Shown: in pieces, positions 1-64,000 of the stretch
How the letters are laid out: each line of letters begins with the position of its first letter
Numbering within the stretch: position 1 is the first letter of the stretch
From: Prevotella intermedia ATCC 25611 = DSM 20706
GTDB lineage: Bacteria; Bacteroidota; Bacteroidia; Bacteroidales; Bacteroidaceae
Assembly: GCF_001953955.1 (NCBI RefSeq)
Contig: NZ_CP019300.1
Location: 558,001 to 622,000 of the forward strand
Direction: 5' to 3'
Length of the DNA: 64,000 nt
Notes under the pieces: generated by a model
The model's input: the letters and a program-made list of their open reading frames with translations, nothing else
What the model was told of the DNA's origin: nothing
Database searches by the model: none
Program-made: the position numbers and the translations under genes

Positions 1-60
1 ACCATCAACACTCTCGCGAAGCAATACCGGAACATGATATGTTTCAGCGGTCTTAACCAT
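1..60 (-). CDS. rsmH: 16S rRNA m4C1402 methyltransferase RsmH, N-terminal fragment cut by window edge
   Basis: Only the first 20 codons are inside the window, starting at the ATG that reads leftward from base 60. The peptide begins MVKTAETYHVPVLLRESVDG, which resembles the RsmH (MraW) N-terminus with its conserved H-x-P-V-L-L-x-E-x-V segment. RsmH methylates N4 of C1402 in 16S rRNA. It follows mraZ after a 7-nt gap on the same strand, the standard order at the head of the dcw cluster. The identification rests on this short peptide plus its position after mraZ. Confidence 0.8.
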   Translation of the reverse strand, partial: MVKTAETYHVPVLLRESVDG

Positions 61-67
61 ATTTTCT

Positions 68-547
68 TTATCGGGTTGTATCTGTGGCGAGTGCTTTTGT
101 TTCTCCTGAATTTCCCATAATAGTCTCCAATGTTTCACTAAAGTCGTCTGGGTCAAGGAATGCGTTCTCGTTCTCGTTGTTCCAAATCTCAATGCAATCG
201 TCCATACCAATGAATTTTATTTGCTGATCGATGTTTGCCATTCTCAAGTATCGTTTCGGTATTAAGAAGCGTCCGTTACCATCAAGTACGATGGTTTCAA
301 CGTCTGAGACGAATTGGCGATAAACCATCTGGTCGCGTTTGTTCCAACGATTGAGGTAGCTGCGAAGATTATCGAGCATCTTGTTCCACACCGATTGGGG
401 GTAGATTACCAAGCAAGGCTGGAAAACATCTTTCTTCATAATCAGCGACTCTTCGCCAGATGTGCTTAATATCTTGCGGAATGTTGCTGGCAAAAAGGCT
501 CTTCCTTTCACGTCAGTCTTGGCTTCTATGCTACCTAAAAATCGCAT
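68..547 (-). CDS. mraZ: MraZ, dcw-cluster transcriptional regulator
   Basis: The 159-aa protein has the MraZ layout of two AbrB/SpoVT-like DNA-binding halves: D-V-K-G-R-A-F-L-P near residues 12-20 and the second copy L-D-G-N-G-R-F-L-I-P near residues 88-97. MraZ is a ring-forming DNA-binding protein that in other bacteria represses its own division/cell-wall operon. It is the first gene of the leftward unit, with rsmH immediately after it. A Bacteroidota -7 element (TAACTTTG, complement of 579-586) lies about 30 nt upstream of the start, without a clear -33 partner. The acidic C-terminal tail after residue 125 is longer than in the E. coli protein. Confidence 0.95.
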   Translation of the reverse strand: MRFLGSIEAKTDVKGRAFLPATFRKILSTSGEESLIMKKDVFQPCLVIYPQSVWNKMLDNLRSYLNRWNKRDQMVYRQFVSDVETIVLDGNGRFLIPKRYLRMANIDQQIKFIGMDDCIEIWNNENENAFLDPDDFSETLETIMGNSGETKALATDTTR

Positions 548-902
548 GTGTACTTCTTATATAATTGAAATTTCGGTTCAAAGTTAAGTAAAATTCCCCA
601 CATTTCACCTCTTTCCTCCACAAAGTTTGCGTTATTCTTGTATTTTTAATATATTTAACGCAAAGTAAAGGTGTAGAAGAAGTGCGTAAAAGACTTATTG
701 TAAGTATTTTTCATTACGTCTTAAATGAAGCTTGTGTGTACTTTCAAGTAGTTTTACGTGCAACTTTGGCGTTGGTTTTGGTGTGCAAATCAATGGCTAT
801 TGAGTATTTTTTTTATAAAAAAGTCGAATATCTCAAAAGGTTTAGCTATATTTGCACTCTATTTGAGAACTTGGAAAAATTAGAAAGCATATAGCAAGTA
901 AC
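548..902. other. Divergent intergenic region between mraZ and glsA-like gene
   Basis: This 355-bp gap separates two divergent genes. It contains a TAACTTTG -7 element for mraZ (complement of 579-586) and a TATATTTG -7 element at 847-854 for the acyltransferase gene. Neither has a convincing TTG about 19-20 nt upstream. A 70-codon open frame at 682-894 has low-complexity, AT-driven composition and covers the rightward promoter, so I do not call it a gene. Confidence 0.5.
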
Positions 903-1718
903 ATGGAGAGGACCATCGATATCCAAAAGATACTGTACAGTAAAATGGGCTCGAAGGCAAGGTTTGTTCCTCGTTTCGTGATTAATTGGTTTAGAAACAT
1001 TATTCACGAAGACGAGGTTAATCAGTTCCTGTGGGAAAATCGAGACAAGACAGGAACGGAATGGCTTACCGAATGTGTGCATTACCTGCGTATGACGCTT
1101 GAGATAGAGGGCTTGGAAAACTTGCCCGACAAGAACGACGGCAAACTCTATACATTTGTTTCTAATCACCCACTTGGCGGACAAGACGGTGTTGCATTAG
1201 GTTCTATCATTGGCAAACATTACGATGGAAAGTTTCGTTACCTTTTGAACGACTTGCTGTTGAACCTGCCTGGTTTGGAGCCTGTGAGTATCGGAATAAA
1301 CAAAACCGGCAAGCAGAGCCGCGATTTCCCTCGCATGGTGGAGGCTGGATTTAGCAGCGACAACCATATTGTGATGTTTCCAGCAGGATTGAACAGCAGA
1401 AAGCAGAATGGTGTGATTCGTGATTTGCCTTGGAAGAAGACTTTCATAACGAAGAGTGTAGAGTATCAACGCGATGTTGTGCCAATCCATTTCAGTGGAC
1501 GCAATTCGGAATGGTTTTATAAAATTGCCCATTTCAGCGATAAATACGTGAAGAAAGTAAATCTTGCAATGTTCTTTTTGGTCGATGAAATGTATAGGAA
1601 TGTTGGCAAAACATTTCGTGTCAGTTTCGGAAAACCTATTCCGTGGCAGACTTTCGATGACAGCAAAACACCGATGGAATGGGCACAATTTGTCCAAGAT
1701 AAGGTATATGAACTTTAG
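903..1718 (+). CDS. glsA: OlsA/GlsA-like O-acyltransferase (glycine lipid synthesis)
   Basis: The 271-aa protein carries the acyltransferase block N-H-P-L-G-G-Q-D at residues 88-95, a variant of the H-x4-D catalytic motif of PlsC-type enzymes, and an F-P-A-G block at 159-162. In Bacteroides an OlsA-like O-acyltransferase (GlsA) adds the second acyl chain to N-acyl-glycine to make glycine lipids. The pairing with the OlsB-like gene 59 nt downstream supports this role over generic phospholipid synthesis. It probably acts at the inner face of the cytoplasmic membrane. A TATATTTG -7 element at 847-854 lies upstream. The substrate is inferred from gene pairing and was not seen in the sequence. Confidence 0.72.
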   Translation: MERTIDIQKILYSKMGSKARFVPRFVINWFRNIIHEDEVNQFLWENRDKTGTEWLTECVHYLRMTLEIEGLENLPDKNDGKLYTFVSNHPLGGQDGVALGSIIGKHYDGKFRYLLNDLLLNLPGLEPVSIGINKTGKQSRDFPRMVEAGFSSDNHIVMFPAGLNSRKQNGVIRDLPWKKTFITKSVEYQRDVVPIHFSGRNSEWFYKIAHFSDKYVKKVNLAMFFLVDEMYRNVGKTFRVSFGKPIPWQTFDDSKTPMEWAQFVQDKVYEL

Positions 1719-1777
1719 GAAAGTTTTACTTGTTATGAAGTAATGCGAAATAAAGAGATGCGATAAAAAGCAATAAT

Positions 1778-2770
1778 ATGAAGGAAGAAGAGATTATCCA
1801 ACCAGTCGGTAAGGAACTTTTGAAAAGCGAACTTACTCCAGGCAGATTGCTGAGAGGTACGAATAAGAGTCATAACGACATCTATGTATTCTCGGCAAGC
1901 GAAGCTCCGCATCTTATGGACGAAGTTGGACGATTGCGCGAAGAGGCTTTCCGCAGTGCCGGTGGCGGTACGGGAAAGGCAAAGGATATTGACGAATTTG
2001 ACCTGATGCCCAATGGTTGCAAGCAACTTATCGTATGGAATCCTGACAACGAAGAGATTATAGGTGGTTATCGTTATGTGTTTGGAAAAGAGTGGAAGTT
2101 TGGCAGCGATGGCCAACCTATACTTCCTACCAGCCACATGTTCCATTTTTCCGACAAGTTCTTGAAAGAATACGCTCCCTATACGGTTGAATTGGGTCGC
2201 TCTTTCGTTTCTTTGGGGTACCAGAACGTTCGTGAAAATTCTAAAAGTATCTTTGCACTCGATAATCTTTGGGACGGTTTAGGCGCGCTCACGGTACTGA
2301 ATCCTCATTGCAAATACTTCTTCGGTAAAATGACGATGTATCCGTCGTATATCCGTCGTGGTCGCGATATGATTCTTTACTTCCTCAAGAAGTTCTTCGA
2401 CGACAAGGAAAACCTCATTATACCGATAAAACCGCTCAAAATCGACACTCCTTTCTCCGAATTTGAGTCGTTATTCAATGCTGCTTCCTTTAAAGAAAAC
2501 TATCGTATTTTAAATAGGGAAATACGCAAGTTAGGGTTCAATATCCCTCCTTTGGTGAATGCTTATATGAACCTTTCGCCAACTATGAAACTTTTTGGAA
2601 CGGGGATTAACAATGGCTTTGGCGATGTAGAGGAAACAGGAATCCTTATCGCTGTGGACGAAATATTTGAAGAGAAGCGCGTTCGCCATATTGAAAGCTT
2701 TGTAAAAGACCACCCAGAAGCACTCAAGATAACAAGCGGTGCGAACAAAGTGATTTACGAGGAGCGGTAA
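1778..2770 (+). CDS. glsB: OlsB/GlsB-like N-acyltransferase (glycine lipid synthesis)
   Basis: The 330-aa protein belongs to the OlsB-like GNAT N-acyltransferases, often labelled putative hemolysin. Typical blocks are R-L-R-E-E-A-F-R near residues 53-60, D-E-F-D-L, E-L-G-R-S-F-V, and L-F-G-T-G-I-N-N-G-F-G toward the C-terminus. In Bacteroides the counterpart (GlsB) attaches a 3-hydroxy fatty acid to glycine as the first step of glycine-lipid and flavolipin formation. It follows the O-acyltransferase on the same strand and a hairpin terminator closes the unit. The C-terminal extension beyond the GNAT core is usual for Bacteroidota members. An alternative reading is another lyso-aminolipid such as lyso-ornithine lipid. 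Confidence 0.72.
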   Translation: MKEEEIIQPVGKELLKSELTPGRLLRGTNKSHNDIYVFSASEAPHLMDEVGRLREEAFRSAGGGTGKAKDIDEFDLMPNGCKQLIVWNPDNEEIIGGYRYVFGKEWKFGSDGQPILPTSHMFHFSDKFLKEYAPYTVELGRSFVSLGYQNVRENSKSIFALDNLWDGLGALTVLNPHCKYFFGKMTMYPSYIRRGRDMILYFLKKFFDDKENLIIPIKPLKIDTPFSEFESLFNAASFKENYRILNREIRKLGFNIPPLVNAYMNLSPTMKLFGTGINNGFGDVEETGILIAVDEIFEEKRVRHIESFVKDHPEALKITSGANKVIYEER

Positions 2771-2804
2771 AATTTAGAAAAGTAATAGATTATAATAAAA
2801 CAGT

Positions 2805-2863
2805 AAACCAGTATTTATTGTCCATTTCATCGAGGAAAAGGCAATGAATACTGGTTTTTTATT
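2805..2863 (+). terminator. Hairpin terminator after glsA-glsB
   Basis: AAACCAGTATT at 2805-2815 pairs with AATACTGGTTT at 2847-2857 and a short T-run follows. A second inner pairing (ATTGTCC with GGCAAT) extends the stem. The remaining sequence up to 3010 shows nothing further. Confidence 0.75.
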
Positions 2864-3010
2864 TTGTGTTTCCAAGCTCAAAGCGCAGTTGCCGCTTTTC
2901 ATTGGAATTACCTTCACAACATCAAAGACAACTTCCTGCATCTGCCTTCAGCAGTAACAAGAGAACGATTCCCTTACCGAACTGCTGCCAAGTTGCAGTT
3001 TATGCCCGTT

Positions 3011-5200
3011 TTAACGAATGAATAGGAGTTCACGATATTTCGGCAACGTCCACATTTCGTCGCTCACAATCAGTTCGAGCTTGTCTATTTCGTGGCGTAT
3101 CTCTTCCATCTTCGTGGTAATGTTGTCGTGGTAGGCAATGGCTTTTTCGCGTTGGTTTTCTATTCTGTTGGCAATTTTCCTTGCCTCGACAAGTTCGTCT
3201 ACGCCTGTTTCTATGGCTTGCATACGCTCCGCTATTTCCTTTAGAATCTTTACATTGCGTGCCGTAAGTCGCTCGCCTTCTTCTCTGCCGAAGATGTTTA
3301 TCATCGAACTGACGTTCTTTGCCAACCTACTTTGGTAATGGGTTACAACAGGAATGATGTGGTTCATAGCCAAATCGCCGATTACACGTGCTTCTATCTG
3401 AATCTTTTTCGTGTAAGTTTCCCACTTCACCTCGTTGCGAGCTTCAAGTTCGTTGCGCCTCATTACGTTCATGGATTCGAACATTTGCACGGAATCATCG
3501 CGCAAATAGGTGTCGAAACATACAGGACAACTTGCCTCGCAGTCCAATCCTCTCTGCGCTGCTTCAGCTTTCCACTCGTCGCTGTAACCATTTCCGTCGA
3601 AGTGGATAGGCTTACAGGTTTTAATATCGTTGCGAACAACTTCTATAATCGCACTCGTCTGGTCTTCGCCTTGTTCAATCAGTGCATCAACACGTTGCTT
3701 GAAACTTGTCAGAGCTTCTGCCACAGCCGTATTCAGTACGATGAGCGAAGAGGCGCAGTTGGCTTCCGACCCAACTGCGCGCAGTTCAAAGCGATTGCCA
3801 GTAAAGGCAAATGGCGACGTGCGGTTGCGGTCGGTGTTGTCGATGAACAGCTCAGGAATTTCCGGAATGTCGAGTTGCACGCCTTGTTTCCCCTTCACGG
3901 TGAACAAGTCTTTCTTGTCGGCTTTTTCTATATGTTCAAACAAGTCGGTCAGTTGTTTGCCAAGGAACGACGAAATAATGGCAGGTGGTGCCTCGTTTGC
4001 CCCCAAGCGGTGGTCGTTGGTTGCACTCATAACCGATGCTTTCAGCAGTCCGTTGTGTTTGTAAACACCCATTAATGTTTCTACAACAAAGACTACGAAG
4101 CGCAAATTGTCGTTTGTGTTCTTACCACTTTTGTGCAGCAGCACACCTGTATCGGTAGCCAAGCTCCAGTTGTTGTGCTTTCCTGAACCGTTGATGCCTG
4201 CGAAAGGTTTTTCGTGTAGCAGCACACGGAAGCTGTGTCGGTGTGCAACCTTCTTCATCAGTGCCATCAGCAGCATGTTGTGGTCTACTGCTAAGTTGCA
4301 TTCCTCGAAGATTGGAGCAAGCTCGAATTGTCCCGGAGCAACCTCGTTGTGGCGGGTTTTTACAGGTATGCCCAACTCTAAGGCACGGATTTCCAAGTCT
4401 TTCATAAAGGCTTGCACACGTTCGGGGATAGTGCCGAAGTAGTGGTCGTCCATTTGTTGGTTCTTTGCAGAGTCGTGCCCCATCAGCGTTCTGCCCGTAA
4501 GCATCAGGTCGGGACGTGCAAAATATAAGTCCTCGTCTACAAGGAAGTACTCCTGTTCCCAGCCCAAATTGGTGTGTACTTTCTTTACATCGGGGTAGAA
4601 ATATTGGCAAACATCTTTTGCCGCACTGTTTACGGCAAGCAACGAACGCAGCAGCGGTGCCTTGTAGTCGAGTGCTTCGCCCGTGTAAGAAATGAAGATA
4701 GTAGGAATACAAAGTGTGTCGTCTATGATGAAGACCGGACTTGTGGGGTCCCACGCCGAGTAGCCGCGTGCCTCGAAGGTGTTGCGAATGCCACCCGATG
4801 GAAACGAACTTGCGTCTGGCTCTTGTTGTACGAGCAGTTTTCCAGAGAAGTCCTCGAGCATTCCCCCTTTCCCGTTCGACTCTATGAAGGAATCGTGCTT
4901 TTCCGCTGTGCCTTCTGTCAGGGGCTGAAACCAGTGCGTATAGTGTGTAACGCCATTCTCTTTTGCCCACTTTTTCATACCGTTTGCCACACCATCGGCA
5001 ATCGAACGGTCGAGGCGTTTGCCGTTTTCCATTACGTTCATCATCTTGTTGAAGATGTCCACAGGAAGGTATTTGTACATTTTGTCGCGGTTGAAAACGT
5101 ACTTACCAAATAGTTCGGAAGGGCGTTCGTTCAGCAATTCTAACTCTACGGGGCGTTTTCTAAAAGCCTCTTTTACAACTTCAAATCTTAAGTTACCCAT
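3011..5200 (-). CDS. glnN: Type III glutamine synthetase GlnN
   Basis: Glutamine synthetase III condenses ammonia with glutamate using ATP and is the usual ammonia-assimilating enzyme in Bacteroidota. From the ATG at 5200 the protein is 729 aa, normal for GSIII. Visible blocks are G-W-E-Q-E-Y-F-L-V-D at 213-222, N-E-V-A-P-G-Q-F-E-L-A-P at 285-296 and the following G-x-N-G-S-G-K-H-N-N-W-S ammonia/glutamate-site segment. The open frame extends 39 codons further upstream, but that part runs through a perfect promoter (5235-5265) and is K/N/I-rich, so ATG 5200 is chosen. It is a monocistronic leftward gene flanked by long intergenic regions. Confidence 0.95.
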   Translation of the reverse strand: MGNLRFEVVKEAFRKRPVELELLNERPSELFGKYVFNRDKMYKYLPVDIFNKMMNVMENGKRLDRSIADGVANGMKKWAKENGVTHYTHWFQPLTEGTAEKHDSFIESNGKGGMLEDFSGKLLVQQEPDASSFPSGGIRNTFEARGYSAWDPTSPVFIIDDTLCIPTIFISYTGEALDYKAPLLRSLLAVNSAAKDVCQYFYPDVKKVHTNLGWEQEYFLVDEDLYFARPDLMLTGRTLMGHDSAKNQQMDDHYFGTIPERVQAFMKDLEIRALELGIPVKTRHNEVAPGQFELAPIFEECNLAVDHNMLLMALMKKVAHRHSFRVLLHEKPFAGINGSGKHNNWSLATDTGVLLHKSGKNTNDNLRFVVFVVETLMGVYKHNGLLKASVMSATNDHRLGANEAPPAIISSFLGKQLTDLFEHIEKADKKDLFTVKGKQGVQLDIPEIPELFIDNTDRNRTSPFAFTGNRFELRAVGSEANCASSLIVLNTAVAEALTSFKQRVDALIEQGEDQTSAIIEVVRNDIKTCKPIHFDGNGYSDEWKAEAAQRGLDCEASCPVCFDTYLRDDSVQMFESMNVMRRNELEARNEVKWETYTKKIQIEARVIGDLAMNHIIPVVTHYQSRLAKNVSSMINIFGREEGERLTARNVKILKEIAERMQAIETGVDELVEARKIANRIENQREKAIAYHDNITTKMEEIRHEIDKLELIVSDEMWTLPKYRELLFIR

Positions 5201-5234
5201 ACTTCTTTTTACTTTTTTCAGCTTTTGTGTAATG

Positions 5235-5265
5235 CAAAAATAAATATTTGTTTGCAATTTGCAAA
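5235..5265 (-). promoter_or_regulatory. glnN promoter (Bacteroidota -33/-7)
   Basis: On the minus strand TTTG (complement of 5262-5265) is followed by 19 nt and then TATTTTTG (complement of 5235-5242). The start site should fall near 5228, giving a leader of about 28 nt. Its position rules out the upstream alternative starts of glnN. Confidence 0.75.
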
Positions 5266-5448
5266 ATAATTGTAGCATTTTGATATGTGTATTGTTTGAA
5301 AAATTAATATATATCATTTATTTTGCCTTTCTTGCAGTTTTTAGTTTGTGGAGGAATATCGTTTCATTTTTCCAATAGGCAAGCCTCTTTGCACCTACAC
5401 CATTGCTTCTGTATACATTATTATATAAAGCGAAATCAGACAATAACA

Positions 5449-5640
5449 GTGTAAATATTTTTCACAAGGATATCTTTTGTCTAACTTCCTTGTTATCAAT
5501 GTGTTGCAAAACCTATTGTTTTGCGTTCCAAAAGCGGCTGTTTTGCACGGTAAAAGCGTAGGTTTTGCGTTGCAAAACAGCCGCTTTCGCAATGCCAAAT
5601 CGAAATTACCGTTTTTCAATGAAATTATCTTTACAAAACA
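5449..5640 (-). repeat. Dispersed element A, copy 1 (four 22-bp units)
   Basis: About 190 bp, reverse oriented relative to copies 2-5. On the plus strand the core (5508-5587) has four units of AAAA-N7-TTTT spaced by N7: words CCTATTG, GCGGCTG, GCGTAGG, CAGCCGC. Flanks match the other copies: TAAATATTTTTC on the left and ATTATCTTTACAAAA on the right. It lies between the divergent glnN and M16 protease genes. Apart from it and the promoters, 5266-5852 shows no gene. Confidence 0.9.
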
Positions 5641-5852
5641 AAAGCCATTTCAGTATATTTCTTGTAGACTACAAAAGAGGAATTATTCGCCAATAAACGG
5701 CTGAAAAACACGAAGAAAGTACTAAATTAAGAGAGCCTTTTTTATATTTAACAGAGTACAAACAGAATTATAAGAAAAAAGATGAATAATTACCGAAAAA
5801 TAATTACCTTTGTACGATTAGTGAACAATAATTTTTAATCTAACTTATAAAA

Positions 5853-8669
5853 ATGAAACTGAAACATTTCCTTTTTGTTGCCTTGTTCTTTATTGCAGGA
5901 ATAGCAAACGCACAACAGTTTGGCTCAATTCCAGTAAACAAGAATGTAAGGCAGGGTAAGCTCAGCAATGGTCTGACTTATTACATCTTGCGCAACAACT
6001 GGCCTGAGAATGTAGCCAACTTCTACATTGCGCAGCGTGTTGGTTCTATTCAAGAAGAAGAACCACAACGTGGTTTGGCTCACTTCCTTGAACACATGGC
6101 GTTCAATGGTTCTGAGCACTTCCCAGACTCTACCTTGTTGGAGTTCACACGCTCGCTCGGTGTGCAGTTTGGTAGCGATTTGAACGCTTACACCTCTATC
6201 GAAGAAACTGTTTACCGCATCAGCAACGTACCGACAAAGCGTCAGACAGCACTCGATTCTTGCTTATTGGTTTTGAAAGACTGGTCTAACGGTCTTACAC
6301 TCGACGATAAGGAAATAGACAAGGAGCGTGGTGTTATCCACCAAGAATGGCAATTGAGCCAGAACGCAATGATGCGTATCTACGACCGTTCGCTGCCAAA
6401 GCTCTATCCTAACAACAAGTACGGACTTCGTTTGCCTATCGGTTTGATGAGCGTGGTAGACAATTTCAAGTACCAAGCCCTCCGCGATTACTATCACAAA
6501 TGGTATCGTCCAGACAACCAATGTATCATTGTTGTGGGCGATGTAGACGTAGACCGCACCGAAGCACAGATTAAGAAGCTATGGGCAAATGCTACCGTGC
6601 CAGCCAATGCTGCACAAGTAACAAAGCTTCCAGTGGAAGACAACGAGCAGGCTATCTATGTTTTCGATAAGGATAAGGAAATGCAGAACTCTACTATCGG
6701 CATTTTCATGAAGCACGATGTGTTCCCTGACGAAATGAAAACAAGTCAGGCATATTACATCGACAGCTATATGAAGACAATGATAGCTACGATGTTGAAC
6801 CAGCGTTTCAGCGAAATGAAGCAGAAAGCAGACTGCCCATTCACCAGTGCAGGTGGTTACGACGGCAGATTTATGCTCTCAAGCACCAAAGATGCGTTCA
6901 CATTGAACGGTAGTGCCAAGGAAGGCAAGGACATAGAAACACTCAAAGCTCTCTATCGTGAGGCACAACGAGTACGCCTGTATGGTTTCACACCTACCGA
7001 ATTTGAACGTACAAAGCAAGAATTCCTTTCACAAATCGAGTCTGAATACACCAATCGTGATAAGACAACCAGCAGCCAATATGGCGACGAATTGCGCGAC
7101 CACTTCTTGAAGAACGAGCCTATCCCAAGCAAGGAAGACGAGTACAAGATTATGAAGCAGCTCATCGAAATGCCTGCACTCAACTATCAGGTTGTAAACG
7201 AGTATGCTAAGGAGCTTATTTCCGACAAGGACAAGAACCTTGTTGTCTACATCTTCGCACAAGACAAGGCTGGAAAGGTAGACCCAACCGAAGAGAAGAT
7301 GGCACAAGCTATCAAGGAAGTACGTGCAGAAAAGATAGAACCATACGTTGATAACGTAAAGAGCGAACCTCTGTTGGACGAAACAAAACTGCCAAAGGCT
7401 GGAAAAATCGTTAAGGAAACAGAGAACAAGAAGCTCGGTTACAAAGAGCTGACATTGAGCAACGGTGCTCGTGTTATCCTCAAGAAGACTGATTTCCAAG
7501 CTAACGATGTACGTTTCTACGCTGCAGCAAAAGGCGGTAGCGGCTTATACGGCAAGGCTGACTTCGATAATCTTAAGCTGTTCAACTCTGTTATGAACAA
7601 CAGCGGACTTGGAAACTTCTCTAAACAAGAACTCACCAAGGCTCTCTACGGAAAGCAAGCAAGCGCAAGTTTGTCGCTCGGCACATACTATCAGTATGTA
7701 AGCGGCCAGTCTATACCGAAGGATATTGAAACGATGATGCAGTTGGTTTACCTCAAATTAACAAAGGTAACTAAGGACCAACAAGCATTCGACGCAATGA
7801 TGAAGCAGTACGAAGAGGCTTTGAAGCACAAAGATTTGTCTCCAGAGAGTGTCTTCGGGGACTCAGTGTCAGTTACTCTCTACAACCACGAACTTCGTTA
7901 TGCTCCTCTTTCGGTAAACAGACTCAAAGGCGTGAATTACGACCGCGTACTCCAGATATGGAAAGAGCGTTACGCTAACCCTGGACAGTTCACCTATTAC
8001 TTTGTAGGAAACTATGACGAGGCTGCTCTCCGTCCACTTATTGAGAAGTATATCGGTTGCTTGCCAAAGGGTAAGGTAGAGAACTGGAAAGAAGTTCCAG
8101 GCTTCGTTAAAGGTAAAGTGTTGAACCATTTCACCTTCAAATCAGAGACTCCAAAGGCTATGAGCGTAGAAGTTTGGCACCAACCAACAAAATACACTGT
8201 TGAGAATGCTGTACTCGTAGACGCTGCAGCGCAAGTATTGTCAATGGTTTACTTGAAGGACATTCGTGAAGACCAAGGTGCTGCTTACTCAGTAGGTGCA
8301 AGCGGTGGCTTGAATCAGACTGCCGACAAGACCTTTGCCATTATTCAGGCACAGTGCCCAATGGACCCAAACAAGGCTGAAATCGCTGTTAAGCTCCTCA
8401 ACGAAGGCATTAAGAACAACAGCGTAAAGGTCGATATGGATAAGCTTCAGAAAGTTAAGGACTTCATGCTCAAGCAAGCTGACATTAGTGCGAAGAGCAA
8501 TCGCCACTGGATAAATGTTCTCAGCGAGTATATCACATTAGGTGTAGATATTCAAAGCGACTACAAGGCTGCTGTTGAAGCCCTGACTCCAGAGAAGATT
8601 GCAGCATTCCTGAAAGGCTTGCTCGCTTCTGGCAACCACGTAGAAGTGGTGATGACACCTGCAAAATAA
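5853..8669 (+). CDS. Exported M16-family zinc metallopeptidase
   Basis: The 938-aa protein begins with a signal peptide (hydrophobic core about residues 6-16, cleavage likely after A-N-A near residue 20). The inverted zinc motif H-F-L-E-H (H-x-x-E-H) lies near residues 75-79, with the downstream E of S-I-E-E-T-V-Y-R completing the M16 site. A second, non-catalytic M16 half follows from about residue 520, so it is a two-lobed pitrilysin/PqqL-type enzyme acting in the periplasm or at the outer membrane on peptides. A -7 element TACCTTTG at 5805-5812 precedes it, and a hairpin terminator ends it. It is a single-gene unit. The substrate is unknown. Confidence 0.9.
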   Translation: MKLKHFLFVALFFIAGIANAQQFGSIPVNKNVRQGKLSNGLTYYILRNNWPENVANFYIAQRVGSIQEEEPQRGLAHFLEHMAFNGSEHFPDSTLLEFTRSLGVQFGSDLNAYTSIEETVYRISNVPTKRQTALDSCLLVLKDWSNGLTLDDKEIDKERGVIHQEWQLSQNAMMRIYDRSLPKLYPNNKYGLRLPIGLMSVVDNFKYQALRDYYHKWYRPDNQCIIVVGDVDVDRTEAQIKKLWANATVPANAAQVTKLPVEDNEQAIYVFDKDKEMQNSTIGIFMKHDVFPDEMKTSQAYYIDSYMKTMIATMLNQRFSEMKQKADCPFTSAGGYDGRFMLSSTKDAFTLNGSAKEGKDIETLKALYREAQRVRLYGFTPTEFERTKQEFLSQIESEYTNRDKTTSSQYGDELRDHFLKNEPIPSKEDEYKIMKQLIEMPALNYQVVNEYAKELISDKDKNLVVYIFAQDKAGKVDPTEEKMAQAIKEVRAEKIEPYVDNVKSEPLLDETKLPKAGKIVKETENKKLGYKELTLSNGARVILKKTDFQANDVRFYAAAKGGSGLYGKADFDNLKLFNSVMNNSGLGNFSKQELTKALYGKQASASLSLGTYYQYVSGQSIPKDIETMMQLVYLKLTKVTKDQQAFDAMMKQYEEALKHKDLSPESVFGDSVSVTLYNHELRYAPLSVNRLKGVNYDRVLQIWKERYANPGQFTYYFVGNYDEAALRPLIEKYIGCLPKGKVENWKEVPGFVKGKVLNHFTFKSETPKAMSVEVWHQPTKYTVENAVLVDAAAQVLSMVYLKDIREDQGAAYSVGASGGLNQTADKTFAIIQAQCPMDPNKAEIAVKLLNEGIKNNSVKVDMDKLQKVKDFMLKQADISAKSNRHWINVLSEYITLGVDIQSDYKAAVEALTPEKIAAFLKGLLASGNHVEVVMTPAK

Positions 8670-8730
8670 AACTTGTTGCGCAAGTCTTGCAATCGTAAGA
8701 CTTGTGCAATATACAGATTCAATCATACGA

Positions 8731-8766
8731 AAGCCCACGATTGCAATTGCAATCTTGGGCTTTTTC
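8731..8766 (+). terminator. Terminator after M16 protease gene
   Basis: The palindromic stem AAGCCCA-N-GATTGCAATTGCAATC-N-TGGGCTT is followed by a T-run. Confidence 0.85.
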
Positions 8767-8876
8767 TGTTCCAAAGAGAATGTGTCAAGGCTCAAAGACT
8801 TGCCCTTTCTCTTTCCCTTTACAGTCTTTTCGCTTATACTTTTGCACCTGCTGTCAAGGGTGTATTTTAGTTTAAC

Positions 8877-9069
8877 TTTGTAAAGATAATTCTGTTAAAA
8901 AGTGGCAATTGCGTTTTGGCATTGCGAAAGCGGCTCTTTTGCGATGCAAAACCTACGCTTTTACCTTGCAAAACAGCCGCTTTTGGAACGCAAAACAATA
9001 GGTTTTGTAATGCGTTGATGTATAATGAGTTACGTAATAGTTATACTTTTGAAAAATATTTACATCTTT
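8877..9069 (+). repeat. Dispersed element A, copy 2
   Basis: Full-length element starting TTTGTAAAGATAATT and ending AATATTTACATCTTT. Core 8924-9006 holds four 22-bp units with words GCGGCTC, CCTACGC, CAGCCGC, CAATAGG and spacers GCGATGC, ACCTTGC, GGAACGC. It lies between the convergent M16 protease and pckA genes. The stretch 9070-9293 shows no gene. Confidence 0.9.
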
Positions 9070-9293
9070 GTTGCTTTCTTTTCGTTCATAAAGTAGCGTG
9101 GGTTAGATGTAAGAATTTGAGGACAAAGAAACTTCACTGCTTTTTGATTATAAGCATATTAAAGTATAATCTATTCTTTCTATAAGTATCTTATAAATAA
9201 TATATTGGTGTAATTCTTATATTGAACTCACGTGAAAGGAACTGTGGTGCCTATGAAGAAAGATGTATAACACTCTCGATATGCCCTTTTTGC

Positions 9294-9334
9294 ATACAAA
9301 AAATCTCACCCCTGCTATGTGCAGAGGTGAGATT
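9294..9334 (-). terminator. Terminator of pckA
   Basis: AATCTCACC pairs with GGTGAGATT across an inner CTGC/GCAG stem. On the minus strand the hairpin is followed by TTTTTTG. Confidence 0.85.
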
Positions 9335-9376
9335 AAGGGTTTCGATAAAGTGTTTCAGTTACACCTTATATATGTA

Positions 9377-10990
9377 TTAGAGCTGTGGACCAGCTGCTAC
9401 AAGCTTCTTACCAGCATCGTTTCCTTCGTACTTCTTGAAGTTCTTGATGAAGCGGTCTGCGAGGTCTTTAGCCTTTTCTTCCCACTGTGATGCGTCAGCG
9501 TATGTGTCGCGTGGGTCGAGAATGTTGGTATCAACACCTTCCAACTTTGTAGGAACAGTGAAGTTGAAGTAAGGAATCTGCTTTGTTGGAGCAGCGTCGA
9601 TAGAGTGGTTCAAGATTGCGTCGATGATACCGCGTGTATCCTTGATAGAGATACGCTTGCCTGTACCGTTCCAACCTGTGTTCACCAAGTAAGCCTTAGC
9701 ACCGCTCTTTTCCATCTTCTTAACCAATTCTTCAGCATACTTTGTTGGGTGAAGTTCCAAGAAAGCCTGACCGAAGCAAGCTGAGAATGTAGGAGTTGGC
9801 TCTGTGATACCACGTTCTGTACCTGCCAACTTAGCTGTAAATCCAGAGAGGAAGTAGTACTTTGTCTGCTCAGAATCGAGAATTGACACTGGAGGAAGTA
9901 CACCGAAAGCGTCTGCACTCAAGAAGATTACCTGCTTTGCAGCTGGACCTTGAGAAAGTGGACGTTGAATATTCTTGATGTGGTAGATAGGATAAGAAAC
10001 ACGAGTGTTCTCGGTTACGCTCTTATCAGCGAAGTCAATCTCACCGTTTTTGTCTACTGTAACGTTCTCGAGCAATGCGTCGCGGCGGATAGCACCGTAG
10101 ATATCTGGCTCAGCTTCTGGGTCGAGGTTGATTACTTTCGCATAGCAACCACCTTCAAAGTTGAACACACCGTTGTCGTCCCAACCGTGTTCGTCGTCTC
10201 CGATGAGCTTACGCTTAGGGTCGGTAGACAATGTTGTCTTACCAGTACCAGAGAGACCGAAGAAGATTGCAGTGTTTTCTCCGTTCAAATCGGTGTTTGC
10301 AGAGCAGTGCATAGACGCAATACCCTTCAATGGCAAGAAGTAGTTCATCATAGAGAACATACCCTTCTTCATTTCACCACCGTACCATGTGTTGATGATA
10401 ACTTGCTCCTTAGAAGTTACATTGAACACAACAGCTGTTTCAGAGTTCAAGCCGAGTTCCTTCCAGTTCTCAACTTTAGCCTTTGATGCGTTGTAAACGA
10501 TGAAGTCTGGCTCTTGTTCAAAGTCCTCTTCGCTTTGTGGGCGAATGAACATATTTGTAACGAAGTGTGCCTGCCATGCTACTTCCATGATGAAGCGCAC
10601 CTTCATGCGTGTATCTTTGTGAGTACCGCAGAAACCATCAACAACAAACAAACGCTTGTTAGAAAGTTCATTCTTTGCGATTTCCTTTACTGCATTCCAA
10701 GTTTCCTTAGTAGCTCTGTGGTTGTCGTTCTTGTATTCGTCAGATGTCCACCATACTGTATCGTGTGAGTTTTCATCATCAACGATGAACTTATCTTTAG
10801 GAGAACGACCAGTGTAGATACCTGTCATTACGTTAACAGCACCAAGTTCTGTTTCCTGGCCTACTTCGAAACCTTCAAGACTCTCTTTTGTTTCTTCATT
10901 GAACAATACTTCGTATGAAGGATTGTACAGCACTTCTTTTGCGCCTGTAATGCCATAATTGGCGAGTACGCTCTTATCAAATTTTGCCAT
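9377..10990 (-). CDS. pckA: ATP-dependent phosphoenolpyruvate carboxykinase PckA
   Basis: This 537-aa enzyme interconverts oxaloacetate and phosphoenolpyruvate with ATP/ADP. In succinate-forming anaerobes it commonly runs in the CO2-fixing, ATP-yielding direction that feeds the reductive branch to fumarate. Visible motifs are the kinase P-loop G-L-S-G-T-G-K-T-T at 245-253, the metal-binding G-D-D-E-H-G-W at 264-270 and the oxaloacetate-site G-R-S-P-K-D-K-F at 61-68. Length is typical for the ATP-type family. It is monocistronic with its own promoter and terminator, and complements the aspA/fumarate genes at 56.6-62.2 kb. Confidence 0.97.
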
Positions 10991-11059
10991 TTGTAAATAT
11001 TATATAAATGTTGAAATTAATTCCGTATCTTGTAACAACTTTACCTTAAAATAACACCG

Positions 11060-11090
11060 CAAAGGTAATAATTTTATGATGTAATGCAAA
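11060..11090 (-). promoter_or_regulatory. pckA promoter
   Basis: On the minus strand TTTG (complement of 11087-11090), 19 nt, then TACCTTTG (complement of 11060-11067). The leader to the ATG would be about 60-65 nt. Confidence 0.75.
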
Positions 11091-11181
11091 ATGATAGGTA
11101 TAAAAAATGCAGCAATAAAACATTTGCAAGGTTAAAGAATATAAAAAATATTATTGTTGGCAGATATTTGCTATTCAGACG

Positions 11182-11212
11182 TTGCAAATAATAAACTATT
11201 TTCTTAATTTTG
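11182..11212 (+). promoter_or_regulatory. upp promoter
   Basis: TTG at 11182-11184, a 20-nt gap, then TAATTTTG at 11205-11212. The transcript would start about 55 nt before the upp ATG. Confidence 0.7.
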
Positions 11213-11272
11213 CCACAATTTTGGGCGCATAAAAACTATCACCCCAATTTAACCATACTATAAAAAGAAAAA

Positions 11273-11932
11273 ATGGAAATCATTAACTTCTCGGAACAGA
11301 ACTCCATTGTAAACCAGTACATGGCAGAAATCCGCGACAAGGACTACCAGACAAACCGTCTCCTTTTCCGTAACAACGTAATGCGAATAGGAGAGTTCGA
11401 AGCATTCGAAATCTCTAAAACACTTCAGTACGAAATGAAGGAAATCCAGACTCCGCTGGGCATTTCTAAGGTAAACGTACCTACCGACAAGATTGTACTT
11501 GCTACTATCTTTCGTGCAGGACTTCCTTTCCACAACGGATTTCTCAACATTTTCGACCATGCAGGCAATGCTTTCGTAAGCGCATACAGGGAATACAAGG
11601 ACAAGGAACACCACGAAGTAGGCATTCACGTAGAATATTTGGCAACACCGAATATTGACGGCAAAACCCTCATTATTGCCGACCCAATGTTGGCAACAGG
11701 TGGTTCGATGGAGCTTGGCTACAAGGCAATACTCTCTAAAGGTACACCTCGCCACGTCCATATAGCTTGTGTGATAGCTTCTCCAGAAGGTATCGACCAC
11801 ATTAAAAAGACTTTCCCCGACGACAAGACCACCATTTGGTGCGGTGCAATCGACGAAGGCTTGAACGAACACAAGTACATTGTTCCAGGCTTTGGCGATG
11901 CTGGTGACCTTTGCTACGGCGAAAAACTCTAA
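11273..11932 (+). CDS. upp: Uracil phosphoribosyltransferase Upp
   Basis: This cytoplasmic salvage enzyme converts uracil and PRPP to UMP. The 219-aa protein carries the PRPP-binding loop L-I-I-A-D-P-M-L-A-T-G-G-S at 133-145 and the C-terminal uracil-site block V-P-G-F-G-D-A-G-D near residues 205-213. Both are diagnostic for UPRTase. It stands alone between a clear promoter and a clear terminator and is divergent from pckA. A long open frame on the opposite strand (11258-12100) is a shadow of this gene. Confidence 0.96.
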   Translation: MEIINFSEQNSIVNQYMAEIRDKDYQTNRLLFRNNVMRIGEFEAFEISKTLQYEMKEIQTPLGISKVNVPTDKIVLATIFRAGLPFHNGFLNIFDHAGNAFVSAYREYKDKEHHEVGIHVEYLATPNIDGKTLIIADPMLATGGSMELGYKAILSKGTPRHVHIACVIASPEGIDHIKKTFPDDKTTIWCGAIDEGLNEHKYIVPGFGDAGDLCYGEKL

Positions 11933-12003
11933 GTACAATTTACAAACCACGCAACAGCAATGGCTGATATTAGCCATTGCAAAGCAGGTTTTTTCTATAA
12001 GAT

Positions 12004-12060
12004 AAAGCGGAGTGGCGACACAAGGTACCACTCCTTTCCGCTTTATTTTTTCTTTTTTTC
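12004..12060 (+). terminator. Terminator after upp
   Basis: AAAGCGG-A-GTGG pairs with CCAC-TC-N-CCGCTTT across a short loop, followed by a long T-rich tract. Confidence 0.85.
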
Positions 12061-12236
12061 CCCCAATTCGTATTATTCTCGGTACTTCCAATAGACGCAT
12101 AGACAGCGTTTATAACGTTTCGTTTAGAAATCGGCGCAGTGCTCTTGTTCTCTGAAATACCGGGATAGGCAATGTTTTTGAAGGGAAATAATTGCCCCTT
12201 TCTTGCCTATAACAATTACTGAAAAACAGCTTTGGT

Positions 12237-12430
12237 TTTGTAAAGATAATTCTCTTAAAAAGTGATAACTGCGCTTTGGCATTGCGAAAGCGGCTCTTTT
12301 GCAACGCAAAACCTACGCTTTTACCGTGCAAAACCGCCGCTTTTGGAATGCAAAACAATAGGTTTTGTAACACGCTTATGTATAGATAGTTACGCAATAG
12401 TTACGCTTGTGAAAAATATTTACATTCTTG
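12237..12430 (+). repeat. Dispersed element A, copy 3
   Basis: Same flanks as copy 2. The core (12284-12366) has words GCGGCTC, CCTACGC, CCGCCGC, CAATAGG and spacers GCAACGC, ACCGTGC, GGAATGC. It sits between convergent upp and ompA-like units. The stretch 12061-12236 shows no gene. Confidence 0.9.
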
Positions 12431-12469
12431 TTGCCTTTTACAGAGGTATCTGTACTGTCGGAATGGCAA

Positions 12470-12514
12470 TAAAAAAGGTCTTCAAATACAGATAACTGTA
12501 TATTTGAAGACCTT
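12470..12514 (-). terminator. Terminator of the OmpA-like unit
   Basis: AAGGTCTTCAAATACAG (12476-12492) pairs with CTGTATATTTGAAGACCTT (12496-12514). On the minus strand the stem is followed by TTTTTTATT, so it serves the leftward unit that includes the 42-aa ORF. Confidence 0.85.
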
Positions 12515-12536
12515 ATGTTTAGATGTTCGCATCAAT

Positions 12537-12665
12537 CTAATTCAGTAGGAAGTAGGCAGCTCTGCCAATTAATTTCCCTACATAGTACAATATGAAGATA
12601 CATAATGTAAGAATCGTTAGATATGCGACCCATCGTTTATATCCTGTTAGTGAACGGTAGTTCAT
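12537..12665 (-). CDS. 42-aa predicted single-pass membrane peptide
   Basis: The frame from ATG 12665 to TAG 12537 encodes a 42-residue peptide beginning MNYRSLTGYKRW. One hydrophobic stretch runs from about residue 13 to 29 (V-A-Y-L-T-I-L-T-L-C-I-F-I-L-Y-Y-V), with basic residues on both sides. It starts 42 nt after the stop of the OmpA-like gene and ends about 20 nt before the strong leftward terminator, so it probably shares that transcript. I do not recognise a family. Placement inside a transcription unit and the clean transmembrane profile argue that it is real, but only comparative data could show it is translated. Confidence 0.55.
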   Translation of the reverse strand: MNYRSLTGYKRWVAYLTILTLCIFILYYVGKLIGRAAYFLLN

Positions 12666-12707
12666 AGGAGTTTGATAATTCTTTTTCGTTGTTAAAACAC
12701 TTTATTT

Positions 12708-13565
12708 TTATTTCTCTGCTGACTCTGGAGCCTTACCGATAAGGTCCATAAACTGGTCGAGCTTAGGAGTAATGATAATTTGTGTGCGGCGGTTACGCTG
12801 CTTTCCAAGCTCTGTGTCGTTGGTTGCGAGTGGGTTAAACTCGCCACGACCACCTGCAGTCAGACGTTTTGGGTCTACACCGAAGCGGGTTTGCAAGTAT
12901 TGTGCCACCGATGAAGCACGCAAACAAGAGAGGTCCCAGTTGTTGCGAATATTCTTCATCTTTTCGCTCTGTGCATTTACAGGCACGTTGTCGGTGTTAC
13001 CTTCAATCAGCACATCGTAGTCTCTGTAGTCGGTAATAATCTTTGCAATCTTGCTAAGGGTTTGTTCTGCACGGTCGTTTACTTCGTAAGAACCGCTCTT
13101 GTAGAGCATATTGTCTGCCAACGAGATGTAAACAACGCCCTTCAACACCTGAACATCAACTTCCTTGAGTTCCTCCTTGCTGAGGCTGCGTGTAAGGTTG
13201 TTCGTAAGAACAAGGTTGAGCGAGTCGCTCTTGGTCTTCACTTCCACGAGGTGGCGAATGTACTGGTTGCTCTCGTTGATTTGGTCTACCAACTTAGAAA
13301 TATTGATATTGTTTGAATTGGCATTGTTCAAACTCTGGTCGAGGCTACCCTGCAAAGCTGCTGCATTTGCTTTTGCCTGTGCCAATTGGTCTTCCAAACT
13401 CTTTATACGAGCATTGTTTGCTGCAATTGTTTCTTTAGCATTTTGGTATTCGCTCGATAGGCGTTGGTTTTCTGATTGGCAATTCTGCAAATCTTTCTTG
13501 CTGGCACAACCTGTCATCAACAGTGCACCTGCACACAAGGTTAATACTAAAAGGTTCTTTTTCAT
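12708..13565 (-). CDS. OmpA-family outer-membrane lipoprotein
   Basis: The 285-aa protein starts with a lipoprotein signal peptide whose lipobox L-M-T-G-C places the lipidated cysteine at residue 20. Residues about 25-90 form a Q/N/A-rich coiled coil. The C-terminal half is an OmpA/MotB peptidoglycan-binding domain: N-T-D-N-V-P-V, N-W-D-L-S-C-L-R-A, then G-R-G-E-F-N-P-L-A and R-N-R-R-T-Q-I. It likely links outer membrane and peptidoglycan, as Pal-type proteins do. A TATCTTTG -7 element (complement of 13653-13660) lies upstream. A small membrane ORF follows it before the terminator. Confidence 0.88.
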   Translation of the reverse strand: MKKNLLVLTLCAGALLMTGCASKKDLQNCQSENQRLSSEYQNAKETIAANNARIKSLEDQLAQAKANAAALQGSLDQSLNNANSNNINISKLVDQINESNQYIRHLVEVKTKSDSLNLVLTNNLTRSLSKEELKEVDVQVLKGVVYISLADNMLYKSGSYEVNDRAEQTLSKIAKIITDYRDYDVLIEGNTDNVPVNAQSEKMKNIRNNWDLSCLRASSVAQYLQTRFGVDPKRLTAGGRGEFNPLATNDTELGKQRNRRTQIIITPKLDQFMDLIGKAPESAEK

Positions 13566-13751
13566 ATTGCTAATAGTTTATTAATTTATACTCAATTATG
13601 TTTGCTTTGCTTGAATACATCAAGCGCAGACGTATTGCGCCTGCTTACCGTGCAAAGATATTCATTTGGTTGCAGATAGCTATAAAAGTAAAAAAGGTTT
13701 AGCTTATTTTAAGCGAGTTTAAGTATTTACAAGCTAAAAACGCTATACATT

Positions 13752-14156
13752 CTACTCAATAGGCTCTATCTTGGGGGCTTTCATATCAGAAGGTTGCGTG
13801 CCGTTGCTTCCCGTTTCCTCTTTTATAGGGGGCGGTGGTAACGCTGGCACTTCGATTGGTTCGGGTTCAGGTATGTTGTTAATGTTACTGTTGCCATCTT
13901 CCGAATCAACGTAGTCCACCTTCTTGTTTTCCTTTACTTCTACTTCCTTCGCCTCTTCTTTCGTCAATACAGGGATTTTCGATGTGGTATCAATACCTAT
14001 CACCGCACCCGACATATCCACCTCGTACTTGCGTGGCGGTGCCATATCGCGGGTTGCCATTAGGACTGACAGCAACAGCGAACCAAAGAAAAGCACCCCT
14101 GCACAGATGGCAACGGGCTTGGTGTATGTAGGTTTCTTGTTTCCTTGTGAGTTCAT
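13752..14156 (-). CDS. Membrane-anchored proline-rich protein of unknown function
   Basis: From ATG 14156 this is a 134-aa protein; a GTG two codons upstream is possible. One transmembrane segment lies near residues 13-33. The rest would be periplasmic: a K/E-rich stretch, then proline-rich runs (P-E-P-E-P-I-E-V-P-A-L-P-P-P-P). The layout resembles the anchor and proline spacer of TonB-type proteins, but no C-terminal TonB domain is present. It could be a truncated energy transducer or a spacer protein of its own. It precedes the OmpA-like gene with a 186-nt gap. Confidence 0.6.
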   Translation of the reverse strand: MNSQGNKKPTYTKPVAICAGVLFFGSLLLSVLMATRDMAPPRKYEVDMSGAVIGIDTTSKIPVLTKEEAKEVEVKENKKVDYVDSEDGNSNINNIPEPEPIEVPALPPPPIKEETGSNGTQPSDMKAPKIEPIE

Positions 14157-14256
14157 AAGCACATTTTAGAATGACGAACGTATGCAAAAGCAAAGTTGTT
14201 TCTATTGCGCAAAAGTACTGAAAATATCCAATACCACCAAAAGAATGTACAAAATG

Positions 14257-14721
14257 CTACTGTTTCTTCTTGCTTATCTGGCGGTCAGAAAGCGCATCGC
14301 TCGCCTTGTTGAGGGTTTTATCGACATTGTTGCCGAACTTCTTGCCTGCCTCGCTCAGCTTTTTCAGGAACTTTTTGCCGTTCTTTTCGGCTTTGCCCGC
14401 AACTCTTCCAATGGCTTCCGATTCGCGTTCCATAAAGTCTTCCATACCGTCTCCAATGTTGCTGAGCCCTTCTTTTATCTTTTCTTCAGATGTTTTCTTC
14501 TTGTACGTTGTAGTATCTGTTGTGTAAACATCGTAGTTTTCCGTTGCATAAGTTTCTGTTTGCTGCTTTTTATCAGTAGTCTGCTTGTTCTGTTTTGCTT
14601 TTGAAACTTGCTTCTTTTCAGGCACAGGATAGTTTAGAACTGCATTTGTCTGTGCGCTCATGCTTGTGCTAATTCCTATAAAAAGGAAAGTCAGCAGGGT
14701 ATAAACAATCTTTGTTTTCAT
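14257..14721 (-). CDS. Exported lysine-rich protein of unknown function
   Basis: The 154-aa protein has a signal peptide (hydrophobic core about residues 5-18, likely cleaved after M-S-A near residue 23). The mature part is unusually rich in lysine, threonine and glutamate, low in hydrophobics and contains no cysteine. It has heptad-like stretches from about residue 80 onward that could form helices. I recognise no family. It lies between the glycosyltransferase pair and the proline-rich membrane protein on the same strand. Confidence 0.55.
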   Translation of the reverse strand: MKTKIVYTLLTFLFIGISTSMSAQTNAVLNYPVPEKKQVSKAKQNKQTTDKKQQTETYATENYDVYTTDTTTYKKKTSEEKIKEGLSNIGDGMEDFMERESEAIGRVAGKAEKNGKKFLKKLSEAGKKFGNNVDKTLNKASDALSDRQISKKKQ

Positions 14722-14758
14722 TTTACTGAGGATTTAATTTGTTAATATTTATATGATT

Positions 14759-15541
14759 TTACTGTTTTATGAGCTTTCTTACTACAAACCAAATGTGCTT
14801 TGCAAGGGTAGGGAATACGCCATAGTGCTTGCACATTACCTGAAAACGCTCGCGAAGCGATGTACGGTGGTGCAGCGTAGTTTGCCCTTCTTCCATATAG
14901 TTGGCTATTACGGCGTGCACGTTTCTAAGCAACAGTCCCTTCCGTTCGCCCTCACGCATTATCTTTATGCACCAATCCACGTCGGCAGAATAACGGTAGT
15001 GCGTGTCGAAAGGTGTTTTCCGTGCAATATCCAAGCGAGCATAAAAGGCTTGATGGCATACCAACATACCGTCGCGAAACGAACGCCAAGTAAGCTTTTC
15101 GGGCGGTTGCAGCCTGCGATGATACAGGAAATTGCCCTTTTCGTCTATGATATCAGTATTGCCATATACCACTGCAGGGCGTTCTTCGCCGTCGCCTACT
15201 TCGGCTGCCAATGCTACTTTCTCGAGTGTATCAGCCGTCGGAAAGCGGTCGCCAGCATTCAGAAACACCACATAATCGCCCTTTGCGCGCACCAAACCTT
15301 TATTCATAGCGTCGTAAAGTCCTTTGTCGGGCTCGCTGTATATACGAACGATATGTTCGTTTTCTGCACTGTCCGACATTTCTTTATAGGCTTCAGCTAT
15401 CGTTACAGTATTGTCTGTCGAGGCACCGTCCACGATAATGTGTTCCACCGTGGGGAAATCCTGCATCAGCACACTGTCTAACGTAGGCTGCAACACATCG
15501 GCTGCGTTATAGGTAATGGTGATTACTGAGAATGTTATCAT
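14759..15541 (-). CDS. Family 2 glycosyltransferase
   Basis: The 260-aa protein shows the GT-A pattern: S-V-I-T-I-T-Y-N-A at 5-13, I-I-V-D-G-A-S-T-D-N-T near residues 35-45, and the metal-binding block F-L-N-A-G-D-R-F in place of DxD near 94-101. Such enzymes transfer a sugar from a nucleotide donor to a lipid-linked or protein acceptor at the inner membrane face. Its ATG directly abuts the TAA of the upstream glycosyltransferase gene, so the two are translationally coupled and probably decorate the same glycan. The donor sugar cannot be read from sequence. Confidence 0.88.
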   Translation of the reverse strand: MITFSVITITYNAADVLQPTLDSVLMQDFPTVEHIIVDGASTDNTVTIAEAYKEMSDSAENEHIVRIYSEPDKGLYDAMNKGLVRAKGDYVVFLNAGDRFPTADTLEKVALAAEVGDGEERPAVVYGNTDIIDEKGNFLYHRRLQPPEKLTWRSFRDGMLVCHQAFYARLDIARKTPFDTHYRYSADVDWCIKIMREGERKGLLLRNVHAVIANYMEEGQTTLHHRTSLRERFQVMCKHYGVFPTLAKHIWFVVRKLIKQ

Positions 15542-16813
15542 TTATTTGTTCTTTGAATAAGCAACTGCTCTCTTGTAAATATCTATATATTGCGTAGCTA
15601 CACGCGTTTGCGAATAGCACAGTTTCACCTTTTCTACAGCATTGGCAGACAGCTTTCCGTAGTCGGCAACGTTCAACACCCAGTTGATTCCGTATGCCAA
15701 ATCAGCCGAGTCTTTCATTCTCACGACATAGCCATTGCGCTCGTGGTCTATCATTTCGGGAATACCGCCCACCTCAAAGCCCACACACGGCACGCCACAA
15801 GCCATTGCTTCCATAATGGTGTTGGGCAGATTGTCTGACAGCGATGGCAATACAAACACGTCAATGGCATTGTAAACGTCCACTATCTGCTGCGTATCGC
15901 TCACATATCCTAATGGAAACATCGGCAAGTCGAAGTTCTCTCGCAGGTCTTCAGCGTGTCCGCCGAGCACTACAACTGCCGTGTTTGCTAACGTTTCGGG
16001 GTGCTGTTCCACCATTTTTCGGCACGCATCAACCAAGTAACCCATACCTTTATTCTGGTTTGTAACCCGTTGAGATGCAAAAAGTATCAAGCGTTTATCG
16101 GTTGGCAAACCCAGTTTTCTGCGGGCTTCAGTCTTGTCTGCCTTGCAGAAAATGTTTGTATCTATCGGGTTCGGAATACATTCTATCGGGTTCTGACCTA
16201 TCAATGCGCTCCGCTTTGCTTCGCCTTGCAGCCACTTGCTGCACGTTATATATATAATATGTGAACGCCCTTCTATCGCTTCCTTGCGCTTCCACGTCCT
16301 CTGTGCAAGGCTTTTTCTTATGCCTGAGGGCAGCAGACGGCAGTCTTTGCATTGGGTTTCAAACTGCCGACAGTCTAACGTAATGTGGCAAACAGCCGTA
16401 GCGGGCCATATATCGTGCATTGTCCACACGAGCGGTTTGCCTGTTTTCAGTATCTTTTCAATACCTTTGAGCGACAGCATACCTTGGTTTATCCATGCCA
16501 AATGAACAACGTCGGCATCTTTAAATGCCTGCAACTGCGTTATGTCGGTACCTGCATTGGCAATGTCGATAGCAAACAGATTGCGCTTGGAGAAGCGTAA
16601 GTGCCAGAATATGCACCATCGTTCCCACAGCTTATTCCATTGTGTGCGCCACCCATTCTTTATTGTAAACACAGTCGTGTCGTCGCTTAACTTGTCGCGA
16701 ACAAGCATATTTGCTTCAATTCCGTTGTTGTTCAGCGCATCTTTCAAACGGTTTGCAGCCACAGCGGCACCTCCCGTCCGTTCACTTGTATTTACAATCA
16801 GTACTTTCATCAT
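15542..16813 (-). CDS. GT4-type (family 1) glycosyltransferase
   Basis: The 423-aa protein has a GT-B fold pattern: an N-terminal K-V-L-I-V-N-T-S-E-R-T-G-G-A-A glycine loop and the C-terminal donor-site block E-A-M-A-C-G-V-P-C-V-G-F-E-V-G-G near residues 345-360, with the E-x7-E spacing of GT4 retaining transferases. It likely acts in cell-surface polysaccharide assembly. It is the first gene of a two-gene unit with the GT2 gene. A TATCTTTG -7 element (complement of 16832-16839) lies about 20 nt upstream of the ATG. Confidence 0.88.
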   Translation of the reverse strand: MMKVLIVNTSERTGGAAVAANRLKDALNNNGIEANMLVRDKLSDDTTVFTIKNGWRTQWNKLWERWCIFWHLRFSKRNLFAIDIANAGTDITQLQAFKDADVVHLAWINQGMLSLKGIEKILKTGKPLVWTMHDIWPATAVCHITLDCRQFETQCKDCRLLPSGIRKSLAQRTWKRKEAIEGRSHIIYITCSKWLQGEAKRSALIGQNPIECIPNPIDTNIFCKADKTEARRKLGLPTDKRLILFASQRVTNQNKGMGYLVDACRKMVEQHPETLANTAVVVLGGHAEDLRENFDLPMFPLGYVSDTQQIVDVYNAIDVFVLPSLSDNLPNTIMEAMACGVPCVGFEVGGIPEMIDHERNGYVVRMKDSADLAYGINWVLNVADYGKLSANAVEKVKLCYSQTRVATQYIDIYKRAVAYSKNK

Positions 16814-16965
16814 ACCTTAGTTTCACCTGACAAAGATACAAGTTTTCAATGAAATAATAGAAAAAAGCAGGAAATAATCCTATAAAACTGCTCTAACTGC
16901 TTTATATACTATCGTTTGACATACATCAAGAATTTGCAGTTTTGTAAAAAACGAGCCTTGAAATA

Positions 16966-16997
16966 TTTGCAAGTATTCCAAATACTATCTACCTTTG
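16966..16997 (+). promoter_or_regulatory. Strong promoter with no ORF behind it
   Basis: TTTG at 16966-16969, a 20-nt gap and TACCTTTG at 16990-16997 form a full Bacteroidota promoter. No reading frame of length follows before the terminator near 17200. Confidence 0.7.
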
Positions 16998-17003
16998 CAT
17001 CGT

Positions 17004-17202
17004 CAAAAGGTTAATAGATTGTTTAGGTTAGTAGTAATAGATTTAGGTTTTTAGTTATTTTTTAAAGGTAAAAGTTTAACAGATTGTGTAATAAGGAAAA
17101 CAAGGAGACCGTGAGGCTTCCTCTATTCATAAGACAAAAGACAATTAAGGTTAAACAAAATAAATGCTGAAGCTCGTTGAGAGTTTCAGCATTTATTTTT
17201 AT
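17004..17202 (+). ncRNA. Candidate small RNA 1 (about 195 nt)
   Basis: The interval between the promoter at 16966-16997 and the intrinsic terminator has no coding frame. It ends in a strong stem (AAATAAATGCTGAA at about 17158-17171 with TTCAGCATTTATTT) and a T-run. Internally it carries GGAAAACAAGGAGACC and a CCGTGAGG block. A second candidate at 20489-20671 has the same architecture and a similar CGTGA block. I cannot assign it to a known RNA family; the ends are inferred from promoter and terminator. Confidence 0.5.
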
Positions 17203-17304
17203 CCCCTTTGTTTTCTTGCTGTAAACGAAGTCCCGTTTGAGAGTAGTTCAGCAAGACTTATTGCCCTTTCGTTGTTCAAGAGAAATGCAGAAGAATAGTC
17301 ATCG

Positions 17305-17496
17305 TTTTGTAAAGATTATTCTGAAGAAAAAATGATAATTTCGATTTGGCATTGCAAAAGCGTAGGTTTTGCACGCCAAAAGAGCCGCTTTTACCGTGCA
17401 AAAGCGGCTCTTTTACAATGCGAAACAATAGGTTTTGGAACGTGTTGATAATGAGATTGTTACACAATAGTGGCGTTGTGGAAAAATATTTACACT
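17305..17496 (+). repeat. Dispersed element A, copy 4 (rearranged core)
   Basis: The flanks match the other A copies. The core (17355-17436) reads words GCGTAGG, GAGCCGC, GCGGCTC, CAATAGG. Compared with copies 2, 3 and 5, the first two words are inverted as a block and the third is inverted in place, while spacer ACCGTGC is unchanged. Stretches 17203-17304 and 17497-17630 show no gene. Confidence 0.88.
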
Positions 17497-17631
17497 TTTA
17501 TAACCTTCTTTCCGCCAATAAAACATAGAGCAGACTTGTGTCTAAAGTAGACGAAAATAGAAGCTGATGTATTTGCTTTATAGGCTTGCATAAAGGCGGA
17601 AGCGCAAGACTGACACATACAGACATAATAG

Positions 17632-17671
17632 AAAAAGGTGGTGTATCATTGTTTGATACACCACCTTTTTA
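17632..17671. terminator. Bidirectional terminator
   Basis: AAAAAGGTGGTGTATCA pairs with TGATACACCACCTTTTT, giving a U-tract on either strand. On the minus strand it closes the short unit with the 27-aa ORF. Confidence 0.85.
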
Positions 17672-17719
17672 CTTTCTCAAATCATCAACTAACCTAAATA
17701 ATTTACTCTCTAATAATAA

Positions 17720-17803
17720 CTAATCAACTATTTTTTTACTTACGTGAACTGCTTGTGCTATATTGGCAGTTACGATAGCAACTATCATCAATATTATGAA
17801 CAT
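17720..17803 (-). CDS. 27-aa predicted membrane or exported micropeptide
   Basis: The frame from ATG 17803 to TAG 17720 encodes a peptide starting MFIILMIVAIVTANIAQAVH, hydrophobic at residues 2-14 and then A-x-A followed by a basic tail. This looks like a signal-peptide-sized membrane peptide. It sits alone between a near-perfect promoter (17873-17903) and a strong terminator (17632-17671), with a purine-rich AAGAAAGG ahead of the ATG. No family is recognised. The alternative is a small regulatory RNA with a chance ORF. Confidence 0.5.
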   Translation of the reverse strand: MFIILMIVAIVTANIAQAVHVSKKIVD

Positions 17804-17872
17804 AATCTTTTTACCTTTCTTGAGAGCCGCTTGCCCTCACTATTTTAACTTCTTACCTATTGTTTACGAGTG

Positions 17873-17903
17873 CAAAGTTACGGCTTCTTGGGTTTTCAGG
17901 CAA
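17873..17903 (-). promoter_or_regulatory. Promoter of the 27-aa ORF unit
   Basis: On the minus strand TTG (complement of 17901-17903), 20 nt, then TAACTTTG (complement of 17873-17880). The leader would be about 65 nt. Confidence 0.7.
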
Positions 17904-17980
17904 GCAATTCAGGCAAGATTGTGTAATATGGGCGCATTTATTGCCGTGCGTCAAGCGGATTGATTTTTATCAATGACAAA

Positions 17981-18012
17981 TTTGCGAGCCTCGTATTTTT
18001 TGATTAAATTTG
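17981..18012 (+). promoter_or_regulatory. Promoter of the Pif1-like helicase gene
   Basis: TTTG at 17981-17984, a 20-nt gap and TAAATTTG at 18005-18012. The element overlaps a TTG that could be read as a start codon, so the real start must be downstream. Confidence 0.75.
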
Positions 18013-18036
18013 CTGAACGATAGCGAGAACAAAGCG

Positions 18037-20211
18037 ATGGAAAAGAATATAGAACTGCAAAATGCGTGGGACTTTGTAGAACACACAGGCATCAGCATCT
18101 TTCTTACAGGAAAGGCTGGTACAGGAAAAACAACCTTTTTGCGTGCCATTAAGCAACACAGCACAAAGCGAATGGTAGTGGTAGCCCCTACGGGAGTGGC
18201 TGCCATAAATGCCGGTGGCGTAACCATTCACTCGTTTTTTCAGCTTCCGCTTTCCCCTTTCGTGCCCGAAAGTATGGTGAAACCGCGCTTTGAATACAGC
18301 AAACAGAAACGAAAGATAATGCGAACGCTTGACTTGCTCGTTATCGACGAGATTAGTATGGTGCGTGCCGACATTCTCGATGCCATCGACTCGGTGCTCC
18401 GTCGCTTCCGCGAACACGACAAGCCGTTTGGCGGAGTGCAACTCCTGATGATTGGCGACCTGCAACAGCTTACCCCCGTGGTGAAGCCCGAAGAGGAAGA
18501 ACTGCTGAACCGATACTACAACACACCGTATTTCTTCGACTCGAAAGCACTGCAAAGCATACAATATGTTACGATTGAGCTGACGAAAGTGTTCAGACAG
18601 CAAGACGAAACGTTCATAAACATTCTAAATCACTTCAGAGATGGCAACGTAACAGACGAGGACTTCAAGACGCTGAACAAGCGTTATCAACTGAATTTCA
18701 AGCCCGAAGAAGGCAGCGACTATATTCATCTGACGACTCACAATCGCATTGCCGAAAATTTGAACAACAAGCAATTAAGGCAGATAGAGTCGGAAGAGTT
18801 CAGGTTCTGCGCACAAGTGGAGGGGCAATTCCCCGATAACAGCTATCCTGCCGACTATGAACTGACGCTGAAATGCGGTGCGCAGGTGATGTTTATCCAC
18901 AACGACCGCTTCGAAAGATACTACAACGGCAAGATTGGACGCATTACCTACATTGACGAAGAAAAGATAATGGTGGCTTGTGCTGGCGATGACGAGGCGA
19001 TAGAAGTAGAGCCACAGACGTGGGAGAATACTCGCTACACGCTCAACGAGCAAACAAAGCAGATTGAAGGCGAGGTGTTGGGCACTTTCACGCAATATCC
19101 GCTGCGATTGGCTTGGGCTATTACCATACACAAAAGTCAGGGACTTACCTTCGAACACGCCATTATCGACGCTCAGCAGGCTTTTGCTTCGGGGCAGGTA
19201 TATGTGGCTTTGAGCCGTTGTCGCTCGTTGGAAGGGTTGGTTTTGGCGTCGCCGCTGAACCAGAATGCCATTATCAACGATGCACGGGTAGACTGCTATA
19301 TTGCCCAGCAGAATATGCGTGCAGCAGAGAGTATAAGGAATTTGCCACTGCTGAAAGAGGAATATTACAGAATGTTGATAATGGAACTGTTCAACTTCAA
19401 CGAAATTTCCGCCCTCGAATCCGCCCTTTTCAGAACTTTGGTAGAGCATTTTCACAAGTACGCCAAAACGATAGCACTCCACCGAACAACGTTGGACGAC
19501 TTGCAAAAGCGCATTCTCGACGTATCGTCGAAATGGACACAGCTTGTAAGAAGTATGCCGACGGACGATTTGCATAGTCCCGAATTTCTCGAAAGAATAA
19601 AGAGCGGCGCGCGATACTTCTATAACGAGCTTACAGAAATATTCTCCGAGCAGATTGAAATAACCAAAGGCATAGAGAGTAAGAACAAGGAAGCAATGAA
19701 GCGCATAGACAACAACATTGCCGAACTTGAACAAACCCGACAGGCAAAGCTATTGCTGTTGGAGGATATGATGGAAGAAGACTTCAGCACAAGCCGTTAT
19801 CTGAAGTGCAAGCAAGAAACCATTCTTATATCAATGGGCGACGAAGACGGTGCAAAACGACGCGACAGAAAGCGCAAGGCAAAGGCTGAAAAGAAGCCCA
19901 AAGAAGCTACACACGCCATAAGTTACAGACTTTATAAAAGCGGAATGGACTTGAAAGCCATTGCAAAAGAACGCAGTCTTACGCTGCAAACCATTGTAAA
20001 CCATATTGCAAAGTATATTGCGAGTGGCGAACTGCAAGCCACCGACTTTGTAGATGAGCAGAAAGTGGCAACCATTCGACGCATACTGAAGAACTTTTCG
20101 CCTAACGAAGGCTTCAAAAGCATTAAAGATGCCTGCCCTCCCGAAATAACTTACAGCGATATAACCCTTGTTTTGGCAGAGGAAAAAAAGAAAGAACAGG
20201 AAAGCAAATAA
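18037..20211 (+). CDS. Pif1/RecD-like SF1B DNA helicase with C-terminal helix-turn-helix
   Basis: From ATG 18037 the protein is 724 aa. It has Walker A G-K-A-G-T-G-K-T-T near residues 26-34, Walker B L-L-V-I-D-E-I-S-M near 101-109, a G-D-L-Q-Q-L motif III and the C-terminal W-A-I-T-I-H-K-S-Q-G-L-T-F block with V-A-L-S-R-C-R typical of Pif1/RecD2 5'-to-3' helicases. The C-terminal 110 residues are lysine-rich and contain a segment resembling the HTH_40 domain also found in RecQ proteins (S-Y-R-L-Y-K-S-G-M-D-L-K-A-I-A). Likely roles are unwinding of forks, G-quadruplexes or R-loops. It is monocistronic. An upstream TTG start is rejected because it lies in the -7 element. Confidence 0.9.
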   Translation: MEKNIELQNAWDFVEHTGISIFLTGKAGTGKTTFLRAIKQHSTKRMVVVAPTGVAAINAGGVTIHSFFQLPLSPFVPESMVKPRFEYSKQKRKIMRTLDLLVIDEISMVRADILDAIDSVLRRFREHDKPFGGVQLLMIGDLQQLTPVVKPEEEELLNRYYNTPYFFDSKALQSIQYVTIELTKVFRQQDETFINILNHFRDGNVTDEDFKTLNKRYQLNFKPEEGSDYIHLTTHNRIAENLNNKQLRQIESEEFRFCAQVEGQFPDNSYPADYELTLKCGAQVMFIHNDRFERYYNGKIGRITYIDEEKIMVACAGDDEAIEVEPQTWENTRYTLNEQTKQIEGEVLGTFTQYPLRLAWAITIHKSQGLTFEHAIIDAQQAFASGQVYVALSRCRSLEGLVLASPLNQNAIINDARVDCYIAQQNMRAAESIRNLPLLKEEYYRMLIMELFNFNEISALESALFRTLVEHFHKYAKTIALHRTTLDDLQKRILDVSSKWTQLVRSMPTDDLHSPEFLERIKSGARYFYNELTEIFSEQIEITKGIESKNKEAMKRIDNNIAELEQTRQAKLLLLEDMMEEDFSTSRYLKCKQETILISMGDEDGAKRRDRKRKAKAEKKPKEATHAISYRLYKSGMDLKAIAKERSLTLQTIVNHIAKYIASGELQATDFVDEQKVATIRRILKNFSPNEGFKSIKDACPPEITYSDITLVLAEEKKKEQESK

Positions 20212-20451
20212 ACAAGCTAACCCTCCCTTTGCAACAAAGCCGTTTACCAATGAACATTGTATGTAACAGCAATTTTGTAATAACAATTCATTCAAAACGG
20301 TATTAAGAAAAAATAAACACATTGTTAGCAGGTATAGGAAAATAATAACAAAGTTGCCTGTTATTAATGGAAATAAAAGCCAAAAGTATATGTTAAAGTG
20401 CTTCTATAGCTATAAAAATCCATAATTCCAAGAAAAAAACGTCGTAAATAG

Positions 20452-20482
20452 TTTGTTTTTTGTTTTTTTATATATACCTTTG
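20452..20482 (+). promoter_or_regulatory. Strong promoter with no ORF behind it
   Basis: TTTG at 20452-20455, a 19-nt gap and TACCTTTG at 20475-20482. Confidence 0.7.
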
Positions 20483-20488
20483 CAACAC

Positions 20489-20671
20489 TTATAAATAAGT
20501 CTTGATTACAAACAGACAAAATAGTTATTAGTAAGTTAATAGTCAAACAAATGTAAGTTAGTATGTCCTCGTGATGAAGGCGCACTAACAAGAATTGAGT
20601 CAAGTAATTTTTTGAGTTATTTAGTTAAGTGGCAAAGCCTATGTATGCGTGAGCAAACATAGGCTTTTTTA
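20489..20671 (+). ncRNA. Candidate small RNA 2 (about 180 nt)
   Basis: A full promoter is followed by about 145 nt without a coding frame and then a clear intrinsic terminator: AAGCCTATGT pairs with ACATAGGCTT at 20634-20666 with a T-run. The internal CCTCGTGATGAAGGC block resembles the corresponding part of candidate 1. No known family is assigned. Ends are inferred; 20212-20451 otherwise shows nothing. Confidence 0.5.
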
Positions 20672-20769
20672 GGGCTTTTTATCCAAACGTTTTTGTGGTA
20701 AAATAGAAGCTTATTAGGGGAATAGTTTCCCTATTGTTGCTGAATATTGTCGTTGAAGATTAATTGCGA

Positions 20770-20963
20770 TTTTGTAAAGATAATTTTGTTGAAAAATGGT
20801 ATTTGCGCTTTGGCATTGCGAAAGCGGCTGTTTTGCGATGTAAAACCTATGCTTTTACCGTGCAAAACAGCCGCTTTTGGAATGCGAAACAATAGGTTTT
20901 GCAATGTGTTGATAAAGAGTGAGTTAGATAAAAGATATATTTGTAAAAAATATTTACATCTTT
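20770..20963 (+). repeat. Dispersed element A, copy 5
   Basis: Flanks match copies 2-4. The core (20818-20900) has words GCGGCTG, CCTATGC, CAGCCGC, CAATAGG and spacers GCGATGT, ACCGTGC, GGAATGC. It lies between the convergent helicase/small-RNA units and the chromate transporter genes. The stretch 20964-21074 shows no gene. Confidence 0.9.
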
Positions 20964-21074
20964 CTAAGCTTTTCCTCCTATAAATAAGGTGTCTAAGCAG
21001 AGTAGGGTAGTTGCGAAAACGTTTCTTTTATGTAGACGGCTTGCATTGCAAGGGTTGTTCTTCATTTCTTCCTT

Positions 21075-21650
21075 TTAATAAAGGAGTACCAATCCTGCAA
21101 CTGCGGAATAGCAAATCATGCGAATTGGGTTTATCTTTAGCCACATCGTACCAACAAAAGTGGTAAGGAAAAGGGCAATGCTGATGCAGAAATGCCATAA
21201 GTTCATATTAGGTCGCGAGAAGTTTTCGGCATTGCAAAGCAGCAGTGTAGCTGCTGCCAACAACCCTACTACAACAGGGCGTACGCTCATAAAGATGGAT
21301 TGAACCAACGACGTCTTCATATATTTCAGGAACAGCTTACTGATGAGAAGCATCAAAATAAGCGACGGTAGCACCAATGCGAATGTGGCTGTAATGCTGC
21401 CTAACACTGCCATTCCGCCTGTAAAGCCAGCATTATGCACTGCCGTATAGCCGCAATAGGTTGCAGAGTTTATGCCAATAGGACCAGGGGTCATCTGCGA
21501 AATAGCTACGATATTGGTAAATTCCGCTGAAGACAGCCAGTGATGGCGTATCACCGTCTCGGTCTGGATAAGCGAAAGCATTCCGTAACCACCACCGAAG
21601 CCAAACAGTCCAATCGTAAAGAATGTGTAAAAGAGTTGTAGAAATATCAT
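21075..21650 (-). CDS. Chromate transporter family half-protein (second of pair)
   Basis: The 191-aa membrane protein is a short-chain CHR protein. Diagnostic blocks are F-F-T-I-G-L-F-G-F-G-G-G-Y-G near residues 10-23 and S-Q-M-T-P-G-P-I-G-I-N near 50-60. Short CHR proteins usually work as gene pairs with opposite membrane topology, and the partner is directly upstream with a 2-nt gap. Characterised pairs export chromate; in an anaerobe the physiological substrate may be another oxyanion. It ends the purL unit. Confidence 0.88.
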   Translation of the reverse strand: MIFLQLFYTFFTIGLFGFGGGYGMLSLIQTETVIRHHWLSSAEFTNIVAISQMTPGPIGINSATYCGYTAVHNAGFTGGMAVLGSITATFALVLPSLILMLLISKLFLKYMKTSLVQSIFMSVRPVVVGLLAAATLLLCNAENFSRPNMNLWHFCISIALFLTTFVGTMWLKINPIRMICYSAVAGLVLLY

Positions 21651-21652
21651 AT

Positions 21653-22267
21653 CTATTCGGTTGGGGCTATGAATTTACCATACAGATAGCCGCCTGCAAC
21701 AGCAGCAATGAGTATGTAAATAGGGTTTACACCTAAATAAGCAATGAGTAATGCTGTAACAATGGGTATCCAGCAGTTGGCAAGATTTATCTTTGCTCTT
21801 TTCGCAAGATTAAATGTGGGCACGGCAATGAGTGCCACTACGGCAGGGCGAATGCCACGAAACATAGCTTCTACCCACGCTAAGTCCATAAACTGATGGA
21901 AGAACAGGGCAACAAGAAGAATCATAAGGAACGATGGTAACACCGCTCCCAGACTTGTGCACAACGCTCCTGGCGTCTTGCGGAGCTTGTATCCAACAAA
22001 AATACTTATGTTTACAGCAAACACGCCAGGGCAACTCTGCGCCATTGCAATAAGGTCTACGAACTCTTCCTTGCTTATCCAGTTTTTTCTTTCTACTACC
22101 TCGTTCTCTATAATAGAAATCATAGCGTAACCACCGCCGAGCGTGAACGCACCAATCTTGAAGAATGTCTTGAAGGCATTCCAATAAATAGCAAGCCCAC
22201 CTCTTCCGTTTGAGGCAGAAGAAGACAGGCTCGTGTTGTTTAGTTCTTTGTTCTTGTTATCTGACAT
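21653..22267 (-). CDS. Chromate transporter family half-protein (first of pair)
   Basis: The 204-aa protein is the second short-chain CHR subunit: K-I-G-A-F-T-L-G-G-G-Y-A near residues 36-47 and M-A-Q-S-C-P-G-V-F-A-V-N near 70-81. A 25-residue polar N-terminal extension precedes the first membrane segment. It starts 2 nt after the purL stop, so it is probably co-transcribed with purL. The coupling to purine synthesis is unusual in function and may only reflect operon packing. Confidence 0.88.
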   Translation of the reverse strand: MSDNKNKELNNTSLSSSASNGRGGLAIYWNAFKTFFKIGAFTLGGGYAMISIIENEVVERKNWISKEEFVDLIAMAQSCPGVFAVNISIFVGYKLRKTPGALCTSLGAVLPSFLMILLVALFFHQFMDLAWVEAMFRGIRPAVVALIAVPTFNLAKRAKINLANCWIPIVTALLIAYLGVNPIYILIAAVAGGYLYGKFIAPTE

Positions 22268-22269
22268 TA

Positions 22270-25200
22270 TTATTTTATTCGTTCCTCAACCCATTGGCGT
22301 GCATTGACAAATGCTTCTATCCACGGCGTAACTTCGTCGTTGCGACGGTCTATTGGGTACCACGCTTGTTGCCAAGGGAATACAGAACGTTCGAGGTGAG
22401 GCATCATTGCGAGGTGTCTACCGTCGTCAGAGCAGATACCAGCTACATTGTAATTAGAGCCGTTCGGGTTGCCCGGATATTGTGCATAGTTGTATTTCGC
22501 AACAATATTATAACGGTCTTCAGGTTCAGGAAGCATAAACTTACCTTCTCCATGTGCCACCCAAATGCCAAGTTTGCTGCCACTGAGCGACCCTAACATA
22601 ATGCTCTTGTTCTCTGGAATGTTCAGTCCGAGGAAAGCACTTTCAAACTTGTGGCTGTCGTTGTACGTCAATCGTGAGCGATGCTTGTGTTCTGGGTTGA
22701 TAAGATTTAATTCTACCATTAACTGACAACCGTTACAGATGCCGAGCGACAGTGTATCTTCGCGTGCATAGAAGTTGTCAAGTGCCTGCTTAGCCTTAGG
22801 ATTATAGAGGAAAGCACCTGCCCAACCTTTTGCTGAACCGAGCACGTCAGAGTTAGAGAAACCGCCACAGAACACTATCATATTCATTTCTTCAAGTGTC
22901 TCACGCCCCGAAATGAGGTCGGTCATCGTAACATCTTTCACCTCGAAACCTGCAAGATAGAGGCTATAAGCCATTTCGCGGTCGCCGTTAGTACCCTTTT
23001 CTCGAATGATGGCAGCCTTTGGTTTACGGTGTGTCTGATGGGTTGTTGTGTCGTTGTCCTTCCATCTGTTTGGATTTAAACCATATTGTTGCAACTTACC
23101 CGTGAAGTTTTCGTTGAACTTCATTTCGATTGGTTGCTTCTTATAGTTGTCGTGGCGTTTCTCAGCCATACCGTTTGAAGCCTGCTTACGTTCGAAGAGG
23201 TAAGATGTTTCATACCAAGCTTCGCGCAAAGCGTCGATGTCGAAGTCGTGTTTCCAACTTCCATCGGCAATGCTTAGTGTACGGTTTTTGGTGTTTGGAT
23301 AGCCAATGCGTGCGAAGCCAATGCAGTTCTCTTCCAAGAAAGCCTTTACTTCGTCGTTGTGTTCGTTGGCAACTTGAATGATGACACCTGGATTTTCGGC
23401 AAACAACTTACGCATAATGTCATCGCCTTGCATATCGTGCAAGTTGATATTCAGACCACCTTCAGGATTTGCAAAAGTCATTTCGAGCAGCGTTGTAATC
23501 ATACCACCAGCCGAAATATCGTGTCCTGAGAGAATCCACCCACGGCGAATCATCTCTTGAATGGCATCAAAGCAATCGCAGAAGTAGCGAGGCTCCTTCA
23601 CGGTAGGAACGTCAGAACCAATCTTGCCCAAGCTCTGTGCAAAGGCAGAACCACCCAGACGCTGCTCGTCGAAGCTGAAATCGATGTGATAAAGGCGTGT
23701 ATTCTTATCGTTCACCAATACTGGAGAAACCACTTGGCGCACATTGCTCACCTCTGCACCGCTTGAAACGATGACTGTTCCTGGCGAAACAATCTTCTCG
23801 CCGTTAGGGTATTGCTGTGTAAGCGACAGCGAATCCTTACCTGTCGGTACGTTCACACCAATGGCGCAGCAGAAATCCGACAAGGCTTTCACTGCACTGT
23901 AAAGGCGTGCGTCCTCTCCCTTTTGCGCACGGCAGGGCCACATCCAGTTTGCTGAAAGACTGATGCTGTCCATTCCATCAGCAAGCGGAGCCCATACAAT
24001 ATTGGTCAGCGATTCAGCCACAGAGAGCACCGAGCCTGCTTCAGGCGATGCCAAACCTGCTTGTGGAGCGTGTCCGATAGCGGTGGCAATGCCCTTATAG
24101 CCACGGTAGTCGAGTGCTACCACGCCACAATCGGACAGTGGCAACTGCACTTGTCCTTGGCATTGCTGGCGTGCCACACGTCCTGTAACCGAGCGGTCTA
24201 CCTTATTTGTGAGCCAATCCTTGCAAGCTACAGCTTCTAATTGCAGCACACGTGTAACGTAATCGTCTATCTTTGCAATATCGTAAGTAACGTCGGCATA
24301 TTTGCGTTCCACCGTTTCGTCTTTCATTACGGTCTTTGGTGAGTGTCCGAACATTTGCGCAACATCAAGGTCGAATGGCTTTACACCGTCTTTCTGAACG
24401 AACGAGAAGTGCGCATCGCCCGTTGTTTCGCCTACCACATACATCGGCGCACGTTCGCGTTCGGCAATGCGACGCACGTGGTCGAGATACTTCTCGTCTA
24501 TCAGCAAGCCCATACGTTCTTGCGATTCGTTGGCGATGATTTCCTTTGCGCTCAGCGTTTTATCGCCGATAGGCAGCTTGTCCATATCTATTCTGCCGCC
24601 ACAATCTTCTACCAACTCACTCAAACAGTTCAAGTGTCCTGCCGAACCATGGTCGTGAATAGAAACAACAGGGTTTTCGTCTTCTTCTACCAACGCACGA
24701 ACAAGATTGTAGGCACGCTTCTGCATTTCGGGATTGGCACGCTGGATAGCATTCAACTCGATTCCGCTTGAATAGCGACCAGTGTCTACCGACGATACCG
24801 AACCGCCCCCAAGTCCGATGCGATAGTTGTCGCCACCTACAACAACAACTTTGTTTCCTGGCTGTGGCGTTTTCTTCAAGCAGTCGCGCTTCGCACCGTA
24901 ACCTACGCCACCAGCAAGCATAACCACTTTGTCGTAAGCATATTTCTCGCCGTTTTCTTGGTGCTCGAAAGTCAATACAGAACCTGCAATCAGCGGTTGT
25001 CCGAACTTATTGCCAAAGTCGCTTGCGCCATTAGAGGCTTTCGTAAGTATCTGTTGCGGCGTCTGATAGAGCCATTCGCGCACTGGCAGTATGTCCTCCC
25101 AATCGCGCAAGGCGGGCATCTTTCCGTTTTCGTCTTGCAAGCGTGGGTAAGCTGTCATATAAACTGCTGTTCCTGCAATAGGCCAAGAGCCTACACCGCC

Positions 25201-26022
25201 GCCCATACGGTCGCGAATTTCGCCACCTGTGCCCGTTGCAGCACCGTTGAAAGGTTCTACAGTAGTAGGGAAATTGTGGGTTTCGGCCTTCAGCGAGATA
25301 ACACTCTCAATATTCTTCACACGGAAGAAGTCGGACGTGCTTTGGTTTTTCGGAGCAAACTGCTCTATTTCTGGACCTTCTGCAAAGGCTACATTATCTT
25401 TGTAAGCAGACAAAATCTTGCCTGGATTTTCCTTTGTTGTTTTCTTTATAAGGTTGAAAAGACTGCTTTCCATCACCTTTCCGTCGATGATGAACTCGCC
25501 GCCGAATATCTTGTGGCGACAGTGTTCCGAGTTTATTTGTGCAAAACCAAACACTTCCGAGTCGGTCAGTGGGCGGTTGTTCTGCTTTTCTACCTTATGT
25601 AAATATTCTATTTCCTCTGGCGACAGTGCCAAGCCTTCTTCCTCGTTGAACTTCTCAAGATTGTCAACGAACTGTATTTCTGCTGGCTGAATATCCACCG
25701 TGAAGATGTCTTGATTCAATCCATCGTAGTTGCGGAATATCATTCTGTCTGGATTAGCTTCCATCGACTGCGAAGGGAAGTATTCTTCTATACGAGAAAT
25801 GCCACTGATACCCATATTTTGGGTGATTTCAACGGCATTTGTACTCCAAGGAGTAATCATTTCGCGGCGTGGTCCGAGGTAGTAGCCCGACAATTCTTTG
25901 TCGTTCAACACCTTTGCGTTGCCATAAAGCCAACTCAACTTTTCAACCTCTTCCTGCGTAGGGTTGTGGTCGATTTCAGTAGCAATGACAGTGTCATTAG
26001 AAGCCAAGAAAAATAGAATCAT
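22270..26022 (-). CDS. purL: Phosphoribosylformylglycinamidine synthase PurL (large single-chain form)
   Basis: This 1250-aa enzyme makes FGAM from FGAR, glutamine and ATP, step 4 of purine synthesis. It is the single-chain form: an N-terminal linker domain, two AIRS-like synthetase halves (G-G-G-V-G-S-W-P, G-G-D-N-Y-R-I-G-L-G-G-G) and a C-terminal class I glutaminase with nucleophile block L-G-I-C-N-G-C-Q near residues 1095-1102. The length is close to E. coli PurL. It is the first gene of a leftward unit with the two chromate transporter genes and has a well-formed promoter. Confidence 0.97.
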   Translation of the reverse strand: MILFFLASNDTVIATEIDHNPTQEEVEKLSWLYGNAKVLNDKELSGYYLGPRREMITPWSTNAVEITQNMGISGISRIEEYFPSQSMEANPDRMIFRNYDGLNQDIFTVDIQPAEIQFVDNLEKFNEEEGLALSPEEIEYLHKVEKQNNRPLTDSEVFGFAQINSEHCRHKIFGGEFIIDGKVMESSLFNLIKKTTKENPGKILSAYKDNVAFAEGPEIEQFAPKNQSTSDFFRVKNIESVISLKAETHNFPTTVEPFNGAATGTGGEIRDRMGGGVGSWPIAGTAVYMTAYPRLQDENGKMPALRDWEDILPVREWLYQTPQQILTKASNGASDFGNKFGQPLIAGSVLTFEHQENGEKYAYDKVVMLAGGVGYGAKRDCLKKTPQPGNKVVVVGGDNYRIGLGGGSVSSVDTGRYSSGIELNAIQRANPEMQKRAYNLVRALVEEDENPVVSIHDHGSAGHLNCLSELVEDCGGRIDMDKLPIGDKTLSAKEIIANESQERMGLLIDEKYLDHVRRIAERERAPMYVVGETTGDAHFSFVQKDGVKPFDLDVAQMFGHSPKTVMKDETVERKYADVTYDIAKIDDYVTRVLQLEAVACKDWLTNKVDRSVTGRVARQQCQGQVQLPLSDCGVVALDYRGYKGIATAIGHAPQAGLASPEAGSVLSVAESLTNIVWAPLADGMDSISLSANWMWPCRAQKGEDARLYSAVKALSDFCCAIGVNVPTGKDSLSLTQQYPNGEKIVSPGTVIVSSGAEVSNVRQVVSPVLVNDKNTRLYHIDFSFDEQRLGGSAFAQSLGKIGSDVPTVKEPRYFCDCFDAIQEMIRRGWILSGHDISAGGMITTLLEMTFANPEGGLNINLHDMQGDDIMRKLFAENPGVIIQVANEHNDEVKAFLEENCIGFARIGYPNTKNRTLSIADGSWKHDFDIDALREAWYETSYLFERKQASNGMAEKRHDNYKKQPIEMKFNENFTGKLQQYGLNPNRWKDNDTTTHQTHRKPKAAIIREKGTNGDREMAYSLYLAGFEVKDVTMTDLISGRETLEEMNMIVFCGGFSNSDVLGSAKGWAGAFLYNPKAKQALDNFYAREDTLSLGICNGCQLMVELNLINPEHKHRSRLTYNDSHKFESAFLGLNIPENKSIMLGSLSGSKLGIWVAHGEGKFMLPEPEDRYNIVAKYNYAQYPGNPNGSNYNVAGICSDDGRHLAMMPHLERSVFPWQQAWYPIDRRNDEVTPWIEAFVNARQWVEERIK

Positions 26023-26104
26023 ATTGCTCTGTATGTAAATAGATTTGTATATGGAGGTTGCTAAGTTCCATTAACCGTCCTCCAACGTTAAGATATTCTT
26101 TTTG

Positions 26105-26134
26105 CAAAGATACACTAAATCAAGGAAAGAACAA
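26105..26134 (-). promoter_or_regulatory. purL promoter
   Basis: On the minus strand TTG (complement of 26132-26134), 19 nt, then TATCTTTG (complement of 26105-26112). The leader is about 75 nt. Confidence 0.72.
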
Positions 26135-26307
26135 AAAAATGACTTCCTTTTTTCAGATAGTTAGCAAATTAATCGGTAACATGCAGTGTAGCCTTATATT
26201 TGTTGAACATTGCTTTGCGATTTTCCTTATAATTTAATCAATGTCTTTCGTGTTTGTTAATATCTCTAAATTAGCTACGCTTATTGTTAAACGAACGAGG
26301 CTTTAGC

Positions 26308-26590
26308 AACGGAATTACGGGCACTTTTCTGCGCTTCAGATTATTTATTTTCAAATAATGCCATTGTTTGCGTGCTATTGTAAGTTGCTTAATCATAGCC
26401 TATTATCCACTTGTTGGGTAGTACTGTGCAACGAAATGGCATCTTAAATGTGATAAAACGAATACTTTTGTGGAAATATAGATGCGGTTTTGCCTTGCAA
26501 AAGAGCCGTTTTTACATTCCAAAAGTGCCGCTTTTGCTCGATGAAACCTATTGTTTTGCCTTGCGAAAGCGGCACTTTTGCAAACTAGCG
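26308..26590 (+). repeat. Dispersed element B, copy 1, with a 22-bp-unit core (copy 6)
   Basis: The left part (about 26308-26450) matches the B elements at 40.8 and 54.4 kb: GAATTACGGGCACTTTTCTG, a TTATTT-CAAATAA palindrome, TTTGCGTGCTA and GTGCAACGAAA. It is followed by a core (26487-26579) of four 22-bp units with words GAGCCGT, GTGCCGC, CCTATTG, GCGGCAC. This is the most diverged B copy. The rest of 26135-26837 holds no gene except a -7 element TATATTTG at 26803-26810. Confidence 0.82.
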
Positions 26591-26837
26591 GCATAGAAAA
26601 CGCTTTACCAATGCTTATTTCTGATTTTTTAGCCAAATATTTCTCGTATTTTTAAAATTAACATTTGGTGGTGTAAGTTCTTTGGTATTAAGATTTGTTT
26701 GCAATTAGTACAGATGCCTTCTGAATAGCCCTGTCTGAATGAACCGAACGTAAAAATATCCTAACTTTTCAGCAAAATGATGGGAGTTTTAAGGAAATGG
26801 ACTATATTTGCATACTTCTAACGATTTAAAACAAGAA

Positions 26838-27194
26838 ATGACAATCGCATTATTAAGAACCATTATTCACTATGGGCTTCATTTTCTTGCACCCTTGCTG
26901 TTTGCACAGTTCTTCAGACGCGAACGCAGGGTGAAGGCGTTTTGGATTATGTTGGCAACAATGCTTGTAGATTTAGACCATTTACTGGCGACACCTATAT
27001 TCAATCCAGACCGTTGTAGTGTGGGTTTTCACCTGCTTCATTCCTATTTTATGGTAGGTGTCTATGCACTTCTGTGCGTGCTTCCCTACGAGAAACTGAA
27101 GCTGCCTTGGTGGCTTCGCCCTATCGGTATCGGGCTGTTCTTTCATATGCTCACCGATTTGCAGGACTTTTATTTGTGGCAACAGTGGTTATAA
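26838..27194 (+). CDS. DUF6122-like small polytopic membrane protein
   Basis: From ATG 26838 the protein is 118 aa with about four hydrophobic segments. It has a histidine/aspartate pattern within membrane context: H-Y-G-L-H near residues 12-16, L-V-D-L-D-H-L-L-A-T-P near 43-53, F-H-L-L-H-S-Y near 62-68 and F-H-M-L-T-D near 102-107. This arrangement recalls YdjM/DUF6122-type membrane proteins thought to be metal-dependent hydrolases, but the function is unproven. An upstream TTG start is rejected because it lies inside the -7 element. It is a single gene 115 nt before yicC. Confidence 0.65.
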   Translation: MTIALLRTIIHYGLHFLAPLLFAQFFRRERRVKAFWIMLATMLVDLDHLLATPIFNPDRCSVGFHLLHSYFMVGVYALLCVLPYEKLKLPWWLRPIGIGLFFHMLTDLQDFYLWQQWL

Positions 27195-27256
27195 TGGTTT
27201 TAGAAGAATATATAAAGACTTGTCAGCGGGTAACTTTTAAAAGGAAGTGATGGCAA

Positions 27257-27288
27257 TTTGGTGCTTTCGGCTCTTTTTTGTACTTTTG
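27257..27288 (+). promoter_or_regulatory. yicC-gmk-nadD promoter
   Basis: TTTG at 27257-27260, a 20-nt gap, TACTTTTG at 27281-27288. The ATG of yicC follows about 15 nt after the expected start site. Confidence 0.75.
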
Positions 27289-27309
27289 CATTAATTAAAC
27301 GTAAGGATT

Positions 27310-28188
27310 ATGATATTATCAATGACGGGCTACGGTAAAGCTGTCGTAACCTACAAAGAAAAGAAAATAAGCGTAGAGGTAAAGTCGCTAAACAGCAAGA
27401 ATCTTGACCTTTCAACCCGCATTGCCCCTCTGTATAGAGAGAAGGAAATGGAAATAAGGCAGACCATTGCCAAGCGTCTGGAGCGTGGAAAGGTGGATTT
27501 CTCGTTGTGGATAGAGAAAGATGCAGCGTTGGACGCAACGCCCATCAATGCGAAACTCGTAGAGAACTACTATCGCCAGATAAAGAACATAGCGGCACAA
27601 ACGGGTATTCCCGAACCTGCCGACTGGTTTTCTACGTTGCTGCGTATGCCCGACGTTACAACGAAAACCGAAATAGAGGTGCTCGACGAGGCAGAGTGGG
27701 AGGCAGCAAAGAAAGCCATCAGCGAAGCCATAGAGAACTTGGTGGACTTCCGCAAGCAGGAAGGTGCTGCGCTCGAACGCAAATTCCACGAGAAAATTGA
27801 TAATATAGAAGCCCTTCTGAAGAGCATAGAACCTTACGAAGAAAGCCGTGTACCGAAGATAAAAGAGAAAATCATAGAAGGCTTGGAACAAGTGGCAAAG
27901 GTGGATTACGATAAGAACCGCTTGGAGCAAGAACTGATTTACTATATCGAGAAACTTGATATAAGCGAGGAACGACAGCGTCTGACCAACCATCTGAGCT
28001 ACTTCCGTGAAACAATGGCGGAAGAAGGGCACGGCGTGGGCAAAAAGCTCGGTTTCATCGCACAAGAGATGGGACGCGAGATAAACACGACAGGTTCTAA
28101 AAGCAATCAAGCCGAGATGCAAAACATCGTGGTGAAGATGAAAGACGAGCTGGAACAGATAAAAGAACAAGTGCTGAACGCACTGTAA
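27310..28188 (+). CDS. yicC: YicC-family endoribonuclease
   Basis: The 292-aa protein has the YicC N-terminus (M-I-L-S-M-T-G-Y-G-K-A with V-E-V-K-S-L-N-S-K-N near residues 25-34) and the DUF1732 C-terminus (G-K-K-L-G-F-I-A-Q-E-M-G-R-E-I-N-T-T-G-S-K near 245-265). Members are endoribonucleases that act in small-RNA and mRNA decay in E. coli. It heads a three-gene unit with gmk and nadD, an order common in many bacteria. Acidic residues in the conserved C-terminal block are the likely catalytic site. Confidence 0.92.
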   Translation: MILSMTGYGKAVVTYKEKKISVEVKSLNSKNLDLSTRIAPLYREKEMEIRQTIAKRLERGKVDFSLWIEKDAALDATPINAKLVENYYRQIKNIAAQTGIPEPADWFSTLLRMPDVTTKTEIEVLDEAEWEAAKKAISEAIENLVDFRKQEGAALERKFHEKIDNIEALLKSIEPYEESRVPKIKEKIIEGLEQVAKVDYDKNRLEQELIYYIEKLDISEERQRLTNHLSYFRETMAEEGHGVGKKLGFIAQEMGREINTTGSKSNQAEMQNIVVKMKDELEQIKEQVLNAL

Positions 28189-28199
28189 AGAAACAGCAG

Positions 28200-28772
28200 A
28201 TGCAAGGAAAACTCATAATATTTTCGGCACCGTCGGGGGCTGGTAAAAGTACCATTGTGCAGTGGCTGATGAACGAACACCCTGAACTGAAGTTGGCATT
28301 TTCTATCAGTTGCACCACACGTGCGCCACGTGGCACGGAGCAAGATGGGGTGGAATACATCTTTTTAAGTCCCGAAGCGTTTAAAAAGAGAATAGAAGAC
28401 AACGAATTTTTGGAGTACGAGGAAGTTTATACCGACCGTTTCTACGGCACATTGAAGAGTCAGGTAGAGGCTCAGGCTGACAAGGGACAAAACGTTATCT
28501 TCGATGTCGATGTGAAAGGTGGTTGCAATATAAAGCAGTTTTACGGCGAAAAGGCACTCAGCTTGTTTGTTCAGCCTCCTTCTATCGCCGAACTTCGCCG
28601 CCGTTTGGAAGGCAGACAGACCGATTCGGCTGATGCCATAGAAAGCAGAATAGCCAAGGCGGAATACGAGCTTACATTTGCCGATAAATTCGACCATATT
28701 ATCGTGAACGACGATTTGGCAAAGGCAAAGGAGGAAGCCTACAACATTATAAAGCAATTCGTAGAAGCATAA
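28200..28772 (+). CDS. gmk: Guanylate kinase Gmk
   Basis: Guanylate kinase phosphorylates GMP to GDP with ATP. The 190-aa protein has the P-loop S-A-P-S-G-A-G-K-S-T at 9-18, the GMP-binding block S-C-T-T-R-A-P-R-G-T-E near 39-49 and Y-G-T-L near 81-84. It starts 11 nt after yicC and is followed by nadD after 7 nt, so the three genes are co-transcribed. Length and motifs are standard. Confidence 0.96.
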   Translation: MQGKLIIFSAPSGAGKSTIVQWLMNEHPELKLAFSISCTTRAPRGTEQDGVEYIFLSPEAFKKRIEDNEFLEYEEVYTDRFYGTLKSQVEAQADKGQNVIFDVDVKGGCNIKQFYGEKALSLFVQPPSIAELRRRLEGRQTDSADAIESRIAKAEYELTFADKFDHIIVNDDLAKAKEEAYNIIKQFVEA

Positions 28773-28779
28773 GGTTGCA

Positions 28780-29361
28780 ATGAAGGTTGGAATATACGGC
28801 GGTTCGTTCAATCCTATCCACAACGGACACATAAAACTGGCAGAAATCTTTCTGCAAGAAGCCTGTTTAGATGAGGTTTGGTTTATGGTTTCGCCACAAA
28901 ATCCATTTAAAATAAACGACAAACTACTCGACGATACGTTGCGTTTGCAGTTGGTTAGGAAAGCATTGAACGGCAAAAAGGGTATGGTAGCCTGCGACTA
29001 TGAGTTTCGTTTGCCGAAGCCTTCTTATACTTGGGACACGTTGCAGCGACTTTCTGCCGACTTTCCAACCTACGAGTTTGTACTTCTGATAGGGGGCGAC
29101 AATTGGCAGGCGTTCGACAAATGGTATCACGCAGAAGATATTTTAGCCAACTATCGTGTTGCCGTTTATCCGAGAAAGAGCGATGAAACCGTAGAAAAAT
29201 GCAATACGTTGCCGTCCGACAATGTTACATTGTTGAACATTCCGCTTATCAATATAAGCAGCACAGATATACGGTTGCGCATAAAAAACGGGCACACAAT
29301 CAAAGGATTGGTGCCCGAATGTATTGAAAAAGATGTGGAGAAATATTATAATGGAAAATAA
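28780..29361 (+). CDS. nadD: Nicotinate-nucleotide adenylyltransferase NadD
   Basis: NadD adenylates nicotinate mononucleotide to deamido-NAD+. The 193-aa protein has the nucleotidyltransferase signature G-G-S-F-N-P-I-H-N-G-H at 7-17 and the C-terminal I-S-S-T-D-I-R block near residues 163-169. It is the third gene of the yicC-gmk-nadD unit. A small hairpin at about 29366-29390 follows, but its T-run faces the minus strand, so I do not call it a terminator for this unit. Confidence 0.94.
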   Translation: MKVGIYGGSFNPIHNGHIKLAEIFLQEACLDEVWFMVSPQNPFKINDKLLDDTLRLQLVRKALNGKKGMVACDYEFRLPKPSYTWDTLQRLSADFPTYEFVLLIGGDNWQAFDKWYHAEDILANYRVAVYPRKSDETVEKCNTLPSDNVTLLNIPLINISSTDIRLRIKNGHTIKGLVPECIEKDVEKYYNGK

Positions 29362-29427
29362 AAAACTTATCCAAAGATAGGATAAGTTGAACGAATAAGT
29401 GCGTTTTTGTGCGAAAATAACGGTAGA

Positions 29428-30867
29428 ATGGCAGAGCAAACATTAAAGGAGAAAACAGCAAAAGGACTGTTTTGGGGAGCATTGAACAACGGTACAATGC
29501 AAATTCTGAACGTGCCCATTGGCATCTTGCTGGCTCGTTTGCTTTCTAATTCCGACTATGGCTTGATGGGAATGCTTGCTGTTTTCACAGCCGTAGCAGG
29601 GGCATTGCAGGAGAGTGGCTTTACTTCTGCAATTGCAAACCTTGAGAATCCCACCGACAACGACTATAATTCTGTGTTTTGGTTCAGCACGATAGTAAGC
29701 TGGTGCTCTTATATTGTGCTCTTCTTTAGTGCTCCGCTCATTGCCGATTTCTTTCATCACCCAGAACTCATAGACCTTTCTCGCTTTCTATTTGTTTCCT
29801 TGCTGTTTTCTGCAATCGGCACTGCGCCGACGGCATATCTGTTTAAGAACATTATGGTAAAGAAAACAACCATCTTGCGTGTATCGTCTTTGGTTGTTTC
29901 GGGCATTGTCGGTATCGTGTTGGCATTGCGAGGCTATGGCTATTGGAGTTTGGCTTGGCAACAGGTGTTGTATATAACACTGACAAGTTTGGGACGCTTT
30001 TTCCTTATTCCGTGGCGTCCATCGCTGAAGATAGACTTTGCTCCCGTGCGCCGTATGTTCTCTTTCAGCTATAAAATATTGGTTACGACGGTGGTAAACG
30101 TTGTCGGTCAGAACCTGCTGACGTTCATTTTCGGACGCCTTTATACGGCAAACGCTGTTGGAAACTTCTCGCAGGCGTTCAAATGGGACACAATGGCGAG
30201 CACAATGGTGTCGGGAACCACCTCGCAAGTGGCGCAACCGATACTGGTAGAAGTGAAAGCTGAACGCGAAAGGCAAGTCCTTGTATTCCGAAAAATGCTC
30301 CGTTTCACCGCTTTTTTGGCTTTTCCAGCAATGTTTGGCTTAGGTATGGTGGCGTACGAGTTTATCATTGTGTTCATTGCCGATAAGTGGGTAGATAGTG
30401 TTCCGCTGCTTCGCATACTTTGTATCAGTGGTGCTTTCCTGCCTTTCTATACGTTGTATCAGAACTTAATGATAAGTCGTGGCAAGTCAGATGTATATTT
30501 GTGGGTAACTACTTCGCTTATTGCGGTTCAGTTGTTGCTTGTTTTGTTGTGCCATAGCAAGGGTATGGCGTTTATGGTGAGTGCTTATACGGTGCCTACG
30601 GTGCTTTGGTTGTTTGTTTGGCAATACTTTGCACATCGCGAAATATCCCTTCGTCTGTGGGACGTATTGCTCGATATAGTGCCTTATATGCTTGTTTCGG
30701 CTGCTATTATGGTTGCGGTTTATATGGCTACGGGCAGCATTCACAACCTTATTGTGCTTTTGTTGGCGCGAATAGGCTTGGCTGTTGTGGCTTATTTCAT
30801 CGTTATGAAGCTGTTAGGGTCTAAAATGCTCGATGAGTGTATAGGCTATTTGCGTCGCAAGAAGTAA
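29428..30867 (+). CDS. Wzx/WzxC-like polysaccharide flippase
   Basis: From ATG 29428 the protein is 479 aa; an upstream TTG would add seven residues. It has 12-14 hydrophobic segments and the MOP-superfamily N-terminus G-L-F-W-G-A-L-N-N-G-T near residues 12-22. It also has L-L-S-N-S-D-Y-G-L-M-G-M near 40-51, as in WzxC/teichuronic-type lipid-linked oligosaccharide flippases. It would move a lipid-linked glycan across the inner membrane. It follows nadD by 66 nt and may be read from that operon. The divergent envelope genes at 31-40 kb are plausible functional partners. Confidence 0.87.
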   Translation: MAEQTLKEKTAKGLFWGALNNGTMQILNVPIGILLARLLSNSDYGLMGMLAVFTAVAGALQESGFTSAIANLENPTDNDYNSVFWFSTIVSWCSYIVLFFSAPLIADFFHHPELIDLSRFLFVSLLFSAIGTAPTAYLFKNIMVKKTTILRVSSLVVSGIVGIVLALRGYGYWSLAWQQVLYITLTSLGRFFLIPWRPSLKIDFAPVRRMFSFSYKILVTTVVNVVGQNLLTFIFGRLYTANAVGNFSQAFKWDTMASTMVSGTTSQVAQPILVEVKAERERQVLVFRKMLRFTAFLAFPAMFGLGMVAYEFIIVFIADKWVDSVPLLRILCISGAFLPFYTLYQNLMISRGKSDVYLWVTTSLIAVQLLLVLLCHSKGMAFMVSAYTVPTVLWLFVWQYFAHREISLRLWDVLLDIVPYMLVSAAIMVAVYMATGSIHNLIVLLLARIGLAVVAYFIVMKLLGSKMLDECIGYLRRKK

Positions 30868-30934
30868 AAGTAAAGGTTGGACTTTATAGTGTTTAATGCG
30901 TGTGTTTCCTTATTTTATGCCTTGTTTATGCTTT

Positions 30935-31900
30935 TTATTTAGCGTACATATTTAACTGCATAATGGGGTAGAGGGCAGCTCGAACCAACCTGACAAATCC
31001 TTTTCCTTCGGTGTGGAACAAGTATTTATAGTTCTTTATGCAGTGGTATTGTAGTTTCATAAAAGGCAAAATACCGTTCTTTAATTCCAATTCAAGTATC
31101 TTTTTGGCTGCATTTGCTTCTTCGTTATCGGCATTCACATAGTTTAATAGTGATAACTTGGCTGCGAAAAGAGGGTGCACTTGTTTTCTCGTTTCGCTGA
31201 AATGGGTAATTCCCCACCTTAGTATGTGTAGGGCATTGCGCCACGATGGCAGGCTTTTGCTGTAATCGTTGTAGGTCGTTGCGGCTGTATGGCGACGGAA
31301 ATTGACAAGAATTTTATCGATGAATACGATGCTTTTGTGTGCAGATGCCGTTATGGAAAGGGCTGCATCGTACATAGAGTATTTGTAAATGGGGTGGTTT
31401 AATGGAGGCAGCATGTCTACAAGCTCACGGCGAAAGAGCAACGTGTGGCCGGGGAGACAAAGAAAACACATACGAATGGCGTGTATATTGCGTTTCCTTT
31501 GGTCGAAATAAGCAAACGAACCATCAGTAGAAAAAGGGCGGGAAAGCCCAGAACAGAGTAGGATTTCGCCGATACTGTTTATCTGATTCTCTATTTTATC
31601 TGTTTCCCAAATGTCGTCTTGGTCGGAAATAGCTATGTATTCGCCTGTTGCTCGCTGCATTGCTGAAAGGAAATTGCCATTTACTCCTTGTGCTGAATCG
31701 TTTTGAAAAACCTTTATCAAGCTATGTTTGCAAGCATATTCTTGAAGAATTTCTGTGGTTTCATCGGTAGAATGGTCGTCTTGAACGATGATTTCATGCA
31801 GTGGATACGTCTGGGCAAGTATAGAATCTAACTGCTCTTTGATGTATTTTGCACCATTGTAAGTACATAGGACGATAGAAACGCTTGCTTTCATAATCAT
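30935..31900 (-). CDS. Family 2 glycosyltransferase
   Basis: The 321-aa protein has S-I-V-L-C-T-Y-N-G-A near residues 8-17, I-V-Q-D-D-H-S-T-D-E-T near 38-48 and the metal-site block I-S-D-Q-D-D-I-W near 91-98, typical of rhamnosyl-type GT2 enzymes. Two ATGs at codons 1 and 3 are equally possible. It is the last gene of the leftward unit with the two paralogous membrane proteins, with a 7-nt gap to the gene before it. The acceptor is probably a surface glycan. Confidence 0.88.
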   Translation of the reverse strand: MIMKASVSIVLCTYNGAKYIKEQLDSILAQTYPLHEIIVQDDHSTDETTEILQEYACKHSLIKVFQNDSAQGVNGNFLSAMQRATGEYIAISDQDDIWETDKIENQINSIGEILLCSGLSRPFSTDGSFAYFDQRKRNIHAIRMCFLCLPGHTLLFRRELVDMLPPLNHPIYKYSMYDAALSITASAHKSIVFIDKILVNFRRHTAATTYNDYSKSLPSWRNALHILRWGITHFSETRKQVHPLFAAKLSLLNYVNADNEEANAAKKILELELKNGILPFMKLQYHCIKNYKYLFHTEGKGFVRLVRAALYPIMQLNMYAK

Positions 31901-31907
31901 TTAAAGT

Positions 31908-33344
31908 TTAGAAATACAGATACTGAACGAGCAGTGAAACATTATAAACAACGAGATATATTGCAAGTAGAACAAGAAGAATGCGTAGCGTTTGTCTTGT
32001 TCTGCCACAAGTATTGTGAACGAAAAATGCTATGGAAAGAGGAATGACGTAAATCCAATGTGCTGTCATAATATAGACTTCGTTGATGCCAAAGCCTAAT
32101 CCGATGTGCAATATTATATCCAAAGCGGCAAAAGAGAGGCATAGCCACAAGAATTTAACGTGGCGTCCGCACCATATTCCTACGATGAAAAGGAGGAATA
32201 TCAACGCTTCTACTACATAATTGGCTATCCAGTTGTAGGTAACAATTACAGGACGGGTTTTCATCACATCTTCCAAAGTGTGTTTTTGGTGTAATTGTAT
32301 GGATTCGCCAAATAGATTTTCTACGATTGTTTCTGTGCGGGAAGTAGATACATCGGTCCAGTTCAGGAAGCGTTTGTTGCTTACAGGCTTGCCCGAATGT
32401 GCCTTTTGAGGTTGCTTGGCTTCTGCTCTAAGCACTTCTTTGCGATGTGCTTTCCACATTTTTTGGAAGGCTTGCTCCTGCTTTGTGCTATCTTTAATGT
32501 GCGTAGTGTCCCTAAATGCCGCGAACATTGCCTTGCGTTCAGCTTTGATAGCGTTGCGTTTCTTTACCTTACTTGCCTTAACTTTATCTGCAATGAACTG
32601 TTCGTGCTGCCATTCGCCTATTGCAAAGATGGCTGCAGCAGGGAAAATGATAGCCAAAAAGATATTTTTTATAGTGAAAAATCGTTTGCCTCGTGTGAAA
32701 AGATTGGATAGAAAAACTTTTAAACCGTTATTCAATGAGATGCCAGCAGTTAGCAGAAACAATAGAATAGTCTGCCAAATGCTCATTTCTTTCTGTTCTT
32801 GCAGTTGTTTTCCTGCAATATACAGCGTTAGCAAAAGCATAAACAACGACAAAACAAAGTGGTCGGGGGCTATGCTCGATAATAAAATATGGGAAAAAGA
32901 ATAAAGGATAAAAGCAAGAATTGCTGAATCAAAGGAAGCAATTCCTATAATATGGCGTTGTATTCTCAACATAAGAACAAAGCCATAGGTAGAAAAGAAA
33001 ATTAAAGCAACTGCAACAATATAAACCGAAAAGTTTATTCCTGTTGCGTGAATGAGCAGTTGGTTTAATAATGAAAAAGGGTAATAGAAGAATGCCAGTA
33101 AAGGGTGACGGTTCACGTCGTAGGCCAACGACCAATCGGAAACAACCAAATAGGTAAGCGGATCGAAGCCTGAAAGATGGTAATTATCGACAAATAGCTT
33201 GTAGTAATTGCTTGATGGCTTCGTGAATAATGGCACATATTTCGCTATGGCAAGTGTTTGCAAAAGTAATTGCCATACGAAGAATAAGCCAACAGGTAGG
33301 CGTTCTTCTCTTTTAATGGTAAGAAAACCTACAATAGCGTTCAT
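31908..33344 (-). CDS. DUF6080-like polytopic membrane protein (paralog 2)
   Basis: The 478-aa protein has about ten hydrophobic segments and a lysine/alanine-rich cytoplasmic or periplasmic insert near residues 255-330. It is a paralog of the gene directly upstream. Shared landmarks are I-K-R-E-E-R-L-P versus V-K-K-E-E-R-L-L at the start, A-P-D-H-F-V versus V-P-D-H-F-I, L-F-T-R-G-K-R-F-F versus L-F-T-N-G-R-K-F-F, D-V-S-T-S-R-T-E-T versus D-I-S-T-S-R-T-E-T, and G-I-N-E-V-Y-I-M-T-A. Its ATG overlaps the upstream TGA by ATGA. The family resembles DUF6080; a GT-C-type transferase role is possible but unproven. Confidence 0.68.
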   Translation of the reverse strand: MNAIVGFLTIKREERLPVGLFFVWQLLLQTLAIAKYVPLFTKPSSNYYKLFVDNYHLSGFDPLTYLVVSDWSLAYDVNRHPLLAFFYYPFSLLNQLLIHATGINFSVYIVAVALIFFSTYGFVLMLRIQRHIIGIASFDSAILAFILYSFSHILLSSIAPDHFVLSLFMLLLTLYIAGKQLQEQKEMSIWQTILLFLLTAGISLNNGLKVFLSNLFTRGKRFFTIKNIFLAIIFPAAAIFAIGEWQHEQFIADKVKASKVKKRNAIKAERKAMFAAFRDTTHIKDSTKQEQAFQKMWKAHRKEVLRAEAKQPQKAHSGKPVSNKRFLNWTDVSTSRTETIVENLFGESIQLHQKHTLEDVMKTRPVIVTYNWIANYVVEALIFLLFIVGIWCGRHVKFLWLCLSFAALDIILHIGLGFGINEVYIMTAHWIYVIPLSIAFFVHNTCGRTRQTLRILLVLLAIYLVVYNVSLLVQYLYF

Positions 33345-34690
33345 GCAATAAGGTAATAAATGATTTGTCCGCCATTATAAACCCATAGCCAACTTGTCAA
33401 TAGAACCAGTGTGATGCGCAAGATAAAACGTGATTGGCGTGAAAGAATACGCAGCAAATAGCCGATGGAAATGGGAATTATGAAAGCCCAACCTGCTGTC
33501 ATGATATACACTTCATTAATTGCGAACCCCATAATGATGTGTAATGTGAAATCGCAGGCAAACCATAACAGAAGCATTTTCATGAATTTGTAACGCCACC
33601 CCGCCACTATTCCAATCAGAAACAGCAATACGATAAGTGCTTCGACAACATAATTGACAATCCAACTATACTTTACAAAGATAGGACGGTCCCACGAAAC
33701 GTCTTTTAAAAGATATTCTTGATGTAGCTGGATTGGCTCGCCGAAGAAGTTTTCAATCAGTGTTTCCGTGCGAGAAGTAGATATATCCATTAGCTTTCCT
33801 ATGCCTTCGCTGCTCGCTGCTTGTCCCGTATGAGCGTGTAGCCACGCATTTCGCTTCTTGGTATGGGCTTCAAACTTTCCCGGTTGTTTCTTTTTCTTGT
33901 TGCTTACAATCTTTTTGGTAACTTCTTCTTGCGGAACTTCTACTTGGTAGTACTGCATTTGCTGAATACCAAATAGCAAAGCCAATGGTAGAATGATGCC
34001 GATTGTAAGGTATTTAAAGCTGAAAAACTTCCTTCCATTCGTGAAAAGACCTGCCAAGATAGTCTTTCCTGCATTGGAAGCAGCCATTCCTGCGGTAAAG
34101 AATATCAAGAGAAAAGATTGCCATGCATTGATGAACTTACCTTGTTTTTGCCGTATTCCTGCAATGTAAAGGGTCATTGTAAGTAGCATAAGCGATATTA
34201 TAAAATGGTCGGGAACCATTGCTGGCACCAGGATATGCCCAAACGAGAATAGGAAAAGTGTGAGCAACGTGGCGTCTTTTCGTTGCAATTCAAGCACTTC
34301 ACGCAGAATACGATAGGTGAAGATAACAGAATAGAATGCTGAAAAGACAATGATTATCGCCATAAAGAATACTGCAAAGTTGATGCCTACAGCATTTATA
34401 AGCCAGTGATTCAGCCAATATAGCGGGTAAAGCAGCGTTAGAAACAGTGGGTGGCGAATGGTTTCGAAGTGGACGCGCATACAAGAGATGGTTATCCACG
34501 ACCAGTTGTCATAGCCAGACATACGGAAATTCTTGGTAAACAACGACCAAAAACCTCCGTGTGCCCCCATTGTATAGACGCCAAAGTGGCTACTTATGAG
34601 CAGTGCATTGAAAGCCAAGAAGACAAAAAGCATAGCAAATGCTAACAAACGTTCTTCTTTTTTTACTGCAAAAATACCAAGTACAGACAT
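33341..34690 (-). CDS. DUF6080-like polytopic membrane protein (paralog 1)
   Basis: The 449-aa protein has about ten hydrophobic segments with a basic insert near residues 250-290. It shares a set of conserved blocks with the following gene, including P-D-H-F-I near residue 160, S-T-S-R-T-E-T-L-I-E-N-F-F-G-E near 303-317 and A-I-N-E-V-Y-I-M-T-A-G-W near 395-406. It is the first gene of a three-gene unit ending in a GT2 gene. A full promoter lies at 34711-34741. The setting suggests a role in envelope glycan transfer, which is an inference from neighbours. Confidence 0.68.
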   Translation of the reverse strand: MSVLGIFAVKKEERLLAFAMLFVFLAFNALLISSHFGVYTMGAHGGFWSLFTKNFRMSGYDNWSWITISCMRVHFETIRHPLFLTLLYPLYWLNHWLINAVGINFAVFFMAIIIVFSAFYSVIFTYRILREVLELQRKDATLLTLFLFSFGHILVPAMVPDHFIISLMLLTMTLYIAGIRQKQGKFINAWQSFLLIFFTAGMAASNAGKTILAGLFTNGRKFFSFKYLTIGIILPLALLFGIQQMQYYQVEVPQEEVTKKIVSNKKKKQPGKFEAHTKKRNAWLHAHTGQAASSEGIGKLMDISTSRTETLIENFFGEPIQLHQEYLLKDVSWDRPIFVKYSWIVNYVVEALIVLLFLIGIVAGWRYKFMKMLLLWFACDFTLHIIMGFAINEVYIMTAGWAFIIPISIGYLLRILSRQSRFILRITLVLLTSWLWVYNGGQIIYYLIA

Positions 34691-34710
34691 TCTTCCTTAT
34701 TTAAAGTCTG

Positions 34711-34741
34711 CAAAGTTACACATTTATAATATATTTTCCAA
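34711..34741 (-). promoter_or_regulatory. Promoter of the paralog pair and GT2 unit
   Basis: On the minus strand TTG (complement of 34739-34741), 20 nt, then TAACTTTG (complement of 34711-34718). Confidence 0.72.
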
Positions 34742-34775
34742 GTATTGTTGGGTAACTCTTTAGTGTATAATGATA

Positions 34776-35738
34776 TTATTTCCGCTTTAGGAACAAACGC
34801 ACCAATATGAAGTTTATGGGAACACAGATACCAAAAACAGGTATCATTGCAATGTTTTTAGGCAACCCAAGCCAAAGGAAAAGGGTTAGAAAAATCGTTT
34901 GTAGTCCATAATTAATAATGTGTGCAAATGTAAAACCTGCTCCTTTTTTTGCTGTGGATTTAACTTTGAATGTGAATTTGGTTGAGGCGATATAGTTAAA
35001 GATGAAGCTCAGAAGATAGCCCACCGTGTTAGAAATTCGTGGTTCTATCCATTTTATCAATAAAAGATATATGCCATATTGGAGAGCAGTAGCTAAAACA
35101 CCCACTATGCCAAAACGAACGATTTCACCGTAATTTTCGTTCTTTCTCCCCCGAAAAGGCTTATAATAACTTTTATCCGCTTCTTTCAGTAAGTAGCGGT
35201 CGCCTTTACTGTCGCCAAAAGCTATCAACTCGTAAGCTTCTCTATATGGAAAGGCACTTTTCAGTCGTTTCATCTTTTCTTTTCCATAGCAGTTTTTTGT
35301 AAGGAATTGACCTGTTATGGTACCTAATCGAACGTCTATCTGTGTTCCTTCCACTCTGATTTTATCGCCAAATTCCTCAAAAAACGGTTTCACCCAGTTC
35401 TCTATGCTGGCGGTAATGATAATTACACTATCTCCCTCGTTCAATGCTTTGCGAACCGTTTTCAGTCCACTTTGCCGCATAATGCCTTGTTTTTCGTTTG
35501 CAAAATCTTTGCAAAGTCTGTTAAACTCGTCTATCTCCATTCCTTTGAAGAACCACGAGAACACACGTTGCTTAGCTTTCCAGTTCGGGTAAAGTCGTAG
35601 TTTCATCAATACAAGGATAGGTGAAAATAGGAAGAAGCCCCAGAAAGCTTTCCCAAATCCTTTGGAAAATTCGATGAACTCGACGAATGTATCCTTTTTC
35701 GTCAGTGTTCCGTCGAAGTCGAAGGCATATACTTTCAT
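34776..35738 (-). CDS. HAD phosphatase fused to GtrA-like membrane domain
   Basis: The 320-aa protein joins two families. Residues about 1-195 are a HAD IB phosphatase: D-F-D-G-T-L-T at 6-12, I-I-I-T-A-S near 106-111, a conserved lysine in N-C-Y-G-K-E-K, and G-D-S-K-G-D near 174-179. Residues about 205-318 are a GtrA/DPMS-like domain with four transmembrane segments. Its ATG lies 1 nt after the stop of the UbiA-like gene. In mycobacteria DPPR synthase works with a DPPR phosphatase and a GtrA-family protein, so this fusion may supply both later activities. That assignment is an inference; the domain calls are direct. Confidence 0.82.
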   Translation of the reverse strand: MKVYAFDFDGTLTKKDTFVEFIEFSKGFGKAFWGFFLFSPILVLMKLRLYPNWKAKQRVFSWFFKGMEIDEFNRLCKDFANEKQGIMRQSGLKTVRKALNEGDSVIIITASIENWVKPFFEEFGDKIRVEGTQIDVRLGTITGQFLTKNCYGKEKMKRLKSAFPYREAYELIAFGDSKGDRYLLKEADKSYYKPFRGRKNENYGEIVRFGIVGVLATALQYGIYLLLIKWIEPRISNTVGYLLSFIFNYIASTKFTFKVKSTAKKGAGFTFAHIINYGLQTIFLTLFLWLGLPKNIAMIPVFGICVPINFILVRLFLKRK

Positions 35739-35739
35739 A

Positions 35740-36618
35740 CTACAAGAAATATATTATAATGAGGAACGTAAGTCCAAAGCCCAATACAATGAACTGTATG
35801 AAACGGTCGTGGAGGATAACTTTCGTTGGGTCGCCGCTTTTCTTGTCCACCACGGCAATCTGTATATAGCGCAGCAGTCCCAAGAGAACGAAGACACTTG
35901 TTAAGTAAAGGTTCTCTGTATGGAAGTTCGCAATTGTTTCAGGGCTTACAGTGTACATAATGTAGCATACCAAAGTAACACTTGCCGTTATGGTAATGGC
36001 TTGATTAATGAACGTCAGATTGTAGCGAATGGTGTTCTTTCTTGGTGCTTCGCCTGTTTCGTTCATACGCAAGACATCGTCGCGGCGTTTGGCAAACGAG
36101 AGGAAAAGCATAAGCAGGAAGGTCATCAGCACAATCCATTTGCTCAGTCGTATGTCGGTTGCCATACCTCCTGCCTGAATGCGCAATACGAAACCAAACG
36201 CCACAATACAAACATCAATAATGGCGTGTTGCTTTAAATACAAACAGTAGGCAACGTTCAAAGCCCAATAAAAGCCGATGACTCCGCCCGTTTCTATGCG
36301 CTGTTGGGGTAGAAAAAGTAGCGAAACCATCGATAAAATCACCATTATGCTCATAATGGCATAACCTTGTGCGATGCTTATCTTGCCCGATGCCAAAGGA
36401 CGATTGCACTTTTTAGGGTGGCGACGGTCGTCGGCTACATCAACAATATCGTTCAGACAGTAGATAGAAGAAGCGATAAACGAGAATGCAATCATCGTGA
36501 TGCAACCTTCGTAGAGCGATTCTATGTTTCCCAAAGCCTTACCAAAGAAGATGGGAAACAGCACAACGAGATTCTTAATCCACTGATGCGGTCGTATTAA
36601 CCTGATAATTTCCTTCAT
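35740..36618 (-). CDS. Decaprenyl-phosphate phosphoribosyltransferase-like UbiA prenyltransferase
   Basis: The 292-aa polytopic protein has the DPPR-synthase pattern: R-P-H-Q-W-I-K-N-L near residues 9-17, N-D-I-V-D-V-A-D-D-R-R-H-P near 56-68 (the first aspartate motif), R-P-L-A-S-G, then I-D-V-C-I-V-A-F-G-F-V-L-R and F-A-K-R-R-D-D. Enzymes of this type join a polyprenyl phosphate to PRPP, giving 5-phosphoribosyl-phosphopolyprenol in the inner membrane. The directly coupled HAD-GtrA gene could dephosphorylate and translocate the product. A menaquinone-type UbiA is less likely given the RPxQWIKN block. Confidence 0.82.
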   Translation of the reverse strand: MKEIIRLIRPHQWIKNLVVLFPIFFGKALGNIESLYEGCITMIAFSFIASSIYCLNDIVDVADDRRHPKKCNRPLASGKISIAQGYAIMSIMVILSMVSLLFLPQQRIETGGVIGFYWALNVAYCLYLKQHAIIDVCIVAFGFVLRIQAGGMATDIRLSKWIVLMTFLLMLFLSFAKRRDDVLRMNETGEAPRKNTIRYNLTFINQAITITASVTLVCYIMYTVSPETIANFHTENLYLTSVFVLLGLLRYIQIAVVDKKSGDPTKVILHDRFIQFIVLGFGLTFLIIIYFL

Positions 36619-36622
36619 TTTC

Positions 36623-37645
36623 CTAACTCCTTTCTATTTTCATTGTTATCTTCTCCACTCCTTTGTGTAGAAGCCATGCGAAGGGTAAAACTATTGCAAG
36701 CGTTGCAAGAAACTTTGCCCAATAGTGCCACCCAAGCTGTTCGATGTAGATAAGTATGAAGTGGTTGTGCAGCAAATATATCTCTAAACTTATGCTGCCC
36801 ACGAATACAAGTGCTTTGTGTAGGCGTTTGCCTGACCACTTGTCTAATGCGATGCAAAGCAGCAATATGCCTGTTATGGTGAGCGGAATATACAACATAC
36901 GTTCCAAGAATAGCGGAAAGCGTCCGTGTCGTGCCTGTTCCAAATAGATACAAGCTGCAAGCATACCTGCAAACGTCAATAGTATGAGCCAAATGGAACT
37001 GCCTTCCAGTGTTCTTTTTTCTTTTACTGCCGCTCCAAAGTTCAGCCCGATGAAGTAAATAGGTACACGACTCCAGAATATTTCGATGTGTCCAACAGCC
37101 TCGTGGATAGGCGAAACGTACTGTACAACTACGCACCAAGCTATCATAAGTGCAGGAATCCATCGGTAGGTTGGGTGCTTTATGATGAGCGACAGGTAAG
37201 CAGGTGTAACCAAATACAGCATCATGGCTGCAGGAATGTACCAAAAGGTAAGTTCGTCGTGTAGCCAAAAATCCCAATTTATCGCAATATCTCCGATTAA
37301 ATCGATGATATTTGTACTGTGTCCGCTGTGCTGTACCCAAGCGAGAGAGAGGAAATCGGGTATGTAATACAGCGATGCCACGATAAGCCACGCAGGATAA
37401 ATGCGCAGGAGTCGTTTCCTAAGGAATTGCATAGCATCGGCATTTTTCGTCCACGAATACCAAAGTCCGACACCGCTAAGGAAGAAAAACATATCGACAC
37501 CGATGTTTCCCATACGCCGAAGACCAAAGAACATATCTGTGCGTGGCACTCCAACGTGGAAAAGCATAACGAACAATATCGCCAAGCCCATCAGTTCGCC
37601 ACGAAACCGACTAATGTTTGCAAGTTCTATTTCTTTTCTTTTCAT
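36623..37645 (-). CDS. Acyltransferase 3 family membrane protein
   Basis: From ATG 37645 (MKRKEIELANISRF) the protein is 340 aa, with about ten transmembrane segments. The Acyl_transf_3 signature is visible: F-R-G-E-L-M-G-L-A-I-L-F-V-M-L-F-H-V-G near residues 15-33, with the conserved histidine, and G-V-D-M-F-F-F-L-S-G-V-G near 50-61. Such enzymes O-acetylate or O-succinylate surface sugars. An in-frame upstream ATG exists but lies within the previous gene. It follows the next acyltransferase with a 1-nt gap and precedes the UbiA-like gene by 4 nt. Confidence 0.85.
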   Translation of the reverse strand: MKRKEIELANISRFRGELMGLAILFVMLFHVGVPRTDMFFGLRRMGNIGVDMFFFLSGVGLWYSWTKNADAMQFLRKRLLRIYPAWLIVASLYYIPDFLSLAWVQHSGHSTNIIDLIGDIAINWDFWLHDELTFWYIPAAMMLYLVTPAYLSLIIKHPTYRWIPALMIAWCVVVQYVSPIHEAVGHIEIFWSRVPIYFIGLNFGAAVKEKRTLEGSSIWLILLTFAGMLAACIYLEQARHGRFPLFLERMLYIPLTITGILLLCIALDKWSGKRLHKALVFVGSISLEIYLLHNHFILIYIEQLGWHYWAKFLATLAIVLPFAWLLHKGVEKITMKIERS

Positions 37646-37646
37646 T

Positions 37647-38786
37647 TCACAATTTTGGTGAAGGCACACGCCTCATTATTTCCTTGAACAACCACGCCAC
37701 GCAGACGGAAGCAATGATGTAGAGCAAAAGCCCCGTCCAATAGTCGCCACCGCGCGATATAGGGATAATTATTTTTCGTGTAATGGGGTGCGAGATAAAC
37801 AGTGCTGCCGATATAACGCCCAACCAATCGAAAGTTTTTGCTATTCCAAAAGTGTATTTGGGATAGCGTGTGTTCCAATACGAAAGCAGCTTGACAAAGC
37901 TGACACCTGCCGAACACACAAACATAGGCACGAAAAGCCACGTGAAAAAGTGGTTGCTGCCAAACCGAATGAGGAGTAGCGAGACTATAAACGTTGCCCC
38001 ATAAATGCGCAAAGACACGTTCCGCATATACTTTGCATAAAGCAAACCCAAGCCAAAAGGCAACATTCCACCGACAAAATTGTACCGCCAACGGTTTAAT
38101 GGCTCGCCATTAGGTTCGCACAGCAGTTCGATAATGGTGCAAACAGCAATGAAAGCCACCACTCGTGTCCAGCCTTTTCTGTATAAAAACAAGCGGTAGA
38201 CGATGTATAGCTGAAGCATTAAGCCAAAAAACCAGTACGGACCAGGCCATATAATATCGTCGGGATTGGGCAGAAGGTTGTTGAACAAACCCATTTGTGC
38301 CACAATGTCCATCACTTCGTAATGGTGTTGCCCCTCGGTCATGGCATCGACTAATACGAAAGCTGCAAAGCCAACTATCATCATACGGAAGAGTTTCAGC
38401 CAATGGTAGCGCAAAAAGCTAAGCGCATTTGGCTCGTTTGTGCTGCCGCTGTCGGGAAGGCTTTGTGTTTTTGCACCTTCATACTTCATTACCAAGCCGT
38501 AAGCTGATAGGAAAAGGAAAATGGGCACGCCGTAATGACCAAAGAATGATAGCAGATGGAAAAACGTGCGTTCGTTGAAACCGTGTGCCATAACGTTGTT
38601 GAACCAGTCCACATTGTGTTGGTTGAATTGGTATTCGTTCTCTTTTACGATAGGGCGAAGCCAATGGCAGTAGTTATGAAGCACTATACCGACAATGGCA
38701 ATGCCTCGCAAGATGTTGCATTCCGTGCGGTTCAGCATCTTATCGACTATGCCTTTGCGGGCAGAACTGTTAGTGTTACTATCCAT
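37647..38786 (-). CDS. Acyltransferase 3 family membrane protein
   Basis: The 379-aa protein has an N-terminal polar leader of about 20 residues, then the Acyl_transf_3 block R-G-I-A-I-V-G-I-V-L-H-N-Y near residues 26-38 and the G-V-P-I-F-L-F-L-S-A-Y-G segment near 90-101. About ten hydrophobic segments follow. It is only distantly similar to the next gene, so it is a second enzyme and not a recent duplicate. It lies between the phosphoethanolamine transferase gene (26-nt gap) and the other acyltransferase. Substrate unknown; likely an envelope glycan. Confidence 0.83.
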   Translation of the reverse strand: MDSNTNSSARKGIVDKMLNRTECNILRGIAIVGIVLHNYCHWLRPIVKENEYQFNQHNVDWFNNVMAHGFNERTFFHLLSFFGHYGVPIFLFLSAYGLVMKYEGAKTQSLPDSGSTNEPNALSFLRYHWLKLFRMMIVGFAAFVLVDAMTEGQHHYEVMDIVAQMGLFNNLLPNPDDIIWPGPYWFFGLMLQLYIVYRLFLYRKGWTRVVAFIAVCTIIELLCEPNGEPLNRWRYNFVGGMLPFGLGLLYAKYMRNVSLRIYGATFIVSLLLIRFGSNHFFTWLFVPMFVCSAGVSFVKLLSYWNTRYPKYTFGIAKTFDWLGVISAALFISHPITRKIIIPISRGGDYWTGLLLYIIASVCVAWLFKEIMRRVPSPKL

Positions 38787-38812
38787 TTTTATTGCTTGTA
38801 ATCTTTAAAAAT

Positions 38813-40660
38813 CTACGGTTTCATCGCTGCTTTTCGTTTATGTTCAGCCACCAAATCATCGTAGTTCGTTTGGTTCTTGAGTATTCGTGGACGCTTCTCG
38901 TTGTATTGCGGACTCAGAATGTCGTACTCGCTGCGATAGTCTTTTGCCTTTATGCCTCCCAAATGGAGCAGCAAGTGGGGCAAGGCGTCGGTAATAAAGC
39001 GTTTATGCCTTACCGCTTTTATTTGTTCAAACACCTTCGGGTGTTTTTCAATATATTTTGGCGAGCAGTATATCCAGAACGGAACTGCAAACTCGTAGCG
39101 TGCCAAATCGTAATCAATCTCGGCAGAATGGTTGCGGCATATAATGCCTCGGTTGCCTTCAAAACACTCTTCGCCGTGGTCGGGCATATAGATAACCACT
39201 GCTTCTTCGTTGGCAAAGCGTTTCACTATTTGGTCTACTATCGAGTCGTTGTACAAGATTGCATTGTCATAGTGTGCCAGCATATAGCGGCGTTGCTTCG
39301 TTAGTTCTGGGCGTTTTTGCTCATAATCTGCGGCTTTGAAATGCTTTCGGCTTTTCGGATAACGTCGGTTGTACGACACGTGGCTGCCGATGAGATGGAA
39401 TATAATCAAGTTATTTTCTTTGTTTTCTGCCTTCAGCTTGTTGTCGTAGTCGGCAAGCAATCCGTCGTCGAATGTGTGCAGGCGTGTGTTGCGTGTGTCG
39501 AACATTGACTCAGACAACTCCTTGTGGTTCAGGAAAAAACCGCCACTGAAGTCGTAGACTGCCTCTTTGGCTTGCGGAAGGAACTGGTTGGTAACGAAAG
39601 ACACGTGGTAGCCTGCCTTGCGGAAGAGCTGTGGGAAGAGCGGATAGTCGCACCACTCGCCTTTCTGCCCTACAACGTGCATCGAAAAAATATTCTTGAA
39701 TACGAAACTCGTAAGGTTCCACGGGGCTACAACATCGCTGAAAGGCACAAGAAGTCCCGATTTCTCCAAAGCAACTTGGCGTGGCGTGGTATTCATAAAG
39801 TAGCCATATTGTTGCGAATGATGCGGACCCATACTTTCGCCGATGATTAACACGATGTTTTTTGCATCGAAGGTGCAACTCTGAACCGTAGCGCGGTCTT
39901 TCGCTTCTACCAATCTGTCGATTTGCTGTGCAGCCAAATGGTTGGCATAAAGACTGAATATAAGTCGATAGACAGGCGTATAGAACGTTGCACAATCGGG
40001 TGTCGTAAGTTCGTGTTCCACATCTCCAATCGTTTTCAACGAGAACATTTGCACCATTTCACGCTTGTTGTGGTACGACGAAATTGCCGAAACAACGAAG
40101 AAAACGAGTGCGATTATCCCGATGAAATGGGCACTTTTCTCTTTTAAGATATTTAGCTGTACTGGATATTTTACGCCTTTGCGCTTGCGGTAGATATTCC
40201 ATACTGCGACCAAACACTGCATTACAATGATGAGCAGCAGCAAACCGACGCTTGATGCGAGTATTTCGGAATTGATATAGCTGCTGAAAAACTCGCTTGC
40301 CTCGCGCTTGTCGGTTTCTGCTGCCAATAGCAACATCGACGGATTGAGGGACGATTGGAATTTAACCCAACAGAAAAGGTCGGCTATGCTTGTGGCGTAG
40401 GCGATGATATAAAACGCTCCAACCACCCAGCAGCGTATGCGTTTGGGTATCAGCGAAAGAAGAATGCAGACGATGTATAGGTCGAAAAACAGTTCCAACC
40501 ATAAGTTTCCATATACCGATGCGTCCTCTCGATTGGTAGGAAGTTCCGCATAAGAAACAACGATACCAACGAGATACATAAAGAAGAAAAAGCAGAAATT
40601 GCTCCTGATAGGGTAGCTTACTTTCTCTAAAACTTTGGAAACAACGCTTAAAACATTCAT
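38813..40660 (-). CDS. EptA-like phosphoethanolamine transferase
   Basis: The 615-aa protein has about five N-terminal membrane segments and a sulfatase-fold catalytic domain from about residue 265. Metal and catalytic blocks are L-I-I-G-E-S near residues 272-277, N-L-T-S-F-V-F with the probable nucleophilic threonine near 315-321, and M-P-D-H-G-E-E near 486-492. These match EptA-type transferases that move phosphoethanolamine from phosphatidylethanolamine onto lipid A or glycan at the periplasmic face, which in other bacteria lowers the surface charge. It is the first gene of a five-gene leftward unit and has its own promoter. Confidence 0.85.
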   Translation of the reverse strand: MNVLSVVSKVLEKVSYPIRSNFCFFFFMYLVGIVVSYAELPTNREDASVYGNLWLELFFDLYIVCILLSLIPKRIRCWVVGAFYIIAYATSIADLFCWVKFQSSLNPSMLLLAAETDKREASEFFSSYINSEILASSVGLLLLIIVMQCLVAVWNIYRKRKGVKYPVQLNILKEKSAHFIGIIALVFFVVSAISSYHNKREMVQMFSLKTIGDVEHELTTPDCATFYTPVYRLIFSLYANHLAAQQIDRLVEAKDRATVQSCTFDAKNIVLIIGESMGPHHSQQYGYFMNTTPRQVALEKSGLLVPFSDVVAPWNLTSFVFKNIFSMHVVGQKGEWCDYPLFPQLFRKAGYHVSFVTNQFLPQAKEAVYDFSGGFFLNHKELSESMFDTRNTRLHTFDDGLLADYDNKLKAENKENNLIIFHLIGSHVSYNRRYPKSRKHFKAADYEQKRPELTKQRRYMLAHYDNAILYNDSIVDQIVKRFANEEAVVIYMPDHGEECFEGNRGIICRNHSAEIDYDLARYEFAVPFWIYCSPKYIEKHPKVFEQIKAVRHKRFITDALPHLLLHLGGIKAKDYRSEYDILSPQYNEKRPRILKNQTNYDDLVAEHKRKAAMKP

Positions 40661-40677
40661 TTTCTATACTTTGGGGA

Positions 40678-40708
40678 CAAAGGTACGGCAAAAAATAGGA
40701 TTAATCAA
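40678..40708 (-). promoter_or_regulatory. Promoter of the eptA-like unit
   Basis: On the minus strand TTG (complement of 40706-40708), 20 nt, then TACCTTTG (complement of 40678-40685). Confidence 0.72.
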
Positions 40709-40813
40709 GTTTTACTACCTAATTATCTTCTTTCGCTATATAAGCAGCTTTGAATGTAGCGTGTTTTATTTTCAGTGGTTGCATACCTTCATTTGTTAAA
40801 GTCTGAATATTCG

Positions 40814-41002
40814 TTAAAACGACTCCGGAACTGTTAAATTTCAAAGCCTCAACTTCCGAATTACGGGCACTTTTCTGCACTTCAAATTATTTATTTGCAA
40901 ATAACGCCATTATTTGCGTGCTACCATAAGTGCTTCGTTCATAGCTTCTTGCAAGCTTATAGGGTAGTGTTGTGCAACGAAACCATACCTTTTATGTTGT
41001 AA
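40814..41002 (+). repeat. Dispersed element B, copy 2 (no 22-bp-unit core)
   Basis: This copy is nearly identical to the one at 54.4 kb over about 180 bp, from TTAAAACGACTCCG to CCATACCTTTTATGTTGTAA. It includes GAATTACGGGCACTTTTCTG and the palindrome TTATTTGCAAATAA. The four-unit core that follows the other two B copies is missing here. Nothing else is seen in 40709-41071. Confidence 0.88.
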
Positions 41003-41071
41003 CATCTATAATCTTATACTTGATATAATAAATCAACTAATAGCACGTTATTATAACAGAGTTTATAAAGA

Positions 41072-41108
41072 AAAGCTACCGTTATGGTATCAAAATAACA
41101 GTAGCTTT
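41072..41108 (-). terminator. Probable terminator of the 43-aa ORF unit
   Basis: AAAGCTAC-N-GTTAT pairs with ATAAC-N-GTAGCTTT; on the minus strand TTTTCTTTAT follows. Two further hairpins lie in between (41121-41147 and 41162-41188, the latter with a T-run facing the plus strand), so 41072-41192 is strongly structured. Confidence 0.6.
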
Positions 41109-41189
41109 GATAAGACTCTTACCCCTATTGCGGTAGGGTAAAGGTGTTTTATATTTCATTTCATGGATGTCTTTGTTAGACATCCATTT

Positions 41190-41321
41190 TTAATCCCCTT
41201 TCTTATGAATATGAGGTTTCAAAGAAGGTGTATTTCCAGGTGTCTGCTTATTGTCTCTTTGACGTCTGTCAGGCTTTCCTGTTGTAACAGCAATTCTTTT
41301 TGGTCCTGGTTTAATTCCCAT
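41190..41321 (-). CDS. 43-aa basic small protein of unknown function
   Basis: The frame from ATG 41321 to TAA 41190 encodes 43 residues starting MGIKPGPKRIAVTTGKPDRR. It is rich in lysine, arginine, proline and glycine, has no hydrophobic core and ends K-P-H-I-H-K-K-G-D. The composition suggests a nucleic-acid-binding or disordered peptide. A stem-loop terminator lies about 80 nt beyond its stop. No family is recognised. The 240 bp upstream (41322-41563) contain a small hairpin near 41367-41385 but no convincing promoter. Confidence 0.5.
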   Translation of the reverse strand: MGIKPGPKRIAVTTGKPDRRQRDNKQTPGNTPSLKPHIHKKGD

Positions 41322-41563
41322 AGATTAAATTTCTAAAATTTGACATGTGAACTCCCCCTTTTATAATGGAGTTGAAGCTCCACTATCTTATATCGAAAGA
41401 TTAGTAGAAACGTTGCATACTATTAGGTTTTCGGCAAGCAAGTGCCTATGATACCTTGCTAAATAATTGCAATAACTATACCAAATAAAGATTCTGATAA
41501 TCATATCATATTTCCGTGCCAACCTGTCAGTTGTTTTTTAAACTATCCAACTATAATCTAAAT

Positions 41564-42114
41564 ATGGATTTAATCAAAAGCATACATATTTCTTCTGTAG
41601 AAGAAGCTGAGGAATTTCTAAAATCAGAGATAAGCGTCAATTCTCTATTTGGAGAGTTAAAGCATGCCCCTGTATTAAAGAGCCATGGTCTGACCAAACA
41701 AAATGTTCAAACCAAGATAAATAAGATTTTCAGAGAAGTAAATTCTAACCATCTGATAATAGATTTAAAGGCTGATAATACGGAAATGTTACTAAGGCAT
41801 TTAAGGCGTTATTTCCGAAACGTAAGGTAACTTTAGAGTTAATAGAAGATAAGGCTACTCGCAATCAGCAAACCACTACCTATGATATAATAGTACAGAA
41901 AGTTGGCACGTTTCATATATCGGTTAAAGTAAAAAACTCTGTATTTGAAATATGCCGTGTAACTTATGACTTATTGCATGGGACGAGTGGTATCTTGATA
42001 GACAACACGGAAAGTAAGGATTTGAAAATAACTTCAAAGAATAATTCTGCGTTGTTTGTGAATAACCTTATCTATACCCCCAAAAAAGGTTTGAAGATAG
42101 AAAAACTACCTTAA
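41564..42114 (+). pseudogene. Frameshifted gene of unknown function
   Basis: The frame opens at ATG 41564 (MDLIKSIHISSVEEAEEF) and stops at 41830. A second open stretch of about 110 codons in another frame continues from about 41790 (T-K-A-F-K-A-L-F-P-K-R-K) to TAA at 42114 and has no start codon of its own. Joining them with one inserted base near 41785-41795 gives a single protein of about 180 aa. It is either a decayed gene or a sequencing error. No family is recognised. It overlaps the end of the convergent gene at 42111. Confidence 0.6.
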
Positions 42115-42569
42115 TCTTCTTTGTCTAACTGCTTTTGGTAATCGTATGCTATCTTTTCTATCCAATTCCATTCAGGACTGGTAAACTCCCAAAGGTTGTA
42201 GATTTGATTAAGCGCACTTCGGATTCCACAATTTCTGACAAGATTGGTAATAAAGCGTTTACCAGCTTCTATATTTCCCTCATCTAAACGGCGAATTTCT
42301 TTTTTCGTTTCCAATAGTTCTCCACTTAAAGATGTAGAGTGCTTAGGAGCATAGCCTGAGATGAAAGTGATCCAGCCACCATAAGTGCCAAAAGTAATGC
42401 GATAGGTTTCCAATCCTAAGCCAATCCCCATAACGGCATTTTTAGCATGAGATGCTGCACTTTTAACCTGCGTTTTGGGATTAGACTTTCTGTAAGTCTT
42501 ACGTTTCTGACCGAATGACGGAATTACCAAACAAGTCGTCATGACGAATAATAAAAGACGTTTCTTCAT
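42111..42569 (-). CDS. Exported protein of unknown function
   Basis: The 152-aa protein has a signal peptide (hydrophobic residues 5-18, cleavage likely after S-F-G near residue 20). A basic K/R/S-rich stretch follows, then a glycine-rich segment with aromatic residues (G-I-G-L-G-L-E-T-Y-R-I-T-F-G-T-Y-G-G-W). The C-terminal 80 residues look helical and contain one cysteine pair candidate. I recognise no family. It has a long, structured 5' leader (to about 42775) with a TATATTTG -7 element at the complement of 42782-42789, and it lies in a low-GC accessory region beside an IS remnant. Confidence 0.6.
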   Translation of the reverse strand: MKKRLLLFVMTTCLVIPSFGQKRKTYRKSNPKTQVKSAASHAKNAVMGIGLGLETYRITFGTYGGWITFISGYAPKHSTSLSGELLETKKEIRRLDEGNIEAGKRFITNLVRNCGIRSALNQIYNLWEFTSPEWNWIEKIAYDYQKQLDKED

Positions 42570-42635
42570 AAATAGCGAATTTTTACGAGTTGAACAATGT
42601 TATAGAATAAAAGAAACATGGACTGCACCCATGCA

Positions 42636-42749
42636 ACTCGTATGGTATCGCCAAACACCAGTATGTACACACAGATAACAGCCCATGTAAAGGGTTGTCT
42701 GTGCTTGTACGTACATACTTACAGGTTCAAATTGGCGATTTTAACGAGT
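42636..42749 (-). other. Large nested inverted repeat in the leader of the gene at 42111
   Basis: ACTCGT (42636-42641) and TATCGCCAA (42646-42654) pair with TTGGCGATT (42732-42740) and ACGAGT (42744-42749). Inside, AGTATGTAC (42660-42668) pairs with GTACATACT (42711-42719), and CACAGATAAC pairs with GTTGTCTGTG. The whole forms one imperfect stem of about 110 nt. It lies between a -7 element and the start of the exported protein gene. Confidence 0.7.
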
Positions 42750-42827
42750 ATAAAGCACGTCCAAATTTCTAAATTCTGATGCAAATATACAAAATCTTTT
42801 GAACTTAATACTAAGTTCCTTGCAAAA

Positions 42828-42962
42828 CTAAGACCTATGAGGCTTTCTTTTCTTCAAACATTTAGATACAGCTTCACTGAAATCAACATCCGACTTAATA
42901 CTCTTCATATATTCTTCAGACATCGTATCAAGCGGATTCCATTCTTCTTTCTTTTTACTCAT
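42828..42962 (-). CDS. 44-aa ORF coupled to the IS1595-type transposase
   Basis: The ATG at 42962 overlaps the transposase stop as ATGA. The 44-residue product starts MSKKKEEWNPLDTMSEEYMK and ends with a basic stretch K-K-R-K-P-H-R-S. It is charged, probably helical and could bind DNA or the transposase. The overlap suggests translational coupling in the active parent element. I do not recognise a named family. Its place inside the IS is inferred, since I could not find the element's terminal repeats. Confidence 0.5.
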   Translation of the reverse strand: MSKKKEEWNPLDTMSEEYMKSIKSDVDFSEAVSKCLKKRKPHRS

Positions 42963-43891
42963 AACTTCTGAATTAACTGGTTGTATGTAATATGACCGCC
43001 AAGGTGAAGAAAATAATCTCCAAAGCGTTCATATTCTTTAACCCTGCGGGTGTTGTATCTGAAAGAAAACTCGTCAAAGTATCTTTGCACGTGTTTCCTG
43101 CTAAGATAGTTGTAAGTTCCTATGATAGCTCGTTTGCAGTAGTTACTCCAGAAAGCCTCAATGGTGTTTGTATAAACCCCACCATCAGCAACGTAAATAC
43201 CATGTCCGTGGTCAACAACAGCATACCTATATACTTTTTGAATGGTCTTATACCCAACCTACTCGTCCATATAGAGCATTACATTTCTTTCTACGTTTCT
43301 AAGTATCGGAGCTGTAAGCTGTTTGTAAGATATATTCCGAACGACTTTGCAAATGACTCTGCCGCCACGTTCAAGCATACCTAATACAGGAACTTTATCA
43401 ACAAAAGACCTGCCTTGGCATTTCTTAGCTTTCTTGTTCCAATGACGGTTCTTGTTCTTTCCGCCAACAAACGTCTCGTCAAATTCCACTTCACCTGTAA
43501 GTTTATCCGATATCCGTTTTGTAAAAGTCTCACGTATGCGTTGTGTCAGGAACCAGGCTGTCTTCTGTGTTATGTGTATGTCTTTAGCGAGTTGCATGGA
43601 AGAAACACCTTTCTTATTGGAAGTAAGCATATAGATAGCCATAAACCATTTTTTTAATGGTAGTTTCGAACTTTCAAAGATAGTTCCAATCCTTGCGTTG
43701 AAGTTCTTACCAGAGTTCTTACATCTGTATGAGCCGTCATTTCTCTTATATACTTTTGAGGCAGGGGAGAAAGGAGAAATGACATTTCCATTCCAGCGGA
43801 TTTGCTCAAGAAATCTAATGCAGGACTTTTCCGTTGGAAATGCTGCTTGCAAATCGAACAGGGAATTGAATTTCAATGTAAAGTTTCTCAT
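42959..43891 (-). pseudogene. IS1595-family transposase interrupted by one amber codon
   Basis: The frame from ATG 43891 runs to an in-frame TAG at 43259-43261 and then continues without further interruption to TGA 42959-42961, so readthrough would give 310 aa. The N-terminal part has the ISXO2-like layout: Y-R-C-K-N-S-G-K-N-F zinc-ribbon remnant, a helix-turn-helix, then the E-F-D-E-T-F-V-G-G-K-N-K-N-R-H block. After the stop, Y-T-N-T-I-E-A-F-W-S and Y-F-D-E-F-S-F-R-Y-N complete the DDE domain. The stop probably replaces a tryptophan codon (TGG to TAG). One point mutation has thus inactivated a recent insertion. Confidence 0.85.
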
Positions 43892-44131
43892 ATTCCAAAG
43901 CGTTTTGTTCTTTGGAATGAGTAACTTTGATGACTTTTGGGAATATGGTAAATTAGTGTTTAATACGTTAATCTTTTTAGAGCGTTATCTCTATTTGAAC
44001 ATTACAAATTCTTTGCGAAAAGGTATTAACATAAACTTTCTTAAAGATTATTCTACTCAAGGTTTATATAGAAGAATGGCTACAAAAGTAGGTTGAGCTG
44101 TATCATCAACGCTATGCCTGTCGCCTAAAAT

Positions 44132-44293
44132 AAAACGTAGTTTCTATGAACGATAATATTACTTGAAACACCTTACAGTATACAGCTACTACCGACCATC
44201 CATGTTGAGGCGAATAGTCGAAGTAACTGTATTGGAACACTAATCTATATTTCAAGATGTATTAAAGTAATTGTTCATAGAAAACTACGTTTT
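44132..44293. repeat. MITE-like palindromic element next to the CRISPR array
   Basis: AAAACGTAGTTT-CTATGAAC at the left end pairs with GTTCATAG-AAAACTACGTTTT at the right end, allowing one bulge. Inner arms also pair (TACAGTATACAGCTACT near 44174-44190 with AGTAACTGTATTGG near 44223-44236). No coding frame is present. A clear target duplication was not found. The stretch 43892-44131 shows no gene. Confidence 0.65.
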
Positions 44294-45290
44294 CTTTACT
44301 TATAGCAGGTAAGAAGAGTAAGCTGATGAGATTTAACAAATATTACAAAAAAAAACAGCTGTCTGAATTGTACAATTATAAAAGTAGGGGTAGTATTATA
44401 TATAATCACCTAAACAAATTGTTGTGATTAGCTTTAAAATTAGTATCTTTGCATTGGCAAATACAACACCCACAATAAGAAGAACTACTATCTGCCTGTT
44501 GTGATTAGCTTTAAAATTAGTATCTTTGCATTGGTAAATACAACTAGCAATGGTGCTATAATATCCTCCAGGCTGTTGTGATTAGCTTTAAAATTAGTAT
44601 CTTTGCATTGGTAAATACAACTTGTTGTGTAAAGGAATCGGGTTAAAACCCGTTGTGATTAGCTTTAAAATTAGTATCTTTGCATTGGTAAATACAACCC
44701 AATGATGTGAGCGTGTCTACAGCCGTGTGTTGTGATTAGCTTTAAAATTAGTATCTTTGCATTGGTAAATACAACAACGTATTCAGTACCTAAAAAACCT
44801 AATACGTTGTGATTAGCTTTAAAATTAGTATCTTTGCATTGGTAAATACAACGATATCCTAGGTGCTTATAATGATGCCAGAGGTTGTGATTAGCTTTAA
44901 AATTAGTATCTTTGCATTGGTAAATACAACCCCTCTGAAATTTTATTGAAAACTATACACGTTGTGATTAGCTTTAAAATTAGTATCTTTGCATTGGTAA
45001 ATACAACAACTTCCATTTTCATAATGTGTTACTCCTTGTTGTGATTAGCTTTAAAATTAGTATCTTTGCATTGGTAAATACAACGGGGGCTATACACGCC
45101 CCCACGTTGTTTTAGTTGTGATTAGCTTTAAAATTAGTATCTTTGCATTGGTAAATACAACACAAAGACGCTGAAAATAACCGTCTTGCCTGTTGTGATT
45201 AGCTTTAAAATTAGTATCTTTGCATTGGTAAATACAACTCGTCCACTTTATGCCCTTGTAGTTCCTGTGTTGTGATTAGCTTTAAAATTA

Positions 45291-46315
45291 ACGTGAGTTC
45301 GATATAAGAAAGTTGTTTTAAAAGTTGTAGGAGTGGAGTATTTTTTGTACCTTTATACTTGTAAATAAAAGAGTTACAAACAAATACCCACTCCTATGAC
45401 TGATACAAATTTAATAGAAATATTCTGTATATTCGACGATTTTTGCAAGTATTTTACTCCTGAGTTGAAAAAACATACGCTTCAGGTACCCGGCAAGCGG
45501 CACCGCAACCGTGCTTCCCGTATGTCGGACAGTGAAATCATGACCATTCTGGTCCTGTTCCACACCCACCGTTTCCGAGACCTAAAGTCCTTCTATCTGG
45601 GCTATATCTGCCAGCATATGCGTGGAGAGTTCCCACATCGGATTTCCTACAACCGCTTCGTCGAGCGGCAGGCACAGGTCGCACTGCACCTGTTGCTGTT
45701 TCTCCAGACATGTGCACTGGGCAAGTGTTCAAGCATATCCATCATTGATTCCACACCACTGGCTTCCTGCCACATCAAGCGTGAGCGGCAGCACAGGACC
45801 ATGAGGGGCTGGGCGGCAAAGGGAAAGTGCACCATGGGCTGGTTCTACGGATTCAAGCTACATCTTGTCATCAATGACAAGGGAGAGATTATCCAGTGGA
45901 AGCTCACGCCAGGAAACGTAGATGACAGGGAGCCATTGAAGGATAAACGCTTCACCGAGAGGTTGTTTGGAAAACTCTTTGCAGACAGGGGGTATATCAG
46001 TCAGAACCTCTTTGAGATGCTCTTTGTGGACAATATACATTTGGTGACCAAGATAAAGAAGAACATGAAGAACTCACTGATGAGCCTGTATGATAAGTTG
46101 TTGCTCAGAAAACGTTCTGTCATTGAGACAGTGAACGATGAACTGAAGAATGTATGTCAGATAGAACACACCAGACATCGCTCTTTTGATAACTTTGCAA
46201 CAAATCTGATAGCAGGACTCATTGCATACAATCTGTTGCCAAAGAAGCCAGAAATGAACATAGAGATAATTGATAAAAGCAGGATAATTGCATAGAGCTT
46301 ATATCGAACTCACGT
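45291..46315 (+). mobile_element. IS982-family insertion sequence inside a CRISPR repeat
   Basis: The element is 1025 bp with 18-bp perfect terminal inverted repeats (ACGTGAGTTCGATATAAG). It is flanked by an 8-bp direct duplication TAAAATTA (45283-45290 and 46316-46323), which is positions 15-22 of the CRISPR repeat. It carries one transposase gene. Its base composition in the coding part is clearly more GC-rich than the surrounding array, suggesting a recent arrival. Confidence 0.95.
45396..46295 (+). CDS. IS982-family transposase
   Basis: The 299-aa protein has the IS982 pattern: an N-terminal helical region, then the DDE residues in S-I-I-D-S-T-P-L near residue 115, L-F-A-D-R-G-Y-I near residue 197 and S-V-I-E-T-V-N-D-E-L-K-N near residue 250. 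R-M-S-D-S-E-I-M-T-I near 42-51 is another family landmark. The frame is intact and fills the element from about 105 bp inside the left end to 20 bp before the right end, so it may still be active. It is transcribed in the same direction as the crRNAs. Confidence 0.93.
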   Translation: MTDTNLIEIFCIFDDFCKYFTPELKKHTLQVPGKRHRNRASRMSDSEIMTILVLFHTHRFRDLKSFYLGYICQHMRGEFPHRISYNRFVERQAQVALHLLLFLQTCALGKCSSISIIDSTPLASCHIKRERQHRTMRGWAAKGKCTMGWFYGFKLHLVINDKGEIIQWKLTPGNVDDREPLKDKRFTERLFGKLFADRGYISQNLFEMLFVDNIHLVTKIKKNMKNSLMSLYDKLLLRKRSVIETVNDELKNVCQIEHTRHRSFDNFATNLIAGLIAYNLLPKKPEMNIEIIDKSRIIA

Positions 46316-48648
46316 TAAAATTAGTATCTTTGCATTGGTAAATACAACTGAATTAAAAGAACGTGGAATAATGCCAAGGTTGTGATTAGCTTTAAAATTA
46401 GTATCTTTGCATTGGTAAATACAACGTTCCTTTGAGAGTATGGCCTTGCAAAAGCGTTGTGATTAGCTTTAAAATTAGTATCTTTGCATTGGTAAATACA
46501 ACCAATTCGGCACAGAAAAATCTTCATAAAGGGTTGTGATTAGCTTTAAAATTAGTATCTTTGCATTGGTAAATACAACAGGCTTCAGAGTGTTATGTAG
46601 CTGTAACAGTTGTGATTAGCTTTAAAATTAGTATCTTTGCATTGGTAAATACAACCCCATAACTATTTTGTTTTGTCGTTTCCTGTTGTGATTAGCTTTA
46701 AAATTAGTATCTTTGCATTGGTAAATACAACTCGAAGCCTACGCTCGCCACCGCACGGTGGGTTGTGATTAGCTTTAAAATTAGTATCTTTGCATTGGTA
46801 AATACAACCCTTGCCCACTGCATCGCATTGATGCCGTCGTTGTGATTAGCTTTAAAATTAGTATCTTTGCATTGGTAAATACAACGAACTCCAGTACAAC
46901 AAACGCATCATAGCCGTTGTGATTAGCTTTAAAATTAGTATCTTTGCATTGGTAAATACAACCTCGGCAGTCATTTCAACTTTTACTTTGTCGTTGTGAT
47001 TAGCTTTAAAATTAGTATCTTTGCATTGGTAAATACAACTTGATAAGTATAAAGACATGCCAAATGTGGGTTGTGATTAGCTTTAAAATTAGTATCTTTG
47101 CATTGGTAAATACAACTGCTGCGTCCTACTTGACTTGCATTTGTAGTTGTGATTAGCTTTAAAATTAGTATCTTTGCATTGGTAAATACAACATAATCAC
47201 CAGATAAGCTTGTATCTACAGGGTTGTGATTAGCTTTAAAATTAGTATCTTTGCATTGGTAAATACAACATTTGAAGATTATAATATATCTGATGAAAAG
47301 TTGTGATTAGCTTTAAAATTAGTATCTTTGCATTGGTAAATACAACGTTCTAAATGAGAAATAAATGCGTTTAATTGTTGTGATTAGCTTTAAAATTAGT
47401 ATCTTTGCATTGGTAAATACAACTATACCATTATCACAAACAATATTTAATATGTTGTGATTAGCTTTAAAATTAGTATCTTTGCATTGGTAAATACAAC
47501 ATCATTCATTTTCTTAAGTGTATCGATGGTGTTGTGATTAGCTTTAAAATTAGTATCTTTGCATTGGTAAATACAACCAATTTGTTTTCCAACACTCCAC
47601 TATCCATGTTGTGATTAGCTTTAAAATTAGTATCTTTGCATTGGTAAATACAACGATATTAACGCAAGCGATTTCAACGATGACGTTGTGATTAGCTTTA
47701 AAATTAGTATCTTTGCATTGGTAAATACAACCCTTAGAGTCTACATAGGTACGAGCAAACCGTTGTGATTAGCTTTAAAATTAGTATCTTTGCATTGGTA
47801 AATACAACCATCAAAGTCAGCGTTTGGGAAGTCGAAACGTTGTGATTAGCTTTAAAATTAGTATCTTTGCATTGGTAAATACAACTTCAAAGGAGTGAGT
47901 TTCAAACGTTTAGCCGTTGTGATTAGCTTTAAAATTAGTATCTTTGCATTGGTAAATACAACTCTACATATATCTACTACATTAAACTATCTGTTGTGAT
48001 TAGCTTTAAAATTAGTATCTTTGCATTGGTAAATACAACAATGGATAGCTAAATACATGGCATTCATTCGTTGTGATTAGCTTTAAAATTAGTATCTTTG
48101 CATTGGTAAATACAACACTCTGAAAAGAATAGACCTTTCAGAGGCTCGTTGTGATTAGCTTTAAAATTAGTATCTTTGCATTGGTAAATACAACTTCACC
48201 ATAAATAAATTAAATATCCATATAGTTGTGATTAGCTTTAAAATTAGTATCTTTGCATTGGTAAATACAACAAGGCGGTCGAGCGACCGCTTGATGCGTG
48301 CGTTGTGATTAGCTTTAAAATTAGTATCTTTGCATTGGTAAATACAACAATAGAGAAATCACCAACCTTTAAGAAACTGTTGTGATTAGCTTTAAAATTA
48401 GTATCTTTGCATTGGTAAATACAACTTGATATCATTGGTATTTTTTTCATAATTTGTTGTGATTAGCTTTAAAATTAGTATCTTTGCATTGGTAAATACA
48501 ACATAACACTCTGAAGCCTGATGAAAAGTAGGGTTGTGATTAGCTTTAAAATTAGTATCTTTGCATTGGTAAATACAACTCAAATAGCTTAAAGCAATGA
48601 ACATCAGTGTTGTTACGAAAGCTTAGAGAGAAAGAAAAATGCAAGCAA

Positions 48649-48683
48649 AATAAAGTTCCACTCGTTAAGAATGGAACTTTATT
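48649..48683 (-). terminator. Terminator of the cas operon
   Basis: AATAAAGTTCCA pairs with TGGAACTTTATT across an 11-nt loop. It lies between cas2 and the array, and on the minus strand a short T-rich tract follows. It would also stop plus-strand readthrough out of the array. Confidence 0.75.
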
Positions 48684-48699
48684 GTTTCTAAAAGAAGGA

Positions 48700-49038
48700 T
48701 TAAAAGAGTTCTAACTGTGCTCCAGGTGCATTTGGTTTTTGTGGTTTCTTACCATAGAATAGCTTTATTTCTTCAAATTGTTTGTCTGTAATGCCCATTA
48801 TTCCAACTTTTCCGTATGCTGGAATAAAGGTGGAAACTCTTTTAATATGTACTTCCATATTTTCTTTACTACCACAATGGCGTATATAAATGGAGAACTG
48901 AAACATTGTAAATCCATCTTTCAGCAAGTTTTGACGAAAGAGTGAAGCTACTTTTCGTTCTTTCTTTGTATCTGTGGGTAAATCAAAAAATACCATTAAC
49001 CACATACTTCTATATTGACTAAATCTATAAGTTTCCAC
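48700..49038 (-). CDS. cas2: CRISPR-associated Cas2
   Basis: The 112-aa protein is of the type II Cas2 form. The ferredoxin-like start W-L-M-V-F-F-D-L-P-T-D-T near residues 13-24 includes the conserved aspartate, followed by F-R-Q-N-L-L-K-D-G-F-T-M-F-Q-F-S-I-Y. Cas2 dimers hold the two Cas1 dimers in the spacer-integration complex. It is the last gene of the cas9-cas1-cas2 operon, 9 nt after cas1, and is followed by a terminator. The frame is intact. Confidence 0.96.
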   Translation of the reverse strand: METYRFSQYRSMWLMVFFDLPTDTKKERKVASLFRQNLLKDGFTMFQFSIYIRHCGSKENMEVHIKRVSTFIPAYGKVGIMGITDKQFEEIKLFYGKKPQKPNAPGAQLELF

Positions 49039-49047
49039 TAATAGGCT

Positions 49048-49980
49048 TTATAATTCAGGATAAACCATTCTTCTTTGCTCTCCACTAAAGCACTTATAAA
49101 GAGAAGAGGTTGTCTGTTGTGTAGCTATCATCAATGGGCTTTTCTTGTTTCCAATCGTTGTATCGAGCACAGGAATAGCAAGGAGTTTCATCTTGATTTC
49201 TTTTGTAAGCTCACTGTAATCGGTTGTTGATGCCATTACATCTAACACCAATCCATCGACATAAGGACGGTAAGGTTCCATAATATCGTCGGCAAGGCAA
49301 TAAGCATTGTATCTGTTGTGGTGGTGAATACCCAATGTAGGGAGCAATCCGCTAGCGACTAAAGAGCGTGCTACCACGGCGCGTAATATGGCGTATCCAT
49401 AGTTCAATAGGTTGTTGGGTGGCTCGCCTTCGCGTCCTCTTATGAAGTCAGGAATATCAGAAAAGAGATTTTTCCAATAATAAGCTGCTGCACGAGCTTC
49501 AAGATTTTCGGGGTCGCCACTCCTAACCTTGTCTGCCCAGGCGTACATACAGCCTACATCAGTGTTGGTGTATATGCTTAGAAGTTTTGCTTGATTGCTT
49601 ATTTTCTGCTTAATAGTTTGCTGCCATAATTGTTTTTTAAGTGGTAGCGATGCTTCTATTTGAGTGCGGAAACGTTCGCTTTGTGTTGTGTTACCACATA
49701 AAGGCAGTAAAAGTCCGATGGGCATATTCTTGCTGTCGCAGGTAATCACCGCACAGTTATTTTCTATCAGGGCTTCTAATGCAGACGATGTAATGGTTAT
49801 CCGCTTATTATCAAGCAGTACAACTCCAATATCTTCTATTGGAATTGTACGATCGGTTTGCTTTTTAAAGCTGTCAGGCAATTCGTTGCAAGTTTCTACT
49901 TCGGGTAAACGAATTGCTAACTGTGCATTGTGCAAACTTAAATAGGCTGGATTGCTAAAACATAATGTTTTCTTTATCAT
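49048..49980 (-). CDS. cas1: CRISPR-associated integrase Cas1 (type II)
   Basis: The 310-aa protein is the catalytic subunit of the spacer-acquisition complex. The metal-binding residues are visible: the glutamate in G-D-P-E-N-L-E-A-R-A-A near residue 156, the histidine in L-G-I-H-H-H-N near 218 and the aspartate in Y-R-P-Y-V-D near 238. The pattern is that of type II Cas1. It starts 12 nt after the cas9 stop and 9 nt before cas2. All catalytic residues are present, so adaptation may be active. Confidence 0.97.
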   Translation of the reverse strand: MIKKTLCFSNPAYLSLHNAQLAIRLPEVETCNELPDSFKKQTDRTIPIEDIGVVLLDNKRITITSSALEALIENNCAVITCDSKNMPIGLLLPLCGNTTQSERFRTQIEASLPLKKQLWQQTIKQKISNQAKLLSIYTNTDVGCMYAWADKVRSGDPENLEARAAAYYWKNLFSDIPDFIRGREGEPPNNLLNYGYAILRAVVARSLVASGLLPTLGIHHHNRYNAYCLADDIMEPYRPYVDGLVLDVMASTTDYSELTKEIKMKLLAIPVLDTTIGNKKSPLMIATQQTTSSLYKCFSGEQRRMVYPEL

Positions 49981-49992
49981 AAGCCATCTATA

Positions 49993-52900
49993 TTAATCGT
50001 ATTCGCCTATTGCAACTATCTTACCAATGGAATTGACACGTACCTTGACAATACCTTTAAAATGCGGTAAAGATTTTAATTGTTTGTATGCAATTCCTTT
50101 AAGATTAGCGATTCTTTCTACTGTCGTTTCTAAATGGTGTCTAAAAATATAATCTCGGGCAATAGTTCCATTATAGTCAATCCTTGATATTGTTTGAACT
50201 CTATATAAGTTTGGACTTATAATGCCATAGTTACCTTCGTCCGTCAAATCCACTTCAGAAGGGATAAACCCTGTTGCTTCATTAGGGAACACGAAGTATT
50301 CGTTTTGCTTCATAGTGAATAGGAAACGCCAACCTTTATCGCGGTTGTAGTCTTTATCTATGATGGGAACACCTTGCGATTTACGTTCGGCAGCTTCAAA
50401 AAACGATACCGCATTGTCTTGCAAGTTGCCATTTTCATCGTAATAAAACGCAATATGGTGGTTGTTACTTGTTTGAACATAATTGCCTAATACAGGTTTT
50501 CCATCTTTTCCAGTAATAGGTTTGCCCGCTTGATTCTTTAGTGTATGCAGAGGAATGGCACTTAAAACGCCTTCAATGCTGACACGTTTTAAAGCTATCT
50601 TCTTTGTTTGGTCAAGATAAATAGGGTTCTCCTCCAAGTTGCTGAAAGCTTTCTTCGCATCTCCATTAAATTCTTCTAAGCGGGCTTTCAGAATATTTCT
50701 TATGCCTTTATCAATTACTTTATCGACTTTAAGGTCTGGTGTGATTGGCTTGCGGATAGGGTGGTAGTTTTCCCATTCTACAGTTTTAACCAATGCAGGG
50801 ACCACTTTTGTTCGTTCAACATTCAGATAAATCGGATTTTTATCTAATGTATTCTTTCCTGTAAACGCCTTTTTAGCGTTTCCGCTGTATTCGTTGAGAC
50901 GTTTAAGCAATGCTTCACGAATGGCAGGACTACTCACTTTGTTTATCGTAGCTTCGTCTAACGCGGCCCCAACCTTCACCATTTTTATTATAGGGCGCAT
51001 CTTTGTGCCGTAGATAGTTTCGTTGTGTAGTGGTCCACGCGGTGTAAGTTGAATCTTTTTTATTATTCCGTGCTTTGTTTTTATCTTGTTTACATTCTGC
51101 GTCATCACCTTGTTTTTCGCCTTAATTGAAACTAAAATTGCGCTAAGATGACGTTTTGCTTCTGCACGAAATTCATTGACAGGGATAGGAGCATTGAAAC
51201 GGAGCTTGCCTTCTTCGTAATGCAACTCTTTATTTTCTATTGCATAAATGCTGTCGCCTTTATTGCTTCGTGCGTTAAGGTTGTTCAGATACTGAATGAA
51301 GGAAGGCTTTGTAAAGGCTATTGCCAGTGCGTCCATTGCGTGGTGGCGGTGGTCGTTGCGCTTTGTCCAGTCTTTTATGCGTTTGATTTTCCTTCCATCT
51401 CTGTCTTCAACTATTTCGGTCAAGCCTAATTTCTCGTACTTCTCAAAGTTCAGTTCTTTCATAACGTCTACCAACTGCCAATCTTCACGTAGGCGATTGG
51501 TTATTTCTCCTGTTGTTGGTGTAACGGTTCTTACCAATTCACCCAAGATTTCGCACGCTTTTCTTGCTATGTATTGTGTATTGCGAAGGTCGCGTTCGAT
51601 AAAGCCTGAAGGAATATCAGCTTCAGTCATCAATAACTTATTGTATTTTGCTTCATTTATGACACTATCTTTTAAAAGTATATTGAGTCTCTCTTTATAT
51701 ATCTTGGCACCTTCCTCGCCATACTTTTCTTTAATGAAGTCGAAAGCTGTTTTACTGCTTTTGGCAAGATTTATATCGCGTGCTTCAAGTGTTTTGTTTG
51801 AGAAAGAATCGTCAAACAAGCGTGCTTTCGGAATGATATGCTCAATATCAAAGTCTTTAGAAAAGAGTTTGTCTTTAGGAATGTACGTATCTGAATACAG
51901 TGTCTTAAAACCATTCGGCTTAAGTTCTTCATACAGTTTATATTTTATAATGTCGTTTCTACTGATGTATGAAAGTGCAAATTCCTTTTCGAGAATTTCA
52001 CGAATACGTTGGTTTTCAGCATTACCTTGACTGATTGCGCGTGTGCGGCTCTCTCGTTCGATAGCACTGCTCTTTAGTTCGCGCGCCATTTCTATTCTTA
52101 TTTCGTCGGGCTTTCCGTATTCGTCAATGATTGCGTTGATAACATTAATCATCTGATTCAGGATTTTCTCAACGACAGGATTGCGCAAACTGTTCTTTGG
52201 CAACAGTTCCAACCTTTCCTTATACACCTTCTTGTCTAACTCTTCTTTCGTGAGCGAGTGGCGCGAATGATTATAACCTGCGTATGCACACGCTTGGCTG
52301 TAATCGTTTCCTGCTTGAAGATAAGGCAATATTTTGCGCATTGCTTTCACGCTGAGATTGCCATAATCCTCTTCAAAAACAACATCACAAAGCACAGTAG
52401 CATATTCTTCAGGGAAGCCAAAGGTTGTTTCCAACTTTCTTAGCAATGATTCGTTGCCTGTTCGAGAATTATCGCTTTCGTAAGAATACAACAAATGCCA
52501 AAGCTGATACATAGGTTGTTTTTCCAACTCGTGCTTTTCTAACGATGGGTCAAAATCGAGAATTTCGGTGCTGAAACCTAAGTTCTTGAAAATGGTGGAA
52601 ACGTAATGGCGAATCTCGGAAGCCTTTATCTTTTTGAAATCGCATTCTTCGTGTCCCGTCAGCGTTATGATACGATTGTAGCAATCGAAGAGAATGGCTT
52701 GCGTGCGGTTCCCTTCCAATTCCTTATAGTTCAAGTCCCATTGCTTGCCTTTCTTGTTCAGTATTTTCAGAGTCTCAGTCTTGCTTAGTTTCGCTTTAAT
52801 GCTTAGCTCTTCATACAGTAAGTTTCTTTCGTCTTCATCGAGCGGACGCTTTTCGTTCGTATCGTTATCAATGAGCAGAACATTGTTTAAGTTTTGCCAA

Positions 52901-54135
52901 ATTCTAAATTCTTGGAATACAGGCGATGACTTTGGGGCAACTTTCGGACCTATTGTTATTTCCTTTTCCTTGCCATCTATTGTCGCTTTTACTTTGCGTT
53001 GTTCAAGTTCGCAAACAGAAATAAGACTTTTCTTACTCTTCAATGGGCGTTGATAAAAAATGATAATATCTCTTATTTCCTGCTTCAGCTCTGGCGCTAG
53101 CTGCTTGTGGAAAGCGGCTTGCGTTTCCCAAATCTTCTCAAATTCGTCTAAATAGTCTTGGCGATAGAAAGGTTTGTTCTTTATGCTGATATGCGGATTT
53201 TCTTCTAACGAAGCCCAGAGATATTGTCCAACCGTCTGTTTGTTGAAATAAAGTTCCTTGCTTCTGTCGCTGATAGCACCGAGCAGTCCGCTTGTATTGG
53301 CTATTTGTCCTTTTAAATCGCTGATAACAAAGGCTAAAACCTCTTTATCAACTTGTTGCTTTAACGCCTCAACCCTCCATTTCAAAGGCTGCAATTTTCT
53401 GTCCAAACCTTTTAAGTCGGCAGAATAAATGCCATATTTGGCAAGGAAAATCTTGCTTGTATTGGTTTTTGTTTTGCCTTCTAACTGTTGTTTAAATTCG
53501 TCTGTGAGTATTTCGGGATAATACCTTTTCTGCTCGTCCCATATTCTTTCCAACTCTGCATTTAGGTCGGAACGATAGTAACCTTGCGTAAACTTCTTGC
53601 CTTTATTAAGCAACTGAAGCGAATATTCTGCAGGAGTAAGGTGCTCTTCGTAGAGTTTTTTGGCGATGGTCATACCATCGAAAAGCTGTCCGTCTTCTTT
53701 GTTGTTTGCTTTTCGGTTACTTTTATAGCCACGTTTTTTGTTCAGCATAAACAAGACGCGGGCAAATTCGTGCAACGATATTTCTTCTTCGGCTGCTTTT
53801 GCGCGAAGCTTATAAGTTTCAAAGGTAGAGGCTTTGCCTTCCTCGTACATTGCTTCGGTGCCTAACCAACCTTGTTTTTGCAGACAGTCGTGAAGGTTTT
53901 GCCTGCGAAGTTTATAGCGTTGAAGGTTTATTCTTGCGCCATGACGCAACTGCCTGTCAGCATTGGTCGTTATGGCTTTTCCTTTTTCAAAGTTGCTTTT
54001 TTCGTCTACGGTTAGTGGATTTACTCTTACACCCAAACGAACAATAGAAGATGCTTCGTTATTGTTCTCGGCTTCGTTTACCAAAGCCCAACCTATACTC
54101 GTGGTTCCTAAATCTAATCCTAATATTCTTTTCAT
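49993..54135 (-). CDS. cas9: Cas9 endonuclease, type II-C, 1380 aa
   Basis: RNA-guided nuclease that cuts both strands of target DNA with HNH and split RuvC domains. RuvC-I is G-L-D-L-G-T-T-S-I-G-W-A with the catalytic aspartate at residue 8. An arginine-rich bridge helix follows (R-Q-L-R-H-G-A-R-I-N-L-Q-R-Y-K near 61-75). RuvC-II is I-R-I-E-M-A-R-E near residues 676-683, HNH is D-I-E-H-I-I-P-K near 760, and RuvC-III is D-H-R-H-H-A-M-D-A near 927-935. All catalytic residues are intact. At 1380 aa it is among the long II-C forms usual for Bacteroidota. No csn2 or cas4 is nearby, which supports II-C. It is divergent from tracrRNA. Confidence 0.98.
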   Translation of the reverse strand: MKRILGLDLGTTSIGWALVNEAENNNEASSIVRLGVRVNPLTVDEKSNFEKGKAITTNADRQLRHGARINLQRYKLRRQNLHDCLQKQGWLGTEAMYEEGKASTFETYKLRAKAAEEEISLHEFARVLFMLNKKRGYKSNRKANNKEDGQLFDGMTIAKKLYEEHLTPAEYSLQLLNKGKKFTQGYYRSDLNAELERIWDEQKRYYPEILTDEFKQQLEGKTKTNTSKIFLAKYGIYSADLKGLDRKLQPLKWRVEALKQQVDKEVLAFVISDLKGQIANTSGLLGAISDRSKELYFNKQTVGQYLWASLEENPHISIKNKPFYRQDYLDEFEKIWETQAAFHKQLAPELKQEIRDIIIFYQRPLKSKKSLISVCELEQRKVKATIDGKEKEITIGPKVAPKSSPVFQEFRIWQNLNNVLLIDNDTNEKRPLDEDERNLLYEELSIKAKLSKTETLKILNKKGKQWDLNYKELEGNRTQAILFDCYNRIITLTGHEECDFKKIKASEIRHYVSTIFKNLGFSTEILDFDPSLEKHELEKQPMYQLWHLLYSYESDNSRTGNESLLRKLETTFGFPEEYATVLCDVVFEEDYGNLSVKAMRKILPYLQAGNDYSQACAYAGYNHSRHSLTKEELDKKVYKERLELLPKNSLRNPVVEKILNQMINVINAIIDEYGKPDEIRIEMARELKSSAIERESRTRAISQGNAENQRIREILEKEFALSYISRNDIIKYKLYEELKPNGFKTLYSDTYIPKDKLFSKDFDIEHIIPKARLFDDSFSNKTLEARDINLAKSSKTAFDFIKEKYGEEGAKIYKERLNILLKDSVINEAKYNKLLMTEADIPSGFIERDLRNTQYIARKACEILGELVRTVTPTTGEITNRLREDWQLVDVMKELNFEKYEKLGLTEIVEDRDGRKIKRIKDWTKRNDHRHHAMDALAIAFTKPSFIQYLNNLNARSNKGDSIYAIENKELHYEEGKLRFNAPIPVNEFRAEAKRHLSAILVSIKAKNKVMTQNVNKIKTKHGIIKKIQLTPRGPLHNETIYGTKMRPIIKMVKVGAALDEATINKVSSPAIREALLKRLNEYSGNAKKAFTGKNTLDKNPIYLNVERTKVVPALVKTVEWENYHPIRKPITPDLKVDKVIDKGIRNILKARLEEFNGDAKKAFSNLEENPIYLDQTKKIALKRVSIEGVLSAIPLHTLKNQAGKPITGKDGKPVLGNYVQTSNNHHIAFYYDENGNLQDNAVSFFEAAERKSQGVPIIDKDYNRDKGWRFLFTMKQNEYFVFPNEATGFIPSEVDLTDEGNYGIISPNLYRVQTISRIDYNGTIARDYIFRHHLETTVERIANLKGIAYKQLKSLPHFKGIVKVRVNSIGKIVAIGEYD

Positions 54136-54212
54136 ATTAATAAGGTTATTTTGATATTTTGTGTAAAGTTACAAAAAATATTTTAATTCGGAGAAAATTA
54201 ATTTGAAAAAAC

Positions 54213-54243
54213 TTGCACGTTATTTAATAAATCTTTATCTTTG
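54213..54243 (+). promoter_or_regulatory. tracrRNA promoter
   Basis: TTG at 54213-54215, a 20-nt gap and TATCTTTG at 54236-54243. The same ATCTTTGCATTACTAATTTT context resembles the promoter part inside the CRISPR repeat. Confidence 0.8.
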
Positions 54244-54249
54244 CATTAC

Positions 54250-54329
54250 TAATTTTAAAGTATTCACAATAAGGATTTTTCCGTTGTGAGAACATTAGGT
54301 TGCCTCGTCCTTATAACGGGGCTTTTTTT
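54250..54329 (+). ncRNA. tracrRNA
   Basis: The anti-repeat TACTAATTTTAAAG (54247-54260) is exactly complementary to the CRISPR repeat, and TCACAA (54263-54268) pairs with the repeat start TTGTGA after a short internal bulge. The transcript should begin around 54247-54251, directly at the anti-repeat. It ends with the stem GCCTCGT/ACGGGGC (54302-54322) and TTTTTTT. The size is about 80 nt, read divergently from cas9. The anti-repeat proves that crRNAs are read from the plus strand. Confidence 0.92.
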
Positions 54330-54420
54330 ATGTCTGCATTTTAGTTTTCGTGAGCAATGTAGTAGGTTCAATAGATTTTTTGTGGCTGCAGAAGGGTAAT
54401 TCTTTATTTTTGAACTTTTG

Positions 54421-54760
54421 TTAAAACGACTCCGAAATCGTTAAAATCTAAAGTCTCAACTTCGGAATTACGGGCACTTTTCTGCACTTCAAATTATTTA
54501 TTTGCAAATAACGCCATTATTTGCGTGCTACCATAAGTGCTTCGTTCATAGCTTCTTGCAAGCTTATAGGGTAGTGTTGTGCAATGAAACCATACCTTTT
54601 ATGTTGTAAAACGAACACTTTTATTCGCATATAGGCTATATTTTGCGCTCTATCATCATCTTTTTGCTCTGCAAAAGTGCCGTTTTTGCAATCCAAAAGT
54701 GCCGCTTTTGCACGGTAAAACCTATTGTTTTGCATTGCAAAAGCGGCTCTTTTACTTTTC
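54421..54760 (+). repeat. Dispersed element B, copy 3, with a 22-bp-unit core (copy 7)
   Basis: The left part (54421-54610) is almost identical to the B copy at 40.8 kb. It is followed by a core (54661-54755) of four perfect 22-bp units with words GTGCCGT, GTGCCGC, CCTATTG, GCGGCTC and spacers GCAATCC, GCACGGT, GCATTGC. It lies between tracrRNA and the orphan CRISPR-like repeat. No gene is seen in 54330-54986. Confidence 0.9.
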
Positions 54761-54867
54761 AACCCCTATTTTCTTGCCCTCTTTTTCTCTATTTTCCCCT
54801 TTCCGCTTGTGTTAAATTTATTACCCCATTTACTTGATTTTAGAACAATAAATTGGAAGTGCCGTTA

Positions 54868-54903
54868 GTTGTGATTGCTTTAAATCATTATCTTTACATA
54901 GGT
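54868..54903 (+). repeat. Orphan degenerate CRISPR repeat
   Basis: GTTGTGATT-GCTTTAAAT at 54868 onward matches the first half of the array repeat apart from one missing base and small changes. TTATCTTTACAT-GGT matches the second half, including the -7-like part (TATCTTTA). It is in crRNA orientation and lies about 540 bp beyond tracrRNA, over 6 kb from the array. No second copy is next to it. Confidence 0.75.
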
Positions 54904-54986
54904 GGGGCAAGATAAATACTGTCATAGTAACGTTTAGCAATTGGCATTTACAGTAAAAGACAGCGTAATTTTAACGACGATTGGGG

Positions 54987-56318
54987 CTATTCGTTTTTGA
55001 AATACATTATATAATAGATAGGCATATAGGTGATGCCATCGGCAACGCTTACTTCTTGTTCGTTTGAAAGGACATATGCACGGTGGATATTGTAATGCTT
55101 GTTGGAAACAAATTTATTCAAGGCACTATGTGTTTTGTAATCCTTTCCCGATTTAACTTCTATCGGTGTGATACTCAGATGTTCGACATCATCTATAAGA
55201 AAGTCTACTTCTCCGTTCTGCTTGTTGTCGTAGTAGTAAAGCGCGAAGCCGTGTGCCTTTAGCTCTTGTGCAACAACTGTTTCGTAAACAGAGCCGAGAT
55301 TGATACTTGGTACATCATCGAGCACTGCTTTTGGATTGTTGCGATAATAGATGGAAGTTAGTAAGCCAACATCGTTCATATATAGTTTCAGAAGATTCTT
55401 ACCGCTGTTTTGTATCAGAGGGAATGTAGGTGTGCTAATTGCTTTAACCTCTAAAGCAATGCCAGACGCAATCAGATATTCGAACTCTTCTGCGTAATTG
55501 GACATTCGCTTACCTGTTTTTCCCTCAATATCTTTAGCAATGATACGCTTCTTGGTTTTCTCTAAATTAGAAGGAATCATTTCGTAGATACGTTGAATGC
55601 TTAGCCGGCGGTTTGTCATCTGCTCGTATTTTGCAGCATCAATACCATAATTTTGATAAACGGCATCTTGCGAAGCACGGGTTGTCTGTATGTTATCTTC
55701 TTCAATGAATTTATTTACAGCGTCGGGAAGACCACCTGAGAGAAGATAATGCCTGAACAAACTCATTAGTTTGTTGTGGATAGCGGTGGGCATAGGTTTC
55801 CTTTTTGCAAAGTTGTCGTATAGTGTGTCAAGTATTATCTGTCCGACACCATTTGCAATGAGAAACTCTTCAAAATCCAGTGGGTACATGTGCTTGATGA
55901 GTATGCTGCCCAATGGCAGTGAACTTGTTTGTTTTAAGGCAATTCCTAAGCGCGAACCACTGGCAATATAGGTGAATCTGCCATCTTCACGGAGGAACTT
56001 CAAGAGTGTGAACAAGTGGTCGTATGCTTGTATTTCGTCAATAAACACCAGCGTGTTGTGTTTGTCTCCCATCTTATTGCCAAAGTTAATGCTTAGTGTA
56101 AGATAGAAATCGCGCACGGTACGAACGTCGGCAAACAAACGGTCGCCGAGTTTATCTTCCTCCATATTGATTTCAATATAATTGCTGAACTCCTTTTGTC
56201 CAACATAGCGAATGATATACGATTTACCTATCTGTCGTGCTCCATCTATCAGGAGTATCTTGTCATCAGACGATTGTAGATGGCTTTTTATAAACTTTTC
56301 TATCTTTCTATACAGCAT
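54987..56318 (-). CDS. AAA ATPase with C-terminal DUF4143 nuclease-like domain
   Basis: The 443-aa protein has an AAA_14-type P-loop D-G-A-R-Q-I-G-K-S-Y near residues 25-34 and Walker B L-V-F-I-D-E-I-Q-A near 90-98. The C-terminal DUF4143 domain has G-E-V-D-F-L-I-D and P-I-E-V-K-S-G-K near residues 371-396, a D-E-x-K-like pattern seen in restriction-type nuclease folds. These proteins are common in Bacteroidota in many copies; their role is unproven, with defence or mobile-element association proposed. The gene is isolated and has an unusual promoter with four phased direct repeats, the last touching its ATG. Confidence 0.85.
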   Translation of the reverse strand: MLYRKIEKFIKSHLQSSDDKILLIDGARQIGKSYIIRYVGQKEFSNYIEINMEEDKLGDRLFADVRTVRDFYLTLSINFGNKMGDKHNTLVFIDEIQAYDHLFTLLKFLREDGRFTYIASGSRLGIALKQTSSLPLGSILIKHMYPLDFEEFLIANGVGQIILDTLYDNFAKRKPMPTAIHNKLMSLFRHYLLSGGLPDAVNKFIEEDNIQTTRASQDAVYQNYGIDAAKYEQMTNRRLSIQRIYEMIPSNLEKTKKRIIAKDIEGKTGKRMSNYAEEFEYLIASGIALEVKAISTPTFPLIQNSGKNLLKLYMNDVGLLTSIYYRNNPKAVLDDVPSINLGSVYETVVAQELKAHGFALYYYDNKQNGEVDFLIDDVEHLSITPIEVKSGKDYKTHSALNKFVSNKHYNIHRAYVLSNEQEVSVADGITYMPIYYIMYFKNE

Positions 56319-56429
56319 AAATACACTTTTTCAATGTTTCTGTTGTGGCAAAAATACACTTTTCTTTTGAAATAAGCAAGCATAAATACACTTTTCCTGT
56401 AAAATTAGAGCTTTGAAAATACACTTTTC
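56319..56429 (-). promoter_or_regulatory. Promoter with four phased direct repeats of GAAAAGTGTATTT
   Basis: On the minus strand (A/G)AAAAGTGTATTT occurs at the complements of 56319-56331, 56352-56364, 56384-56396 and 56417-56429, at steps of 33, 32 and 33 bp (about three helical turns). TTG (complement of 56377-56379), 20 nt and TATTTTTG (complement of 56349-56356) form a promoter whose -7 element overlaps one repeat. The first repeat runs into the ATG of the ATPase gene. Confidence 0.75.
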
Positions 56430-56546
56430 TGTTGATGCTTTTGTTTCGATACTTTAAGATTAATCATTATTTCCAATAAATTTCAGTCGTGTTCACTATG
56501 GTATACTGTCAAAGAAAGATAGGGTATTATGTTGTATAAGCGCATA

Positions 56547-56579
56547 AAAAAACTCTGTGCAAAGCTGCACAGAGTTTTT
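56547..56579. terminator. Terminator of aspA
   Basis: AAAAACTCTGTGCA pairs perfectly with TGCACAGAGTTTTT. It has T-runs on both strands and lies 30 nt after the aspA stop. Confidence 0.9.
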
Positions 56580-56608
56580 AAAGTTTTATGTATGATAAGG
56601 TTTTCGCC

Positions 56609-58033
56609 TTACTTTACCTTTTCTTCTGAATCAAGCATGTGCTCTGGAGAAAGAATCTTGTCGAGTTGTTCCTTTGTGAGGACACCGTTCTTGAGTACGA
56701 GGTCGTAAACAGAACCGCCTGTTTCGAGTGCTTCCTTGGCAATCTTCGTGCTGTTCTTGTAGCCAATGTATGGGTTAAGAGCAGTTACGATACCGATAGA
56801 GTTCTTTACGGTAGCTGCGTTGTGCTCGCGGTTTACGGTGATGCCGTCGATGCACTTCTCGCGGAGAGTGTCGAAAGCTTCGCCCAACCATGTAATGTCT
56901 TCTACCAAGCACTGCATGATGATAGGCTCCATAACGTTCAACTGCAACTGTCCAGCTTCTGCTGCGAGTGTTACGGTTGTATCGTTACCTATCACCTTGA
57001 AGCAAGTCTGGTTGGTGATTTCTGGGATAACAGGGTTCACTTTACCTGGCATGATGCTTGAACCCGGTGCCATTGGAGGAAGATTAATTTCGTGGAGACC
57101 GCAACGTGGACCAGAAGCCATAAGACGAAGGTCGTTGCAAATCTTAGAGAGTTTGATAGCCAAACGCTTCATTGCGCCGCTATAATTCACGAGGTCGGTT
57201 GTATCAGGAGTTGCTGCAACGAGGTCTTCGCTTGCTCTGAATGGCATACCTGTGAACTCGCTGAGTTTCCTTGCGCAAACTTCAGGGAAGCCCGGTGCTG
57301 CGTTCAAGCCAGTACCGATTGCAGTACCACCCATATTGATTTCGAGGAACATTTCTGCACTCTTGTTCAAGTTGGCGATTTCAGCTTCGAGCAGGTTGGC
57401 GAATGCGTTGAATTCCTGACCGCTTGTCATAGGAACAGCGTCTTGAAGCTGTGTACGACCCATCTTGATGTCCTTCTTGAACTCTTCTGCTTTCTTGCGG
57501 AAAGAAGCAACAAGGTTAGCCAGTTTCTCCACCAATGTCTTGTTCATACGGATTAGAGCCAAGTGGATAGCCGATGGATATGCGTCGTTTGTAGACTGAC
57601 CGCAGTTGGCGTGGTCGTTAGGAGCGCAGTATTTGTGCTCGCCTTTCTGATGACCGAGTATTTCGCAAGCACGGTTAGCAATAACTTCGTTGGCGTTCAT
57701 ATTCACCGATGTACCTGCACCGCCCTGTACCATGTCGGTAACAAAGTCTTCGTGGAACTTACCGTCGATGATTTCGCGGCAAGCCTGTGCCATAGCGTCG
57801 CAGATTTCGTCGTTGATTTCGCCCAACTCGCGGTTTGTTTCAACAGCAGCCAACTTAACGTAAGCCATTGCGATAACGTAGTCTGGGTAGTCGCACATTC
57901 TCTTTCCAGAGATATGGTAGTTGTTCACTGCACGCTGTGTCTGCACACCGTAGTATGCGTTAGCTGGTACTTGAAGCTCGCCCAAGAGGTCGCTTTCAAT
58001 ACGGAATTCTTTGTTGTTTGTCTCGTTTGCCAT
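56609..58033 (-). CDS. aspA: Aspartate ammonia-lyase AspA
   Basis: Aspartase converts L-aspartate to fumarate and ammonia in the cytoplasm. The 474-aa protein has the fumarase/aspartase signature G-S-S-I-M-P-G-K-V-N-P near residues 321-331 and the upstream blocks S-T-N-D-A-Y-P-S and G-R-T-Q-L-Q-D. The N of N-D-A-Y-P-S and the C-terminal K/E-rich tail agree with aspartase over fumarase. It lies downstream of the porin, asparaginase and dicarboxylate transporter genes on the same strand but has its own -7 element (TACATTTG, complement of 58159-58166) and terminator. It would feed fumarate to fumarate reductase. Confidence 0.93.
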   Translation of the reverse strand: MANETNNKEFRIESDLLGELQVPANAYYGVQTQRAVNNYHISGKRMCDYPDYVIAMAYVKLAAVETNRELGEINDEICDAMAQACREIIDGKFHEDFVTDMVQGGAGTSVNMNANEVIANRACEILGHQKGEHKYCAPNDHANCGQSTNDAYPSAIHLALIRMNKTLVEKLANLVASFRKKAEEFKKDIKMGRTQLQDAVPMTSGQEFNAFANLLEAEIANLNKSAEMFLEINMGGTAIGTGLNAAPGFPEVCARKLSEFTGMPFRASEDLVAATPDTTDLVNYSGAMKRLAIKLSKICNDLRLMASGPRCGLHEINLPPMAPGSSIMPGKVNPVIPEITNQTCFKVIGNDTTVTLAAEAGQLQLNVMEPIIMQCLVEDITWLGEAFDTLREKCIDGITVNREHNAATVKNSIGIVTALNPYIGYKNSTKIAKEALETGGSVYDLVLKNGVLTKEQLDKILSPEHMLDSEEKVK

Positions 58034-58380
58034 ATTGTATGCAAATTTTATTAATTAGATATTGTGTTTAAGTTCGTTGTACTCTGTCTTTTTCACAGAT
58101 AGAATAGTGCTGGTAAGAAGTTGTCTACAGTTCAGTCTTCCATCTTTGCTTAACAATGCAAATGTAGCAAATTATTAGTTGGTGGGGGAAGTTTTAGTGC
58201 GAAACATTTTAAAGTTAGCAATATTTAACGAATGGTTTAAAAGACGCAAAACCACCATTCTGCACGCATTATCTTACGTCTGAGAAACTAATCGTTTCGT
58301 TTCAGGCAGAAAAAATCTCATTCAGGCTGAATAAGTGCTGTGGTACTTAGCTTTATGACAATATTTTACCCAGTGTCATA
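58034..58380. other. aspA leader region with an inverted repeat
   Basis: This gap holds the aspA -7 element TACATTTG (complement of 58159-58166) without a clear -33 partner. A perfect inverted repeat CTTTATGACA (58351-58360) with TGTCATAAAG (58374-58383) could be an operator or part of the porin terminator. A partly repetitive stretch GTTTCGTTTCAGGC...CATTCAGGCTGAAT lies near 58290-58331. No gene is seen. Confidence 0.45.
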
Positions 58381-58420
58381 AAGTAAAAATAGAGTATGCC
58401 GAAGCTGACATACTCTATTT
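58381..58420 (-). terminator. Terminator after the porin gene
   Basis: AAATAGAGTATG pairs with CATACTCTATTT; on the minus strand TTTTTACTT follows. It separates porin and aspA transcripts. Confidence 0.85.
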
Positions 58421-58433
58421 CCTATTTTAGATT

Positions 58434-59630
58434 TTAGTAGGCTTTGATTCTGTACATGAATCCAATCTCAATGCGATTCGTGTTGTAATCCTTCAATCCT
58501 GAAGCCTTGCTGTAGTCGTATTTGCGGCCAATGTATGCCAAGAAGACGCGGAAGTCCTGACTTTTTACAGGGTAGTACTCTATGCTGCCCATATAGGCGT
58601 AGCTCTTGCGATAGTCCTTCATCTGCTCTATCTTTGTTACACTTGCTGTTTCGTACATACCTTTCAGCATTAAGTTCCATTGGGGAGCAAACTGCCAGTT
58701 CATCTTTGTGATGAATGAGTTGTAGTGAACGTCGCTGAAATACGATTCTCCTGCATGTGCAGGTACTGCCGTTGCTTCGCTTGATGCAATCTTCAGACGG
58801 TCTAAACCGTCGAATGCACCCATATAGTCGAAGTACCATTGCATTTTCGGAAGATTCAGCTGCTGACCTAAAACCAACATGCGAGAGTATTTGTGTTCAG
58901 CCTGCGTCTGTATTCCCCAAGACCAACGTGTGAGCAACTTATTGTCGCAGAAGCTTCCGTTCCAGTTGGCAATGTAGGTGAGCGGATTTCTTGAAGCCTT
59001 TAATTGGCGAACTCCGTTCTTCTCCAACGATACGGGGTTGCTTCCATACTCTGTTGCAAATTTGTTGTTGTGGGCATCGCTTATCTCAAAGGCAAGCTCT
59101 TGTGTAGGTACTGGCTTGTAGCTGAGTACCACACCCGCCATGAAGTTGTCCATATTGTCTACCATGTCGGAGTATTGGTAGATGTACATTGGGTTTTCGT
59201 CGAACTCGAAACCGCCCCAAATCTGGCACATCTTACCTGCTTCAATCTTCAGTTTGTCGTTGAACTTGTATCCAACCATCATGATGTCGGTAGCCTTGGC
59301 GAAGTTGTCTTCGCTCTGTGCGCCGTTCGCCTTGTTCAAACGGTGGCGTAAACGGTAGTAAAGCTTGTCGGTCAGGTTACCTTTTATTTCGATGCGCAAC
59401 TGCTTGTTGGCAAATCTTGTGCCCCAGTCCTTGTTTGCATCTTGTGAAATCTGACCCGAAGCAGCGTAGTTGAAATAAACGTTAAACATGTCGTTGTGCT
59501 TCTTCAGCTTCGCAACTTCTTCAGAAAGCGACTTGAAATCGCCGTCTCCGGCACCATAGCTGTGGTTGTCTTGTGCCATTCCGCTTGTTGCAATTGCCAA
59601 CAATGCGCTTAAAAGTATCGTCTTTTTCAT
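58434..59630 (-). CDS. Outer-membrane porin, OprO/OprP-like
   Basis: The 398-aa protein has a signal peptide (cleaved near A-Q at about residue 19) and a short coiled region. The rest has the alternating aromatic pattern of a beta barrel, ending in F-M-Y-R-I-K-A-Y, though the last residue is Y in place of the usual F. Repeated blocks such as L-R-I-E-I-K-G-N-L and K-L-K-I-E-A-G-K-M fit the phosphate-selective porin O/P superfamily. It lies between asparaginase and aspA, so it may admit asparagine or dicarboxylates. This substrate is a guess from context. Confidence 0.75.
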   Translation of the reverse strand: MKKTILLSALLAIATSGMAQDNHSYGAGDGDFKSLSEEVAKLKKHNDMFNVYFNYAASGQISQDANKDWGTRFANKQLRIEIKGNLTDKLYYRLRHRLNKANGAQSEDNFAKATDIMMVGYKFNDKLKIEAGKMCQIWGGFEFDENPMYIYQYSDMVDNMDNFMAGVVLSYKPVPTQELAFEISDAHNNKFATEYGSNPVSLEKNGVRQLKASRNPLTYIANWNGSFCDNKLLTRWSWGIQTQAEHKYSRMLVLGQQLNLPKMQWYFDYMGAFDGLDRLKIASSEATAVPAHAGESYFSDVHYNSFITKMNWQFAPQWNLMLKGMYETASVTKIEQMKDYRKSYAYMGSIEYYPVKSQDFRVFLAYIGRKYDYSKASGLKDYNTNRIEIGFMYRIKAY

Positions 59631-59738
59631 AATTCTTTGTCTTTATGTTGTGAGTAGGAAAAGTGGTTTTCTCTCAATGTTTCCATCGTAAAGGGGCGAT
59701 GTTTCCTTCTCGCTCCTTTACGATTTTATGCACGGCGA

Positions 59739-60794
59739 TTAGTATTCAGCGAAGTATTGCTGAATCTTCTGCCAATCTTTCGTCTTTGTCAAGGCAAGCA
59801 TCAGAAGCACGCGAGCCTTTTGTGGGTTAAGGTTCAAAGATGCAATGAAGTGGTATTTCGCATCGTCTACCTCTCCGTTAAGGTTGGTAGGACCGAACGG
59901 AACACGGCTTGCACGTACAACATTGATACCGTTGCCGACAGCTTTCAAAGCAACATCGAACACATCTTTATAGAAGTTGCCGTCGCCCACACCTGCCAAA
60001 ACAATGCCGTCGTACTTGGCATCTACGAAAGCTTGCATCGGAAGTGGCGAACAGTTGGCGTAGCCGTAAACGATTCCCACCTTTGGAAGTGCGGTCAAGT
60101 TCTTTACATCGAACTCTGATTGAAGTCCTTGCTTTGCCATTGGCTTGTGCAAATAAACAGGCTTGCCATTGTAAACATAACCCATTTCGCCGTAAAGACC
60201 GCCTTTGAAAGTTGCGCAGTCTGTGGTATGGGTCTTCAATACCGATTTGGCTTCAAACAGTTCGTTGTTCATACAAACCATTACACCCTGTCCTTTTGAA
60301 GATGGGTCGGCTACGGCGCAGATACCATTGTAGAGGTTAGCGGGACCGTCTGCACTGATAGCGGTAGATGGGCGCATAGAGCCCACCAAAACAACGGGCT
60401 TGTCAGAGTGAACCGTCAACGAAAGGAAGTAAGCCGTTTCTTCCATTGTGTCGGTACCGTGAGTAACCAATACGCCGTCATAACCCTCTTCGTTCAACAG
60501 CTGATTGATGCGTTTTGCCAACTTCAACCACACTGCGTCGTTCATATCTTGGCTGCCGATGTTTACAATCTGTTCGCCCGAAACGTTTGCAACGTCCTTT
60601 ATCTGAGGCACGGCGTCTATCAAAGTCTGAACGCCAACTTGTCCTGCACCATACGCAGAGCTTGTTGCCGATGCAGAAACACCTGCGATTGTTCCGCCTG
60701 TTGCCAAAATACGAATCTTAGGTTTCTGTGCTAATACCACTGAAGACACCAACAGTGTCAATACCAATAGAACTGAAATCTTAAATCTTCTCAT
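59739..60794 (-). CDS. ansB: Periplasmic L-asparaginase (type II)
   Basis: Asparaginase II hydrolyses asparagine to aspartate and ammonia. The 351-aa protein has a signal peptide (hydrophobic residues about 6-21, A-Q-K). The catalytic blocks are both present: I-L-A-T-G-G-T-I-A-G near residues 29-38 with the nucleophilic threonine, and V-T-H-G-T-D-T-M-E-E near 109-118. The signal peptide places it in the periplasm, unlike cytoplasmic type I. Its product can be taken up by the dicarboxylate transporter encoded 59 nt upstream. A stem at about 59686-59727 lies after its stop. Confidence 0.92.
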   Translation of the reverse strand: MRRFKISVLLVLTLLVSSVVLAQKPKIRILATGGTIAGVSASATSSAYGAGQVGVQTLIDAVPQIKDVANVSGEQIVNIGSQDMNDAVWLKLAKRINQLLNEEGYDGVLVTHGTDTMEETAYFLSLTVHSDKPVVLVGSMRPSTAISADGPANLYNGICAVADPSSKGQGVMVCMNNELFEAKSVLKTHTTDCATFKGGLYGEMGYVYNGKPVYLHKPMAKQGLQSEFDVKNLTALPKVGIVYGYANCSPLPMQAFVDAKYDGIVLAGVGDGNFYKDVFDVALKAVGNGINVVRASRVPFGPTNLNGEVDDAKYHFIASLNLNPQKARVLLMLALTKTKDWQKIQQYFAEY

Positions 60795-60853
60795 AATAAA
60801 TTGAATTTTAATAAGTTGTTAATGTTTAGTTTTCTTTTTACCTTCATTATTCT

Positions 60854-62170
60854 TTAAAGGAACTGCACGATGATTGCAGCCACACCAATAGAAACGATGG
60901 TTGTAACAAAGCCAGGCAGCTGGAAGCTGTGATTGATTACATACTTGCCCACGCGTGTCGTTCCCGTGCGGTCGAAGTCGAGTGCTGCTACCTCAGTAGG
61001 GTAGTTTGGCAAGAAGAAATAGCCATTGCAAGCGGGGAACATTGCCACCAAGAACATAGGGTTGATGCCCAAGGCTACGCCCACAGGGTAGAGGGTAGTT
61101 ACGGTTGCGGCTTGAGAGAAAAGCATAATGCTCATGATGAACAATGCCACAGTGAACAAGAAAGGTGCCGTCGAAATCATACCCGACAGTGCATTGTTCA
61201 AGTATTCTTGGTTGCCCAGATAGAAAGTGCTTCCCATCCACGCAATACCGAAGATGGCTACAACGGCATTCACACCTGCTTTGAATATGTTTCCATTCAC
61301 TGCATCGCTTGCCTTTGCCTTGCCGACAAGGAGTATGACTGCAGCAATTGACATCATTACCATTTCGATTGTCTGGCTCATAGTAACGCCTTCAGGGCGC
61401 AGTTTGGGGAAGAAACCGAAGATGACCACCAAGATAACGCCTGCAAAGAATGCCCAAACAGAGTATTTTGCGTGTGGGTTAGGTTGTTCTTCTGCAATTT
61501 CAAGGTTGCGTTTGTCTTCTTCTGGGTTGATGATACCCTCTGCCACTCTGCGCTTGTATTCAGGGTCGTCTTCCAATTCCTTGCCTACGCGGTTCTGAAT
61601 AAAGGCTGCTACCAAGATAGCAATGAGCGATGCAGGAATACAGACTATCAGGATAGTGCCCAGCTCGATGCCTTTTGCACCGAGAATATCTTGACTGATT
61701 AAGGCTGCGGTAGCCGCACTGACGGGGCTTCCCGTTATTCCCAACGAGGCTGCAATAACGCTCAGACTCATCGGACGTTCGGGGCGTATCTTGTTAGCTT
61801 GTGCTATTTCGGAAATAATGGGCAGCAACGAATAAGACGTGTGTGCTGTTCCTGCAACGACGCAGAACAGCCAACAGGTCAGCGGACCGAAGTAAGTAAT
61901 CTGTTCGGGGTGCTTTCTCAAGAATTTGGCGGCTATTCCCACCAAGTACTCCAAGCCACCAGATGCCTGCAAAGCTGCAGCAGCCGTAATTACAGCAACA
62001 ATAATCATCATGACGTCGATTGGTACCGAGCCTGGTTTAAGTCCGAAACCAAAGACAAGGGCAAACACACCAATCATGCCATAAATACCTAATCCAATTC
62101 CTCCCACTCGTGCGCCGATAAATATCATAGCCAAAACCACGAGTAATTCTGCAAGTACTATAAGTTCCAT
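60854..62170 (-). CDS. Anaerobic C4-dicarboxylate transporter, DcuA/DcuB family
   Basis: The 438-aa protein has about 10-12 membrane segments and the Dcu family layout: an N-terminal E-L-L-V-V-L-A-M-I-F-I-G-A-R-x-G-G-I-G-L-G near residues 7-27 and N-Y-P-T-E-V-A-A near residue 385. Dcu carriers exchange external aspartate, fumarate or malate for internal succinate under anaerobic conditions. DcuA versus DcuB cannot be settled from sequence. It is the first gene of the leftward unit with asparaginase and the porin. A TATTTTTG -7 element (complement of 62207-62214) precedes it. Confidence 0.9.
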   Translation of the reverse strand: MELIVLAELLVVLAMIFIGARVGGIGLGIYGMIGVFALVFGFGLKPGSVPIDVMMIIVAVITAAAALQASGGLEYLVGIAAKFLRKHPEQITYFGPLTCWLFCVVAGTAHTSYSLLPIISEIAQANKIRPERPMSLSVIAASLGITGSPVSAATAALISQDILGAKGIELGTILIVCIPASLIAILVAAFIQNRVGKELEDDPEYKRRVAEGIINPEEDKRNLEIAEEQPNPHAKYSVWAFFAGVILVVIFGFFPKLRPEGVTMSQTIEMVMMSIAAVILLVGKAKASDAVNGNIFKAGVNAVVAIFGIAWMGSTFYLGNQEYLNNALSGMISTAPFLFTVALFIMSIMLFSQAATVTTLYPVGVALGINPMFLVAMFPACNGYFFLPNYPTEVAALDFDRTGTTRVGKYVINHSFQLPGFVTTIVSIGVAAIIVQFL

Positions 62171-62522
62171 TATACTGTTTTCGTTTGTTTTCGTATTGTA
62201 TTAATGCAAAAATAAGATTTTTATACTATGGTTGGTACTTTTATTGACAAAAACATTCTCTTTATTATTATCTTTTAACACATTTGTTTGAATATTGGTC
62301 AAAAATGTTACCAAGGTGTTATAAAAAACGTTGTATAGGTTATCAAAAGATATCAAAACATATAAAAACAAATCGTTTGTAAATTATAACTTATCTTCCG
62401 AGTGTGCAATACCAACTCTTTAATTTTATATAGATTATACCCTGAAAATGGAATAAATACAAAAATAATGACTAACTTTGCAACAGTAGTAACTCAATAA
62501 AACAATTTAAACACATTAAAGT
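62171..62522. other. Divergent promoter region between dcu and bcp
   Basis: The 352-bp gap is very AT-rich. It holds a TATTTTTG -7 element for the dicarboxylate transporter (complement of 62207-62214) and a TAACTTTG -7 element for bcp at 62473-62480, neither with a clear -33 partner. ATCAAAA(N)ATATCAAAACATAT near 62341-62363 is a short direct repeat that could bind a regulator. No gene is seen. Confidence 0.45.
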
Positions 62523-62984
62523 ATGAATATAGGCGACAAGGCTCCCGAACTGTTGGGAACCGACCAAGACGGAAAAGAAATTAAACTAAGCGACTATAAA
62601 GGCAAGAAGATTGTGCTTTACTTCTATCCAAAGGACTCTACGCCCGGTTGCACATCGCAGGCTTGCAGCCTTCGCGACAACTACGAGCTGATGCAGAAGC
62701 GTGGCTACGCCGTAATAGGTGTGAGTGTTCAGGACGAGAAATCGCACAAGAAGTTCATCGAGAAATACAATCTTCCTTTCCCATTGATAGCCGATGTAGA
62801 CAAGACACTGAACGAAACGTTTGGCGTTTATGGCGAAAAGAAAATGTGCGGCCGTACCTATATGGGCACTTATCGCACCACCTTTATTATAAACGAAGAG
62901 GGTGTGATAGAAGAAATCTTCACTCCAAAGGAAATCAAGGTGAAGGAACATGCCGAACAAATTTTGAAGTTAGGGGCGGAATAA
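62523..62984 (+). CDS. bcp: Thioredoxin-dependent thiol peroxidase (Bcp/PrxQ)
   Basis: This 153-aa peroxiredoxin reduces hydrogen peroxide and organic peroxides with electrons from thioredoxin. The active site D-S-T-P-G-C-T-S-Q-A-C near residues 38-48 has the peroxidatic cysteine and a second cysteine five residues later, the atypical 2-Cys (PrxQ) arrangement. A TAACTTTG -7 element lies at 62473-62480. The next gene starts 10 nt after its stop, so the two are probably co-transcribed. Confidence 0.95.
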   Translation: MNIGDKAPELLGTDQDGKEIKLSDYKGKKIVLYFYPKDSTPGCTSQACSLRDNYELMQKRGYAVIGVSVQDEKSHKKFIEKYNLPFPLIADVDKTLNETFGVYGEKKMCGRTYMGTYRTTFIINEEGVIEEIFTPKEIKVKEHAEQILKLGAE

Positions 62985-62994
62985 AGGCATAATT

Positions 62995-63780
62995 GTGAAA
63001 CAAGCACAACGAATAAGCAAAGCTACGAAGGAGAAACTCGTAGCTTTTGCTGCTTTATACGAGAACGAGAACTTTCTTGACGGCGACCCATCGTGGTTTA
63101 TGCACCAAGTAGATGGCAGGCAAAACAAGGAAGTTATGGCTTTCACGGCAGCGTGTTTAAGCTACGGTTCGCGCAAGGTGTTTATGCCGCGTATTCAGTT
63201 CCTGCTCGATTGTGCAAAAGGAAATCCCTACGAGTGGATTGTCAAAGAAGGTTTTCGGCGAGATATTCCCGACAATTCCGCTTGCTTTTATCGCCTTTAT
63301 ACCAACCATACCATGCACTCGTTTTTCTCTGTACTTGCCGAAATGCTGAACCACTATGGCAGCATTGCCGACTATATAAAACATTTTGCAAGCGAGAAAA
63401 ACGGCATAACAACCGATAAAATAGAAGCCATTGTTGCCATAGAAGCACTGTGTGCATTCTTTGCCGAACGGCAGGTAGTGGGCATTGTGCCTAAAAACAC
63501 TTCGTCGTCGTGCAAGCGTATCTGTATGTTTCTGCGTTGGTTGGTGCGCAACGACTCCCCCGTCGATTTGGGAATCTGGCACGATTTCATCGACAAACGG
63601 TCGCTTGTAATTCCATTAGACACACACGTATTGCAGCAAGCAACCCACTTGAAGTTGCTGAACACCTCGTCGGCAACAATGTCGGTAGCACGCCGACTGA
63701 CCGATGCTTTGCTGAAAGTTTTTCCCGACGACCCACTGAAAGGCGATTTTGCACTGTTTGGTTACGGCATAAATTCGTAG
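62995..63780 (+). CDS. TIGR02757/DUF2400 family protein
   Basis: The 261-aa protein begins with GTG at 62995. It matches the TIGR02757 family: L-D-G-D-P-S-W-F-M near residues 28-36, F-T-A-A-C-L-S-Y-G-S-R near 50-60, R-I-C-M-F-L-R-W-L-V-R near 173-183 and P-L-D-T-H-V-L-Q-Q-A near 207-216. The last blocks recall helix-hairpin-helix DNA glycosylase folds, but no function is established. It follows bcp by 10 nt. It ends about 170 nt before a promoter for a gene outside the window. Confidence 0.85.
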   Translation: MKQAQRISKATKEKLVAFAALYENENFLDGDPSWFMHQVDGRQNKEVMAFTAACLSYGSRKVFMPRIQFLLDCAKGNPYEWIVKEGFRRDIPDNSACFYRLYTNHTMHSFFSVLAEMLNHYGSIADYIKHFASEKNGITTDKIEAIVAIEALCAFFAERQVVGIVPKNTSSSCKRICMFLRWLVRNDSPVDLGIWHDFIDKRSLVIPLDTHVLQQATHLKLLNTSSATMSVARRLTDALLKVFPDDPLKGDFALFGYGINS

Positions 63781-63949
63781 TTGCAGGGTGCAATGCTACT
63801 CCAGCAGCGTGCAATCATACTCCGGTTTAGGTAAAAAGTAGAAAAGAAAGTTGTTCATCGTACATTTTCTTATAGCATTACCTGCGCAAGTAAGCAGAAA
63901 GACAATAAAATTGAAAAAAGGCAAATTCTGTGAAAAAGATGCAGACAAT

Positions 63950-63981
63950 TTTGGAATAGTAGTGGTTTTTCCCTATATTTG
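63950..63981 (+). promoter_or_regulatory. Promoter for a gene beyond the window
   Basis: TTTG at 63950-63953, a 20-nt gap and TATATTTG at 63974-63981. The region 63781-63949 shows no gene. Confidence 0.65.
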
Positions 63982-64000
63982 TCTACAGATATACAAAAAA

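Follow-up and report, generated by a model that had tools for sequence, protein, structure and literature searches.

The REP/BIME elements of enterobacteria occur in more than 100 intergenic copies, biased toward convergent genes; their units run in either direction, have a sequence particular to the species and can form hairpins. MITEs are short and non-coding and come in many copies, some with inverted ends like those of insertion sequences (IS). BrickBuilt is a minisatellite-MITE of Porphyromonas gingivalis with 19 copies; in the excerpted account of it, a 23-nt unit with the consensus AGAYCATARTATCCTCTCRTRTG is repeated in tandem from 1 to 22.8 times, and its authors report matches confined to P. 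gingivalis and P. gulae (PMC4596501). Clusters of A-tracts and the ~11-bp periodicity of bacterial genomes have, in the excerpted text of a further paper, been tied to intrinsic curvature and nucleoid compaction (PMC3940949, citing Tolstorukov 2005).

The arrays of phased 22-bp units that we describe here from Prevotella intermedia share something with each. They resemble REP/BIME in having more than 100 intergenic copies, units of both orientations, a sequence particular to the species, the potential to form hairpins and a convergent bias; unlike REP/BIME, they keep a strict 22-bp frame with A/T tracts, in a genome (G000) without a Y1 transposase. That enzyme (PF01797) had no match in G000, G413, G551, G291, G408 or G556 and was present in four of the ten genomes searched; its absence from G000 rules out REP/RAYT mobilisation there. 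Like MITEs, the arrays are short, non-coding and multicopy, with IS-like inverted ends in some copies, but most copies lack the outer ends, and the three that have both show no target duplication by eye. With BrickBuilt, as far as the excerpted account goes (PMC4596501), they share intergenic dispersal, short tandem units set in flanks, predicted stem-loop folding and, in some copies, ends resembling those of a resident IS. They differ from it in the A4/T4 frame, the swapping words, the four units and the 245 matches, and we rejected membership on a unit of 22 bp rather than 23 nt, the excerpted consensus being compared by eye. Their tracts are phased with the helix as in A-tract clusters, yet where those are a statistical feature of a genome (as excerpted from PMC3940949), here there are discrete repeated cassettes of exact phase. 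We found no description of a phased 22-bp array in the literature searched, and the 64-kb window has no match to an Rfam family at the gathering threshold, in keeping with the preliminary description, which knew of no such Prevotella element.

Arrays in a 22-bp frame

The window is the whole stretch of DNA that was analysed, 64,000 nucleotides. It holds seven copies and an IS, which we take to be of the IS982 type.

Copy 1: 5444..5640, plus strand, whole element of ~197 bp; array at 5508-5587
Copy 2: 8874..9070, minus strand, core element; array at 8926-9006
Copy 3: 12234..12430, minus strand, core element; array at 12286-12366; same site occupied in the related genome G413
Copy 4: 17304..17500, minus strand, core element; array at 17356-17436; G413 site occupied, with one word replaced
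Copy 5: 20768..20964, minus strand, core element; array at 20820-20900
Copy 6: 26499..26579, plus strand, array of a second subfamily with other flanks; words GTGCCGC/GCGGCAC
Insertion sequence: 45291..46314, plus strand, DDE_Tnp_1_3 transposase, open reading frame 45396-46295; inverted ends ACGTGAGTTCGATATAAG
Copy 7: 54673..54755, plus strand, array of the second subfamily

A scan of the window for AAAA-N7-TTTT, four times at 22-bp steps, scored 30-32 out of 32 at or beside all seven loci. The best scores elsewhere were 25, at a shifted neighbour of copy 7, and then 23; in 20 first-order Markov shuffles of the window the top score was 21-23. The seven four-unit loci of the preliminary description are thus borne out, with coordinates right to within a few bases, the units of copy 6 occupying 26499-26579 instead of starting at 26487. 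A4 and T4 runs alternate at 11-bp spacing, and the units are exactly 22 bp. GAAA starts some end units, and many copies are adjoined by a degenerate fifth unit, in frame.

The same pattern gives 245 strict four-unit and 503 strict three-unit matches in the whole genome, and therefore 258 arrays with at least three strict units; a control with the four-unit pattern reversed gave two matches. A dispersed intergenic element of exact period had been claimed, and it proves more abundant than was reported. Among 45 arrays in 464 kb, the longest strict run was four units in 42, three in two, two in one and five in none. Unit-to-unit steps in these 464 kb were of 22 bp in 134 cases, 21 bp in one and 23 bp in three, with a second peak at 28 bp (n = 20) that was the element’s own flank in all eight cases looked at. 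Elsewhere in the genus a genome may hold as many as 227 four-unit matches, mostly with other 7-bp words; three-unit matches at 22 bp number 491 in G413, 352 in G556, 210 in G583 and 116 in G291. A pattern of 21-bp period was found at five places among 12 genomes. Exactly four units are the rule in G000 and nearly so in G413; this much of the earlier count stood, whereas the other genomes do not follow it and their counts contradict a universal number.

The 7-bp words come from a small set, just as first described. We write A for CCTATTG, B for GCGGCTS and C for GCGTAGG, with lower case for the reverse complement. Among 69 distinct G000 arrays with CCTATTG at one end, the order is A-B-C-b in 42, A-C-B-b in 11, A-C-B-c in nine and something else in seven; four more arrays lack CCTATTG at an end. 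The interleaved, pseudoknot-like order noted at the outset is present as one of several; as a general rule it is ruled out by this variety and by folding, which favours a nested hairpin. Arrays are intergenic, and gaps between convergent genes hold 20 of the 41 that were classified against 11.9 expected, a bias whose P value depends on approximate ORF calls. A deficit in divergent gaps was not significant (0.06 and 0.19).

Conservation at orthologous sites

Ten orthologous array pairs were compared between G000 and G413, a small sample in which frames were placed by best fit to the A/T runs and two pairs (L004/L222 and L259:12825) were linked to their neighbours at a single end. Changes fell at 6 of 320 positions in the A/T runs, 31 of 210 in the spacers and 66 of 280 in the words (tract against spacer, Fisher 1.8e-8). 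Differences in words were often swaps of the whole word, and in four of the ten pairs both partner words had been replaced. The alignments contain six gap openings inside arrays because replaced words were forced into gaps; an ungapped listing holds the tracts in register. Across 30 copies found by similarity, the minor-allele fraction is 0.002 in tracts, 0.033 in words, 0.07 in spacers and 0.17-0.39 in the flanks.

Orthologous regions, whose comparison the preliminary description had proposed, show that sites are kept: those of copies 3 and 4 are occupied in G413. Copy 2 is missing there, but its site is not a clean empty one because a fragment resembling the element’s flank remains. The site of copy 5 is also occupied in an IMG/VR record, 2876634834_000003 (L280). 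IMG/VR yielded 19 matching stretches, several of them plain repeats; six (L276, L278, L279, L280, L285 and L289) carry words like those of G000. The annotated phages searched gave no match. Some rearrangement points between G000 and G413 coincide with copies of the element.

The longer element

The array occupies the central part of a repeated element of ~200 bp, more than the preliminary description had taken as its unit. The edges of its core, TGTAAATATTTTT and AATTATCTTTACA, are imperfect inverted repeats. Some copies reach ~455 bp, with inverted outer ends that resemble those of the window IS; copy 2 has such a long flank, reaching 9233, and carries two inverted ends, one near 9095 and the other near 9233. 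Among the 30 copies such ends lie at -231 in six, at -93 in nine and at +223 in eight; 13 copies have at least one, 17 have none and three have both outer ends, figures to set beside the IS-like ends of the BrickBuilt leader and tail in its excerpted account. Inspection by eye picked out a candidate flank motif, GTAAC..CTGA..ATCAACG.GTTGCA, next to arrays in several genomes (L246, L236, L102, L097 and G000); in a scan with TTGATTATCA and one control stretch per locus it stayed a candidate.

Phased tracts and DNA shape

Because A4 and T4 alternate every 11 bp in exact 22-bp units, the eight tracts would all point to nearly the same side of the helix. In a simple phasing model their vector sum is 6.1 of 8; shuffling the bases gives 0.9, and spacing these tracts at random gives 3.2. 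Tracts recur at the helical period as in a bent-DNA element, and a strongly bent segment of ~80 bp is predicted. The early equation of 22 bp with two helical turns has gained most: the period is 22 bp, not 21, and the A/T runs outlast the text between them. A fixed 22-letter A/T rhythm with changing letters in between suggests that DNA shape, rather than text, is preserved.

Our preferred reading, held tentatively and at a little short of an even chance, is that the arrays are DNA-architecture cassettes of bent DNA, under selection on helically phased A/T tracts. We infer such selection because the A/T runs change far less than spacers and words; it would maintain the tracts and leave the 7-bp words and 7-bp spacers freer. 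Words are replaced as blocks, probably through exchange between the numerous copies, either by recombination or by template switching. A putative nucleoid protein, for which we assume the HU/IHF-like class as candidate, may dock at the arrays by reading the minor groove or the bend, with possible effects on supercoiling, insulation or nucleoid folding. Also counted as support are the near absence of a 21-bp period, the same frame with different words across genomes, and the convergent bias. Tract conservation alone is compatible with a function in RNA or in a cruciform as well, because in a hairpin, too, A-runs would pair with T-runs.

Possible hairpins, operators and mobile ends

A serious rival to bent DNA, one we rate as unlikely, is a REP/BIME-like hairpin element of transcript 3' ends, whose paired units would act on messages arriving from either side, stabilising or terminating them. 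The convergent bias would suit it, and eight foldings of the seven copies are better than dinucleotide shuffles (z -2.1 to -7.1). Most copies pair units 2 and 4 (in the CCTATTG-first order) in a nested hairpin with unit 3 at the tip, while copy 4 folds as a hairpin of its two middle units. The pairing of units 2 and 4 across all 95 own-family arrays was equalled in 0 of 2000 shuffles; so was word pairing within arrays, against word shuffles among arrays, in both G299 (25 arrays) and G291 (38 arrays), where exact reverse-complement pairs number 16 against 7.1 and 10 against 5.5 and identical words within an array are not enriched. Replacement of both partners in four orthologous pairs points the same way. 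Yet template switching in quasi-palindromes can also yield reverse-complement words, and the main class of 50 arrays (42 from G000, five from G413, three from viral records) shows no compensatory point changes, with 6.26 against 6.30 pairs and 1624 of 2000 shuffles at or above the observed value. Folding energy improves little over word shuffles (6 of 60 and 2 of 60 were equally good), the pairing topology varies, and the exact 22-bp step is left unexplained.

The words might themselves be read: a dimeric DNA-binding protein, its specificity drifting between lineages, would use the arrays much like operators. The small word set of each genome, in both orientations and different from that of other genomes, fits this idea, as does a two-turn spacing that would put the sites on one face; G413 often carries CCGTAGG-type words where G000 has GCGGCTS, and GCTATGC/GCATAGC is found again in two genera (G005; G352 and G384). 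What makes us think it decidedly improbable is that orthologous sites differ most in their words, that self-palindromic units are not enriched beyond shuffle in G299 or G291, and that the protein itself is putative. Improbable too is a selfish MITE, its ~455-bp form spread by the transposase of the window IS and the array riding as cargo or as a transposase-binding region. The ends at three places, the window IS with ends of this kind, and four pairs of IS-like ends at other places in the genome, with 237 bp between partners, speak for it; the 17 copies without any end, the tracts so much better conserved than the outer flanks, and the rarity of two-ended copies speak against. No clean MITE insertion was seen, given the flank-like fragment at the G413 site of copy 2 and the lack of target duplications in the three two-ended copies.

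Phased modules, possibly family-wide

The bent-DNA reading has a wider form, possible but more doubtful, in which these are family-wide DNA-shape cassettes: a selected 22-bp frame with exchangeable, lineage-specific words, forming dispersed bending or docking stations that would organise the chromosome. The role of helically phased A-tracts in bacteria has mostly been argued from weak genome-wide periodicity. The arrays are natural, discrete modules that hold their phase while their text has more latitude, and their vocabularies differ among related genomes; spacing and words are therefore separable in a direct test.

Arrays and their enclosing element

The preliminary description had placed four tandem 22-bp units (AAAA-N7-TTTT-N7) at each of seven loci in the window, and a pattern scan bore this out: every locus carries four units at exact 22-bp steps and scores 30-32 of 32, whereas shuffling the window 20 times (first-order Markov) gave no score above 23. 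Alignment of the copies placed the array in the middle of a more extensive repeat. In the orientation that puts CCTATTG first, the copies are homologous from TGTAAATATTTTTCA, ~68 bp ahead of the first word (the 7 nt between an A and a T tract), to TTATCTTTACA, ~128 bp beyond that word, and the two boundaries form imperfect inverted repeats. A second subfamily, with flanks that differ from those of the other window copies, comprises copies 6 and 7.

The genome as a whole (G000; 2.67 Mb, two contigs) holds 245 strict four-unit and 503 three-unit matches, with 2 for the reversed four-unit control; the difference between the first two counts gives 258 arrays with at least three strict units. A similarity search returned 294 first-look candidates, and all 40 that were scored had at least 85% identity. 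Together, the window and 20 evenly spaced 20-kb segments make up a completely examined sample of 464 kb, which contains 45 arrays. Counting units per copy beyond the window upheld the number four: the longest strict run is four in 42 arrays, three in 2, two in 1 and five in none. An array with three strict units (L265:8920) lies within a predicted 323-codon open frame.

Nor is the phase random. Steps between AAA-N7-TTT units in the 464 kb are 22 bp in 134 cases, 21 bp in one and 23 bp in three; a second peak at 28 bp (20 cases) involves the element's own flank in the 8 cases inspected. A three-unit pattern of 21-bp period occurs at five places in 12 genomes (three in G556, one each in G408 and G303) and is absent from the remaining nine. 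Several of the 12 use different words, and the 22-bp frame itself therefore appears to be kept across genomes.

What changes between orthologous copies

Using neighboring sequence, we located counterparts of G000 arrays in the relative G413 and compared ten pairs position by position, leaving out an eleventh, L020/L225, in which the element is inverted. Changes fell on 6 of 320 A/T-run positions, 31 of 210 spacer positions and 66 of 280 word positions (Fisher, tract versus spacer, 1.8e-8), in a small sample with frames placed by best fit to the A/T runs and with a match on just one flank in the L004/L222 and L259:12825 pairs. The first six pairs alone gave 0/192, 18/126 and 35/168, respectively. 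Words change in a bimodal manner: 25 of the 40 have 0-1 changes, one has 2 and 14 have 3-5. The four differences in 81 bp between L026 and L218 all lie within one word, and both partner words are replaced in four of the ten pairs (L013, L016, L259:12825 and L259:18117). Among 30 copies found by similarity, those closest to copy 2, the mean minor-allele fraction rises from 0.002 in tracts to 0.033 in words and 0.07 in spacers, reaching 0.17-0.39 in flanks.

The proposed comparison of orthologous regions with and without the element also covered copy 2, which is missing from G413. That genome has 36 bases where G000 has 452, but the site retains a fragment resembling the copy-2 flank.

Distribution

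Across the family, 39 of 399 genomes, representing 9 of 30 genera, carry at least one four-unit match. Lone matches carry little weight: some come from plain minisatellites made of identical units (L062, L077, L078), and in a few genomes only the reversed control matches (e.g., 31 times in G311 and 13 times in G093). Counts within the genus are 227 in G413, 224 in G556, 87 in G450, 63 in G583, 38 in G291, 36 in G408, 29 in G299 and 15 in G108. Arrays with at least three strict units, by the same subtraction, number 264 in G413, 147 in G583, 128 in G556, 78 in G291 (40 with only three) and 47 in both G299 and G408. Since four-unit matches exceed arrays in G556, many of its arrays must be longer than four units. 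The search of other Prevotella genomes thus found the frame recurring, but exactly four units is a trait of G000 and, less strictly, G413.

A 201-bp element query matched at E 0.01 or better in at least 29 of 200 genus genomes (up to 4 candidates scored per genome); among the candidates scored, the full-length element outside G000 was found in G413 only, with partial matches of up to 154 bases in G551. Where the frame recurs beyond G000 and G413, it is filled with other words: GGT-N-ACC types in G299, GGCCACC and GACGGCC types in G291, GGGCTGC and GCTATGC in G408. Prevotella nigrescens FDAARGOS_1486 (NZ_CP082843.1, recorded as a 567,798-bp plasmid) has 10 places resembling the element; 40 kb of this strain holds four arrays between annotated genes, mostly with other words and two with weaker units. 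No array was found in 21.6 kb around the PEPCK gene of P. pallens, whose PEPCK is 92% identical to that of the window's species.

Placement and mobility

Simple ORF calls classified 41 of the 45 arrays, the 4 unclassifiable ones being left out: 20 lie in convergent, 15 in tandem and 6 in divergent gaps, where intergenic length alone would predict 11.9, 18.3 and 10.8, respectively. The convergent excess has P 0.006 (0.002 with a longer ORF limit), the divergent deficit P 0.06 and 0.19. Arrays L280 and L285 of IMG/VR record 2876634834 correspond in position to copy 5 and the L262:5011 copy, in sequence that is 96-97% identical.

IS-like ends accompany 13 of the 30 copies (at -231 in 6, -93 in 9, +223 in 8). 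Three copies have both outer ends, and no target duplication was seen in these three. Similar ends belong to one window feature, which we take to be of IS982 type:

45291-46314: IS with a DDE_Tnp_1_3 transposase (domain match)

A CRISPR array, in which a 47-nt repeat is matched 41 times at ~77-bp steps, lies near a Cas9 gene (44421-48579 and 49993-54135) and contains this IS, whose insertion seems to have duplicated 8 bp of target, TAAAATTA. Nearby, ORF 43259-43891, probably incomplete, ends in a match to the initial portion of an IS1595-type (ISXO2-like) transposase domain. Elsewhere in G000, IS-like inverted ends ~237 bp apart form four pairs (C1:905952-906188, C1:1250575-1250811, C1:1510017-1510252, C2:671402-671638), which probably represent a distinct short element whose ends resemble those of the window IS. 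Neither G000 nor G413 has a Y1 transposase (RAYT).

G000/G413 rearrangement points coincide with or adjoin copies of the element. One G413 element (L216) joins flanks that in G000 (L054, L021) adjoin two copies 43 kb apart, and a synteny break (L259:12953-12986 versus G413 C90) falls at the edge of copy L259:12825, near a G413 contig end. A second-subfamily copy like copy 7 (L209; G413 C59, near the array at 15465-15543) is part of a ~1.2-kb stretch that G000 lacks, and two sequences similar to degenerate window CRISPR repeats come after the copy.

Hairpin or bent DNA

The strongest rival to our reading makes the element a transcript hairpin. Units do pair with one another: the eight foldings computed for the window's seven copies score better than dinucleotide shuffles (z -2.1 to -7.1), within-array word pairing was never equaled by words shuffled among arrays (0/2000 in both G299, 25 arrays, and G291, 38 arrays), and units 2 and 4 pair above shuffle (0/2000) over 95 own-family arrays, which are related to each other. 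Exact reverse-complement word pairs number 16 versus 7.1 in G299 (4/2000) and 10 versus 5.5 in G291 (102/2000), with no enrichment of identical words within an array (8 versus 7.8; 1 versus 5.4) and no self-palindromic units beyond shuffle level in either genome. The gain in folding energy over word shuffles is small, and the main class of 50 arrays shows no compensatory point changes (6.26 versus 6.30). Such pairing may reflect template switching as well as selection. If the element originated as a MITE, this would bear on its spread, not its function.

The closest described systems are BrickBuilt of P. gingivalis (PMC4596501) and A-tract clusters, a statistical genome feature (PMC3940949). 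Among the open-licence papers found by searching, none describes this element.

The best-supported reading is DNA-level constraint on helically phased A/T tracts, that is, bent-DNA modules. With a 10.5-bp helix, the phasing sum of the eight tracts, a calculation rather than a measured bend, is ~6.1 of 8; spacing these tracts at random gives 3.2. A nucleoid protein would be the putative reader of such arrays.
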